Shown here piece after piece: positions 1 through 64,000 of a DNA stretch of 64,000 bases. The DNA is from Aphrocallistes beatrix (lineage: Eukaryota > Porifera > Hexactinellida > Sceptrulophora > Aphrocallistidae). Location of the stretch: NCBI GenBank assembly GCA_963281255.1, contig OY725501.1:3945674-4009673 (forward strand). The letters are read 5' to 3'. The translations under genes were made by a program, and so were the position numbers. Under the pieces are notes generated by a model. The model worked only from the letters and a program-made list of their open reading frames with translations, made no database searches and was not told the DNA's origin. Within the stretch, counting starts at the first letter, position 1. Each line of letters begins with the position of its first letter.

Positions 1-620
1 CAGTTCTGATTCTTGCAGGAATGTACTTCCATTCACGATACTACTCAGTAGCCCAGTGATCTTTTCAGCTGTCTCGCTACTGAATGCCCCGTTCGTCTTA
101 TTAATAATCAATTCTGCCGTTATTGAAGCTTCCACTAATATCACACTCTTATTTTCACTCGTGATTTCACCATCACTGTTAGCAGCATCAATGACAACCT
201 TAGCAAGATCTGCAGTTTGTCCAGATCTCTCATCAGAAATGGATTCTACACTATTCAACTCATCGCTGATTTCTTCTAAATTTTCCTGAATGTTTTCAAG
301 GGTTAATTCGAGTTCATAAGTGACAGATGCAACATCTCTTCCCGCTACATTCTCTGCAACGCAATAGAATATTTTCTCTCCATCGTTTGCTAGATCTGTG
401 ATGTTGACTTGAAGTATTGGTGAATCGATGAATTTCGAAATGAAATCTCTTGTCCAGTATATGTCTGGTAGCGGTACTCCAGTAGCAACGCATTCAATAC
501 TGCCAATAGCAACGCCAGTTCCATTTAATATTATCGTTAAGTCTGTGTCTGGGAATGTGATCTGGGGAGCTACGTTCGTGATAGTTGTTGTTGTACTGGG
601 ATGTGTTGTTTCATATGATC
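1..620 (-). CDS. R1 exon: I-set-like Ig domain followed by helical, GAIN-like segment
   Basis: The exon begins after a TTTATTTCTAG acceptor and stays open for 206 codons to the window edge. A Thr-rich linker leads into an Ig domain with the first cysteine in SIECVATG, the tryptophan in DIYWTRD and the second cysteine in IFYCVAENVAG, an I-set pattern unlike the A, B and V modules. About 100 residues of helix-prone, acidic sequence follow (ENIQENLEEISDEL, then LAKVVIDAANS and ITGLLSSIVNGS). Such a run after Ig domains resembles the first GAIN subdomain of adhesion GPCRs. No GPS cleavage site or seven-span region is visible because the window ends. The exon is phase 1, compatible with the B exon at 899-1177. 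It could instead begin an independent gene, but no start codon or signal peptide is seen. Confidence 0.6.
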
Positions 621-3600
621 CTAGAAATAAATGAAATTGGGAACGAAATTGGGAAAGAATCAGAAACTAGACAATAAAAAGTTTTTAAAAGGAGTGAAAA
701 TTCATGATGCAAATGACAATAGTCATTAGGCCTATCAGTGACCCCTTTCTCTAAAATATTAACATCTTGTGGCCAAATTTCATCTAACAACAAATTGGGC
801 GCTTTATTATAGTAAAGTAAATTTAATATCGATATTCAGGATCAACTACAAGATCAACCTGAATTCTAATTGCGTCATAAGAAGTCAACTGTACTTACCT
901 AGTATTGCTGAGATATTCAATTGAATAGCTAGTGTCTGTTCTCCATCCCAATTTTCAACATAGAACTTATACACTCCTCCCTGAGAGACATAGAAAGTTG
1001 AGAAGGTAAGAGTGTTGGATGCTACAGAACTGTTATCAGGTCTCTGCCATCTCCCAGCTAGATTAGTACTCAGAACTACATTCTGTGTCCGTACAGTGAC
1101 AGAAGCTGAGTTCATGTCAGGAGGGAGGAGAGAATAGTTCCTTGAAATTACATTTTCGAATTGGATAATTGGAGGACCTTGAAATTAAAGTTTCATTAAA
1201 TCTCTGCCTAAAATATATTTTTTGAATTAATACCAAATTGAATTTATTCTCCATTTTGCTATAACATACACAATGTATGTTTATTTCAGTACGCAATTCA
1301 TCTACTATAGCAGCAAAAAATATTCTGGTCAAATCTTACAAAGAAGACTCTGTATTCTACTAACAAGAAATGTTTCCAACTTACAAGAGCTTACCTTGTA
1401 CACTATATTGAGTACAGAGTATGATGGAGTTAGTTCTGATATCGACACACTGAATGTTATAGCTGGTACCACTCTGTAACAACATATTGCTGTGTGGGAT
1501 TAGTGGGTTTGGGAATGTCCTATCATTTCCTGTCACTCTCCACTTTATGTCAGTTAATGAGATGGAACTGTTGGAACTGTTGCAGAATAGAAATATCTCC
1601 TCTCTGTCTATTCCAATGGTGTAGGTGCGATTTATTACATCCTCAATAGTACTGAAGACTAGAAAAAGTACAAATATGTAAAGAAGAACCTTCTCATTAG
1701 AATATACGGTATGTAATTGTTGCTTGATGGTAGACAGTCTTCTCAATAGAATGTGCCACTTGTCTCATTGGCTTGATTTTCTATCGATGCAAATACGAAC
1801 TCTTTAATTTGTTGGATGAAATTAAGCCTCAACTTACATGTGTAATTTGTAGTAATAAGGAGTCCGGTCGTTCTTGTTTCAGTTACACCATCACTTCTAC
1901 TAATCTGACATGAGTAGTAGCCTGGACTATCCGTGGTTATTGACAATACACTAAATCCTGTAATGACATTTGTGCTGGTGTTAAGAGTTGATGTGTCTCC
2001 TGTTAGATTGACATAGCTCCAATTGACTGGGATGTTGTTCTCTCCTAGACAGTATAGAGTTGTGTCTTGATTTAGGACTGTGTTTCCACCCACACTCTCT
2101 AACATTGCTGAATTCTGAGTTGAGTTTCTGAATATGGTGACTATAACAAGTATATATTACATATAACATGTCCATCAAAATGTACGTTTGACAATGCTGC
2201 AAAGTCTACATGATGAAAGATTTCATTGACAGATTAACTTACTTGATTTCCTTTTACAAATGTAGCAATTCGTTGTATTATCACAGTCATGACTACTCCA
2301 CACATGTTCTCCACCAGTCTTAGCTCTAGCACATGTATCCATACTGCTAGAGGCACTCAGTGAGATATTATTGAAGTTGAGTGCCTCCCCATCAACCCAA
2401 TAGTAATCTCCCCTGTCCATATTAGTCAACCCAATCCAGCAATCAACAGCTGCGTAAGGAGTGTTCAGATGTAAGAAGTTATTTTCCTGTTCAGAAGTGA
2501 TACTAGCTAGGTTTCCGCCCCAGCTGTGACAACTTGACTGCGCTACATTCCAAGTGAATTGATCATTTGACTCAAAGGTTCGATAGCAAAACCCATCATG
2601 ACTGAGATCGCAAGCCCTCTGGTTCACTAAAAGTTATTAAAAACATATATATATATATATATATATACAATTCTATCAGATACAATCAACTCCGCTTAAT
2701 CGGGGCAAGTCCCCAGGAACGGAATAGTTCCTACACATAGAATTTAATTGTAAATATCATCGGTTAATTGGGACATAACATCCGGGACTAAAGTGTCCCG
2801 ATTAAGTGGAGTCATCGTAGTAATTGTTAAGAAATCTATGTAAACTTACTTGTTTTTTTACAGAAGAAGCATGAGAGAGTTTCATTAACGGTATGAGGAT
2901 ACCAAATTAAAGATCTCATTCCATTATCTCTCAACGAGTAATACCTGTACCCTGATAGAGCTAGTAGATTGGCCAGTAGAGTATGAGTTTGCTCACTCCC
3001 AAAAATGTTACTAGTACTACCTGTGGCCCAGATAAACCCATAACTCCCTTCCCTCTCCACTATCTCCAGACCAATCCAACACTCCGCAGTATTATCCCTA
3101 GCAGACAGATTAAGGAGGAGCTGATCCTCTGCTACCGACTCGATCGTGACAAGACTGCCTCCCCATCCTATGCACTCCCTCAGTGCAGAGTTCCGTCCTA
3201 GGCTCTGAGTGAAGTAGCCGTACAGGAAACCGCCAGATTCAGTTTGACGTTTCAATCCTAATGAAAGAAGTACGTGATTAGTTAACTGTACAGAATGTGT
3301 TGTAATTCTTCCTCCAATCTTAGAATGGATTATTCTGAAAAATTGAGATAAATATTTAGATTAATGAGTTGAAGAGTAGTATACAGCTCCAAGAGTTTTA
3401 ACTGAAAATTCGTCACCGGAAAATCATATGAGACCTGCCTTTAACGAGCGAGATCACTGGCTCATACTATTCTTATGTTAAGGTTATATTATTAAACGCT
3501 TCTCATCACTCACCACCAAATCCTAATATTTCTGCTACATAAGTTGTATTTATTCCATTCCGAGTGACTTGACACGAATAAGTGCCTGGATTATCATTGG

Positions 3601-6245
3601 TTAATTCCAGATGGGACACTCCTGTAGTGTCATTAAGTGCACTAGGGGGAACAGAGATGATTCCATCTTGATCCACTCTACTCCAAGTAACCTGTGGAGT
3701 GTCCATATTCTCTGTGATGCAAAATAGAGTCGTGTCTTGTGAGATAATTGTAATTGTACCATTATTCAGTCCTTCAATTGTATAAGAGTTCGTTATTAAC
3801 CCAAATAATACAACTAAAAGAATACTCAAAATTAAGGATATTATTATACATATACATACTAGTGTTCAATTGATTTAGGATCTTGTGTAGGATGAATTAA
3901 ATAGATATTCTTTACTCAGATACATTTTGAATTGCACCCTTAGCAATGATATTTTGATCAGTTTCCCTGCCTGAAGAAAAAAATTCATATTTTCGGTCAT
4001 TTCGTGATATATAAATTGAGATAACTTCATGTATTTGTGTAGAAAATCTGATTAATTACCTTTGGTCATTCCAGGACCAGTGTTTCGTCGGCTAATACAT
4101 GTTATATGAATGATCACACGGATGCGGACAAATACGAAATAGATTTAGTGTCTATAGTAGACGCCCTTCGAACACCTCTACATAAACACCATTACATGAT
4201 GTCTCACACTAGAGGCTAAGTCGCCTGATTCAAACACGATTGTAGGAATAATTAATCAAAAGATAGTGGTTAGTTCAATCTTATTAAGAAAAAAGGAATA
4301 GTTATTTCTCTAATGTTAAATTACCGTTCAATGAACTGCAGTAAGAACAGTCGTATGGTTGAGTGCATGAAATGTCATTCCATCCACTTTCTTGGTTGGC
4401 GATTTCAACACAGTTTTCAAACTCATCACCTGTCGGTTCATTAGCATTCCAGTTAGTATAAGGAAAGACACTTCCATCACTCCATACATACCTTCTGTTT
4501 GTTTTAATATCATTAAGCCCAGTCCAACAATGAAAAGTTCCATTATTAATGGAATTCAGTAGAGTATTTTCGCTTGCATTAACTATGCTAGCTAGATCTC
4601 CTCCCCATGTCCGACAACTATCTCTAGCAGCATCCCAAAAAACCACTGTACTTGAAGTGAAGAAACTGAAGCACTTCCCATAGTTCGTGATGATATCACA
4701 GCCACTGCTAGGAACTATTAAAACAATTCAAGATACCATAATAGAACCTCAACATTCCAAGAGTTCTTAACCATCATTTTATTTTTTTCTGGTGGCTAAC
4801 AGTCACCAAATTCTAAATTGGTTTTATAAATAGACCAATACTCATAAAACTTGACAGCTTAGTTAGCAACCATGCTAAGGAATTTGGTGGCTTATCGCTA
4901 CATTTTGATGGTTATTGCCATGAAACCACCTGATTGTAGAGCACCCAGTTAAAGGAATATTTATAGTAAATTAAGTAAGAAAATGTTCATATTAGCAAGA
5001 TTCCGGATGCGTATTATTTGTTGCCTAGAGAATTTGTATATTTCCCGTATGGAACATTTATTAATATGCTGAGGATATACTCATTGTTAACCACAATATT
5101 TGATAATAATTTACCTGAATTAATTCTATATAATTAAGTTAAAGTCGTCCCTCACCTCCAAAGCCTATCATTTCTGCTATGTAAGTTACATTCTCTCCAT
5201 TCCGAGTGACTTGGCAAGAGTAAATGCCTGGATTCTCATTGGTTAACTCCAGAAAACTAACTCCAGTAGCACTCGTTGCACTAATGGGAAAGGATCTGAT
5301 TCCATCTAGATCTACATAACTCCAAGTAACCTGTGGAGTGTTCCTATTCTCTGTGACGCAGTATAGAGTTGTGTTTTGTGAGAGAATCGTGTCATTATTC
5401 AGCTCTTCAAAGGTAGAAGCGTTTAAAGCTCTCCCGAATAGGTTTGCTAAAATAAATTTCATAAATTAACTCTGATTATCCAGAATCATAGGAACACCTA
5501 TCAGTAAAATATAGATAGGATGCTTAAGGGTTCGAATAAACGGCCAAAAAATAGATTGGTCATACTTCCTTATAAATCAGAAACTATCATTATAATAGCA
5601 TTGACAATTTAATGAATTCGATTGTCCAGGCACAGAGAAATATTGCTGAGACCTAGGCCTAGCTGTGCCACTGGTTTCGCTATTTCCTGTTCACTCACCA
5701 TTTAGTAAACTGCAGTAATAACAGACGATATTATCATCATTGCAGCTTAGATCATTCCAGGTTGAAGTTAGATTTAGATTAACACAATCTGCATTCCCTG
5801 TTGAATTATTTGGTTGACCACTATTCCAGTTCCTATAAGAGCTGTTGCTGCCATCACTCCACACAAATGTTCCTTCTGTTCCAAAGTCATTAAGTCCAAT
5901 CCAACAATCTCCAGATTCACCAGTATTTCTAATGGAATCCACTGCTGCATTTTCACCAGCATTAGCTATGCTAGCTAGATCTCCTCCCCATGACTGACAA
6001 TTAACTCCAGCATCTGCCCAATTGATTCCAGAATTAGAGAAGTAACTGAAACACTTACTTTCATTCGTAATTAGATCGCATCCACTGCTAGGAACTAAAA
6101 ATGGAATAGTTAATTCATCATTACTTTACAACTATGTATACTAAACTATAGTAAAGTGTGTAGAACATGAAATATTGAATATACCTTGAGTGAATGCCGT
6201 AGTAGTTAGAGAAAATATTACTAATATATTCAATATCAGATCCAT
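1..6245 (-). CDS. Receptor R1: CTLD/Ig mosaic receptor, 3' part beyond the window; possible adhesion-GPCR type
   Basis: Cell-surface recognition protein. Exons on the minus strand: 6185-6245 signal peptide; 5699-6094 CTLD1; 5156-5446 Ig1; 4325-4714 CTLD2; 3514-3813 Ig2; 2850-3257 CTLD3; 2243-2626 CTLD4; 1838-2140 Ig3; 1395-1658 module A; 899-1177 module B; 1-620 open at the edge. All junctions are GT-AG and phase 1, and the joined frame is open for 1232 codons. CTLD1 and CTLD2 show the WGGDLASI, WIGLND or WTGLND and C-terminal CYYC/CSYC features; the sugar-site triplets read QPN and EPT. CTLD3 and CTLD4 lack such a triplet. The order CTLD-Ig-CTLD-Ig-CTLD-CTLD-Ig-A-B is the same as in R5 on the other strand, but here B is followed by the unique exon at 1-620 rather than a V exon. 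The exon model is strong; ligand and role are unknown. Confidence 0.82.
2682..2819. mobile_element. MITE in CTLD3-CTLD4 intron of R1
   Basis: Inverted ends of the ACTCCGCTTAATCGGG type, 138 bp, next to a (TA)n run. It is the longest of three copies at this intron position in R1, R2 and R5. Confidence 0.75.
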
Positions 6246-6279
6246 CCTTTATTTTATGATCGGCATAAGCTACAATTGT

Positions 6280-6287
6280 ATTTTATA
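6280..6287 (-). promoter_or_regulatory. TATA box of R1
   Basis: TATAAAAT on the minus strand, about 35 nt before the R1 ATG at 6245. The same octamer at the same distance precedes the R3 pseudogene. This implies a very short 5' leader. Confidence 0.45.
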
Positions 6288-6699
6288 CTAATGTATCACT
6301 ACACTATAGTAGTAATGTATACCTAACTCAATGCAAGGCATAATGTGATGCTTTGTTCTTTATTTATGGGAACAGTGAGATAAGGCAAGATAGCTTAATG
6401 TTTCGTCTATAACTATTGAATAATTGAAAATCTTGGAATATTTCAATCAATTTATTGGTTACAATCAATTATAACGAGTAAGTAAGAAACAACTCTGATC
6501 TATGCTAATGTATGAGGACGGACAACTAATTCTAAAGTTTAGCTTCTAAGTAATTAATAAGGTTACGAATCTCTAAAGTATTAAATCGATTCAGATCATT
6601 CTGAAAAACTTTTTTGATTAATATATACATAATTATAGCTATATCTTAGAAACTAAAACTAAGTTTTGTTGATTGAAGAACTGGGAGGTGATAGAAATG

Positions 6700-7190
6700 T
6701 GAAATTATTGCGCTGCGCGGCTAGCGGACACTTCGTGCCCGCCGGAGGCTCCCTTCGGTCGCCTGGAGTCACATTGTTTAATTATAAGGGAGATATCATC
6801 TCTAAATATGTCTGGCTGACTGTTATAATCGACATCACTCGAAAAATCCAAATTTGTCAATTTTAAAAATTTTGATGAGTAATGATGACGTCATAACAAA
6901 GCGATGAGTCATCATTTTTTGATAATAGTTGCATTATATGTGAGATATGTTAGTATACATATTCTATTAAAATTTCAGCCTTCTATCCCCTATAATGGCT
7001 GAGTTATGCTCGAATAACTGTGTTGATTAACTTTTAAAAATGTGACAATGACGTCATAATTTCATGATGAGTCGACATTTTGCTCTGAGCTCAGAACTAA
7101 CTGGAGTCATAGCCAAAAGACTCCCACATGCCAAAAATTAGCTTTCTATCACCGGCAGTTTCTTCAATCAATTCGTTACAGATATATATA
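6700..7190. repeat. Dispersed repeat, copy 1 (inverted relative to 10801-11255)
   Basis: One end is GC-rich (GCTGCGCGGCTAGCGGACAC, then GTCGCCTGGAGTCACA), the other is the GAATTGATTGAAGAAAC type next to a TATA repeat. A similar unit lies in inverse orientation at 10801-11255, and partial relatives are at 26920-27310 and 49209-49961. Non-coding; class not certain. Confidence 0.6.
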
Positions 7191-7814
7191 TGTATATATA
7201 TATATATAAACAAATAAATATTAATCGAGTTTTAATAGTAAGTATTATTCAAATCTATTCTAAAGTACAAGATGCAATGCCTAGTTATGAACATAAGTAG
7301 TAAGTACATACACATTTAAGAGCGTAAATATGTATTTCGCATATTATCTGAAAAATTTCACTTATCCGAACACTAATCTTCAAAGTAAACGGAGATGTTC
7401 GGATAACTGAGGGTGTACTGTAATCAGAACACACCTCGGAATCGAATTTACATAGACAGTGGAAGATGCAACTAGTGTATAGCTATTGCTTCGAAACCGA
7501 TTGCATCATATTTGATCTAAATTGATAATAAAGTGATAATATAATATGTAAAGTAATAGAATCAATTTTAAAAACTACAAAATTATCTACTTAGTACTTG
7601 TATTGAAGGGAAAAGTTTATTAAAAGGATAAACAAGGAATTCATTCATTTCTGTTACTTAAGATATCGTCAAACAATTATCAATTCTTAAACATTGTCTT
7701 TTCCAACTTTTTTTCCCAACTCTTCATGAATCATGCCTTCGTAGAACATAACCAAGTCAAGAAACTGCACAGACAAGTTCCTATTAAACGGAGAGAAATT
7801 TTTGATTACGAATA

Positions 7815-8144
7815 CAGTACACCCTCGCTAGTCCGAACCTCGCCAATCCGAACCCTCGCTAATCCGAACACTTCATTCTTAAAATCCGAACACCCAAAAT
7901 ATAATTTTATTCGCCTCTAAGTATGCTTTGAATAAAAGTTTATAAACTTTATCGTTAAGATTGAGAAACCTCGTTAAATAAGCAATCATAGCGAAATAAT
8001 ATCCTTAATATTCTAACAATACAAATTTATTATAATTAATGCCCTATTGAATTAGTGTTATTTCACTAATCGTAACAAATTCACTAATCCGAACGATATT
8101 TCGAACATTGGAACAGAGCTGTTCGGATTAGCGAGGGTGTACTG
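7815..8144. mobile_element. Tc1/mariner-like MITE, 330 bp, TA target
   Basis: Terminal inverted repeats CAGTACACCCTCGCTA and TAGCGAGGGTGTACTG, flanked by TA on both sides. The paralogous flank at 21590-21611 reads GATTACGAATATCGCC with a single TA and no insert, which is the empty site. The inside is AT-rich and non-coding with repeated AATCCGAAC motifs. Confidence 0.85.
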
Positions 8145-8698
8145 TATCGCCATAAATTTGGATCAATCATAGGTTGACCAGGAAGTAGGGATAGTATAAT
8201 GAAACCAACATCAGTGTCAACCGTAATACAACTTACTATTGATAGTTTGGTTATTGAAGGATAAAATATTCCTAATTAAGTCACATAATTAGATTTTACA
8301 TCTATTTGTGGCTTGTTGTCATACCCAACTTCTATTACTTCAGTATCAGTTCACACAACATAGCCAACAGTAACTTCGTTAAATATTGCAAACTGTTATA
8401 CATTTTCAATCCCCAAACACAAAGAGTTACAGTTGTACCACAGCCTGACCCAATATGTAGCACTTGTAGCATAGAGCATGTCTAGGAGTAAAAGCTGTAT
8501 TTAATAAATCATGTTTATCAACAATCATATATGGAATACAGAAGAATCAGAAATTGCTTTTAAAAGACAGAATAAAGTAATCGTACACAGACGAGTTTAC
8601 ACATTTCATTCAAAGATGATGAGTTCATATTTTTAGTCATATCATCTGAACGCAAACACACACAGTAATAATCTAAGTAATGAACCTATACAGTTATT

Positions 8699-9462
8699 CT
8701 AGCTAGAGTTGGTATTGTAATACGTACTCTCACTCGCAACATAAGAAACTTGCGCCTCAACTAAGCTTTTCTTGGGAGCAGCTTTCATCTCCATGTAGTA
8801 CGTAGAGTTAGGATTAATGGATTCCTCCTCATTCATTTTCAGATCGTATAGAGGATTAATAAAGAATTGACTGAATTCGAGTTCATCATTTTCAATATAT
8901 GCAAAATTTTCACTATTTGTAGGATTAACATATGCTTGCAAGGACTGCAGGTTATTCTCATGCTTGAGTTTATCGCCTCGCTTATTACAATTCCTACAGA
9001 GGCAAAATACGATGAAAGTGAGAATGACGAATAGAGCGAAGAGGAGGATGTATACTATCGATACAACTCCCACTGTGTAGCTTATTTCAGGAGTAAACTG
9101 GAAGTTTGAGGATATAGGTAGGTTGGTTGAAGTAGAAATGGTTTCTGTTGTCATTGGAGATGGATCCTTAGGTATTGAGATTAGATGAAAGGTTTGAAGA
9201 GAAAATGTTTGCTTCAGTAAAAACATAACATTCAATTCTATTCTGATTCTATATTCCACATTTGATAGAAGTTTAGTGATGTTGTACTTTAAAGAACTTG
9301 TGGTCCCAGCCAATACTTCTGCACCTCCAGTGGTACTGTAGTACACTGAGAATGTCTCGTTGGAGTTTACTGTTTGGTTATAGAGCAGAATCCAGCTGAC
9401 GAGTATTGAAGTAGGACTAGATGTCTCTATCCTTATGCTGGTAATTCTTTGATCAAATATGC
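8699..9462 (-). CDS. R2 terminal exon: FN3, membrane span, cytoplasmic tail
   Basis: One 764-nt exon encodes an FN3 domain (SILVSW strand, later YNITKLLSNVEYRIRIEL), a Ser/Thr/Pro stalk, a hydrophobic span beginning near YTVGVVSIVYILLFALF and ending in a cysteine cluster, and about 95 cytoplasmic residues. The tail has INPLY (NPxY type), AYVNP (YxN type) and YYMEM (YxxM type). The ITIM-like SVYATI of the R3 tail is altered here to FAYIEN. Such short motifs can bind PTB or SH2 adaptors in animals, but binding is inferred. The exon is shared in layout with R4 but not with R5. Confidence 0.82.
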
Positions 9463-10449
9463 CTAAAGAAAAATAAACTCTGTGAAATAGTTTATTACAT
9501 GATGACATTCAATTTAAGACTGCCATATCTCTCTGGTAAAGTTATATTATTTCTTAAATGCCAGCCCATCAGGATAGCATATTTTGATATAAATAGATTC
9601 AGCTACATTCCCACGTCTCTGGAGTGTATTGCTAATATGTCCTTCTTTATTTAAATTATTAAATCCCTGGAATTTGATTAGTTAATCCAATTCTATACTT
9701 TATGAAGATTCTATAAGTTGCAACCTGAGTTTAAAAGTTTTACTCACCAAGATAATTATCTAGATCAAGAAATACTATATTATACATCTGATCATCGATC
9801 TGACATGAATAAAGGCCTGGATTGTCATTGGTTACAGATAGAGTGCTGATTCCTGTAGTGACATCAACTGTAGTATTGAAAACTGTCTTATCTCCAGCTA
9901 GATCTACATAACTCCAAGGATTGCTGATCTCTGTGATGCAGTATAGAGTTGTGTGTTCAGATATAATTTGATTGTTTTGAAGTGTGATATATTCGGAATC
10001 TGATTTGCTCCCAAATGGACTATTGACTAGAAACAAAGTTAGATCTCAAAATGAATGAGTTTATCATCTCGAAAGGTTATTGAAGTAATTACCGTTTGAA
10101 ATAATCTCAATCTGAATAGCTAGCGTTTCTTGTCCATCCAAATTGGTAGCATAGAACTTGTACAGTCCTCCCTGAGTGACATAGAAAGTTGAGAAGGTAA
10201 GAATGTTGGATGCTACAGAGCTGTTATCAGGTCTCTGCCATCTCCCAGCTAGATTAGTACTCAGAACTACATTCTGTGTCAGAACAGTGACATAAGCTGA
10301 GTTTATGTTAGGAGATAGGAGAGAAAATGAATGGTTAGATCCATTATTCAGTGTAATAATAGGTGGACCTGGGAAATGAAATAATCTTTGATAAGAGAAA
10401 CTGTATTTTAAGATCAAAGGAAGCTAAATATCCTAACTATTAAACTCGA

Positions 10450-10516
<67 letters not shown>

Positions 10517-13500
10517 GAACCTGTATATAACAGCCACCCAAGGGGCTGGACAAAATTGGCCGTTATACACTGGTGACCGTTATATAGAGGTGATTGTCTC
10601 AATCCCCAAAAGGAATCAACATAGTGCAATAAATATAAGTTTTTAGAAATTTGTTACTTGAAGTAATTACAAGAAACTTGTTTATTGATCGCAACAGTTC
10701 CTGTATTAAACACATAAAAAGGTAAAAAAAGGTGATAGCCGTTATAGACAGGTGACCGTTATATAGAGTGGCCGTTATAGCAGGTTCGACTGTATATATA
10801 TAACGAATTGATTAAAGAAACTACCGGGCGCAGAAAGCTGATTTTTGGCATGTGGGAGTCTGGGAGTCTTTTGACTATGGCTCCACTAAATTCTGAGCTC
10901 AGAGCAAATGTCGATTCATATGGGAATTATGACGTTAAGCGATGCATTTATTCGAGCATAACTCAGCTATTATAGGAGATAGAAAGCTAAAGTTTTAATA
11001 GAATATGTATACTAATATATTGCACACATGATGCAACTATCATCAAAAAATGATGACTCATCACTCTGTTATGACGTCATCATTACGCATCAAAATTTCT
11101 AATTTGACAAATTTGGGGATTTTTCGAACGATATCGATTATAACAGTAGGACAGTCGTATTTAGGGATATTTTCTCCCTTATAATTAATCAATATGATTC
11201 CAGGCGCCCAAAGGTCGCCTCCGGCGGACACAAAGTGTTCGCCAGCCGCGCTTGCACCAATAATTAATCCAGGGATAATATGGGTGTGATTTTCATCAGA
11301 TTAGATCATTCATTGTAGATAAGATTGATCTTAAGTCTATATATATGCACTAATTCAGACAATTTCAGTTTCCATACCTTCATCAGTCCTCAAAATTTGC
11401 TAAAGGTTATCTGCAAGTAAACTAAAATATACTAAGACAGTGGTTCTCAAACTTTTGCATTAGTCTCCGCGCGCCACAATAATGACCGATGTTCAACCTT
11501 TATATTTTGAACGTAAATGATGACACATCAAAAAGACATCAAAAACAAACAAAGTCAAGGTGAAAAGAATGATATTTATGAAAAAATATTGTAAATGCAT
11601 CTTATAGATATCATACCTATTACAATGATATTCAATTGAATAGCTATTCTCTGTTGTCCATCCCAATTGTCAACATAGAACTTGTACACTCCTCCCTGAG
11701 TGACATAGAAAGTTGAGAAGGTAAGAGTGTTGGATGCTACAGAGCTGTTATCAGGTCTTTGCCATCTCCCAGCTAGATTAGTACTCAGAACTACATTCTG
11801 TGTCAGAACAGTGACATAAGCTGAGTTCATGTTAGGAGGTAGGAGAGAAAAGTTCCTTGAAATTCCATTCTCGAGTTGGATAATTGGAGGACCTTGAAAT
11901 TGAAGTTATATCAAATCCCATCCAAAAATATCTTTTTTAAATAAATACCAAATTAAATATATTTTCTATTTTTATATAAGATATATAAAGTATGTTTATT
12001 TAAGGACGCAATTCATTCACTAAACAGCAAAGAACATTCAGATCAAATCTTGCAAAAAAGACTCTGCATTCTACTAACAAGAAATATTTCAAACTTACAA
12101 TAGCTTACCCTGTACAATATATTGAGTATTGAGTATGATGGAGTTAGTTCTGATATCGACACACTGAATGTTATAGCTGGTACCACTCTGTAACAACATA
12201 TCGCTGTGTGGGATCAGAGGGTTTGGGAATGTTCTATTATTCCCTGTCACTCTCCACTTTATGTCAGTTAATGAGATGGAACTGTTAGAACTGTTACATA
12301 AGATGAATACTTCTCTGTCGATGTTAAGAGTGTAGAGACGTAGAGTAGAATTTAAATCTGCTGAGTTGAGTACTAGAGATAATGTAATGAGTATTCCATA
12401 TATGCCAACATCTGCAAGGAAAAAAGCGGGACATAGTGTATATGTATTAGTCTTACAAACAGAAGAGCGGGACAATTCACTTTCTGAAAAACGCTTTCGC
12501 GGGATATTACTTTCAACACATGTCCGAAAAATCGGGACAGTTGGCAAGTATGGTATTCAATTCGATTTTCATCATTACACTACAAAAAGTAAATAAATTC
12601 TAGCTTACCTGTATAATCCGTAAAATTGAATATTCCAACATTGTAAGTATCAGTGATTCCTTCAAGAGCGACTTGACACGAGTAGTATCCTGGAGTTTCA
12701 GTGGTTACTTGCAGAGAGTTGATTCTTGTGGTGACATTGACTGTGGTATTGAGTGCTGTTGAGACTCCAGCTAAATCTACCTTACTCCAAGGATGGTTGT
12801 TATATGTGATACAGTAGAGATTCGTGTCTTGAGATATTATGTGATTGTTGGGGAATTCTGTAAATGATGTAGCCTCGATTCTTCCAAACTCACGATTAAC
12901 TACAGAGAATAAACCCATTAGTATGGTAGACCTTAATAACCATAGCAAAAAGAAATACAGGAACTTACTTAAGACTAAATAGACTTGAATGGCGATCACT
13001 TCTTGTCCATCCCAATTGTCAACATAGAACTTGTACAGTCCTCCCTGAGTGACATAGAAAGTTGAGAAGGTAAGAGTGTTGGATGCTACAGAGCTGTTAT
13101 CAGGTCTCTGCCATCTCCCAGCTAGATTAGTGCTCAGAACTACATTCTGTGTCAGAACTGTGACAGAAGCTGAATTCATGTTAGGAGGTAGGAGAGAAGT
13201 AGTATTCAAGCGTCCATTCTCTAGTATAACCCTTGGAAGACCTATAGAGACAAATACAATTTACTAGACCATTCAATTTCAACAGTTTACTTACAGCATC
13301 CTTGCGCTGATCTATTGAATGGTGTATTTGTAGATAAGTGTGATTTTTATATAGTTTACCTTGCACAGTATATCCTATAAAGCTTATGTTTCTGTTAGTT
13401 CTGATATCGACACACTGAATGCTATAGCTGGTACCACTCTGTAACAACATATTGCTGTGTGGGATTAGTGGGTTTGGTAATGTTCTGTTATTTCCTGTCA

Positions 13501-16500
13501 CTCTCCACTTTATGTCAGTTAATGAGATGGAACTGTTGGAACTGTTGCAGAATAGAAACACTTCTTCTCTGTCTATTCCAATTGTGTATGTAGACTCAAT
13601 TGTATTATCACTGGGGCTAAACTCTAGAATTAGAGCACAGTCATTCAACTCCATTATCATGATTAAACAGTAAATGTCACACTAAATATACAAACCTGTA
13701 TAGTTAGTTAAGTCTAATATTCCAATGTTGAATATCTCACTGACACTAGTAATAATGGCCTGGCACGAGTAGTAGCCTGGATTATCAGTGGTTACAGATA
13801 GAGTGCTGATACTCGTAGTGACATCAACTGTAGTGTTAAGAACTGTTCTGTTTCCAGCGAGATCTACATAGCTCCAAGGAAGGTTAGTTTCTGTGATGCA
13901 GTATAGAGTTGTGCTCCTGAATTGAATCTGATTGGTTAAAAGCCTCGTGTAGACTGTACTGTTAAGTGTCCCAAAAGCATGATCAACTAATTGAAAAGAG
14001 CTATAGTTATAAAATAATATTGTAAATGCATCTTCTAGATATCATACCTATTACAGTGATATTCAACTGAATAGCTAGTGTTTGTTGTGCATTCCAATTG
14101 TGAACATAGAACTTGTACACTCCTCCCTGAGTGACATAGAAAGTTGAGAAGGTAAGAGTGTTGGATGCTACAGAGCTGTTATCAGGTCTCTGCCATCTCC
14201 CAGCTAGATTAGTACTCAGAACTACATTATGTGTCAGAACAGTGACAGAAGCTGAGTTCATGTTAGGAGGTAGGAGAGAAAAGTTCCTTGAAATTCCATT
14301 CTCAATTTGGATAATTGGAGGACCTTGAAATTGAAATTTTATTAAATCTCTTCCAAAAATATATTTTTGAACAAATACTAAATAAAATTTATTCTCCATT
14401 TTGCTATAAGATATACAATGTATGTATATTTCAGTACGCAGTTCATCTACTAAAGCAGCAAAGAATATCCAGATCAAATCTTGCAAAGAAGACTCTACAT
14501 TCTAATAACAAGAAATATTTCTAACTTATAAGAGCTTACCTTGTACAGTATACTGAGTACTGAGTATGATGGAGTTAGTTCTGATATCGACACACTGAAT
14601 GTTATAGCTGGTACCACTCTGTAACAACATATTTCTGTGTGGGATTAGTGGGTTTGGGAATGTTCTGTTATTTCCTGTCACTCTCCACTTTATTTCAGTT
14701 AACGAGATGGAACTGTTGGAACTGTTGCAGAATAGAAATATATCCTCTCTGTCTATGTCAATGGTGTAGGTACGATTCCTCGTATTACCGTTAGGGATAA
14801 ATACTAGAATGAAATCAATACAAATATTATGACTGTTGTGTGCATTGTAAAATAACTGTAGAGTAGAATAAAATTGTAAATAAATGGACAGTCATGTAAA
14901 ATACTCAACATAACTACTGCACTGCTGGAACTATGGATTATTTCAGATGCAATATTGTATCTTTCGAGAGTCATAATTCTAGAATGAACAATTGAACTGT
15001 ATGGTTCGAACGTTGCATAAACAATTTGGACCTAATCTCTGTCATTACTACCTCAATACTAGATATAAGAATGTCCAGTACACCCAAAGGACCCCCAACT
15101 ATATCTAACCTCAGCTCACTTACATGTAAGGCTTGAAGTGTCAAAAATGCCAACGGTATGTGTCCCATTAACTCCTCTACTCTGAACATTCAGACACGAG
15201 TAGTAGCCTGGATTATCTGTAGTTACTGATAGAGTACTGATCCCAGTGGCTCCATTAACTGTAGTGTTAAGAACTGTTCTGTTCCCAGCTAGATCTACAT
15301 AACTCCAAGGAGTGCTGTTCTCTGTGATGCAGTATAGAGTTGTGTTCTGAGAGAGAATGTGATTGGTTGGAAGTTCTGTGTAGATTACATTGTTAAGTCT
15401 TCCAAAAGTACGAGCAACTAGAAGAAAAGTAAATGTATAAGATTCAGAATAATTCAAAAAATAATGCACACGTATTTTGTAAGCATTATACCGATGACAA
15501 TGATATCCAATTGAATAGCTAGTGTCTGTTGTCCATCCCAATTGTCAACATAGAACTTGTACACTCCTCCCTGAGTGACATAGAAAGTTGAGAAGGAAAG
15601 AGTGTTGGATGCTACAGAGCTGTTATCAGGTCTCTGCCATCTCCCAGCTAGATTAGTACTCAGAACTACATTCTGTGTCAGAACAGTGACATAAGCTGAG
15701 TTAATGTTAGGAGGTAGGAGAGAGAATGATTGGATAGATCCGTTGTTCAGTGTTATCAAAGGAGAGCCTATAGGAATAAACCACATTCATATTTTCCATT
15801 TATCAATTTTCTAAATTATTATAACTCAATGGTTGTATGTGTGTGTGTGTTCTTGTGTTTGTCCAGACCCCAGGAACAACTGCCAAGGTTTAGGGATATT
15901 ATCTAGGTATACAGGAGGGATTTTATGTGCTGAGTGACACTTTTAGATTTGACTAATCAGCATCGAGTCTATTTACCAAATAATGCAATGAATTCCTAGA
16001 AGCATATAAATAGAAGAAATTTCAATGCTTACTCATGATTAGTTTTAGATTGAAACATGGTTGATAAGAATTTGAGTGTTCTTTACCTTGTACAGTGTAT
16101 TGAGTACTGAGTAAGATGGAGTTAGTTCTGATATTGACACACTGAATGTTATAGCTGGTACCACTCTGTAACAACATATTGCTGTGCGGGATTAGTGGGT
16201 TTGGGAATATTCTATTATTTCCTGTCACTCTCCACTTTATCTCAGTTAATGAGATAGAACTGTTGCAGAATAGAAATATCTCCTCTCTGTCTATTGCAAT
16301 GGTGTAGGTGCGATTTACTGCACTCTCACGAGTACTGAAAACTATAAAATGTACAAATATGTAAAGAAGAACCTTCTCATTAGAATATACGGCATGTAAT
16401 TGTTGTTTGATGGTAGACAGTCTTCTCAATAGAATGTGTCACTTGTCTCATTGGCTGGATTTTCTATCGATGCAAATACGAACTCTTTAATTTGTTGGAT

Positions 16501-19500
16501 AAAATTAAGCCTCAACTTACATGTGTAATTTGTAGTAATCAGGAGTCCGATCGTTCTTGTTTCAGTTACACCATCACTTCTACTAATCTGACATGAGTAG
16601 TAGCCTGGACTATCCGTGGTTACTGACAATACACTAAATCCTGTGATAACATTTGTGCTGGTGTTAAGAGTTGATGTGTCTCCTGTTAGATTGACATAGC
16701 TCCAATTGACTGGGATGTTGTTCTCTCCTAGACAGTATAGAGTTGTGTCTTGATTTAGGACTGTGTTTCCACCCACACTCTCTAACATTGCTGAATTCTG
16801 AGTTGAGTTTCTGAATATGGTGACTATAACAAGTATATAGTACATATAATATGTCCATCAAAATGTACGTTTCTGCAATGCTGCAAAGTCTACATGATGA
16901 AAGATTTCATTGACAGATTAGCTTACTTGATTTCCTTTTACAAATGTAGCAATTCGTTGTATTATCACAGTCATGACTACTCCACACATTATCTCCACCA
17001 GTCTTAGCTCTAGCACATGTATCCATACTGCTAGAGGCACTCAGTGAGTTATTGAAGTTGAGTGCCTCCCCATCAACCCAATAGTAATCTCCCCTGTCCA
17101 TATTAGTCAACCCAATCCAGCAATCAATGGCTGCGTAAGGAGTGTTCAGATGTAAGAAGTTATTTTCCTGTTCAGAAGTGATACTAGCTAGATTTCCGCC
17201 CCAGCTGTGACAACTTGACTGCGCTACATTCCAAGTGAATTGATCATTTGACTCAAAGGTTCGATAGCAAAGCCCATTGTGACTGAGATCGCAAGCTCTC
17301 TGGTTTACTAAAAGTTATTAAAAACATATATATATATATATGTATATATATACAATACAATCATATCCAATCAACTCCGCTTAATCGGTACGAAATATCC
17401 GGGACCAAACGATTAAGCGGAGTCATCTGTAGTAATTGTTAAGAATCAGTGTAAAAATTACTTGGTTTTTTGCAGAAGAAGCATGAGAGAGTTTCATTAA
17501 CAGTATGAGGATGCCAAATTGAAGATCTCACTCCATTCATATCTCTCAACGAGAAATACCTGTACCCTGATAGAGCTAGTAGATTGGCCAGTAGAGTATG
17601 AGTTTGCTCACTCCCAAAAATGTTACTGGTACTACCGGTGGCCCAGATAAACCCATAACTCCCTCCCCTCTCCACTATCTCCAGAGCAATCCAACACTCC
17701 GCAGTATTATCCCTAGCAGACAGATCAAGGAGGAGCTGGTCCTCTGCTACCGACTCGATCGTGACAAGACTGCCTCCCCATCCTATGCACTCCCTCAGTG
17801 CTGAGTTCCGTCCTAGGCTCTGAGTGAAGTAGCCGTACAGGAAACCGCCAGATTCAGTTTGACGTTTCAATCCTAATGAAAGAAGTACGTAATTAGTTAA
17901 CTGTGCAGGAAAGGAGATTAAGAGTATGTATTGTAATTCTTCCTCCAATCTTAGAATGGATTATTCTGAAAAATTGAGATAAATATTTAGATTATTGAGT
18001 TGAAGAGTAGTATAAAGCTCCGATAGCTTTAACTGAAAATTAGTCACCGGAAAATCATAGGAGATCTACCTTTAACGAGCGAGATCACTGGTTCATACTA
18101 TTCTTATATTAAGGCTATACTATTAAACTCTTCTCATCACTCACCACCAAATCCTAATATTTCTGCTACATAAGCTGTATTTGTTTCATTCCGAGTGACT
18201 TGACACGAATAAGTGCCTGGATTATCATTGGTTAATTCCAGATGGGACACTCCTTTAGTGTCATTAATTGCACTAGAGGGAACAGAGATGATTCATAGCC
18301 AACTCTAATAATGCCTCACAGTAAATAACCAAGGATGCGGTAATAGCCGAATGGATTAATACACGTTAAGCCTAAAATCGTTAACCATATAGGATAGGCA
18401 TTAAGAATGTATTACCAGCATATGTAGACATAGCAACAAATAACATATATCCGTTGTCGAAATTTCGAAATTTCGAACCCATAACTCAAAACCCGTTGAA
18501 TTTAGAAGTTCAAATTGTATTATCACCTAATAAGTAGTACATTGTCTATCAAACACGATCAAATTTGAAGACCTAGTTCCTACAGTTTGTACGAAATGGC
18601 CCAAACTGACCAAAATTTTACCATAGCAACGCAGGAATGTAATAACATTCCATTGAGAAATTCTAAATTTTGCAAATCAACTCATACTAATCTTGGTTCT
18701 ACACAAAAATCACACCTTAATACCATTTAGAAATAGGGTTAAAACAGCTCAGAAATTCTCTAAATTTGTCGTTAGAATGACCTGTTGCGCAATGATATGA
18801 TAACTAATCGAAATTTTCGAAATCGCCCGAAATCGCCATCAAACCACCTGATTGTAGAGCACCCAGTTAGAGAAATATTTAGAGCAAATTAAGTAAGAAA
18901 AAGTACATAAGAGGAAGATTCCGGATGCATACTATTTGTTACCTTGAGAATTTCTATATGTCCCGTATGGAACATTTATTAATATGCTGAGTGATATGCT
19001 CATTGTTAACTACGATATTTGATAATAATTTACCTGAATTAATTATATATGATTATATTAAAGTGGTCCCTCACCTCCAAAGCCTATCATTTCTGCTATG
19101 TAAGTTACATTCTCTCCATTCCGAGTGACTTGGCAAGAGTAAATGCCTGGATTCTCATTGGTTAATTCCAGAAAACTAACTCCAGTAGTACCATTCGTTT
19201 CACTAATGGGAAATGTTCTGATTCCATCTAGACCTACATAACTCCAAGTAACCTGTGGAGTGTTCCTATTCTCTGTGACACAGTATAGAGTTGTGTTTTG
19301 TGAGAGAATCGTGTTATTATTCAATTCTTTGAAAGTAGAAGCGCCTATGGTTCTCCCGAATAGATTTGCTAAAAGAGATTTCATGAATTAACTCTGATTT
19401 TTCCAGAATCAATATGAAAGCCTGTCAATACAGTAAAATATAGATAGGTTGCTTAGGATTTCGGATATACGGGGCAAAAAATAGATTAGTTATGCCACTG

Positions 19501-20610
19501 GTTTGCTATTTTCTGTCCACTCACCATTTAGTAAACTGCAATAATAACAATGGAAATCATTAATAAAGCAGCGTTGGCTATTCCAGGTTAAAGTTGGATT
19601 TAGAAGAACACAGTCTGCATTCCCTGCATTACTTGGTTGATTACTGTTCCAGTTCCTATAAGAGCTGTTACTGCCATCACTCCACACAAATGTTCCTTCT
19701 GTTCCAATGTCATTAAGTCCAATCCAACAACTTCCAGATGCACTAGTATTTCTAATGGAATCCACTGCTGCATTTTCACCAGCATTAGCTATGCTAGCTA
19801 GATCTCCTCCCCATGACTGACAATTAACTCTAGCATCTGCCCAATTGATTCCAGAATGAGAGAAGTAACTGAAACACTTGTTTTCATTCGTAATCAGATC
19901 ACATCCACTGCTAGGAACTAAAAATAGAATAGTCCATTCATTATTATTTCACGACTATACTACTTTTGTTTAATTTATTAAAACAGTGAGAGAAGGCAGG
20001 ATAAGTTCAATGTTTCTCCTCTAACAATTGAATGCCTAAAAATATTGAAATATTTCAATTAATTTACAAATACTATTGGTTACTTTCAATTATCCTTACT
20101 ATTAAAACTCGATTAATGTTTGTGTGTATACGTATATAAGCGCGGTTCGCAAATGAAAGTAAATAGCTATGTAAAGATCTAATTTGAGATCAATGAATTA
20201 GACTTTTTCGAATATAGACTATGAACATCATCTGTGACTGAGGGAATAATGACACTGAATTTCACTTGAAGCTAATTATTTTCGCACTCGACCAAAGCAA
20301 ATGAAATTTAGTAGTCATTCAATGTCAAATTTTGCCTACAAGTATGAGCTGATACCCTAAGACCAAAATTATACAAAATTATAAATAAAATGCATATAAT
20401 CTCTTCCATTAATTAATTTATAATTATAGGAAGTCTGAGTTCCGAATCTTGACATGATTAATCATCGGTGATCAATCATCTGCCAGTTTCATCTAGGCGC
20501 ATGTAGTTTAGGCGTATGAAAAGAATCAGAGTAAGAACAAAATATCCTTTACCTTGTGCGAATGCTTTGAAAACCAAAGAAAATATGATCATAATCAGTA
20601 TCTGATTCAT
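8699..20610 (-). CDS. Receptor R2: CTLD/Ig/FN3 mosaic receptor with tyrosine-rich tail, about 2060 aa
   Basis: Exons (minus): 20553-20610 signal peptide; 19525-19917 CTLD; 19075-19368 Ig; 17462-17872 CTLD; 16927-17307 CTLD; 16521-16823 Ig; then A 16087-16341, B 15492-15767, V 15124-15417; A 14540-14803, B 14048-14323, V 13696-13986; A 13360-13623, B 12969-13241, V 12609-12899; A 12109-12372, B 11617-11892; B 10093-10368, V 9748-10026; terminal 8699-9462. The exons sum to 6183 nt, all phase 1 and in frame. The first CTLD has QPS at the sugar triplet and a missing WND, so its binding may have changed. Compared with R1 and R5 it has lost CTLD2 and half of Ig2 (remnant 18145-18294), and a V-A pair is missing between the last two B exons. 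The A exon at 12109-12372 uses the CTCTAG acceptor, which gives the family's 264-nt length. Confidence 0.82.
10452..10512. repeat. (AT)n microsatellite
   Basis: About 60 bp of perfect AT dinucleotide in the R2 intron between the last two B exons, abutting the MITE at 10512-10793. Confidence 0.95.
10512..10793. mobile_element. MITE with GAACCTG-type inverted ends
   Basis: Ends read TAGTGGAACCTGTATATAAC and, inverted, ACAGTCGAACCTGCTATAAC, so the arms match with a few changes. Internal repeats of ACCGTTATATAGAG. It lies inside the R2 intron where a V and an A exon are missing relative to the A-B-V pattern. Confidence 0.65.
10801..11255. repeat. Dispersed repeat, copy 2
   Basis: Reverse-complement relative of 6700-7190: starts TAACGAATTGATTAAAGAAAC and ends in the GC-rich GTTCGCCAGCCGCGCTTG. 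Intronic in R2. A separate hAT-type end (CAGTGGTTCTCAAACTTT) lies just beyond it at about 11439. Confidence 0.6.
12398..12552. mobile_element. Small MITE with GTTGGCAAGTATG inverted ends (copy in R2)
   Basis: Ends TATATGCCAAC and GTTGGCAAGTATG, inside carrying several AGCGGGACA motifs. Copies occur at 43047-43201 (same intron in R5) and 54068-54264 (FAM20-like gene). The two receptor copies are at the same intron position, so this insertion predates the R2/R5 split. Confidence 0.7.
18145..18294 (-). pseudogene. Remnant of the second Ig exon of R2
   Basis: The 3' half of an Ig2 exon is kept with its donor site and the YSCQVTR-type strand coding, closely matching R1 3514-3660. Homology stops near 18294; the first cysteine, the tryptophan and the acceptor are gone. 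The next 540 bp are unrelated, and homology to R1 resumes near 18840 in the intron upstream of CTLD2. A deletion and replacement therefore removed CTLD2 plus half of Ig2. Without an acceptor it is probably skipped. Confidence 0.75.
18295..18840. other. Unrelated 545-bp segment at the R2 deletion site
   Basis: No open frame of note and no obvious inverted ends. It contains ATTTCGAAATTTCGAA short repeats near 18457 and 18810. It takes the place of the CTLD2 region present in R1 and R5. Confidence 0.5.
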
Positions 20611-22116
20611 TTTTTATCTTCTCCAGAAAGAAACTTCAAATCTTTATTACAGAGTATTGTAATTAGTGCTTAACTTGTATGTTCTACTACTAAAGGTGAG
20701 TATGTTGGTTTGTTATTATGTACATATATATTGACATTCAGAGTATTCATGGCAAATATCACAACATTTTTGAGCACTGTTAAAATAAATTGCAACATAT
20801 TTCATTTCAGTGGTAATAAGCGATGGAAAGGTACTTAACTAACATAATAAAATCCCAAATAATCCCTATAATATCTCTAAACTGTCTTTTAAATTGATTT
20901 TCGAGAGTTACTTATCGCATAGCTAACCATTCAAGACTGTGCTCCTACAGGTGCACCTCTTGGTTCTGCAGTCAGATTTGCAGTTGCACCTGATGATATC
21001 TCAGAGATATTCATTAGCCATGGCTGTACCAATATTTATGCCTATATTGTCTCTGTGTCATATCAAACAGGATTCATCGTTTCTTGCTAATATCTAAATA
21101 CCACCCGAACGTCTGGATAGAAATTGATAGATTTGTCGATCCCAGTAGACCAGACCAATCAAAATTTGCTTCCACTGGGCCTACAGAAGTAACTTCCCAT
21201 CTGTTAGATTCCAGCCCAGTCCACGTGTCGCAGCTTCTGCCAGAAAGCCTCTATTGGATCATCGTTTATACATCCGGAAACCTTCTTCACACCAGCAGCA
21301 GCTGAATGCCACTGTCACAGGGTTTATTATTAGTTCAGTAAGGGAAGGGTAACCAGAAACTGCGTCCCCTGAACTTCTGGAACTCCTGAGAATCATTTGT
21401 TATGTGAAAGTAACCTAGAAAATCCTGTTAAAAGACAGTTTAGAAGGTCGATAGATGCATAACTAATACCGAACTAGCTCGATGGGGTTAGCACAAAATT
21501 TGAGAATGGAATGTTGCTACATTCCTGCGATGCAAAGAAAAAATATGTCCAAATATAGTCAAGCGACCCCTTAAACGAAGGGAATTTTCGATTACGAATA
21601 TCGCCATAAATTTGGATCAACTATATATAGATTGACCAGGAAGTAGGGGGTAGTATAATGAAACTACCATCAGTGTCAGTCGTAATACAACTTACTATTG
21701 ATAGTTTGGTTATTGAAGGATAAAACATTTCTAATAATTAAGTCATACGAGTACATTATATTTGTTGCTTGTCGTCATACTCAACTTCTATTACTTCAGC
21801 ATCAGTTCACACAACATAGCCAACAGTAACTCCGTTAAATTTTGCAAATGTTATACATTTACAAACCCCAAACACAAAGTGTTACAGTTGTCTCGGACTC
21901 AGGGCTGAATTTAATAAATCATGTTTATCAACAATCATATGTGGAATACTGAAGAATCAGAAATATCTCTTAAAGACAAAATAAAGGTAAAAAGGCAGAA
22001 TAAAATAATCATACACAGACGGGTTCATACATTTCATTCAGAGATGATGAGTCCATATCTTCTGAACACAAACACACACACAGTAGTAACCTAGTTAATG
22101 AACCTATACAATTATT
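20611..22116. other. Intergenic region between R3 and R2
   Basis: Contains no sound gene. 21600-22116 duplicates the R2 3' flank (8145-8698), including the empty MITE site at 21599. On the plus strand 20950-21305 has broken open frames with an FN3-like LLPESLYWIIVYTSG stretch, which may be a receptor relic. Confidence 0.5.
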
Positions 22117-22620
22117 CTAGCTAGAGCTAATGTTGTTGTAAAAAGCGCTCTCACTTGCAACACAAGAAACTTGAGTCTCTACTAAGCTCTCCTTGTGTGC
22201 AGCTTTCATCTCCATGTCGTACGTAGGGTTAGGATTAATGGGTGCCTCCTTCATTTTCAGATCGTACACAGGATTAATCAAGAATGGATTGAATTCGGGG
22301 TTGTCATTTTCAATAGTTGCATAAACGGAATTTTCAGGATTTGCAGGATTAACATGTGCTTGCAAGGCCTGCAGGTTATTTTCATTCTTGAGTTTATCGC
22401 CTCGCTTCTTAGACATTTTACAGCAGCAAAATACGATGGAAGTGAAAATGACGAATAGAATGAAGAGGAGGATGTATACTAACGATACAGCTCCCACTGT
22501 GAAGGCTATTTCAGGAGTAAACTGGAAGTTTGAGGATATAGGTAGCTTGGTTGAAGTAGAAATACTTTCAGTTGTCATTGGAGTTGAGGTACTTGAGGTA
22601 GATGTTATTTTAGTTGGAGA
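22117..22620 (-). pseudogene. R3 terminal exon: membrane span and ITIM-like/NPxY tail, FN3 lost
   Basis: Encodes a Ser/Thr stalk (MTTESISTSTKLPISS), a membrane span starting near FTVGAVSLVYILLFILF, a CCC cluster and a tail with SVYATI (ITIM consensus S-x-Y-x-x-I), INPVYDL and NPTYDMEM (both NPxY). The FN3 domain present in R2 and R4 is absent; a 21-bp direct duplication (GTTGGAGATGGACAATTTGA-type, plus strand 22614-22655) sits at the break. The frame upstream is closed by TAA and no phase-1 acceptor is visible. Confidence 0.75.
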
Positions 22621-24997
22621 TGGACAATTTGATTAGTTGGAGATGGACAATTTGATGGACTTATTTTGTCCTAATTAGAGGAATATGGATTCAACTACGT
22701 TCCTAGATGTCAAGGGTGTATTGATAATATGTCATTCTTTTATTTATAATACTAAATCCATGAATTCGATTGGTTGATACAATTTTTTCCTTATGGTTGT
22801 GAGGATTCTATAAGTTGCAACCTGAGTTTAAAAGTTTTACTCACCAAGATAATTATCTAGCTCAAGAAATACTATAGTATACATCTGATCATCGATCTGA
22901 CATGAATAAAGGCCTGGACTGTCATTGGTTACTGATAGAGTGCTGATTCCTGTAGTGACATCAACTGTAGTATTGAAAACTGTCTTATCTCCAGTTAGAT
23001 CTACATAACTCCAAGGATTGCTGATCTCTGTGGTGCAGTATAGAGTTGTGTGTTCAGATATAATTTGATTGTTTTGAAGTGTGATATATTCGGAATCTGA
23101 TTTGCTCCCGAATGGACTATTGACTAGAAACAAAGTTAGATCTCAAAATGAATGAGTTTGTCATCACGAAATAGTTATTAAAGTAAATTACCGTTTGAAA
23201 TAATTTCAATCTGAATAGCTAGCGTTTCTTGTCCATCCCAATTGTCAACAAAGAACTTATACACTCCTCCCTGAGTGACATAGAAAGTTGAGAAGGTAAG
23301 AGTGTTGGATGCTACAGAGCTGTTATCAGGTCTCTGCCATCTCCCAGCTAGATTAGTACTCAGAACCACATTCTGTGCCAGAACAGTGACAGAAGCTGAG
23401 TTCATGTTAGGAGGTAGGAGGGAAAATGATTGGATAAATCCATCATTCAATGAAATTAAGGGAGGACCTGCGAAGAAAATTGAAGGAGAATATTTAGAAT
23501 TCATTATTAGCGTGCTCATTGCACAATCTACTGCAATTCTGAGTAAAATATACTTTGCGACTGTAATTCGAATAAGATTATTGGAATTATATTTTCAAAA
23601 GGGAAAAGCGGAATAAGGCCGAATAATTACAACACTGGAATAAATTGTCCATTTGGAATAGTGTGTTTATTTTGTGAAATATTGAATGCAAGAGGCATTC
23701 TTTATTTTTTTCGGATAAAGGGAAGATTCTAAGGGGTTTTGATGCGAAATATCGAACAAAATGTATATTTAATTCGTTAGTCACTTCTTGATTCCAGGAC
23801 TAGGTACATATTACGCGTATTCGTCTGTTTCTAACTTTGATAATTCTGCTTATTCCGGATTGACAATTCGATCTTAATCATTCAACACTTCAAAAGAAAC
23901 TCAAATCATTTTTAAAACAGAAACTACATGAATACTAATTGCTTACCTTGCACAGTATATTGAGTATTGAGATGATGAAGTTAGTTCTGATATCGACACA
24001 CTGAATGCTATAGCTGGTACCACTCTGCAACAACATATTACTGTGTGGGATTAGTGGGTTTGGGAATGTTCTATTATTTCCTGTCACTCTCCACTTTATG
24101 TCAGTTAATGAGATGGAACTGTTGGAACTGTTGCAGAATAGAAAAATCTCCTCTCTGTCTATTCCAATTGTGTATGTAGCCTCAATAGCATTATCATTGG
24201 GAGTAAACTCTAGAATTAGCAACACAGTCATACTACTACATTATTATGATTAGATAGTGGATGCCACACGAAATATACAAACCTGTATAGTTAGTTAAGT
24301 CTAATATTCCAATGTTGAATATCTCACTGACACTACCAATAATGGCTTGGCACGAGTAGTAGCCTGGATTATTAGTGGTTACTGATAGAGTGCTGATACT
24401 CGTAGTGACATCAACTGTAGTGTTGAGAACTGTTTTGTTTCCAGCGAGATCTACATAGCTCCATGGAAGGATAGTCTCTGTGATGCAGTATAGAGTTGTG
24501 CTCCTGAATTGAATCTGATTGTTCAAAAGCCTCGTGTAGACTGTACTGTTAAGTGTCCCAAAAGCATGATCAACTACAGACAAAAATCAAATTGAAAAGA
24601 GTAATAGTTATAAAATAATAGTGCATACGCATCTTCTAGATATCATACCTTTCACAATGATATTCAATTGAATAGCTAGTGTCTGTTGTCCATCCCAATT
24701 GTCAACATAGAACTTGTACACTCCTCCCTGAGTGACATAGAAAGTTGAGAAGGTAAGAGTGTTGGATGCTACAGAGCTGTTATCAGGTTTCTGCCATCTC
24801 CCAGCTAGATTAGTACTCAGAACTACATTCTGTGTCAGAACAGTGACAGAAGCTGAGTTCATGTTAGGAGGTAGGAGAGAAAAGTTCCTTGAAATTCCAT
24901 TCTCAAATTGGATAATTGGAGGACCTTGAAATTGAAGTTTTATTAAATCTCTCCCAAAAATATATTTTTGAATAAATACCAAATATAATTTATTCTT

Positions 24998-25368
24998 CCA
25001 AGGCTGGATTCGGTTAACCGGTTAACCGATTAACCTCCGTCAATCACGGTTAACGGTTAAGAAAATCTTGGATCGGTTAGCCGATCTGCTTTATTTTCTA
25101 AATATTTAGACTAATTTCATTGTTTTTCGATGAAGATTCATGAATATTACTTCTAAAAATTTGTTATTTCAATATTATTACAATTTTTCTAACCATATAG
25201 TATATTTTGAAACCACTGAAGATTGTAAATTTTTCAATATCAGGTTAAATATTAGTCGACAAATCCATATTTATACTAATTAATATTGACATTGGTTAAC
25301 CGGTTAACCGCCCTGGAGGAAACCAAAATAACCGACCACAAATATTGGTTAACCAACCCCAGCCCTGA
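24998..25368. mobile_element. DNA element with GGTTAACC-rich inverted ends
   Basis: Ends CCAAGGCTGGATTCGGTTAACC and, inverted, CAGGGCTGGGGTTGGTTAACC. Inserted in the R3 intron between a B and an A exon; the matching introns elsewhere read TTTATTCTCCATTTTGC without a break. TCT may be repeated at both sides. No coding capacity. Confidence 0.75.
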
Positions 25369-26489
25369 GTCTCCATTTTGCTATAAGATATACAATGTAT
25401 ATGTTTATTTCAGTACGCAATTCATCTACTATAGCAGCAAATAATATTCTGATCAAATCTAGCATTGAAAACTCTGCATTCTACTAGCAAGAAATATTTC
25501 TAACTTACAAGAGCTTACCTTGCACACTATATTGAGTATCGAGTATGATGGAGTTAGTTCTGACATCGAAACACTGAATGCTATAGCTGGTACCACTCTG
25601 CAACAACATATTGCTGTGTGGGATTAGTGGGTTTGGGAATGTTCTATTATTTCCAGTCACTCTCCACTTTATGTCAGTTAATGAGATGGAACTGTTGGAA
25701 CTGTTGCAGAATAGAAAAATCTCCTCTCTGTCTATTCCAATTGTGTATGTAGCCTCAATAGCATTATCATTGGGAGTAAACTCTAGAATTAGCAGTACAG
25801 TCATACTACTACATTATTATGATTAGATAGTGGATGCCACACGAAATATACAAACCTGTATAGTTAGTTAAGTCTAATATTCCAATGTTGAATATCTCAC
25901 TGACACTACCAATAATGGCTTGGCACGAGTAGTAGCCTGGATTATTAGTGGTTACTGATAGAGTGCTGATACTCGTAGTGACATCAACTGTAGTGTTGAG
26001 AACTGTTTTGTTTCCAGCGAGATCTACATAGCGGCCATATCTCTGTGATGCAGTATAGAGTTGTGCTCCTGAATTGAATCTGATTGTTCAAAAGCCTCGT
26101 GTAGACTGTACTGTTAAGTGTCCCAAAAGCATGATCAACTACAGACAAAAATCAAATTGAAAAGAGTAATAGTTATAAAATAATAGTGCATACGCATCTT
26201 CTAGATATCATACCTATTACAGTGATATTCAATTGAATAGCTAGTGTCTGTTGTCCATCCCAATTGTCAACATAGAACTTGTACACTCCTCCCTGAGTGA
26301 CATAGAAAGTTGGGAAGGTAAGAGTGTTGGATGCTACAGAGCTGTTATCAGGTCTCTGCCATCTCCCAGCTAGATTAGTACTCAGAACTACATTATGTGT
26401 CAGAACAGTGACAGAAGCTGAATTCGTGTCAGGAGGTAGGAGAGAGAATGATTGGATGACTCCATCATTCAATACAATTAGTGGAGGAC

Positions 26490-27450
26490 CTGCGAAGGAA
26501 TTAAAAGGAGAAGAATTAAAATTTATTATTAGCGTGCTGATTACTCAATATATTGCAATTCCTTGTAAAAAACTGACTGTAATTAGGGTAAGATTATTTC
26601 AATCATATTTTCTGAAGGAAAAGTGGAATAAGGCCGAACTATTTCAACACTGGAAAAAGGCCGAATTGTCAATTTCCGTCTAGAGGAAGAATAGTGTTTC
26701 CTTCGTGAAATACAGAATGCAGGATCGCTTATTGTGAACCCCCGGGTATCAAATTATCTGTTCATAATAGAGATACTTCATATTGAGCGAACTTGACTCA
26801 ATACATTCCCTATCTAAAGAATGAAATTGGGACCGGGAGGTTAGTTCATAATAAACGAATGTTCATATTAAGCGGGTTCATAATAATCGGCCCTGACTGT
26901 ATTTAGATATGTTTTCTCGCTTATAATTAATCAATGTGACCCCAGGTGCCTACAGGGCACCTCCAGCAGACACAGAGTGTCCGCCAGCCGCGCAGCACAA
27001 GCAAGCGAAGCGCGCTTGTTTATATGAAATACTAGAATAGTGTGAATCGCATTATAAATCGTGATAATTGATTGGTTCTCACATGAACCAATGAATTTCA
27101 ATTCAGATATTCCACTCGATTGTGTTTATTGTAGATGAAACCCACTGCTGTTTAGATCCAATGTATTTGTACTATAAAATAATCGAATTTGATTGGTCAT
27201 CACAATTTGTCACCTATCTCGGCGAGGTGTGAAAATTTGTCTTTACGACTTGCCAATTCTTCAATCAATTCGGACAAACAAACAAAATTCTAGCGTTTTA
27301 ATATATCAGATTATTTTAAACGATTGCGTAAAAGGAGGCTATCTATTGTTATTGAATTAGACGCTCAGCTACATAGAAAGGTATTTGTAAGTGAATAGAT
27401 TGCAAACTATATACGTATATATAATACTATATTAATAAAATGTAATTTAT
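26490..27450. other. R3 internal gap with repeat fragments
   Basis: Between the broken Ig exon and the first B exon. It holds a snap-back type repeat (26735-26905, TTCATAATAAACGAA and related) and a dispersed repeat relative (26920-27310, GCGCAGCACAAGCAAGCG to the AATTCGGACAAACAAACAA end). No A exon is found, although the cassette order predicts one. Confidence 0.5.
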
Positions 27451-27883
27451 AATTTCTGCTATGTAAGTTACATTCTCTCCATTCCGAGTGACTTGGCAAG
27501 AGTAAATGCCTGGATTCTCATTGGTTAACTACTGAAAACTAACTCCAGTAGCACTCGTTGCACTAATGGGAAAGGATCTGATTCCATCTAGATCTACATA
27601 ACTCCAAGTAACCTGTGGAGTGTTCCTATTCTCTGTGACGCAGTATAGAGTTGTGTTTTGTGAGAGAATCGTGTTATTATTCAGTTCTTCAAAGGTAGAA
27701 GCGTCTACAGTTCTCCCGAATAGGTTTGCTAAATAAATTTCATAAATTAACTCGGATTAATTTAGATTAGCCGGAACGTCTATCAATTTTAAAATAAAAT
27801 AGGATGCACGTAGTGTGCTCATTCTTGAAAAGTATTATGTCAAGTCAATTAGTAATAGACTGTAGCATTGAAAATATCAATTA

Positions 27884-28067
27884 CAGTCGAAATCGGGTTA
27901 TTTTGTCCATTTGATTGCACTGCCAAAACGACAAAATAACCCGAAGACAAAAAAATCCGATTATTTTATAATTGAATTATGAATAAAACAATTTTTACAC
28001 TGACTTGACGACAAAATAACCCAATGAGTCAAAAAAACCCGGTGTCAAAATAACCCGATTTCGACTG
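27884..28067. mobile_element. Tc1/mariner-like MITE (CAGTCGAAATCGGG ends), 184 bp
   Basis: Perfect 14-bp inverted ends, flanked by TA on both sides. A shorter copy lies at 48338-48423. Located in the R3 intron between CTLD and Ig. Confidence 0.85.
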
Positions 28068-28684
28068 TATTTCGATTGTCGCGGCGTAGAAAAATTGCCT
28101 AATCTTGGCCCTAGCTACGTTACTGGTTTTGCTATTTTCCTGTTCACTCACCATTTAATAAACTGCAATAATAACAAGCTACAGGTTGAGAGCAAGGTAG
28201 ATCATTCCAGGTAATTGGTTGTGAATGAGCGCAGTCTTCATCTCCTGCATTATTTGGTTCACCACTAATCCAGTTCCTATAAGAGCTGTTGCTGCCATCA
28301 CTCCACACAAATGTTCCTTCTGTTCCAATGTCATTAAGTCCAACAACCTTCAGGTTCACCAGTATTTCTAATAGAATCCACTGCTGCATTTTCACCAGCA
28401 TTAGCTATGCTAGCTAGATCTCCTCCCCATGACTGACAATTAACTCTAGCATCTGCCCAACTGATTCCAGAATTAGAGAAGTAACTGAAACACTTATTTT
28501 CATTCGTAATTAGATCGCATCCACTGCTAGGAACTAAAAATAGAACAGTTCATTCATTATTACTTTACAACTATGTATACTAAACTATAGTAAAGTGTGT
28601 AGAACATGAAATATTGAATATACCTTGAGTGAATGCCGTAGTAGTTAGAGAAAATATTACTAATATATTCAATATCAGATCCAT

Positions 28685-29532
28685 CTTTTATTTTATGATC
28701 GGCATAAGCTACAATTATATTTTATACTAAGCATTACTACACTATAGTAGTAATGTATACCTAACTCAATGCAAGGCAGAATGTGATACTTTGTTAATTT
28801 ATGGAACAGTGAGGGAAGGCAGGATCAGTTTAATGTTTCGTCTATAACTATTGAATAACTGAAATTTTATCTTATACAAAGCCTCAGATGAAAGCACCAG
28901 AAAGTAAGCAGTTAACTGAATCTCTGAGTTGAAATAGTTGGATTAGAACTTTTAAACTACATATACTTTGTGACACCGTCTAGTTGCACTTAATAGTGTC
29001 GCCACCCACTCTGTTTGTGACTGAGAGAATAACGACACTGAAATTCACTTGAAGCTAATTATTCTTGAACCTTTCAGAGTAAACGAAATTTGGTGAGCAT
29101 TCAATTTTAATTTTTGTCTACAATTACGAGTTGGTATCATAAGGCTAAAACTATACAGAATCTATAAATAAAATGCATAAAAGAGCTTCCAATCAATTCA
29201 TCTACGCATCACATCCGATATGAATAATTAATCATTTCAAGCATTTGACCATAGCTGTCATGCTGAATATGGTTGACCAAGGAAAATAACATATCCGGTA
29301 AAAGTCCTGCGTGTTCATATTCCTCTAAAAGAATACACAGTAGCTATAATGGAAAGAAACAATATGTACAAAATCAGAAATTTCGCTAAGTATACACAGA
29401 CAACACATATATTCCACTCACACTTCCTTGGTATTTATATACGTAGATTGCTTGTCTATATACAGGTAACTAATCATATACATTTGCATAATACTATCAT
29501 AAGAATAATGGTTGGTTCACTCAAACTTATAT
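28685..29532. other. Intergenic region between R4 and R3
   Basis: AT-rich; R3 promoter at the left end. No gene, no clear element seen. Confidence 0.5.
28719..28726 (-). promoter_or_regulatory. TATA box of R3
   Basis: TATAAAAT, 35 nt before the ATG at 28684, in the same position as in R1. Confidence 0.4.
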
Positions 29533-30227
29533 TTACTGAGGAATTGTGCTGTAGTAGACATTCTTGTTGGTGGAACATTGGTTCTCACCGAAGGCCTCTT
29601 TCTGTGATTCTCCAGTATTGAAATACAGAGGATTGTACAGAGAAGATTTGATAATGTCAGATGATTTAATGACACCACCTTCACTTTCAATAGGTGTGTG
29701 GATAGCATATCCAGGGTTTACTTGAATGGCATCAGTATGAAAGTAATGTGTGTTCGCTTTATCTACTTTTTGGCCTCTTTTCCATGATACCTCACAGCAG
29801 CAATATAACACAACGGAGATAATTATGATGAAAATAGTGAATAGAAGGATGTATATTATCGACACAACTACTACTGTGTAAGCTATTTCAGGAGTAAAGT
29901 TTGGATTGGAGAGCACGACGGTGAATGGAGTTGAGAAGTTTCCCAATAAATGGGAGGTGTTGAGAGAAAATGTTTGCAATTGTAAAGGTATCACTTCAAC
30001 TTCGATTCTGATTGGATATTCTTTATTTGGTATTAGAGCAGTTATGTTGTACGTAGAAGATTCTGCAATGCCAGCCGTTATCTCTTCTCCTCCACTACTG
30101 TAATAGACTTTAATTTTGTTGAAACTTATTGTTGGATTCTGTAGCAAGCTCCAACTAACTAATATTGAAGTAGCACTGGAAGTTTCTGTCCGTATGCTTG
30201 CAAATATTTGTTGAGAAGTACAAGCAC
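29533..30227 (-). CDS. R4 terminal exon: FN3, membrane span, ITIM-like tail
   Basis: FN3 domain (SILVSWSLLQNP, YNITALIPNKEYPIRIEV), stalk, membrane span starting near YTVVVVSIIYILLFTIF with a CCC cluster, then a tail of about 85 residues. Tail motifs: SLYNPL (ITIM consensus) which also contains NPLY, and VYYSTI (ITIM consensus) near the end, about 28 residues apart. Two such motifs in tandem are how SHP-type phosphatases are recruited in known inhibitory receptors; that is family knowledge, not shown here. Confidence 0.82.
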
Positions 30228-33200
30228 CTATGAGAAAAATATTTGAAGTACTATTTGAATTCTTAGATTTCCTAAAAAAGTAAATCTGGAACAAATAAAT
30301 TGGATCATATATTAGATATGTGTATTAATATAATATAATATACATGTGACACTGCTTAATTGGGATACAGGATCCTGCCATTTTGTCTGATTAAGCGGGG
30401 TTCACAGTTAACTAATGAATTTTATCATATTTAGTCACAGACTACGAGAATTCAGAAGAACTCAATCAGGAAAATAAACGAGGATGTATAGCTTACTTGA
30501 AGAATTCGTTGGATCAAAAAATCCAACCGTATATATTCGACCATCCGCCTGACAAGAGTAGTAGCCTGGATTGTCAGTGGTTACAGCTAGAATGCTGATC
30601 CCAGTATTAGCATCAACTGTAGTGTTAAGAACTGTTCTGTTTCCAGCGAGATCTACATAGCTCCAAGGAAGGTTAGTCTCTGTGATGCAGTATAGAGTTG
30701 TGTCTTGAAATATAATCTGATTGTTCTGAAGTGGATTATATGCTGAGATAAAAGAATCTATCCCGAAAGGATTATTTACTAGAAAGAAAATAACATAATA
30801 AATAAACCATTTTGTAAATAATCTGCTGAACATTATAGATGATCTCGATTGTAAAGGATTGACCAATGAAATTTTTTTTACTAAAAGCTGTTGATTTAGA
30901 CTCGTAGATAGATAGTCATGTAGGATATTATTGGGAACTTACTGTTCGGAATAAGATTTATCTGAATAGCTAGTGTCTGTTGTCCATCCCAATTGTCAAC
31001 ATAGAACTTATACACTCCTCCCTGAGTGACATAGAAAGTTGAGAAGGTGAGAGTGTTGGATGCTACAGAGCTGTTATCAGGTCTCTGCCATCTCCCAGCT
31101 AGATTAGTACTCAGAACTACATTCTGTGTCAGGACAGTGACAGAAGCTGAGTTCATGTTAGGAGGTAGGAGAGAAAATGATTGGATGGATCCATTGTTCA
31201 GTGTTATTATGGGAGGACCTTGGAATAATCGTGAAAATTATAAAATACACATATGGAGATCTAGCAAACCAAATAAATAAATAATAAATGTATTTCAGAG
31301 AATAATTTACCTTGAATTTCTATTTCTATGTGTGAAATCAAGTTTCCAGTATCTGTATCGATACACTGCAACTCTTGACTGTTACCTAAACTGAGCAGCT
31401 CATTACTAATATTGAGTGGATTTGAGTATAGAATTTCTGGGTTCATTCTTTCCCATCTGAAAGTTGGAAGTGAGTAAGATCCAATCTGACAGAGAAGTTG
31501 AATATCTATTCTGTCTATTCCCACTGTGTAAGTATAGGAATTCACTGTATTGAAAGAAATAATCAATATTGTTCAAATTCACAACCAATGGGCATCTTAT
31601 TTTTAAGGTAATAAATATCTAAATAGATGCACAAAATGAATAAAGTACTTCAAAATATATATATATTAGTATAATACCTGTCAACGACAGAGGGTCTTGT
31701 ATCAGAATATCATAGATCCTACTGACTCCATTATCTCGAGTGACTTCACACGAGTATAAGCCTGGAATATCAGTAGTCACAGAGAGAACACTAACTCCTG
31801 TAGTGGCATCAGTGGTGCTACTGAGAATGGCTGCACTCCCATCTCGACCATAAATCCAATTCACTTGTGGAGTGATCTTGTTCTCTGTGATGCAATAGAG
31901 AGTTGTGTCTTCAGAGAGAAGTGTGTTATTACTCAGTTCATCTAATGTATTAGCATTCTGTATTCTCCCAAATAGCGTTACTGTCATAAAACACCAAAGT
32001 TTAAATTAAGAACATTGCGCACTTAACTATAGTATTTTCTCACCATTTTGGGAACTACAGTAATAGCATCTTAAGCTAGAACTGCAGTCTTCATCATTCC
32101 AATCGAGATTTTCTCTAAAGTCGTTTTCGACGCAATCTTCAGAAAAGAAAAAATTATTCGGTTCACCCGGATACCAGTTCCTATAGGAGCTTGTGCTGCC
32201 ATCACTCCACACAAAAATTCCTTCCGAATCCATGTCGTTAAGTCCGATCCAGCATTCAGACTCTGTTGGATCTCTGATGGAACCTAGAGCTTCATTTTCA
32301 CTTTCAGAATCTATGCTCGCTAGATCTCCTCCCCAAGTCTGGCAACTAGCTCTAGAATCTGGCCAATCGATTCCTGAGTTGAGGAAGTAACTGAAGCATT
32401 TCCCCTCATTTGTAATCAGATCACAGCCACTGCTTGGAGCTATAAATAGTAACAAATAATACTATCTTATCTTATATATTAAAACGACAAATTGATCTCC
32501 TTTGTCCTAAATAGGGATTTTTTGAAATTTTCCAATCCTTTGTTTGACATGATTTAACCTTATAAGGAATGCTAAAGCTGAATAGGGGCATAATACAAGT
32601 GTGGCATAGGGAGAAGGGGATGTTGATTTTAGGATTTCTGTGTTATACAACGTTTGAAAGGTCCTCATAGGTGTATTTGCCTCACTTTCTTTTCTGGTCA
32701 TATTACAGCAAATAATAAATATGCATTATACAAAGTCTAGCCTAGTACAATTGATATCTACCTGTTAGTGAAGGCTTGAACAGTCTCAGACTATAAATCC
32801 TGCTGACTCCATTATCTCGAGTGACTTCACACGAGTAGTAGCCTGGATTATCAGTGGTTACAGTCAGAGCACTAACTCCTGTAGTGACATTAGTTGAGCG
32901 GCTGAGAACTGATCTGCTTCCATCTAGATCTACATAACTCCAATTCACTTGTGGAGTGTTCTTGTTCTCAGTGATGCAATACAGAGTTGTATTTTCGAAG
33001 AGAACTGTGTTATTACTCAATCCCGTATATGTAGTAGAACCTTGTATTCTCCCGAAAAATGTCACTAATTATAATGGAAATTATATTATATAAATTGTAC
33101 TTAATTCAGAATAACATCATTGGGCATCGCTTACCATTTTGAGAGCAGTAGTAACAAGCTCTCTCTGTCGAACAGTTCTCATTATTCCAATTAAGATCTA

Positions 33201-33891
33201 TCTTAAAGTCGGTTTCAACGCAATCTTCCGTACCAAAGAGAGAATTTGGTTCACCAGGCAACCAGTTCGCATAGGAGGAATTCGCTACATATGTGCTCTC
33301 ATCAGTCCATACAAGTACGCCCTCTGTTTCCCTGTCGTTGAGTCCGATCCAGCAGGAAGAGATTTCACTTGCATTCCTGATGTAGTTTAATGCCAGATCT
33401 TCACTGATGGAATTAATGCTAGCTAGGTACCCTCCCCATGCCTGACAATTAGCTCTAGAATCAGTCCAGTTGATCGCAGGATGGAAGAAGTAACTGAAAC
33501 ACTTCCCTCCACTTGTAATCAGATCACACCCACTGGTTGGAGCTAGAAATATGGTGTACTAGTAAACACAGCTGTTGTTTGTTTGTTTGTTTGTTTGTTT
33601 GTTTGTTGGTATGTTCATAATTTATTGAAAAACATCTCACATCGTAAAAGCTAAAATATTATATAATATAAACACAATGTGCAACAATATTCTATTGAAA
33701 AAAATAATATCTACTCCAACAATTTTTTTAAAGTGAAAACTATGATATAACTACTAACTGAATAAAACAATCTCCTTCAATTTTCCCTAAAGCAATAGTA
33801 GTAGGTGTTAAACTAAACATCATCAGCTACCTTGAGTTATTGCTGTAGCAACCATTGAGAATAATACTATTATGTTAAATATTTGCATCAT
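29533..33891 (-). CDS. Receptor R4: CTLD-Ig-CTLD-Ig-A-B-V-FN3 receptor, about 985 aa
   Basis: Exons (minus): 33831-33891 signal peptide; 33135-33542 CTLD1; 32762-33064 Ig1; 32044-32439 CTLD2; 31678-31980 Ig2; 31311-31544 A; 30943-31218 B; 30497-30778 V; 29533-30227 terminal. They sum to 2958 nt with no stop, all phase 1. It is the simplest member: two CTLD-Ig pairs and one A-B-V cassette, and its sequence is the most diverged. Both CTLDs have EPN, the triplet that in classic C-type lectins goes with mannose-type sugars, followed by EDC and a WNN or WND calcium motif, so it is the best candidate for an active lectin. The A exon is shorter (234 nt) and lacks the NSSNSSIS stretch. It may represent the ancestral form from which the long paralogs grew; this is inference. 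Confidence 0.85.
33573..33606. repeat. (TGTT)n tetranucleotide repeat
   Basis: About eight GTTT units in the first intron of R4. Confidence 0.9.
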
Positions 33892-34948
33892 TTTTGAATT
33901 ACGAAATTATTATTTTATTATTCATAATGATAATGAGGAGTTTCTACAAAATAAGATGGTTAAGTAAGAAGAGTACATATATTTGATACTTAATTAAGTA
34001 ATATAAGAAGGAACATAATCCTAACATTATCATGTGCTAACTTACTGCACATCTCCAATGTCTTGAATAAATTTAGAGTAATTCAAAACTACTTTCTGAA
34101 CTAATAAACATAAACTGGATTTATTCAAGATTTTCTATCATATACGCCTAAAGCATTCATTTCATATCACCATATTCACGCGCCAAATTGTATATTAACA
34201 TTGCGATATAGGAGCTTTGCCCGCCTTGATTTATATTGGTTTAAATTATGCGCTTTTAGCAGCGTTGCCGCGTACATCTAGATGAGATCCTTATAGGCGC
34301 CAAGTTTGGGTGTCTGGTTGGAGCTGTGTACCTCTAAGCAGGGGTGACGACAGGGGGACTACAGCCCCCTGTCGGGGAAAGAAATGGAAGAAATTCAGAA
34401 AAGACACTCTAATTTAGCCCCCTGTCGGGGACTTTAACCCCCTGTTGGGGAATTCCTGGTGCCATCCCTACCTCTAAGCTTATCTATTCAGATATCAACA
34501 ATTATCTGTAATTGTTAAATATGTATAGTCTAGTATTTAGTTATCACTATAGCCAACATCTCCCTTACTATGTAGTATGTGTGATTTAAGCGAATTATCA
34601 GATATTGGACTTTCGAAATTAGAGAAATTCAAGGCTGGAAAATATCAGCAATTCTTTAACATATTATTGTACCGAACGATACATTAAATTTCCGAATACT
34701 TTTAAACGAAATTGACCATAACTGGACTATTAAGCTACGTCTTTGCATTTTAATAGTGGTCATTCTATACAATTATTATTGTAGCACTATACAATAGTAA
34801 TTGTATAGGAATCACACTGAAGCAATTGCTTGTAGAATTGAATCTAATACGTATGTAAGCTATTATACTTGAATGGCGTATTTCCTTGCTCAAAACAATA
34901 ATATGTATTTATATAAAGAAATTTGCAATATGTGTTCAAGTGTTTTGG
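33892..34948. promoter_or_regulatory. Shared upstream region between R4 and R5 (head to head)
   Basis: 1057 bp separate the two ATG codons. The R5 side has a TATA box at 34912-34917. The centre has a CCCCCTGTCGGGGA repeat (34349-34455, three related copies), probably a small insertion. No open frame. The layout would allow shared regulation of the two genes. Confidence 0.45.
34912..34917 (+). promoter_or_regulatory. TATA box of R5
   Basis: TATAAA inside TTTATATAAAG, about 32-37 nt before the R5 ATG at 34949, as in R1 and the MRH genes. Confidence 0.5.
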
Positions 34949-37900
34949 ATGGAGTTCTGTAAGTTTATATTTGTGATAGTTTTAGTGATACAATCTCTAC
35001 AATATGCAATTTCTCAAGGTAAGGAGATATACACATTGAGTTGTTTAATAAAAATATACTTATAGAACTCAGGTAGTAATACTTACTCAACTTTCTCCAA
35101 TATTCTTCTTCTTTTAGTTCCTAGCAGTGGATGCGATCTGATTACGAATGAAAACAAATGTTTCAGTTACTTCTCTAATTCTGGAATCAATTGGACTGAT
35201 GCAAGAGCTAATTGTCAGTCTTGGGGAGGAGATCTAGCTAGCATAGCTAATGCTGGTGAAAATGCAGCAGTGGATTCCATTAGAAATTCTGGTGAATCTG
35301 GATTTTGTTGGATTGGACTTAATGATATTGGAACAGAAGGAGTATATGTGTGGAGTGATGGCAGTAACAGCTCTTATAGGAACTGGAATAGTAGTCAACC
35401 AGATAATCACGAGAATGAAGATTGTGTTAATCTAAATCCAATTACCTGGAATGACCTAAGCTGCTCTCTTAATACTATCAGTTGTTATTATTGCAGTTTA
35501 CTAAGTGGTGAGTGAACAGAAAATAGCGAAACCAGTGGCATAGCTAAGCTTAGGTCTCAGCAATATTTCTCTGTGCCTAGACAATCGAATTCATTAATAT
35601 TGTCAATGCTATTAGAATGACAGTTTTTGACTTATAAGCGTTGTACATGTAATCAATCTATTTTCGACCGTTTATTCGAACCCCCAAGCATCCTATCTAT
35701 ATTTTACTGATAGGTGTTCCGATGATTCTGGAATAATCATAGTTAATTTATAAAATTTCTTTTAGCAAACCTATTCGGGAGAACTGTAGACGCTTCTACC
35801 TTTGAAGAACTGAACAATAACACGATTCTCTCACAAAACACAACTCTATACTGTGTCACAGAGAATAGGAACACTCCACAGGTTACTTGGAGTTATGTAG
35901 ATCTAGATGGGATCAGATCCTTTCCCATTAGTGCAACGAGTGCTACTACTGGAGTTAGTTTTCTGGAGTTAACCAATGAGAATCCAGGCATTTACTCTTG
36001 CCAAGTCACTCGGAATGGAGAGAATGTAACTTACATAGCAGAAATGATAGGCTTTGGAGGTGAGGGACGACTTTAACTTAATTATATAGAATTAATCCAA
36101 GTAAATTATTATAAAATATCGTAGTTAACAATGGGTATATCACTCAGCTTATTAATAAATGTTCCATACGGGAAATATACAAATTCTCAAGGTAACAAAT
36201 AATATGCATCCGGAATCTTGCTAATATGAACATTTTCTTGCCTAATTTGATATAAATATTACTCTAACTGGGTGCTCTACAAGCAGGTGGTTTGATGGCG
36301 ATGACCATTGAAATATAGCGATAAGCCACTAAATACTTTAGCATGGTGGCTAACTAAGCCGTCAAGTTTTATGAAGTATTGGTCTATTTATAGAACCTAT
36401 TTAGAATTTGGTGACTGTTAGCCACCAGAAAAAATAAAATGATGGTTAAGAACTCTTGGAATGTTGAGATTCTATTATGGTATCTTGAATTGTTTTAATA
36501 GTTCCTAGCAGTGGCTGTGATATCATCACGAACTATGGGAAGTGCTTCAGTTTCTTCACTTCAAGTACAGTGGTTTTTTGGAATACTGCTAGAGATAGTT
36601 GCCGGACATGGGGAGGAGATCTAGCTAGCATAATTTCTGCAAGCGAAAATGCTCTACTGAATTCAATTAATAATGCAACTTTTCATTGTTGGACTGGGCT
36701 TAATGATATTAAAACAAACAGAAGGTATGTATGGAGTGATGGCAGTGTCTTTTCTTGTACGAACTGGAATGATGGTGAACCGACAGGTGATAAGTTTGAA
36801 AACTGTGTTGAAATCGCCAACCAAGAAAGTAGATGGAATGACATTTCATGCACTCAATCATACAACTGTTATTACTGCAGTTCATTGAACGGTAATTTAA
36901 CATTAGAGAAATAACTATTCCTTTCTTCTTATTGAGATTGAACTAACCATTATCTTTTGATTAATTATTCCTACACGCGTGTTTGAATCAGGCGACCTAG
37001 CCTCTAGTGTGAGACATCATGTAATGGTGTTTATGTAGAGGTGCTCGAAGGTGGCTACTATAGACACTAAATCTATTTCGTGTTTGTCCGCATCCGTATG
37101 ATCATTCATATAACATGTATTAGCCGACGAAACACTGGTCCTGGAATGACCAAAGGTAATTAATCAGATTTTCTACACAAATACAAGAAGTTAACTCAAT
37201 TTGTATATCACGAAATTACCGAAAATATTAATTTTTTTCTTCAGGCAGGGAAACTGATCAAAATATCATTGCTAAGGGCGTAATTCAAAATGTATCTGAG
37301 TAAAGAATATCTATTTAATTCATCCTACACAAGATCCTAAATCAATTGAACACTAGTATGTATATGTATAATAATATCCTCAATTTTGAGTCTTCTTTAG
37401 TTGCATTGTTTGGGTTAATAACGAACTCCTATACAATTGAAGGACTGAATAATGGTACAATTACAATTATCTCACAAGACACGACTCTATTTTGCATCAC
37501 AGAGAATATGAATACTCCACGGGTTACTTGGAGTAGAGTGGATCAAGATGGAATCATCTCTGTTCCCCCTAGTGCACTTAATGACACTACAGGAGTGTCC
37601 CATCTGGAATTAACCAATGATAATCCAGGCACTTATTCGTGTCAAGTCACTCGGAATGGAACAAATACAACTTATGTAGCAGAAATATTAGGATTTGGTG
37701 GTGAGTGATGAAAGAGTTTAATAGTATAGCCTTAACATAAGAATAGTATGAGCCAGTGATCTCGCTCGTTAAAGGCAGGTCTCCTATGATTTTCCGGTGA
37801 CGAATTTTCAGTTTAAACTCTTGGAGTTGTATACTACTCTTCCACTCATTAATCTAAATATTTATCTCAATTTTTCAGAATAATTAATTCTAAGATTGGA

Positions 37901-40900
37901 GGAAGAATTACAACACATAATCTTAATCTCCTTTCCTGCACGGTTAACTAATTACGTACTTCTTTCATTAGGACTGAAACGTCAAACTGAATCTGGCGGT
38001 TTCCTGTACGGCTACTTCACTCAGAGCCTAGGACGGAACTCTGCACTGAGGGAGTGCATAGGATGGGGAGGCAGTCTTGTCACGATCGAGTCGGTAGCAG
38101 AGGACCAGCTCCTCCTTGGTCTGTCTGCTAGGGATAATACTGCGGAGTGTTGGATTGGTCTGGAGATAGTGGAGAGGGAAGGGAGTTATGGGTTTATCTG
38201 GGCCACAGGTAGCACCAGTAACATTTTTGGGAGTGAGCAAACTCTACTGGCCAATCTACTAGCTCTATCAGGCTACAGGTATTACTCGTTGAGAGATAAT
38301 GGAATGAGATCTTTAATTTGGCATCCTCATACTGTTAATGAAACTCTCTCATGCTTCTTCTGTAAAAAAACAAGTAAGTTTACATAGATTTCTTAACAAT
38401 TACTACAGATGACTCCACTTAATCGGGACACTTTAGTCCTGGATATTTTGTCCCGATTAAGCGGAGTTGATTGTATATGATAGAATTATGTATATATATA
38501 TATTTGTTTATAATAACCTTTAGTAAACCAGAGAGCTTGCGATCTCAGTAATGATGGGTTTTGCTATCGAACCTTTGAGTCAAATGATCAATTCACTTGG
38601 AATGTAGCTCAGTCAAGTTGTATCAGCTGGGGCGGAAATCTAGCTAGTATCACTTCTGAACAGGAAAATAACTTCTTACATCTCAACACTCCTTACGCTG
38701 CCATTGATTGCTGGATTGGGTTGACTAATATGGACAGGGGAGATTACTATTGGGTTGATGGGGAGGCACTCAACTTCAATATCTCACTGAGTGCCTCTAG
38801 CAGTATGGATACATGTGCTAGAGCTAAGACTGGTGGAGATAATGTGTGGAGCAGTCATGACTGTGATAATACAACCAATTGCTACATTTGTAAAAGGAAA
38901 TCAAGTAAGTTAACCTGTCAATGAAATCTTTCATCATGTAGACTTTGCAGCATTGTAGAAACGTACATTTTGATGGACATATTATATGTAATATATACTT
39001 GTTATAGTCACCATATTCAGAAACTCAACTCAGAATTCAGCAATGTTAGAGAGTGTGGGTGGAAACACAGTCCTAAATCAAGACACAACTCTATACTGTC
39101 TAGGAGAGAACAACATCCCAGTCAATTGGAGCTATGTCAATCTAACAGGAGACACATCAACTCTTAACACCAGCACAAATGTCACTACAGGATTTAGTAT
39201 ATTGTCAGTAACCACGGATAGTCCAGGCTACTACTCATGTCAGATTAGTAGAAGTGATGGTGTAACTGAAACAAGAACGATCGGACTCCTTATTACTACA
39301 AATTACACATGTAAGTTGAGGCTTAATATAAATATTTTCATCCAATAAATTAAAGAGTTCGTATGTACATCGGCAGAAAATCCAGCCAATGAGACAAGTG
39401 ACACATTCTATTGAGAAAAATGTCTGCCATCAAGCAACAATTACATACCGTATATTCTAATGAGAAGGTTCTTCTTTACATATTTGTACTTTTTCTAGTT
39501 TTTAGTACTCGTGAGAGTGCAGTAAATCGCACCTACACCATTGCAATAGACAGAAAGGAGATATTTCTATTCTGCAACAGTTCCATCTCATTAACTGGCA
39601 TAAAATGGAGAGTGACAGGAAATAATAGAACATTCCCAAACCCACTAATCCCACACACCAATATGTTGTTGCATAGTGGTACCAGCTATAACATTCAGTG
39701 TGTCGATATCAGAACTAACTCCATCATACTCAGTACTCAATACACTGTGCAAGGTAAGAACTCATAAATTCTTATCAATCATGTTTCAATCTAGTAACAA
39801 TGGAAAATATGACTGTGTTTCATTCTTGTAGGTTCTCCTTTGCTAACACTGAACAACGGATCTATCCAATCATTTTCGCTCCTACCTCCTAACATGAACT
39901 CAGCCTCCGTCACTGTCCTGACACAGAATGTAGTTCTGAATACTAATCTAGCTGGGAGATGGCAGAGACCTGATAACAGCTCGGTAGCATCCAACACTCT
40001 TACATTCTCAACTTTCTATGTCACTCAGGGAGGAGTGTACAAGTTCTATGTTGACAATTGGGATGGACAACAGACACTAGCTATTCAATTGAATATCATT
40101 GTCATAGGTATAATGTTTACAAAATACGTATGCATTATTTTTGAATTAATATAAATCCTACACATTTACTTTTCTTCTAGTTGATCGTGCTTTTGGGAGA
40201 CTCAGCAATACAATCTACACAGAACTTCCAACCAATCACATTCTCTCTCAGAACACAACTCTATACTGCATCACAGAGAACAGCACTCCTTGGAGTTATG
40301 TAGATCTAGCTGGAAACAGAACAGTTCTTAACACTACAGTTAATGGAGCCACTGGGATCAGTACTCTATCAGTAACCACAGATAATCCAGGCTACTACTC
40401 GTGTCTAGTTGTTCAGAGTAGAGGAGTTAATGGGACACATACCGTTGGCATTTTTGACACTTCAAGCCTTACATGTACGTGAGCTGAGGTTAGATATAGT
40501 TGGGAGTCCTTTGAATATACTGGACATTCTTATGTCTAGCATTGAAGCAGTGACGACATAGATTAGGTCCAAATTGTTCATGCAACGTTCGAACCATACA
40601 GTTCCATTGTTCATTCTAGAATTATGACTCTCGAAAGATACAATATTGCATCTGAAATAATCCATAGTTCCAGCAGTAGTGTAGTTATGTTGAGTATTTA
40701 CATGACTGTCCATGTATTCACAATTTTATTCTACTCTACAGTTATTTTTACAATGCACACAACAGTCATAATATTTGTATTAATTTCATTCTAGTATTTA
40801 TCACTAACGGTTATACAAGGAATCGTACCTACACCATTGACATAGACAGAGAGGAGATATTTCTATTCTGCAACAGTTCCAACAGTTCCATCTCATTAAC

Positions 40901-43900
40901 TGACATAAAGTGGAGAGTGACAGGAAATAATAGAACATTCCCAAACCCACTAATCCCACACAGCAATATGTTGCTACAGAGTGGTACCAGCTATAACATT
41001 CAATGTGTCGATATCAGAACTAATTCCATCATACTCAATACTCAATATAGTGTGCAAGGTAAGCTCTTGTAAGTTGGAAACATTTCTTGTTAGTAGAATG
41101 TAGAGTCTTCTTTGTAAGATTTGATCTGGATATTCTTGGCTGCTTTAGTAGATGAACTGCGTACTGAAATATACATACATTGTATATCTTATAGCAAGAT
41201 AGAGAATAAATTTTATTTAGTATTTGTTCAAAAATATATTTTCGGAAGATATTTAATAAAATTTCAATTTCAAGGTCCTCCGATTATCCAAATTGAGAAT
41301 GGAATTTCAGGGAACTTTTCTCTCCTACCTCCTAACCTGAACTCAGCCTCTGTCACTGTTCTGACACAGAATGTAGTTCTGAGTACTAATCTAGCTGGGA
41401 GATGGCAGAGACCTGATAACAGCTCTGTAGCATCCAACACTCTTACCTTCTCAACTTTCTATGTCACTCAGGGAGGATTGTACAAGTTTTATGTTGACAA
41501 TTGGGATGGACAACAAACACTAGCTATTCAATTGAATATTATTGTAATAGGTATGATATCTAGAAGATGTATTTACAATATTATTTTATAACTATAACTC
41601 TTTTCAATTAGTTGATCATGCTTTTGGGACACTTAACAGTACAGTCTACACGATGCTTTTGAACAATCAGATTCAATTCAGGAGCACAACTCTATACTGC
41701 ATCACAGAGACTAACCTTCCTTGGAGCTATGTAGATCTCGCTGGAAACAGGACAGTTCTCAACACTACAGTTGATGTCACTACGAGTATCAGCACTCTAT
41801 CAGTAACCACTGACAATCCAGGCTACTACTCTTGTCAGGCCATTATTGGTAGTGTCAGTGAGATATTCAACATTGGAATATTAGACTTAACTAACTATAC
41901 AGGTTTGTGTATTTCGTGTGACATTCACTATCTAATCATGATAATGTAGTTGAATGACTGTACTGCTAATTCTAGAGTTTAGTCCCAATAATAATGCTAT
42001 TGAGGCTACATACACAATTGGAATAGACAGAGAGGAGATATTTCTATTCTGTAACAGTTCCAACAGTTCCATCTCATTAACTGACATAAAGTGGAGAGTG
42101 ACAGGAAATAATAGAACATTCCCAAACCCACTAATCCCACACAGCAATATGTTGTTACAGAATGGTACCAGCTATAACATTCAGTGTGTCGATATCGGAA
42201 CTAACAGAAACATAAACCATATAAGATATACTGTACAAGGTAAACTATTTAAAAATCACACTTATCTACAAATACACCATTCAATAGATCAGCGCAAGGA
42301 TGCTGTAAGTAAACTGTTGAAATTGAATGGTCTAGTAAATTGTATTTGTCTCTATAGGTCCTCCAAGGGCTATACTAGAGAATGGACGCTTGAATACTAC
42401 TTCTCTCCTACCTCCTAACATGAATTCAGCTTATGTCACAGTTCTGACACAGAATGTAGTTCTGAGCACTAATCTAGCTGGGAGATGGCAGAGACCTGAT
42501 AACAGCTCGGTAGCATCCAACACTCTTACCTTCTCAACTTTCTATGTCACTCAGGGAGGAGTGTACAAGTTCTATGTTGACAATTGGGATGGACAAGAAG
42601 TGATCGCAATTCAAGTCTATTTCGTTTTAAGTAAGTCCCTGTATTCCTTTTTGCTATAATTCTTGAGGTCTACCATACTAATGGGTTTATTCTCTGTAGT
42701 GAATCGTGAGTTTGGAAGAATCGAGGCTACATCATTTACGGAATTCCCCAACAATCACATAATATCTCAAGACACGAATCTCTACTGTATCACATATAAC
42801 AACCATCCTTGGAGTAAGGTAGATTTAGCTGGAGTCACAACAGCACTCAATACTACAGTCAATGTCACCACAAGAATCAACTCTCTGCAAGTAACCACTG
42901 AAACTCCAGGATACTACTCGTGTCAAGTCGCTCTTGAAGGAATCACTGATACTTACAATGTTGGAATATTCAATTTTACGGATTATACAGGTAAGCTAGA
43001 ATTTATTTACTTTTTGTAGTGTAATGATGAAAATCGAATTGAATACCATACTTGCCAACTGTCCCGCTTTTTCGGACATGTGTTGAAAGTAATATCCCGC
43101 GAAAGCGTTTTTCAGAAAGTGAATTATCCCGCTCTTCAGTTTGTATGACTAATACATGTACACTATGTCCCACTTTTTTCCTTGCAGAAGTTGGCATATA
43201 TAGAATACTCATTAAATTATCTCTAGTACTCAACTCAGCTAATTTAAACTCGACTCTACGTCTCTACACTCTTAACATCGACAGAGAAGTATTCATCTTA
43301 TGTAACAGTTCCAACAGTTCCATCTCATTAACTGACATAAAGTGGAGAGTGACAGGAAATAACAGAACATTCCCAAACCCACTAATCCCACACAACAATA
43401 TGTTGATACAGAGTGGTACCAGCTATAACATTCAGTGTGTCGATATCAGAACGAACAGAAACATAAACTATATAAGATATGCTGTACAAGGTAAACTAAA
43501 CTTATCTGCACATACTCTATTTGGTATCAGTTATAGTAATACCAATATTGAGGTTTTAGAAGCTTTTGTATTATTTCAACCCATCTCTAGCCTTTTATAT
43601 GAGTTTGAGAGTAGACTGAATACAAATACTATAACCTATGTAAATACTCTTGCAGGTCCTCCTATAATAACACTGAACAATGGATCTAACCAATCATTTT
43701 CTCTGCTACCTCCTAACATAAACTCAGCTTCTGTCACAGTTCTGACACAGAATGTAGTTCTGAGTACTAATCTAGCTGGGAGATGGCAGAGACCTGATAA
43801 CAGCTCTGTAGAATCCAACACTCTTACCTTCTCAACTTTCTATGTCACTCAGGGAGGAGTGTACAAGTTCTATGTTGACAATTGGGATGGACAACAGACA

Positions 43901-45601
43901 CTAGCTATCCAATTGAATATCAATGTCACAGGTAAGTATCTTAGATGTATATTATTATCTTAAACTGTGTCAGTCTTCAAATTGTTGATTTTTCAATTAG
44001 TTGATCATCCTTATGGGAGATTTAATGGAATAAACTACACAATACTTCCAACCAATCACATTCTCTCACAGAACACAACTCTATACTGCATCACAGAGAC
44101 TAACCTTCCTTGGAGTTATGTAGATCTAGCTGGAAGCAGAACAGTTCTTAATACTACAGTTAATGCTGACACTGGGATCAGTACTCTAACTGTTACCACT
44201 GATAATCCAGGCTATTACTCATGTCTAGTTCCTCGAGGAGGAGTCAATGAAACGTATATCACTGGAGTGTTTGAATTCACTATTTTCTACACAAGTAAGC
44301 TACAGTAGTTAACAATCTCAGAGAATTTCGTGATATAATCCTAAATTTTAACCAATAGTATTCAAATCATTTTACATATTATCTCAGTCAGAACATTAGT
44401 TTTAGGAGAGCTAATTCGTAATTTTCTCTTGAGGAATAACCGCTGCTTCATTTATACTTCATTTCCATTTTAAAGTATTTTCTGTTTAGTTTTCAATACT
44501 AACGACAATAGAATACATCGCATATACACGATTGGGATAGACAGAGAGGAGATACTCCTATTCTGCAACAGTTCCAACAGTTCCATCTCATTAACTGACA
44601 TAAAGTGGAAAGTGACAGGAAATGATAGAACATTCCCAAACCCACTAATCCCACACAGCAATATGTTGTTACAGAGTGGTACCAGCTATAACATTCAGTG
44701 TGTCGATATCAGAACTAACTCCATCATACTCAGTACTCAGTATGCCGTACAAGGTAAGCCAATCATATATATCTCTGCATTAGATTCCAAATGACAAAAA
44801 TGGAATGCAAAACGCTGCATTCTAACATTATTTGGTTGAAAGTAAACAATATGTCTCATAATAAGAGTGAATACAAATATTATACCCTATATAAATACTC
44901 TTTCAGGTCCTCCGATGATTACACTGAACAACGAATCCATCCAATCATTCTCTCTCCTACCTCCTAACATGAACTCAGCTTATGTCACAGTACTGACACA
45001 GAATGTAGTTCTGAGTACTAATCTAGCTGGGAGATGGCAGAGACCTGATAACAGCTCTGTAGCATCCAACACTCTTACCTTCCCAACTTTCTATGTCACT
45101 CAGGGAGGACTGTACAAGTTCTATGTTGACAATTGGGATGGACAACAGACACTAGCTATCCAATTGAATATTACAATAATAGGTATAATGGATGTCAGTA
45201 TTACAGCTTTTGATTTGACTCCTATGAAATAACCCATTGCCCACATCTCATAATATCAATTAGTTTCGGAATGTAATATATTCTAAACTTTTGATTTATG
45301 TTAATACCAATTTCACATTATTTTTTTCCTACTCTCTATAGAAATTCTCATAAATCAACTCACAACAACAAGCAATGGAGGAAACTTACAAATTATCTAT
45401 ATCCTCGTTCTCATCCCTATAATCATCATTACTGTCATCATCTGCCTAACACTATTACTCTTCTATGTTAAAAGCTCTGCGAGTTCCCAAGATGATCAAG
45501 CTGATAAAACGTTGATATCTATAACAAGATATGCCGAGACATCATTCACTGCTGAGAATCAAACTGTCGAAAAGTCCTCGACAGCTCATATTAAAAAGTA
45601 A
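34949..45601 (+). CDS. Receptor R5: complete CTLD/Ig mosaic receptor with four A-B-V cassettes, about 2215 aa
   Basis: 23 exons: 34949-35018 signal peptide; 35118-35507 CTLD1; 35766-36059 Ig1; 36502-36891 CTLD2; 37401-37700 Ig2; 37972-38373 CTLD3; 38524-38904 CTLD4; 39008-39310 Ig3; A 39499-39753, B 39832-40107, V 40181-40474; A 40795-41058, B 41275-41550, V 41612-41902; A 41976-42239, B 42358-42630, V 42700-42990; A 43227-43490, B 43656-43931, V 44001-44294; A 44490-44753, B 44907-45182; terminal 45342-45601. They sum to 6648 nt with no stop, every intron phase 1. CTLD1 has QPD, the galactose-type triplet, CTLD2 has EPT; CTLD3 and CTLD4 have none. The first half matches R1 in inverse orientation almost exactly, introns included; the cassettes match R2. 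The third A exon fixes the frame as in the others. It lacks FN3. Confidence 0.88.
38405..38475. mobile_element. Short MITE in CTLD3-CTLD4 intron of R5
   Basis: Ends ACTCCACTTAATCGGGAC and, inverted, ACTCCGCTTAATCGGGAC. The same element sits in the same intron in R1 (2682-2819) and, shorter, in R2 (about 17365-17430); a relative is in R4 (30344-30412). Confidence 0.75.
43047..43201. mobile_element. Small MITE with GTTGGCAAGTATG-type ends (copy in R5)
   Basis: Ends CCATACTTGCCAAC and GTTGGCATATA. It lies between V3 and A4 and carries a possible alternative acceptor (CCTTGCAG, 43187), which would lengthen exon A4 in frame by 39 nt; the CTCTAG acceptor at 43226 gives the family length and is preferred. 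Confidence 0.7.
45342..45601 (+). CDS. R5 terminal exon: membrane span and short tail
   Basis: Has no ATG and is therefore easy to miss. After the acceptor CTCTCTATAG it encodes a short Thr-rich stalk, a hydrophobic span (IIYILVLIPIIIITVIICL, about residues 2147-2172) and a tail of about 43 residues ending HIKK and a TAA at 45599-45601. The tail has one tyrosine (TRYAET) that fits no ITIM, NPxY or YxxM pattern, and the span has no charged residue. It is unrelated to the R2/R3/R4 terminal exon. Confidence 0.8.
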
Positions 45602-45804
45602 ATCCCACAACCATTGTGCTCTCCCTGTTTGTATTATTAGGTTTTATATCATAAATATAGTATTTGTACTTCTTAACACCTTTTTCTATCAGTAATAGTG
45701 GCATAATAATTTATGATAAAGCATGGCTTTTGGTTTATAAAGAGAATATATCAAAATAACACAACTATCTACTATTTTTAAATATCCTTAGTCCATCTAT
45801 GATA

Positions 45805-46328
45805 GTACTGTTGCGTAGATCAGTGAGATCGTAGATCCATGAGATTCTTATACTACATAACCATGGATGGCTTTGTAGCGTAGAATTCTGAGATTATCCG
45901 TAGAATCGTGAGATTTTGTTTCGCTCACTCAAATGACCTTGTGGTTCGACCGGTTTCATCATAATTTGATAACCATCACCACTCAATAGTGGCACGCGAC
46001 ACAATATAGTGCCATGCGACACAATTTACTATGGTAAAACCCCATATGGACCATAAATGCAAAATAAAATTCATCCATGGTCCATATGGGATTTTACCAA
46101 GTAAATTGTGTCGCATGGCACTATATTGTGTCGATTACCATTAAATTGTGTCGCGTGCCACTATGAGTGGTGATGGTTATCAAATTATGATGAAACCGGT
46201 CGAATCACAAGGTCATTTGAGTGAGCGAAACAAAATCTCACGATTCTATGGATAATCTCAGAATTCTACGCTACAAAGCCATCCATGGTTATGTAGTATA
46301 AGAATCTCACGGATCTACGCAACAGTAC
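45805..46328. repeat. 524-bp near-perfect palindrome (snap-back element)
   Basis: Arms of about 240 bp start GTACTGTTGCGTAGATC and end GATCTACGCAACAGTAC; the inner arms meet near CCATATGGACCAT and ATGGTCCATATGG around 46060. Few mismatches separate the arms. Non-coding; likely a foldback-type non-autonomous transposon. No clear target-site duplication seen. Confidence 0.85.
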
Positions 46329-48337
46329 AATTAAATTAGACTCAATCGTTCCATGTTCGTTTATTCTATGTTGTCCAGAATGAATTGGCGAGAAAACGCA
46401 AACTCAGCTCTGAGATTTGGCAAAGGACAGCTGTCTCAGTTCGTTGCCTACTGACATGCAGTATACACCCACTCAGCGACTATCAGTAGGTTTGGCACCT
46501 CACCCATATTGTAACCCCCCGAGAACATATCAGTATGGATCCCGGGGTATACAAATGTATGAACTTTACTTTTACTCCATTTCCATTCCTTGTCGTACTC
46601 ACGCCTGTCAGACATGGAAACCTTCCTCGGTTCTGCTTGGGTATGCCAGTCGGTCCCAGCTGGACATCCGATCTCACGTAACAGCTGGTCGAGTCAGCTG
46701 TTCGCACAGCTGAGTATTCAGGAGTTCATGGGTTCTTTCTAGCTAAGTGGGGTTCGTGGGAGGGTCAGTGTGCCAGTGTCCGCTATATCGTGAATCCCAT
46801 AATCATCTTCAGTTTGTTATGATCTTGCTGATTCGGGTCTACACGTTCTGTAAATCTTAGAAAAATACCATACCAACACTCCAGTTGCTATGATGAATAT
46901 GCCAATGTGCGACCAATTCGATTATTCTAATACATCGCCAATGCATCCATTATGGGTTGGACAGAGTTTGAAATATCTGAGTTTGTCGCACTGCTGTTTT
47001 AATCCAGCTCCGATCTGAATTAGGAAAGTGTCCTAGTTTAACATTCCTATTCCAGTCGTTCTTCTTCTATTTCGCTAGCGCCGTCCTCCCAATGAGTGAG
47101 TGTCTCATGAGGCCTCTGCACATCCTACATTATATCCACCCATCTATTCCGACTCAAGTTATGTCACGGTACTTCCATTCAAAGCATTGCTAACTCAACT
47201 GACTTCCTGAACTCTTCTTGATTAAAGTTTTACACACATGACTATTCTACTCGACCAGCTTACAGTGGAGTCATTCGTGAGTGTCAACTGCCATCAGACA
47301 CTAAGCTTAGTTTAGAGCTTCACTTCTGTAACTTCACTAACTGAATCAGGTGACACGTTAACGGAAAATTCGTCGCCGGAAACCTAAGTTGTATGTACAA
47401 AGTGTAAGAAGTGGGTGCTTTAGAGTGGAAATATGATGAATGGGCCGAAGTTGCATTTGAAAGGAGGAATGAGGCTCGAAATCAGGTGTCAAGGAGGCTT
47501 TTGAGGTGGAGAATTAAAGTAGTCACGCGATATCATGGCATTTTAGGCGCATGATAATGGAATCATGGGACTTTGCGCCGTAGCTTATGTACAAGCTTGT
47601 ATTCTGTAGATGTCTCGATTCTTAGCCGCTATGACTCGAAATCATCCGAAAATGGAAATACAGTGGATGCCGGTTATATTCTTATTTAGGCATTAGATAC
47701 GATAGCGACGAATTTCCCGCCATTCTAGATGATAATGTTTCTATCTTCGAACAATCCTGAAGTTGATCTTCAACTGAATTATACTGATAACTTCTTCATT
47801 TATCCCACTAGGATATAACTAGGATACATAACTAGGATATTCCTACTGAATATCTGCCACTGTTAGAACTGCCTGGATAATATTACACTGAACAGTATAT
47901 AGACACTGCTACCTCGTATCAGCTGACCTCAAATTAATATTACACAGAAGCTCCAGGCACTGGAGATAAGGAGCGACTCATTCACTGCTTGATACTAGCA
48001 CACAAATACTCAGGGTGGTGGTATCGAGTTATTTTGGTGGTTTAAGGAATCAGCTGTGAAGTGTTCTTATATTAGCTAAGTTCAGCGGAGATTGATAGGA
48101 ACCTACTACAAGATGACGTCATTCTATTGGCTTACTCTAACTCGGCTCCTTGCTCTATATGAATTTTCTCGAAGTTTAATTATCTGAATTCGGAATGCTG
48201 TGTTTATGTAGAGGACATTCTATTAGAAGTTTGATCATATATGGCTGTGGACTGAATTCTGACTCTTGTATCTATACAATTCACCTCATTCCAACTCCTA
48301 ACATCTGAACATGCGGAAATAACCTCTAAACCTAATA

Positions 48338-48423
48338 CAGTCGAAATCGGGTTATTTTGTCCATTTGATTGCACTGCCAAAACGACAAAATAACCCGAAG
48401 ACAAAAAAACCCGATTTCGACTG
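48338..48423. mobile_element. Tc1/mariner-like MITE, 86 bp
   Basis: Inverted ends CAGTCGAAATCGGGTT, flanked by TA. An internally deleted copy of the element at 27884-28067; the left 75 bp are nearly identical. Confidence 0.85.
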
Positions 48424-49208
48424 TATGCAAATATTAGAATTAATTGATTATACATAACCATGGACACAACTGGGTTCTGATTGCTGGGTGGAGTGGCACA
48501 CCTAATACATTCGTATTATATGGACCATTAATTCTGGATGTGGAGTCCTAAAATGGCCTAGCTGCACCTCTCAACCTGTATCTAACTAAATCGTATGATG
48601 GGATTTAGCAAATCGTGATATATGGAAAAATAGTATTATGAAGTGTTCTAAATGGTGAGAGTTGAGAGGCCTGCAAACTCAGTGAGTAAAGCAAGTTATG
48701 ACCATTCTCTGAACCTGAAATCTGAGAGCGAAATTTTATCAAATTTGCTTGCTAGAAATGTAGCTCTGGCAAGTATACTATTGTAATTTGCATGATGTAG
48801 CTCTCCATTCTTACGACAAAGGTGCATTGCAACTAATCACTTAGTACACTCGTACAAGTGCATCACTAATCTGTGGTCATCACGCTGATACACCAACAAA
48901 TCTGATTGGCTAGTCTAGCAATTACTTCTCCCACTTGTGATACTTATATATCAGTAAGTATGCATACAAACTACGCAGAGTATAAACTCGATGAAATCTC
49001 TTTATTTCTATTATTTCTTTCTCTTTTTGAGTCAGCAGTACTGTTATAGACCAGAATCTTGTCTCTTCGGTAAGATGTCGTTATAATATGATTGAGTGAT
49101 AATTATGCCTTAGATGTGCCATAATATTTGATGGTGTTATAAATCAGTTAAAAGTTTTATATCTTTTTGGTGCACAACGAAAATTTTAAAACTTTAGGAT
49201 TATGTATC

Positions 49209-49961
49209 TTATATATTAAAACTCCAGGATTTTTTTTTTGTTTGTTTGTCCGAATTGATTGAAGAATTGGCAAGTCGTAGAGATACGAAAATTGGCATGC
49301 AGGTGTCAAATGGTGAATCTAGGATTAAGTTCGAATATCTAAGCGAAATCTTCACACCTCGCCGAGATAGGTGACAAAATGTGTTGACCAATCAAATTTG
49401 ATTATTTTATAATGCACATACATTGGAATAAAATAGTAGTGACTTATGCATACAATCAAAAGAACTAATTGTGATCGAAATTCATTGGTTTATGTGAACC
49501 AATCAATTATCAGCATTTTATAATGCCATTCACACGATTCTATTTCATATAAATGACTGAATACTGCTATTTTGTGTCTATAATTTGATCGTCAACAACA
49601 ATTAAAGCGTGTTATATGCTACGATCAATCAATTCAATCATAAAATAACTTTTAATGACATGAACTGGAATTGATTATTTAAGTATAATAATCTTTAGCA
49701 ATGTGAACTTTGTGTATTCAAATTGAGCTTACATTCAGATTAGTTGACTTAATACGAAGTAAATTATATTTATCACGAAACAATTTCTGCTACAGTTCTG
49801 ATTTCATCAATTTAACCGTAGACAAATGACAATTCAGCGTACTAAGTATAAAACAAGAAAGCGACGTATTCTCTCTCTAATATCCGCAAGCGCCCACTGG
49901 GTAAATCTGCGGACACGCAGTGTCCGCAAGCCGCGCAGCACAAGCAAGCGAAGCGCGCTTG
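49209..49961. repeat. Dispersed repeat with Helitron-like start
   Basis: Begins CTTATATATTAAAACTCCAG followed by GTTTGTTTGTCCGAATTGATTG and ends with the GC-rich GCGCAGCACAAGCAAGCG hairpin region. The TATTAAAA start and the GC-rich hairpin end are reminiscent of non-autonomous Helitrons, but a CTRR terminus is not clear. Related ends at 7190, 10801, 27300 and 32466. Confidence 0.45.
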
Positions 49962-50167
49962 TATAGATTTAAATCTCAAACTTCTGTGCTTATTCATATG
50001 CATAATCCGTTCAAAGGTAAGAGAAAAAAATCCTATTCAACATCCACCTCACTTCAAAAAGTGGAGGAGAAATATCCACTGAGATTTACGCCTAATCGAA
50101 TGTGTAGGATAATTTGCCTGTTAATCTTTTTGATGGTTTATTTCATTAGCTATCAGCCTATCCAACG

Positions 50168-50689
50168 ATGCACTCAGAAAAGAGGGAAATGAAGGACAGC
50201 AGTCTCTTCCTGAAGATCTCCGCTGTTATCAACGCCTTCTCGTTCGTTCCAGGACTAATCATGGCCTTCCTGCATCTGGCATTCTCTGTAGTTTTCCTTT
50301 CCAGACTAGGCCTACTCTCTGCTCCAGGAACTATAAATAGCATGAACCAGCAAAATTTCATTTTAGCCGCTCCACTTGGGTTTTTCGGTGGATACCTGCT
50401 CGCGGCGATTATTTCCATTTCCGCCTCGGTCCTTATCCTAAAACACAGTAAATGGACGCATGCCATTGCAGCGTTTCTGTTGCTATTCCCCACCTGCCTC
50501 TTAGGCATTGTCATCATCATAGACATCCTTGTGATTATTTTCTGGCACATGAGCAAGCTGCCAGATATCACCGACGTGTTCAGCATGTACGTAGGGTTCC
50601 TCCTCTCCATCATAATCGCATTCATTCAGTTCTGCTACCACGTGTACCTGGCTCAGCTCCTCAGGATGAAGGGAGCTGGTTGGTATTAG
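50168..50689 (+). CDS. Four-span membrane protein, 173 aa
   Basis: Single open frame with hydrophobic segments at about residues 13-44, 64-91, 95-126 and 136-165, short polar termini (MHSEKREMKDSS start, RMKGAGWY end) and few charged loops. The layout with both ends on the same side resembles MARVEL, SCAMP or secretory-carrier tetraspan proteins, but no diagnostic motif is visible, so the family is not assigned. The ATG follows a possible acceptor (TTTCATTAG, 50148), so a 5' leader intron is possible. Codon use and GC content are higher than in the surrounding DNA, which supports coding. It lies on the opposite strand to the BNIP3-like gene, tail to tail, 470 bp apart. Confidence 0.75.
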   Translation: MHSEKREMKDSSLFLKISAVINAFSFVPGLIMAFLHLAFSVVFLSRLGLLSAPGTINSMNQQNFILAAPLGFFGGYLLAAIISISASVLILKHSKWTHAIAAFLLLFPTCLLGIVIIIDILVIIFWHMSKLPDITDVFSMYVGFLLSIIIAFIQFCYHVYLAQLLRMKGAGWY

Positions 50690-51159
50690 TTGGACCTACT
50701 GTCCCACTCCATTCCATCTTTCCTCTCTACTTCTTTACTCAACTTACATTTCTATCCAATCAAAGGTTTTACTTTTAGGAACACCTCCCATTTTATTCTG
50801 TTTTTACTACCCATTTTGTCTATTTTAGTATATGTTCAATATTTTATCATAAAGTCATTATTTAGTTCATTAAATCTTTCCTGAAACCCATGATTTGATA
50901 TTAGCTGTACACTCAGGCTTGCTATTTGGGTTCTTTTATTTTGACACACCGAAACCTCGAAATTAGGTAAACCAAAATATGGCAATTCGTTATTAGTGAT
51001 TTTTTTAAAAAAGACCATAATGTACGGTCGGACACTGTGTATCGAATGTACTGATTAAATTTTAAAATACTTTCATCCAAACAATAAGATAAATACATTT
51101 ATTCAAGTCAAATTAATTACAACATTCAAAATAACTTGAAGAGTGAAGTCTATTTATAC
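50690..51159. other. Convergent 3' region
   Basis: AT-rich sequence between two convergent genes. No gene or element seen. Confidence 0.5.
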
Positions 51160-51594
51160 TCAAGAGAAAATGCGCCGATTGAGGAGAGCGCGCCCTCCAA
51201 TGAATAGTCCGAAAATGAAAACCAGAGAGTGCGAGAGCAGGAGTATGCATATAGTGTTCTTGTTGATAATCCCAGCCTTTTCATTGGTCGGCGGCTTTCC
51301 AGGCGCGGGCTCAGTGGCTAGGGGTATAAAAGGACCACTTACAGTGCTAGAGACTGTGGACTGTGATGTTGGGTCGAAAAGAGGAGGAGGGAGTGGTTCA
51401 CCTATAAACAAGAGATTTCATAAAAGCCAAACATTATCAAATAAAATATATTAATAACAAGTTCGAATTCCTTTGTACTCACTTGGTTTCTGTGTTTCTG
51501 GTTCTGAATCTTCACTTGACGCCTCCGCTAAGAGAGCTCTCACTTCTGATTGGCCGTCCGTCTCACCCTGAGATACTCTCTGATCTGAAGACAT
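51160..51594 (-). CDS. BNIP3-like tail-anchored membrane protein, two exons, about 117 aa
   Basis: Exon 1 is 51483-51594 (ATG at 51594) and exon 2 is 51160-51401; donor CCAA|GTGAGT and acceptor TTTATAG|GT give one open frame of 118 codons. The first half is acidic and Ser/Glu-rich, the middle is Pro/Ser/Thr-rich, and the only hydrophobic segment is near the C terminus: ILLLSHSLVFIFGLFIGGR, followed by a short basic end (NRRIFS). The SH pair with glycines 7 and 11 residues after the histidine reproduces the membrane helix of BNIP3/NIX mitophagy receptors, whose His-Ser pair and GxxxG pack the dimer in the outer mitochondrial membrane. No W/F/Y-xx-L LC3-binding motif is seen in the N-terminal part, and at 117 residues it is short for the family. 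Homology rests on the anchor only. Confidence 0.6.
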
Positions 51595-52535
51595 CTATCT
51601 GCAACCAATCAATTCTCGTTCTAGTCCAGATAAACTGAAATATTATTGAATTATGGAACAAAGGTGTTTCACAGTCAACATAAACTAACAAACGAATCAT
51701 GACAAGTTCATTTGTTTATTAACAAATTTTATTTGTATACATACATAACAAATAAAATCTATTAATAAACAAATTTAAAGATATAAAAAATATACAGAGT
51801 AAGAGTGCAACTTGCATTTTGCATTTCGTCAAAATATATATTAGAATTAGCATTTTCTAAAGCTTCTCTGAACTCGAATAAATTCGCAAGATTAATTAAA
51901 CTATTCTAACTATCTGAGCACTTGTGTATTGTAAACACGGAATGCTGACTTGACTAGAAATATTTCTTGAGTCAGTATTCCTGGTTTTTCGTAATATTAA
52001 ACCCCGCCAATGACCTGGGGTCCATTCTATTTATAGCATGGACCTCATATTTCTAAGGTTTCCCTGCCCAAATTACTTAACCGGAAATGAGTTAGCAAAA
52101 TCCATAGTACATTGATAGGTTTTGAAAGAAGAAATATTCCGAAATTTTCTCCTTGTTCTATCATGTGGAAATGAGAATGCTCTTGATACTGACAAATATT
52201 ACAAGAAACAAGTGGGAGTTCAAAGATAGCTTAGAACAGCGATTTTCAACCCTTTTTGGCTGTGGACCCTATAGCAATTTTCCTATATTCTGTGAACCCT
52301 TCCTATTAACCGTAATCCTGTGCCCCCCTGATATCTTCTGTGGACCACTAAGGGGTCCATAGACCCCAGGTTGGGAACCACTGGCTTAGAAAGACCACTT
52401 TTAGGCCCAACGATCCCAAAGTACTGCAGACAAATGCCCCACTTATTCCATTTAGTAATTCGTTATCAATTCCTAGCCTCAACAGCACTATAAATAGATT
52501 AATTTGTTATACAACATTGATACTATTAATAGATC
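51595..52535. other. Intergenic region with one hAT MITE
   Basis: AT-rich; contains ACAAATAAAAT-type runs near 51705-51780 and the hAT-like MITE at 52237-52383. No gene seen. Confidence 0.5.
52237..52383. mobile_element. hAT-type MITE, 147 bp, 8-bp target-site duplication
   Basis: Ends CAGCGATTTTCAACC and, inverted, CAGTGGTTCCCAACC, a typical hAT end. Flanked by a perfect 8-bp duplication GCTTAGAA at 52229-52236 and 52384-52391. A possible second end of this type is at 11439. Confidence 0.92.
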
Positions 52536-54635
52536 CTAAATGTATCCTGACTCCCTGAATACTCTATCTCCATAGCTACGGATACACTGGTCAATAATGT
52601 CAATTGCTGTTCGTAATCTTCTATTTATTGCATTCAAATGGTCAAAACTTAGAACTGGAAAAATTGGATCCTTCTCGAAGTGGTACATCAACTTCTTTGT
52701 CAGGTCATTTTCCTTAACTACGGATAGGATACGTTGGTATGTGGAGTTACGAAATCTACAGAGCTGTTGGAGGGGTTTGAGAATAATGAAATCATCTCTG
52801 AATGGATTCCCGAAACTCTTTCCGTTGTCAAGGAGAAGAATGCGATTTGATTCGAAGTTATCAGAAAACATCTCAAAGCTAAAATTAGAAATTCGATTCG
52901 TCAAAATTTTGAGGAAATTGAACAAATTGTCACTTTTAGGAAAAAATTCAACTCTATGAAGGATTCTATTTTTAACTTACTGGTGTCTGTCCATATTTCC
53001 GATCAGAAAATCAAACACAGCTGTTTCAGTCAAATCGAGGAGAACTCGGCCGGAATTGAAAGGAGCTAATCTTAGTAACTCCAGGCGGCATTTGAATTCT
53101 CTGTTCCAGCAAGGATGCTTGAAAGTTCTGAGTTGGAATTCAGTCGGAATCATTAGTGTAAGAGATCCTTCGAGGGTATTCCCTTTAAGAGATAGAATTC
53201 CTAAAATACCCAAATTAGACGAAAGCAAATAGAGCATGACATACCTGTGGCACAGACTGGTCGCGAGCTGTCGCAGTAGTGGCATATCCCATACACACAC
53301 ATGTTGCCAGTCTGCTCATCTCTATAAATAGTATCAGATAGCTTCTGTTCTGAAATTAGCTTTATCTGTTCCAAGTCAATCTTCCTACCAACCACTGGAG
53401 GCGCTCTGTACATTCCTAGACGTGATACACGTAACTATGGATACACAACTAATAAAAAATCCAGTTATCTGAATCCTAAACCGATATTTAACACATAATA
53501 ACTACCGAAGTATAAAAATAGCGCTGCTATTAATAGAAATGTGTCTCAGTCCCAACTAACCTAGAATTCTGGCCAAATGGAAGGCTGCGATCTCTCCATT
53601 GTGTCTATCCGCCCCTTTGTTCCCCGCCTCCTCGATGACGTGTCCTCTGCTGTACCACATGGGTCTGAACACTGCCACCTGCCCGCCAGCCAATAAGAAG
53701 CTGAGTTTCAGCTGTGATCCCAATTTCCCCGCCTCCACAGCTGTTATTTCTGCCTCTCTAGACAGGAAGTGAAGCAGTTCTGACATCTGATGGGAAGAGG
53801 ATTGTCTAGGTGTGAAAAGTGTCCCATCCTTCTGTACCCATGTGTGCCACATGTTCCATAGCCTCACTGCCGTCTCTATAATATTGCTCGTAATGTTTGA
53901 CAGAAAGGAAATGATAGGAACCAGGCTACCCGTCCAACTCCAAAATGGAATGTGACGATTTCTATGCATTTTGGATGAGATATCTGTAAGAACACTACGA
54001 AAACCAGGATTTTCTGTTGATTTGGTAGTTGACTTAGTAATAGCTGATTTGTGGTACGAGTTGACTGCATACATGCCAACCTGAGCCATGATAAGAGCGG
54101 GACTCAGCGTTGAATTTGGCGGGACATGGCGGGACGCAATAGAAATGTACTATACATAGAATTAAAAAAGCGGGACATAATGGGGAAATTTCATGTAAAA
54201 GCGGGACACTCGTAAAAATTAGCTCAATAGAAGAGTGAAAAAAGCGGGACAGTTGGCAAGTATGTGACTGGTATCCAAATAATACGATTACATTATGTTC
54301 ACCCCGATTCGGACTAGGAATTTTGCTAACTCATTTCCGGTTAAGTCATTTTGAGCGGGGAAACCCTAAAAAGATCCTATAAATAGAAAATACCCCCAAG
54401 GCTATTAATATGTTCTTGAATGAGATTGTAATTGATCGAAAATTGGTAGGATACACATTAAAAATCAATTCTCGCCTTTTTTATCACTGATAGAAATGAG
54501 ATTTATATTTTGTGTTGAGGTCTCGATAAGTGGTATATCTGAGTGTCTTGCATTCCAAATGCCCCGTAGCGCTGTCAAGATGAATAATAACAGGATCAAG
54601 CTGCAAAACAAAACTACTCGAAGCTTAGTCTTCAT
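52536..54635 (-). CDS. FAM20B-like: FAM20-family secretory-pathway kinase, closest to FAM20B (glycosaminoglycan xylose kinase), about 461 aa
   Basis: Five exons (minus): 54488-54635, 53561-54064, 53245-53415, 52981-53200, 52536-52878; 1386 nt in one frame. Exon 1 encodes a type II signal anchor (residues 7-22, VVLFCSLILLLFILTA). Later: YSRGH, DRHNGEIAAFHLARILG, then APPVVGR, the cysteine-rich CVYGICHYC and CATG, and TAVFDFLIGNMDRHHF with LLLDNGKSFGNP. The MDRH aspartate is the catalytic residue of the family and the DNG aspartate binds metal; the glutamate of GEIAAF is also kept. FAM20B phosphorylates the linkage-region xylose of proteoglycans in the Golgi. The lysine usual in the FKP strand is arginine here (VFRPM). 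The exon-1 donor (ATCA|GTGATA) is weak and is the least certain junction. A MITE (54068-54264) fills intron 1. Confidence 0.85.
54068..54264. mobile_element. MITE in intron 1 of the FAM20-like gene, 197 bp
   Basis: Inverted ends CATACATGCCAAC and GTTGGCAAGTATG with inner AGCGGGACA motifs. On the minus strand its end abuts the exon-2 acceptor (ATGCAG at 54065-54070). Confidence 0.8.
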
Positions 54636-55066
54636 CTTAAAATAGAATTACAAAACGGTATTTATAGAACAATATCAACACCCACTACTCCATACAAACA
54701 CACTAGACTTATTCACTGGGAATGTCCAGATTATTCTATCGAACTAGAAAAGCTCAAAACCACTGTTTCAGATGGATTGATTTCTTAAAAAGATTTAGAA
54801 TCGTTTTAACATAGCTCACAATTGCTGGAATTTTGAAAACAAAGGACAGGATTTTGGCTTTCTTGCAACTTTAACACTTTTAATTTAACCCATTTTTTAA
54901 AAAAAATTTAAAAATTTAACCCGCTGGGTACAAACAAATTTATTTTTAGGTGCATTTGTCAATAAAAACAATTCTATATTATTGTATTTATATCTTCCAT
55001 TCATGAATCGAATAATCCACTTCTATTACTAGCAAAGTGAACAGAGGAGTCATTTAAATATATACA
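54636..55066. other. Upstream region of the FAM20-like gene
   Basis: AT-rich; no clear promoter box, gene or element seen before the foldback transposon. Confidence 0.5.
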
Positions 55067-55075
55067 GGAAAATGG
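55067..55075. repeat. Left target-site duplication of the foldback transposon
   Basis: GGAAAATGG, identical to 61552-61560. Nine bp is the usual length for the Mutator superfamily. Confidence 0.93.
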
Positions 55076-56160
55076 ATGGGTGTGAAGTTAGCAGCACGTT
55101 CAGCAGCGAAAAGTGAGCAAGATATAATTAGTCCCAGTTTCACAGTGCCTTGTAGGATCTTGATCAAATTTGAAACAGAACATTATAAGCGAGGTAGCTT
55201 TGTGTTATTTTAATATCTAACGGCTACTGATTAAAACCACTTGACAATGACGATGCAAATTTGATGAAATTTCTATAGGATTTCAGTATAGCGCAAAGTG
55301 AGCAGGGTATAACTAGTTCTAGTTTCGCAGTACCTTGTAGGATCTTGGCCAAATTTGAGACAGGACATTATGAGCGAGGTAGCTTTGTGTCATTTTAATA
55401 TCTAACACCTCCCGATTAAAACCACTTGGCAATGACGATGCAAATTTGATGAAATTTCTATAGGATTTCAGTATAGCTCAAAGTGAGCAGGGTATAACTA
55501 GTTCTAGTTTCGCAGTACCTTGTAGGATCTTGGCCAAATTTGAGACAGGACATTATGAGCGAGGTAGCTTTGTGTCATTTTAATATCTAACACCTCCCGA
55601 TTAAAACCACTTGACAATGACGATGCAAATTTGATGAAATTTCTATAGGATTTCAGTATAGCTCAAAGTGAGCAGGGTATAACTAGTTCTAGTTTCGCAG
55701 TGCCTTGTAGGATCTTGGTCAAATTTGAGACAGGACATTATGAGCGAGGTAGCTTTGTGTCATTTTAATATCTAACGGCTACTGATTAAAACCACTTGAC
55801 AATGACGATGCAAATTTGATGAAATTTCTATAAGATTTCAGTATAGCTCAAAGTGAGCAGGGTATAACTAGTTCTAGTTTCACAGTACCTTGTGGGATCT
55901 TGATCAAATTTGAAATAGAACATTATGAGCGAGGTAGCTTTGTGTCATTTTAATATCTAACACCTCCTGATTAAAACCACTTGACAATGACGATGCAAAT
56001 TTGATGAAATTTCTATAGGATTTCAGTATAGCTCAAAGTGAGCAGGGTATAACTAGTTCTAGTTTCGCAGTACCTTGTAGGATCTTGGCCAAATTTGAGA
56101 CAAGACATTATGAGTGAGGTAGCTTTGTGTCATTTTAATATCTAACACCTCTCTATTGAA
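55076..56160. repeat. Left foldback arm: tandem ~185-bp units
   Basis: Marker AGCGAGGTAGCTTTGTGT recurs near 55189, 55374, 55559, 55743, 55927 and 56113. Units alternate between CACCTCCCGATTAAAACC and CGGCTACTGATTAAAACC variants. Confidence 0.93.
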
Positions 56161-56775
56161 AAATATTGCGACAACAGTCACCTGATATTTCAAAGCCAAA
56201 TGTGACCATGACCAACCGTTGGGTCATGACGTCATTAGAATTGAATACATACGAGTATAATATAAGTGTTAATTCATGATATTAAATTCTACAAATTACT
56301 AATAGTGCTTCCGATCTTCTGGAATTTCAATGTGCAGAGGAAACCTGGAATCCATACAGTTTAATGCGATGATTTCGAGTCTTGGTCAAACCTGTTTATG
56401 ATTATTGTCCAACAAATTTATGAATTCACCACAGAGCTGAGATTAACATCCAGTGAAACCAAAACTTAGTTTTCCGCGGATGATGATGAATATGTACTAA
56501 TATAATATAACTAATTAATTGATATCACTTATGATTAGCCAATGCGAAAATAAATGTAATATGGTTTCAAATGAAAATAGCATATTTCCAAAATATAGTC
56601 ATATTTAAATGATAAAACTATCTAAAATCAATAAAATTTGATACTTATACAATTCACTGTCAACAAATCGATTTGGTTCATTTGATGTCTGCAGATTACT
56701 CGAATGGTCAGTTTTTATTCTTAGGATTTCCATCATAGCTAAATAGATTTTAAAATTCTTTTTTTTTAATTTTAG
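56161..56775. other. Transposon interior 5' of the ORF
   Basis: Non-repetitive AT-rich DNA between the left arm and the main exon. A TTTTAATTTTAG acceptor at 56775 suggests a 5' exon here, but I could not fix it. Promoter not identified. Confidence 0.45.
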
Positions 56776-59700
56776 AAGATGATGATAACAAATTTATCAT
56801 TTGTCAGAATCTACCGTCGAAGATACTAAATGCTTTATCGAAATTTGAATTGTGTGAATTCACTGTACTGGAAAATCTTAGCCTGACTAGAAATTGGCGT
56901 AATCCGTTTGGTTTCTGGGGAAAGCTCGCAAAGATGGTATATGGTCGAAATCGTCTAGAACTACGAGCAAAGCTTATGAATATATGGCGCAACAACAGAT
57001 ACAACATTCAATCACAGGTTCAAACAAATTTTATCACTACATCCTTACCTATAAGTATTAAATTTTCTGATCTACCGTGTGAAATTTCTTCAGATTTTGT
57101 AAGTATATCGTGTCCAAGTTCGCCATTAGCAGAAAATAATTTTCGTGATGATGCAATCTTATCAAATAGGAATGATGCAACCCATGAGATTGAACAAGGC
57201 GAAATTCATTTAACAATGCATGAATGGTTAATAATCTCAAAGTTTTTGGAAATTAAGAACAAATTAGAACCAGAATGGACAAACATATTGAATGAAAAGA
57301 TGTCAATGAAATATCCATTTTGTGTACTAAAGTTCTTATATCATAGGATTAATAAGAATAGTACAAATAGCAATAAATGCTCTTTTCTTGTAGCTGCCGC
57401 AATTTGCAAATTTAGCGATTGTTTTAAGTTCAAGTTTATAATGGAAGAACCTGAAACGAATGCAAATAATGTTTTCGTAATTACATATTTTGTCACTGGA
57501 TCAATTTCAAAAGATCATTTCGCGAATCATGTATCACAAAGCCGTCATTTAGCAGGCGAGAGAAGGGAAACTATATCTGAACAACTCGAGAATAGAAGTG
57601 TTTCAAATTTCCATTATTCTCTGTTCACTAAACCTGACATTTTTACTGCTGCGAAACATGGTAACTTTAATTCTTTGCATTCAACTGATGTACTCAGAAA
57701 AGTAAAATCCCAACACATGTCAAAATCCAGGTTTAACAATGACATGTGGCAAGACATAGTCAGTACCCAACTATCTTTTAAAAGCACTATCATAGGTGAC
57801 AAAATGAATGGTTATATTCAAACAATATCCCATACTCCATTCGTAATTCACTTGTATAGCGAAGAACAAATCTCTTTATTGAAATACTTGGAGAAGAAAA
57901 GTTTGACATTTCATCTTGATGCAACTGGCTCGGTCGTTAGAAAGTTAGAGAAGTCTCAAGATAGAATACTCTACTATGCGCTATCTGTTCAACATCCTGA
58001 ATCCCGTGTAAGCCCAATTCCACTTGCAGAAATGATATCAAGCAAACAAACAAATGTGGAAATATCACATTTTCTTAAGCAGTGGCTATATGATGTCAAG
58101 AAAGTTACAAACAGTGAAGTTACACCAAGTCAAGTAGAAGTTGATTATAGCTGGGCAATGTTGCACAGCGTTTGCAATAGTTTCAATAAACAAACTCTAG
58201 AAGATTATCTGGCTACATCTTGGCAAGTTATTCATACTCCAAAATCGACCAAACCCCCGAAAACGATCATTCACATATGTTCAGCACACATCATGAACCG
58301 CTTAAGCTACAAACTCAGCCGTAAATTTAGAATCGATCAACTACGAAAAAGAAAAGTCATGTTTATAATGGCACGATTTGTTAGCTGTACAGCGTTAGAC
58401 GAACTGAAGCAACTTTTTGTTGCATTATGTATCACAAGTCTAGCTAAAAAGTATTACCCAGAAATTGAGGATTTTTTTCATAAGCTTGACAATGCCATTA
58501 GCCTAAGTAATGACGAATATAATATTGATCTGGAATATTTGGAAGACCTTGATGAAGAACTAGACAATAATTTGGGAGATAGCAATACCTATAAAACAAG
58601 ATCACCATTTGGTATCTATTTTCAGAGCGAACTAAACAAATGCACACAATTTATTACTGAATTAGAGAAGAAAAAACGGACCGACCATTGCAAGGAAAAC
58701 ATACACTTTCTACCGAGTCTACCCACATTCTTAGTAACACATTACATGCCCATATGTTCCCTCTGGTCAGGAATCATATTAGGTCCGAATTTATTTCCAA
58801 ATAGTGCAAGAATTACATTTACAAATGCGGTCGCTGAGAACTGGATGAGAATTGTCAAAATTACAATATTACAAAACGAATCCAAACTAAGGCCGGGAGA
58901 TTTTATTCGTAAAATACGCGAAGGCATTGTCGGTAGAATCAGAGCATTTCGGTTTGCATTCGAACCATTAAGTGATAAAATTATAAAAAGAAGAAAAATA
59001 AAATTCAGAAGCGATGATCAAATAGAAGAAATTTGGGCGAAAAAAAAAAAGAAGCGAAGTTATTTTGAACCTGGAAAGGTTTCAACTTCTCAACCACTAT
59101 CCAATCGAATCCCTGTCATCCCTCCTTGTTCTGAATGCCTATCTACAAGTGATCGCAATCCTTCAGCTGAACTTAAACCAATCGGAAAAAGTGGAGCAAT
59201 GCATTATGATGATAGCCTTGATGACGAACCTATCTCCGTTGAAGGGATTACATTCTTTTATCACGGAAATTTCAAGCCAGTAACACAAAGCTGGCAGAAA
59301 GAAAAATGCAAATTTCTGCAAATGACGTATACAAAGGGTGTTTTGTATAAGAACGAAGCTATTGAAAAATCCCTGGAAATTCGACAGCTAATACCTTCTA
59401 GAGAGAAAAGAATCTCACCAGATGGCAATTGCCTATTTAGATCACTCTCTTACGTAATTGCAGGGACAGATAGCTACCACCAACAAATAAGAGGGCTCTT
59501 AATACAAAAAATGAAAGGAGAATATAGAGAAACATGCTCCAAGTATTGTAAAGCTCGAAATGATTTGCTACCCGAAGCGCGTTGCAACACAATAGAAGAA
59601 TATCTCAAAATAAGCTTGATGGACCGATTAGGATCTTGGGGTACTGACTTAGAAATATTCTTAGCAGCACAGATCCTAGGTACTGACATTTTTGTCTACA

Positions 59701-59879
59701 AAGATGAAAGCAAATGTTGGATGAAATTTTCAGGGTATGGGTTCAATGATAAACATTCTTCTCATAACCTGACAGAGACTAGGATTTACCTGAGATTGTT
59801 TAGAGATCATTTTCAACCGGTAATACAGGTGAAAGAAGTTGGAAGCATACAAATTGGATCACAAACCAAACTAATTTGA
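56776..59879 (+). CDS. Transposase with C-terminal OTU cysteine-protease domain, about 1030 aa
   Basis: The frame is open from an acceptor at 56775 (ATTTTAG|AAGATGATG) to a TGA at 59877-59879; there is no ATG before about 56935, so a short 5' exon is likely. Counting from the TTG at 56850: catalytic-type aspartates in FHLDATGS (357) and VEVDYSWAML (432), a cysteine-histidine pair in ICSAHIMNRL, and glutamate in AVAENWMRIVK (663) fit a DDE transposase of the MULE type. A basic run (KKKKKR, near 735) may be a nuclear signal. The OTU domain follows: PDGNCLFRSLS with Asp858 and Cys861 and a C-terminal YLRLFRDHFQP with His987, the catalytic triad of ubiquitin-removing OTU proteases. All catalytic residues look intact. 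How the OTU helps the element is unknown. Confidence 0.87.
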
Positions 59880-60066
59880 TCATTTAGGATGAAAATGTTA
59901 GTTAACGATATTTACATGTACAAGGATTAGCCTTGACATACATTAGGATAGCGAATTGTGAAATTAGAAGCTATAGAATCATCTAAATGTGTTATATTGT
60001 TAGTCAGTAATCAATTCAATAATTTCACATTGCAAACTAACTATAGTGAGTTAAATAGAAATGTCC
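59880..60066. other. Transposon interior 3' of the ORF
   Basis: 187 bp of AT-rich sequence between stop codon and right arm. No clear polyadenylation signal seen. Confidence 0.5.
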
Positions 60067-61551
60067 AATTTTTGCATCGTCATTGTCATGTGGTTTTAAT
60101 CGGGAGGTGTTAGATATTAAAATGACACAAAGCTACCTCGCTCATAATGTCCTGTCTCAAATTTGACCAAGATCCCACAAGGCACTGCGAAACTAGAACT
60201 AGTTATACCCTGCTCACTTTTGAGCTATACTGAAATCCTATAGAAATATCATCAAATTTGCACCGTCATTGTCATGTGGTTTTAATCAGGAGGTGTTAGG
60301 TATTAAAATGACACAAAGCTACCTCGCTCATAATGTCCTGTCTCAAATTTGACCAAGATCCCACAAGGCACTGCGAAACTAGAACTAGTTATACCCTGCT
60401 CACTTTTGAGCTATACTGAAATCCTATAGAAATATCATCAAATTTGCACCGTCATTGTCATGTGGTTTTAATCAGGAAGTGTTAGGTATTAAAATGACAC
60501 AAAGCTACCTCGCTCATAATGTCCTGTCTCAAATTTGACCAAGATCCCACAAGGCACTGCGAAACTAGAACTAGTTATACCCTGCTCACTTTGAGCTATA
60601 CTGAAATCCTATAGAAATTTCATCAAATTTGCATCGTCATTGCCAAGTGGTTTTAATCGGGAGGTGTTAGATATTAAAATGACACAAAGCTACCTCGCTC
60701 ATAATGTCCTGTCTCAAATTTGGCCAAGATCCCACAAGGCACTGCGAAACTAGAACTAGTTATACCCTGCTCACTTTGAGCTATACTGAAATCCTATAGA
60801 AATTTCATCAAATTTGCATCGTCATTGTCAAGTGGTTTTAATCAGTAGCCGTTAGATATTAAAATGACACAAAGCTACCTCGCTCATAATGTCCTGTCTC
60901 AAATTTGGCCAAGATCCCACAAGGCACTGCGAAACTAGAACTAGTTATACCCTGCTCACTTTGCGCTATACTGAAATCCTATAGAAATTTCATCAAATTT
61001 GCATCGTCATTGTCAAGTGGTTTTAATCAGTAGCCGTTAGATATTAAAATGACACAAAGCTACCTCGCTCATAATGTCCTGTCTCAAATTTGGCCAAGAT
61101 CCCACAAGGCACTGCGAAACTAGAACTAGTTAGACCCTGCTCACTTTGAGCTATACTGAAATCCTATAGAAATTTCATCAAATTTGCATCGTCATTGTCA
61201 AGTGGTTTTAATCAGTAGCCGTTAGATATTAAAATGACACAAAGCTACCTCGCTCATAATGTCCTGTCTCAAATTTGGCCAAGATCCCACAAGGCACTGC
61301 GAAACTAGAACTAGTTATACCCTGCTCACTTTGAGCTATACTGAAATCCTATAGAAATTTCATCAAATTTGCATCGTCATTGTCAAGTGGTTTTAATCAG
61401 TAGCCGTTAGATATTAAAATGACACAAAGCTACCTCGCTTATAATGTTCTGTTTCAAATTTGATCAAGATCCTACTAGGCACTGTGAAACTGGGACTAAT
61501 TATACCCTGCTCACTTTTCGCTGCTGAACGTGCTGCTAACTTCACACCCAT
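60067..61551. repeat. Right foldback arm: tandem ~185-bp units, inverted
   Basis: About eight units with marker ACACAAAGCTACCTCGCT, reverse complement of the left-arm unit. The three inner units carry CATGTGGTTTTAAT and GATCCCACAAGG variants, so inner units were amplified separately from outer ones. Confidence 0.93.
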
Positions 61552-61560
61552 GGAAAATGG
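61552..61560. repeat. Right target-site duplication of the foldback transposon
   Basis: GGAAAATGG, identical to 55067-55075. Confidence 0.93.
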
Positions 61561-61590
61561 CCACATGTGAAAAGTGAAGATTTTAAACTA

Positions 61591-61763
61591 CAGTGGAATT
61601 CGCTTATTAGCAACTCGAGTTTTGCTCACAAAATGGTTGCTAATACGCAAAGTTGTTAATAAGGGAACATAATTAACACAAAATCTACACCTGGGGCTAG
61701 AAAATTGGTTGCTAATAGAGCAATATTGCTAATAAGGGAGTTGCTAATAAGCGAACTCTACTG
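61591..61763. mobile_element. Tc1/mariner-like MITE, 173 bp
   Basis: Ends CAGTGGAATTCGCTTATTAG and, inverted, CAGTAGAGTTCGCTTATTAG, flanked by TA. Inner GTTGCTAATA repeats. Non-coding. Confidence 0.85.
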
Positions 61764-62101
61764 TATTAGATGAAGTTATAATGAGGAATCAATAACGATG
61801 TGTTGTTATTAAGGTTGAACTGAAATCGAGGATAAGGGAGAAACTAAAATATCTACTGGACTAATACTCAATTCTAAGAAAGGCAAGGAACAGGAAAGTT
61901 CCTCCTTTCCTCCTCCTAGTACTATTAATAGAATAAATTAAGCTTGTAAAGCTGTTCCATTCATACATCATTTAATATATAAACAAACTCCACTAATACT
62001 ACAACATTAAGCAAACAAAAGCAGAAATAAAAATACTGAAAAACAAGCTTATACAGCACAACCTATAAATAGAAACATCTATAAATAGGAAAAATACTGT
62101 T

Positions 62102-62659
62102 TTAGATCAGTGTAAGATCTATTTCGCCGCCTCCAGAAGGCAAGGGTACCCTAGGGCAAGCTTTGTTGCTTTGGAATTCAAGCTGGTACTCAATTATCGG
62201 GTTTTCACCAGTGTAAACTAAAGAGTCAGGAGTACCTCCAGATACACATTTCATCGTTACGTCACACTTCCTATCTCCTATACCAACTGCGGTTGAACCG
62301 CCAGTATACCGTATTTTAAGATACGAATTTTCGCCGTCTAATTTCGCATCGATAACCTCGAATTTGCTAGTTTGTCCGAGTGAATAGTGTGTATCGTCTC
62401 CTTTACTGAATTGGCATGCAGTGGCTGTGGTATCGCAATCATCTCCCCATGCTTCAGTAACCCCGCACGGATAAAAACGATATGTATCAGTGGTTGTATC
62501 TACCTCGATATACGTCTTATTGTCGCTAGATTTATAGCCATGTAAGTCTATTCTAGCCCCATTTTCAAAGGTACAAGAACATACAGTCTCTTGTGTACAG
62601 GGAGAAGCGCTCCCAGATAAATGTATAGCCAGGAACAACAGAAACACACTCAACAGCAT
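62102..62659 (-). CDS. Secreted MRH-domain protein 1, 185 aa
   Basis: Signal peptide (LLSVFLLFLAIHLSGSA), then one MRH domain: CSCTFENGARIDLHGY, YRFYPCG, TACQ, YSLGQ, YTGGS, GDRKCDVTMKC and EYQLEFQSNKACP, in the order known from mannose-6-phosphate receptors, OS-9 and glucosidase II beta. Nine cysteines (21, 27, 29, 65, 75, 82, 132, 138, 168). The family's glycan-contact types Gln (83), Arg (130) and Glu/Tyr (157/158) appear present. No membrane span and no KDEL; the C terminus ends GGEIDLTLI, so it is probably secreted or lumenal. Single exon. It is about 70 percent similar to its tandem neighbour, and the promoters and 3' flanks also match, so the pair is a young duplication. The ligand is not known. 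Confidence 0.8.
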   Translation of the reverse strand: MLLSVFLLFLAIHLSGSASPCTQETVCSCTFENGARIDLHGYKSSDNKTYIEVDTTTDTYRFYPCGVTEAWGDDCDTTATACQFSKGDDTHYSLGQTSKFEVIDAKLDGENSYLKIRYTGGSTAVGIGDRKCDVTMKCVSGGTPDSLVYTGENPIIEYQLEFQSNKACPRVPLPSGGGEIDLTLI

Positions 62660-62687
62660 TGGACTAATGGATCAGTGTGTGTAGGAG

Positions 62688-62694
62688 TTTTATA
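62688..62694 (-). promoter_or_regulatory. TATA box of MRH gene 1
   Basis: TATAAAA, 29 nt before the ATG at 62659, in a block identical to that of gene 2. Transcription would begin almost at the ATG. Confidence 0.6.
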
Positions 62695-63249
62695 GTCTCT
62701 CGTGCTGTGCTGAGGAGATATTATGTTTCAGTCTCATGATATCTTATTAGGCTGTATGTCATATAGTGCAAGCAGGTGGTGGATGGAGGAGTAGCATAGG
62801 ATTGACGAAACAGCTTTTGATTGGATAAATGGCGTTTAAAAATAGATATCGTGCGAAGTGTAAACTTGTGATCTTACAAGAGGTGTGGAAATGGGGATCT
62901 TATTTGCTTGGGGTATACGCATCCCTCTCATAAAGTTTGTGAGACACGCACACCCGTGTAGTACACGTGTCGTTTCAAGGTAGCTACTTATCACTCCATG
63001 TTTCATGATAACTAGTGAGTGACAAGTGGCACATGGAGATAATAATTAACCTCAAGAATTCGATAATTCAGTAGACAGCCCCTCAACAGAGTAACTGACT
63101 GCGTAGATTCAGAACACAATACCTGTCATAGTTTGAATGAATTCCCAAGATTAAGCAAACAAAAACACAAATAAAAATACTGAAAAACAAGCTTATACAG
63201 CACAACCTATAAATAGAAATAGTATCTATAAATAGAAGAAAATACTGTT
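62695..63249. other. Intergenic region between the two MRH genes
   Basis: Contains the duplicated promoter-proximal block (to about 62860, with GCTTTTGATTGGATAAATGG), a palindromic CCATGTGCCACTTGTCAC-type stretch (62990-63035, inverted halves) and the duplicated 3' flank of gene 2 (from about 63152). No gene. Confidence 0.5.
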
Positions 63250-63816
63250 TTAGATCAGTGTAAGATCTATTTCGCCTCCTTCAGAAGGCTGGGACGGTGG
63301 AATAGGGCAAGCTTTGGTGCTTTGGAATTCAAACCGGAATTCAAGTGGCGGGAATTCACCTGAAAAAACTAGAAGATCACGATTACCTTTAGGTAGGCAT
63401 TCCATGGTAATATCACACTTCCTATCTCCTGAACCAGTATCAGGTGAACCGCCTGTATACTGTATTAGTAGATGCGAATTATCGCCGTCTAATTTAGCAT
63501 CGAGAACTTGGTATTTGTCAGTTTGTCCGAGTGAATAGTATGCTTTATCTCCTGGGATGTACTGGCATGCAGTGGCTGTGGTATCGCATCCACCATCCCC
63601 CCATGCTTCAGTAACTCCGCATGGATAAAGACGATATGCAGCAACCTCCCCTAAAGCTACTTCAAGATAAGTCTTATTGCCGCTAGATCTATAGCCATGT
63701 AAGTCTATTCTAGTTCCATTTTCAAAGGTACAAGAACATACAGTCTCTTGTGTACAGGGAGAAGCGCTCCGAGTTAGATGTATAGCTAGGAACAACAGAA
63801 ACACACTCAACAGCAT
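63250..63816 (-). CDS. Secreted MRH-domain protein 2, 188 aa
   Basis: Paralog of the 62102-62659 gene with the same signal peptide, cysteine pattern and GGEIDLTLI end. MRH features: YRLYPCG, TACQ (Gln85), YSLGQ, YTGGS, DRKCDITMEC (Arg132), LEFRFEFQSTKACP. The EY pair of protein 1 is EF here (159/160), which may change ligand contact. Three residues are added around AWGDGGC and the VALGEVAA stretch. Single exon; probably secreted. Confidence 0.8.
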   Translation of the reverse strand: MLLSVFLLFLAIHLTRSASPCTQETVCSCTFENGTRIDLHGYRSSGNKTYLEVALGEVAAYRLYPCGVTEAWGDGGCDTTATACQYIPGDKAYYSLGQTDKYQVLDAKLDGDNSHLLIQYTGGSPDTGSGDRKCDITMECLPKGNRDLLVFSGEFPPLEFRFEFQSTKACPIPPSQPSEGGEIDLTLI

Positions 63817-63844
63817 TGGACTAATGGAGCAGTGTGTGTAGGAG

Positions 63845-63851
63845 TTTTATA
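63845..63851 (-). promoter_or_regulatory. TATA box of MRH gene 2
   Basis: TATAAAA, 29 nt before the ATG at 63816. The upstream 60 bp are shared with gene 1, including a GCACGAGAGACTATAAAACT block. Confidence 0.6.
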
Positions 63852-64000
63852 GTCTCTCGTGCTGTGCTGAGGAGATATTATCTCTGTCCTAGGATTGAGG
63901 AAACAGCTTTTGATTGGATAAATGGCGTTTAAAAATAGATATCGGATGCATCATGAGTTGGAATCAAATGCTTCATTATATTTAGTGTTACGAAGTGTAA

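What the first reader, a model, noticed from the sequence alone, without database searches (positions are those of the whole stretch)
1..45601. Inverted cluster of giant CTLD/Ig mosaic receptors built from one module set
Five paralogs fill 45 kb, four on one strand and one on the other. Together they hold 14 CTLD exons, 13 A, 15 B and 12 V modules. Proteins reach about 2000-2200 aa. I know no named family with the repeating A-B-V cassette joined to CTLD-Ig pairs. Copy-number change, a pseudogene, hybrid structure and near-identical segments are the marks of fast-evolving recognition loci (allorecognition or immune). Role is inference.
Basis: partly seen in the sequence, partly recalled or inferred. 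Interest (0 to 1): 0.92.

Follow-up and report, generated by a model that had tools for sequence, protein, structure and literature searches.

The report
Glass-sponge lectin/Ig adhesion-GPCR receptor cluster
A glass sponge carries a large cluster of cell-surface receptors whose sugar-binding-type and antibody-like outer parts are shared between seven-pass GPCRs and single-pass receptors, which looks like a rapidly changing recognition system in one of the oldest animal lineages.

Summary
The window holds five paralogs with 14 CTLD, 13 A, 15 B and 24 V-type exons, 12 of the V's in A-B-V cassettes. V is Ig by sequence; B models as an Ig fold; A is inconclusive. Gene 3 is a pseudogene. The window edge hides two things. 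(1) The cluster runs another 75 kb left (25 CTLD, 30 A, 34 B in about 121 kb). (2) Gene 1 splices on into Ig-GAIN-GPS-7TM: a 16-exon, 1,865-aa adhesion GPCR model. Two left-hand genes end the same way, one about 4,900 aa if single. Genes 2 and 4 end in FN3-TM-tyrosine tail, gene 5 in a short TM tail. Gene 1 (GPCR) and gene 5 (single-pass) are 93.6% identical over 3.4 kb, introns included. The same chain recurs on three other chromosomes. The mtDNA says glass sponge. CTLD-bearing adhesion GPCRs are known from placozoans; sponge versions with giant Ig arrays and front ends shared with single-pass receptors I did not find in print. Likely role: surface recognition (microbe or self) through a tethered-agonist GPCR. 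No transcripts or polymorphism data.

The parts
1..6245 (-). Gene 1, window part: signal-peptide-like exon, CTLD-V-CTLD-V-CTLD-CTLD-V-A-B-Ig/GAIN; continues left of the window (to -3980) into GAIN-GPS-7TM-tail
   Evidence: 16-exon chain, 1865 aa, GT-AG, no internal stop; Pfam Lectin_C x4, Ig, GPS, 7tm_2
6185..6245 (-). Gene 1 exon 1, signal-peptide-like; its coding DNA is identical to that of the gene 3 exon
1..620 (-). Gene 1 Ig/GAIN exon (runs to -14)
   Evidence: Ig_3 E 3.7e-05, below the curated cut-off; copies in the cluster, C1, C6, C19
8699..20610 (-). Gene 2: signal-peptide-like exon, 3 CTLD, A-B-V array, FN3-TM-tyrosine tail; 20 exons, 2078 aa
   Evidence: one A exon was read to a farther in-phase donor than its sister copies use, and one of four last-exon acceptors tried was chosen (another open one gives 2083 aa); a partial V remnant at 18143-18292 is skipped
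8699..9462 (-). Gene 2 last exon: FN3, TM, tail with NPLY and YMEM
   Evidence: fn3 E 2.1e-04, below cut-off; motif strings
22120..28684 (-). Gene 3: pseudogene of the gene 2 type
   Evidence: frame-breaking deletions in CTLD, one V and one A exon; CTLD lies in two frames; only the TM-tail part of the last exon matches gene 2
29533..33891 (-). Gene 4: signal-peptide-like exon, CTLD-V-CTLD-V-A-B-V-FN3-TM-tyrosine tail; 9 exons, 985 aa
   Evidence: fn3 at 24.9 against cut-off 25 bits
34949..45601 (+). Gene 5: signal-peptide-like exon, CTLD-V-CTLD-V-CTLD-CTLD-V-(A-B-V)x4-A-B-TM-short tail; 23 exons, 2215 aa
45342..45601 (+). Gene 5 last exon: TM and short tail without the tyrosine motifs sought
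36131..36190 (+). Small ATG exon-like element between V1 and CTLD2 of gene 5, also in gene 2 (19003-18944), with a partial match without the ATG in gene 1 (5073-5029); possible alternative first exon or remnant
39831..40097 (+). Example of module B (Ig-like, without the Cys pair); 15 in the window
40795..41058 (+). Example of module A (all-beta in a model, 2 Cys, Trp); 13 in the window
40181..40474 (+). Example of module V (Ig, C-W-YxC); 24 in the window

Best explanation
This is the right-hand 45 kb of a roughly 121-kb cluster of chimeric surface receptors in a glass sponge. One set of exons (CTLD, and three Ig-type modules V, A, B) is used as interchangeable outer parts in front of three membrane ends: (i) Ig-GAIN-GPS-7TM, an adhesion GPCR with a canonical HF|T cleavage site and a TSFAVFV tethered-agonist-like sequence; (ii) FN3-single TM-tyrosine-rich tail; (iii) single TM with a short tail. 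Shown from DNA: the exon chains and open frames, the GPCR end, near-identical front ends before different membrane ends, recurrence of the chain on other chromosomes, differing cassette number. Inferred: CTLDs bind glycans on foreign or neighbouring surfaces; pull or binding removes the cleaved outer fragment and exposes the tethered agonist to a G protein; single-pass paralogs with the same outer part see the same ligands and modulate the response through tyrosine motifs or as decoys; cassette number sets reach, and loop variation and front-end swapping diversify specificity, as expected for immune or self/non-self recognition.
For: Gene 1: 16 exons, 1,865 aa, no stop; Lectin_C 7.2e-51 (4 stretches), 7tm_2 2.4e-30, Ig_3 5.4e-15, GPS 22.3 bits against cut-off 22.5 (27.2 on the exon alone). 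Two more in the left flank: 1,265 aa (11 exons), and about 4,900 aa over 48 exons without the first. Same strand and order at C1, C6 and C19, the last without A and B. A pattern search for HF(T/S) GPS sites hit all 6 GPCRs of this family, three in the cluster and one each on C1, C6, C19, and not the distant C12 7TM locus. Front ends: gene 1 (7TM)/gene 5 (single TM) 93.6% over 3,367 bp; gene 1/gene 2 95.0% over 1,318 bp; signal-peptide exon of gene 1 identical to that of gene 3, a single-TM-type pseudogene. Type-1 CTLDs: binding-side segment dN 0.314 against 0.054 elsewhere; 3 of 132 block positions, the true one included, as extreme. 13 of 34 CTLD clusters have a 7tm_2 locus within 10 kb, rotation mean 1.3, maximum 6. 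In the sponge Aplysina an adhesion GPCR responded to microbial patterns (PMC6208332, passages).
Against: No transcript supports any chain; the 4,900-aa gene could be two. dN/dS in the loop is below 1 and dS is raised there too, so diversifying selection is not shown; relaxed constraint or exchange among copies would do. A second CTLD group gave no clear clustering (36 of 132). Only 3 of 14 window CTLDs have both [EQ]P[ND] and WND (my reading), so many may not bind sugar. No Pfam GAIN match on gene 1. Gene 5 has no tyrosine motif. The sampled cluster at C15:138-168 kb shows weak FN3-TM or TM matches and no 7TM hit. No polymorphism data.
Confidence: 0.6

Rival explanations
1. Ordinary tissue-adhesion and mechanosensing receptors: the outer arrays act as spacers that hold the syncytium, matrix or spicule surface, and repeat number drifts by unequal exchange without recognition of non-self.
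For: B is very homogeneous (89% mean column identity in 10 of the 15 window copies), as for a structural spacer; dN/dS is below 1 for nearly all module pairs; many CTLDs lack Ca-site motifs. A lectin described as a putative aggregation factor is known from the glass sponge Aphrocallistes (title of a reference cited in PMC4557014, passages seen).
Against: Variation is concentrated on the CTLD binding side in one of two groups tested; tandem and inverted duplication, a pseudogene and shared front ends are unusual for housekeeping adhesion genes.
Confidence: 0.25
2. The 7TM exons form separate adhesion GPCR genes that only lie beside CTLD/Ig single-pass genes.
For: Chains are inferred from DNA; no RNA. 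I made no search for a first exon between B and the Ig/GAIN exon.
Against: In-frame junctions and no stops in gene 1, delta and the giant gene; the same same-strand order at six loci on four chromosomes; the signal-peptide-like exons found for gene 1 and delta lie before the first CTLD.
Confidence: 0.06
3. The diversity comes from alternative splicing (Dscam-like) as much as from gene copies: symmetric phase-1 exons can be skipped or combined freely.
For: Module exons of the complete models are phase 1-1; exon-like ATG elements lie between V1 and CTLD2 in genes 2 and 5.
Against: No transcript data; phase-1 symmetry is also the plain signature of exon shuffling; no mutually exclusive exon sets or docking sites were looked for.
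Confidence: 0.15

Closest known systems
CTLD-bearing adhesion GPCRs of placozoans (28 of 36 CTLD receptors in Trichoplax sp. H2) and one in Branchiostoma (PMC6321704, section 8 read)
   Same: CTLDs on the outer part of a Secretin/Adhesion-family 7TM receptor, a multigene family, proposed role in recognition of molecular patterns
   Different: Per that section the placozoan outer domains consist of CTLDs; here CTLDs are joined to Ig-type V, A and B modules in arrays of up to 42 module exons, before an Ig-GAIN, and the same front ends also sit on single-pass receptors
Adhesion GPCRs of the demosponge Amphimedon (40 genes; PMC4302439, passages seen)
   Same: Ig, V-set and fn3 domains before GPS and 7TM in a sponge; SRCR repeats, which the authors link to immunity
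   Different: No occurrence of 'lectin', 'C-type' or 'CTLD' in its main text; no cassette arrays in the passages seen
Polycystin-1 (PMC9672506 and PMC11458180, abstract starts in the listing)
   Same: Very large outer part, GAIN domain, stalk tethered agonist; a CTLD (recalled)
   Different: 11 TM, PKD repeats (recalled); not a 7tm_2 receptor
Hydractinia allorecognition complex Alr (listing; domain details recalled)
   Same: Clustered Ig-type transmembrane genes with pseudogenes and tyrosine tails
   Different: No CTLD, no 7TM (recalled); polymorphism and function there are shown, here not tested
Vertebrate paired receptors (KIR, LILR, Ly49; recalled)
   Same: Near-identical outer parts on different signalling ends, clustered, with pseudogenes and conversion
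   Different: Vertebrate pairs are single-pass; here one partner is a GPCR
Molluscan CREPs/FREPs (recalled)
   Same: Ig plus C-type lectin (CREP) in one protein
   Different: Secreted, one or two Ig and one lectin or fibrinogen domain; no TM array

Membership tests
Adhesion GPCR (gene 1) | 7TM of the Secretin/Adhesion class | tested here: met
   7tm_2 E 2.4e-30, 106 bits against cut-off 20.6
Adhesion GPCR (gene 1) | GPS with HX(S/T) cleavage triad before TM1 | tested here: met
   GPS 27.2 bits on the exon (cut-off 22.5), 22.3 on the whole protein; HF|T in gene 1 and the other 5 family GPCRs
Adhesion GPCR (gene 1) | Full GAIN domain | tested here: inconclusive
   Region lies in place and is spliced in, but no Pfam GAIN match on gene 1 exons or protein; the neighbouring single-exon gene does match
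Adhesion GPCR (gene 1) | Autoproteolysis and G-protein coupling | not testable with these tools
   needs protein
C-type lectin-like domain | Lectin_C profile | tested here: met
   genome search, gene 1 E 7.2e-51, PDB profile matches; CTLD3 alone is just under cut-off, 21.6 against 22.6
Sugar-binding C-type lectin | [EQ]P[ND] and WND calcium-site motifs | tested here: inconclusive
   Both in 8 of 25 modelled CTLD exons of the cluster, 3 of 14 in the window (my reading; the script misreads some WND sites)
Immunoglobulin superfamily | V module matches Ig | tested here: met
   Ig_3 56.1 bits on gene 1, best stretch in V2, against cut-off 30; the single V exons tested are under cut-off
Immunoglobulin superfamily | B module has Ig fold | tested here: met
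Immunoglobulin superfamily | A module has Ig fold | tested here: inconclusive
Allorecognition or immune locus | Polymorphism between individuals; role in fusion, rejection or response to microbes | not testable with these tools
   one genome, no expression
ITIM/ITAM-type receptor | Functional tyrosine motifs | tested here: inconclusive
   ITIM-like strings in 3 of 5 single-pass tails, NPxY in 3 of 5 and in the GPCR tail; chance not excluded
Glass sponge origin | mtDNA: atp9 kept, genes on one strand, AGR not Arg, atp6-cox3-nad2-nad5-nad1 order, cox3 split in two frames | tested here: met
   (0 of 9 AGR at Arg sites; 4 Ser, 3 Gly, 1 Asn, 1 Ala), compared with PMC2267718 passages; genes other than cox1 recognised by eye

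The most novel reading that the evidence does not exclude
Glass sponges run a paired-receptor recognition system in which the same fast-changing lectin/Ig front ends are placed on a tethered-agonist GPCR and on a single-pass tyrosine-tail receptor, and are renewed by cassette-number change, front-end exchange and perhaps exon choice, giving individuals or cells their own repertoire for self/non-self or microbe recognition in a syncytial animal.
Probability: 0.3. Interest if true: 0.88.

Novelty: new variant of a known kind. Interest (0 to 1): 0.7.

Why it matters
The genes of sponge self/non-self recognition are largely open (recalled), and glass sponges are mostly syncytial (recalled). A clustered, chromosome-placed candidate family with intact models, a defined GPCR activation site and single-pass partners makes expression, polymorphism and ligand tests direct. 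With placozoan CTLD-GPCRs it also raises the question whether lectin adhesion GPCRs were an early animal recognition system or arose more than once.

Tried and rejected
Placozoan origin (100 Mb genome, CTLD-GPCRs known there): rejected on mtDNA (18 kb, atp9 present, AGR not Arg; placozoan mtDNA traits recalled). B as a new fold: not supported, Ig-like. Diversifying selection (dN/dS above 1): not shown. In one search I dropped one CTLD copy (-5965, end out of frame) that one search had included; with it, loop dN was 0.305 against 0.068 and 170 of 5000 random shifts were as extreme. The rotation control used chromosome lengths that I guessed, except C15; later gave C1 12.5, C6 5.6, C12 4.8 and C19 3.5 Mb, near the guesses. 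rests on the listed hits only (150 CTLD rows of 241 candidates; 134 7tm_2 rows of 150 candidates). sought phase-1 borders only. The gene 5 model and gene 1 model had wrong borders and stops; I then moved acceptors of gene 5, and added the first exon and moved one acceptor of gene 1, so borders were chosen with the frame in view; those of the last six gene 1 exons were picked by eye. Delta had one wrong donor, changed. For gene 2, four last-exon acceptors were tried. No model was built for epsilon, whose first CTLD ends out of frame. PADLOC on one B exon: nothing. No Foldseek run was accepted; only the VIA second look was seen.

No paper in the listings is, by title and abstract start, on CTLD/Ig adhesion GPCRs in a sponge; the library holds open-licence papers only and most listed papers were not opened. 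The main text of the Aphrocallistes genome paper has no occurrence of lectin, immunoglobulin or GPCR; the Oopsacas paper none of lectin, three of GPCR.
Full report
WHAT IS THERE. The window is C15:3945674-4009673 of a 100.5-Mb, 28-contig genome. Modules are single exons. A script that looked for phase-1 borders only found GT-AG borders for nearly all; the exceptions are truncated or damaged copies, such as several in gene 3 and the V remnant of gene 2. The complete chains below bear the phases out, since they stay open.

THE CLUSTER IS LARGER. The same modules continue to -75.2 kb: in about 121 kb there are 25 CTLD, 30 A and 34 B exons, partial copies included. Genome-wide, B gives 96 rows: 34 places and one fragment in this cluster at 82-100% identity, six near copies elsewhere (C1 two, C6 two, C12, C15:686 kb; 76-93%), and a diverged set mainly at C15:70-260 kb and 778-831 kb, with a few on C10 and C11. 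A gives 46 rows. CTLD gives 150 rows, 150 of 241 candidates having been scored.

THE MISSING HALF OF GENE 1. At the left edge gene 1 runs into an Ig/GAIN exon (620 to -14). The next exons are GAIN (two), GPS-TM1-3, TM4-7 and a tail. The 16-exon chain is open from a signal-peptide-like first exon (6245) to a stop (-3980): 1,865 aa. Pfam on the spliced protein: four Lectin_C stretches (7.2e-51), 7tm_2 (2.4e-30), Ig_3 (5.4e-15) and GPS (22.3 bits, just under its cut-off of 22.5; 27.2 on the exon alone). No Pfam GAIN match was seen on this gene. It is an adhesion GPCR by 7TM and GPS. Two more genes of the left flank have the same six terminal exons at 83-95% identity: delta (11 exons, 1,265 aa) and a giant gene (48 exons without the first, about 4,900 aa; 4 CTLD, 14 V, 12 A, 12 B), both without internal stops. 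Whether the giant is one gene needs RNA.

THE OTHER ENDS. Genes 2 and 4 end in a weak FN3 match, one TM and a tail with 8 and 6 tyrosines. Gene 3, the pseudogene, keeps the TM-tail part, and three more FN3-TM exons and some fragments lie to the left. Gene 5 ends in a TM and a 45-residue tail with two tyrosines and none of the motifs sought. ITIM-like strings occur in 3 of 5 single-pass tails examined and NPxY in 3 of 5 and in the GPCR tail. These are strings, not shown motifs.

INDEPENDENT COPIES. C1:11675784-11684686 has CTLD-V-A-B-Ig-GAIN-GPS-7TM-tail; C19:2669757-2675043 the same without A and B; C6:1218379-1235047 has B-V-A-B before Ig-GAIN-7TM and several CTLD and V exons upstream. At C12 the A, B, V and CTLD exons lie some 19 kb from a more distant 7TM, so no chain is claimed there. 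The order and strand recur, which argues that the chain is a gene and that A-B insertion and A-B-V multiplication came later (inference). A pattern search for HF(T/S) after a Cys hit the GPS of all six GPCRs of this family; five read TSFAVFV behind the site, C6 reads TSFTVFI; the C12 locus gave no hit. Across the genome 13 of 34 CTLD clusters have a 7tm_2 locus within 10 kb, against 1.3 on average (maximum 6) in 500 rotations (with partly guessed chromosome lengths).

SHARED FRONT ENDS. Gene 1 (7TM) and gene 5 (single TM) are 93.6% identical over 3,367 bp, introns included; further alignment reaches the end of A1, B1 aligns by itself, and no aligned block was listed after it. Gene 1 and gene 2 are 95.0% identical over 1,318 bp. 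The signal-peptide exon of gene 1 is identical to that of gene 3. Delta (7TM) and epsilon (FN3-TM by exon order; first CTLD damaged) are 97.2% identical over 1,257 bp just upstream of the first exon and 90.9% over 696 bp through it and the CTLD. So outer parts have recently moved between, or been duplicated with, different membrane ends (inference).

VARIATION. Pairwise dN/dS between genes 1, 2 and 5 is mostly 0.14-0.65. The exceptions are CTLD1 (0.49-0.94), CTLD2 (1.05), B3 (0.81) and one V3 pair without a synonymous change. Among six CTLD copies of the first type, the segment from the NW before the EPN site to the last cysteines has dN 0.314 and dS 0.363, the rest dN 0.054 and dS 0.136. Of 132 positions of a block of that size 3, the true one included, are as extreme for dN. 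dS is raised there too, which suggests exchange among copies and not selection alone. A second CTLD group showed no such clustering (36 of 132), but its loop was badly delimited (103 of 132 columns).

ORGANISM. The 18-kb mtDNA (C28) has atp9, one coding strand for the genes that I recognised by eye, and the order atp6-cox3-nad2-nad5-nad1; cox3 lies in two frames. In the 408 COX1 residues compared, 0 of 9 AGR codons stand at Arg, 4 at Ser, 3 at Gly; 5 of 7 CGN stand at Arg. These are traits given for glass sponges in PMC2267718 (passages). Species unknown; the published Aphrocallistes (80.3 Mb) and Oopsacas (61.5 Mb) assemblies differ in size (passages of PMC10282587).

RELATIVES. B finds 45 proteins in the protein database, without Pfam domains or names. 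Those on a 461-kb contig include exact matches to this cluster (by eye, P0004 and P0010); others on short contigs are 80-92% identical over the part aligned, one is 72%, and P0014 to P0044 are 52-67%. A finds 10. The Ig/GAIN exon finds 7, four of them at 57-63%. So the parts probably occur in other, unnamed assemblies; their linkage there could not be seen.

LITERATURE. CTLD-bearing adhesion GPCRs are published for placozoans, 28 of 36 CTLD receptors, and one in Branchiostoma (PMC6321704, section 8 read). Amphimedon adhesion GPCRs carry Ig and SRCR domains (PMC4302439, passages). A GPS-bearing adhesion GPCR of the sponge Aplysina rose after microbial patterns (PMC6208332, passages). Thus the kind is known; sponge CTLD-Ig arrays on GPCRs, with front ends shared with single-pass receptors, I did not find in print (searches named under Tried and rejected).

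MECHANISM. My commitment: CTLD-tipped, Ig-stalked receptors test surfaces; ligand plus pull frees the tethered agonist in the GPCR form; single-pass forms with the same tip tune or compete. Architecture about 0.93; recognition role about 0.6; allorecognition in particular about 0.3.

Noticed in passing
C15:3918267-3919034 (L018:1745-3721, +), left of the window: A separate single-exon adhesion GPCR (GAIN and 7tm_2, 659 aa) lies inside the cluster; five 7tm_2 genes in similar long frames (657-714 aa) lie on C6.
   Followed up: partly
window 52539-52976 (-): Fam20C-type Golgi kinase exon (E 9.7e-27); Fam20C kinases phosphorylate secreted proteins (recalled).
   Followed up: no
window 56754-59876 (+): 1041-aa open frame with an OTU protease match (E 3e-09) and no other useful match; possibly a mobile-element protein.
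   Followed up: no
window 62105-62671 and 63253-63846 (-): Two tandem paralogous small proteins, secreted by look; the one tested has a sub-threshold ATG27 match.
   Followed up: no
window 60055-61517: About 1.3 kb matches itself at an offset of 185 bp at 97%: a tandem array.
   Followed up: no
mtDNA C28 (L010, about 8806-9590): cox3 lies in two frames, as reported for the +1 frameshift of Aphrocallistes cox3.
   Followed up: partly
C15:138001-168000 (L030-L032): Diverged arrays of CTLD, V, A and B with weak FN3-TM or TM matches and no 7TM seen: perhaps an older version of the system at the other chromosome end.
   Followed up: partly
window 36131-36190 (+), 19003-18944 (-), 5073-5029 (-): Signal-peptide-like ATG mini-exons between V1 and CTLD2 in genes 5 and 2, partly kept in gene 1: alternative starts or remnants.
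   Followed up: partly
   Followed up: no
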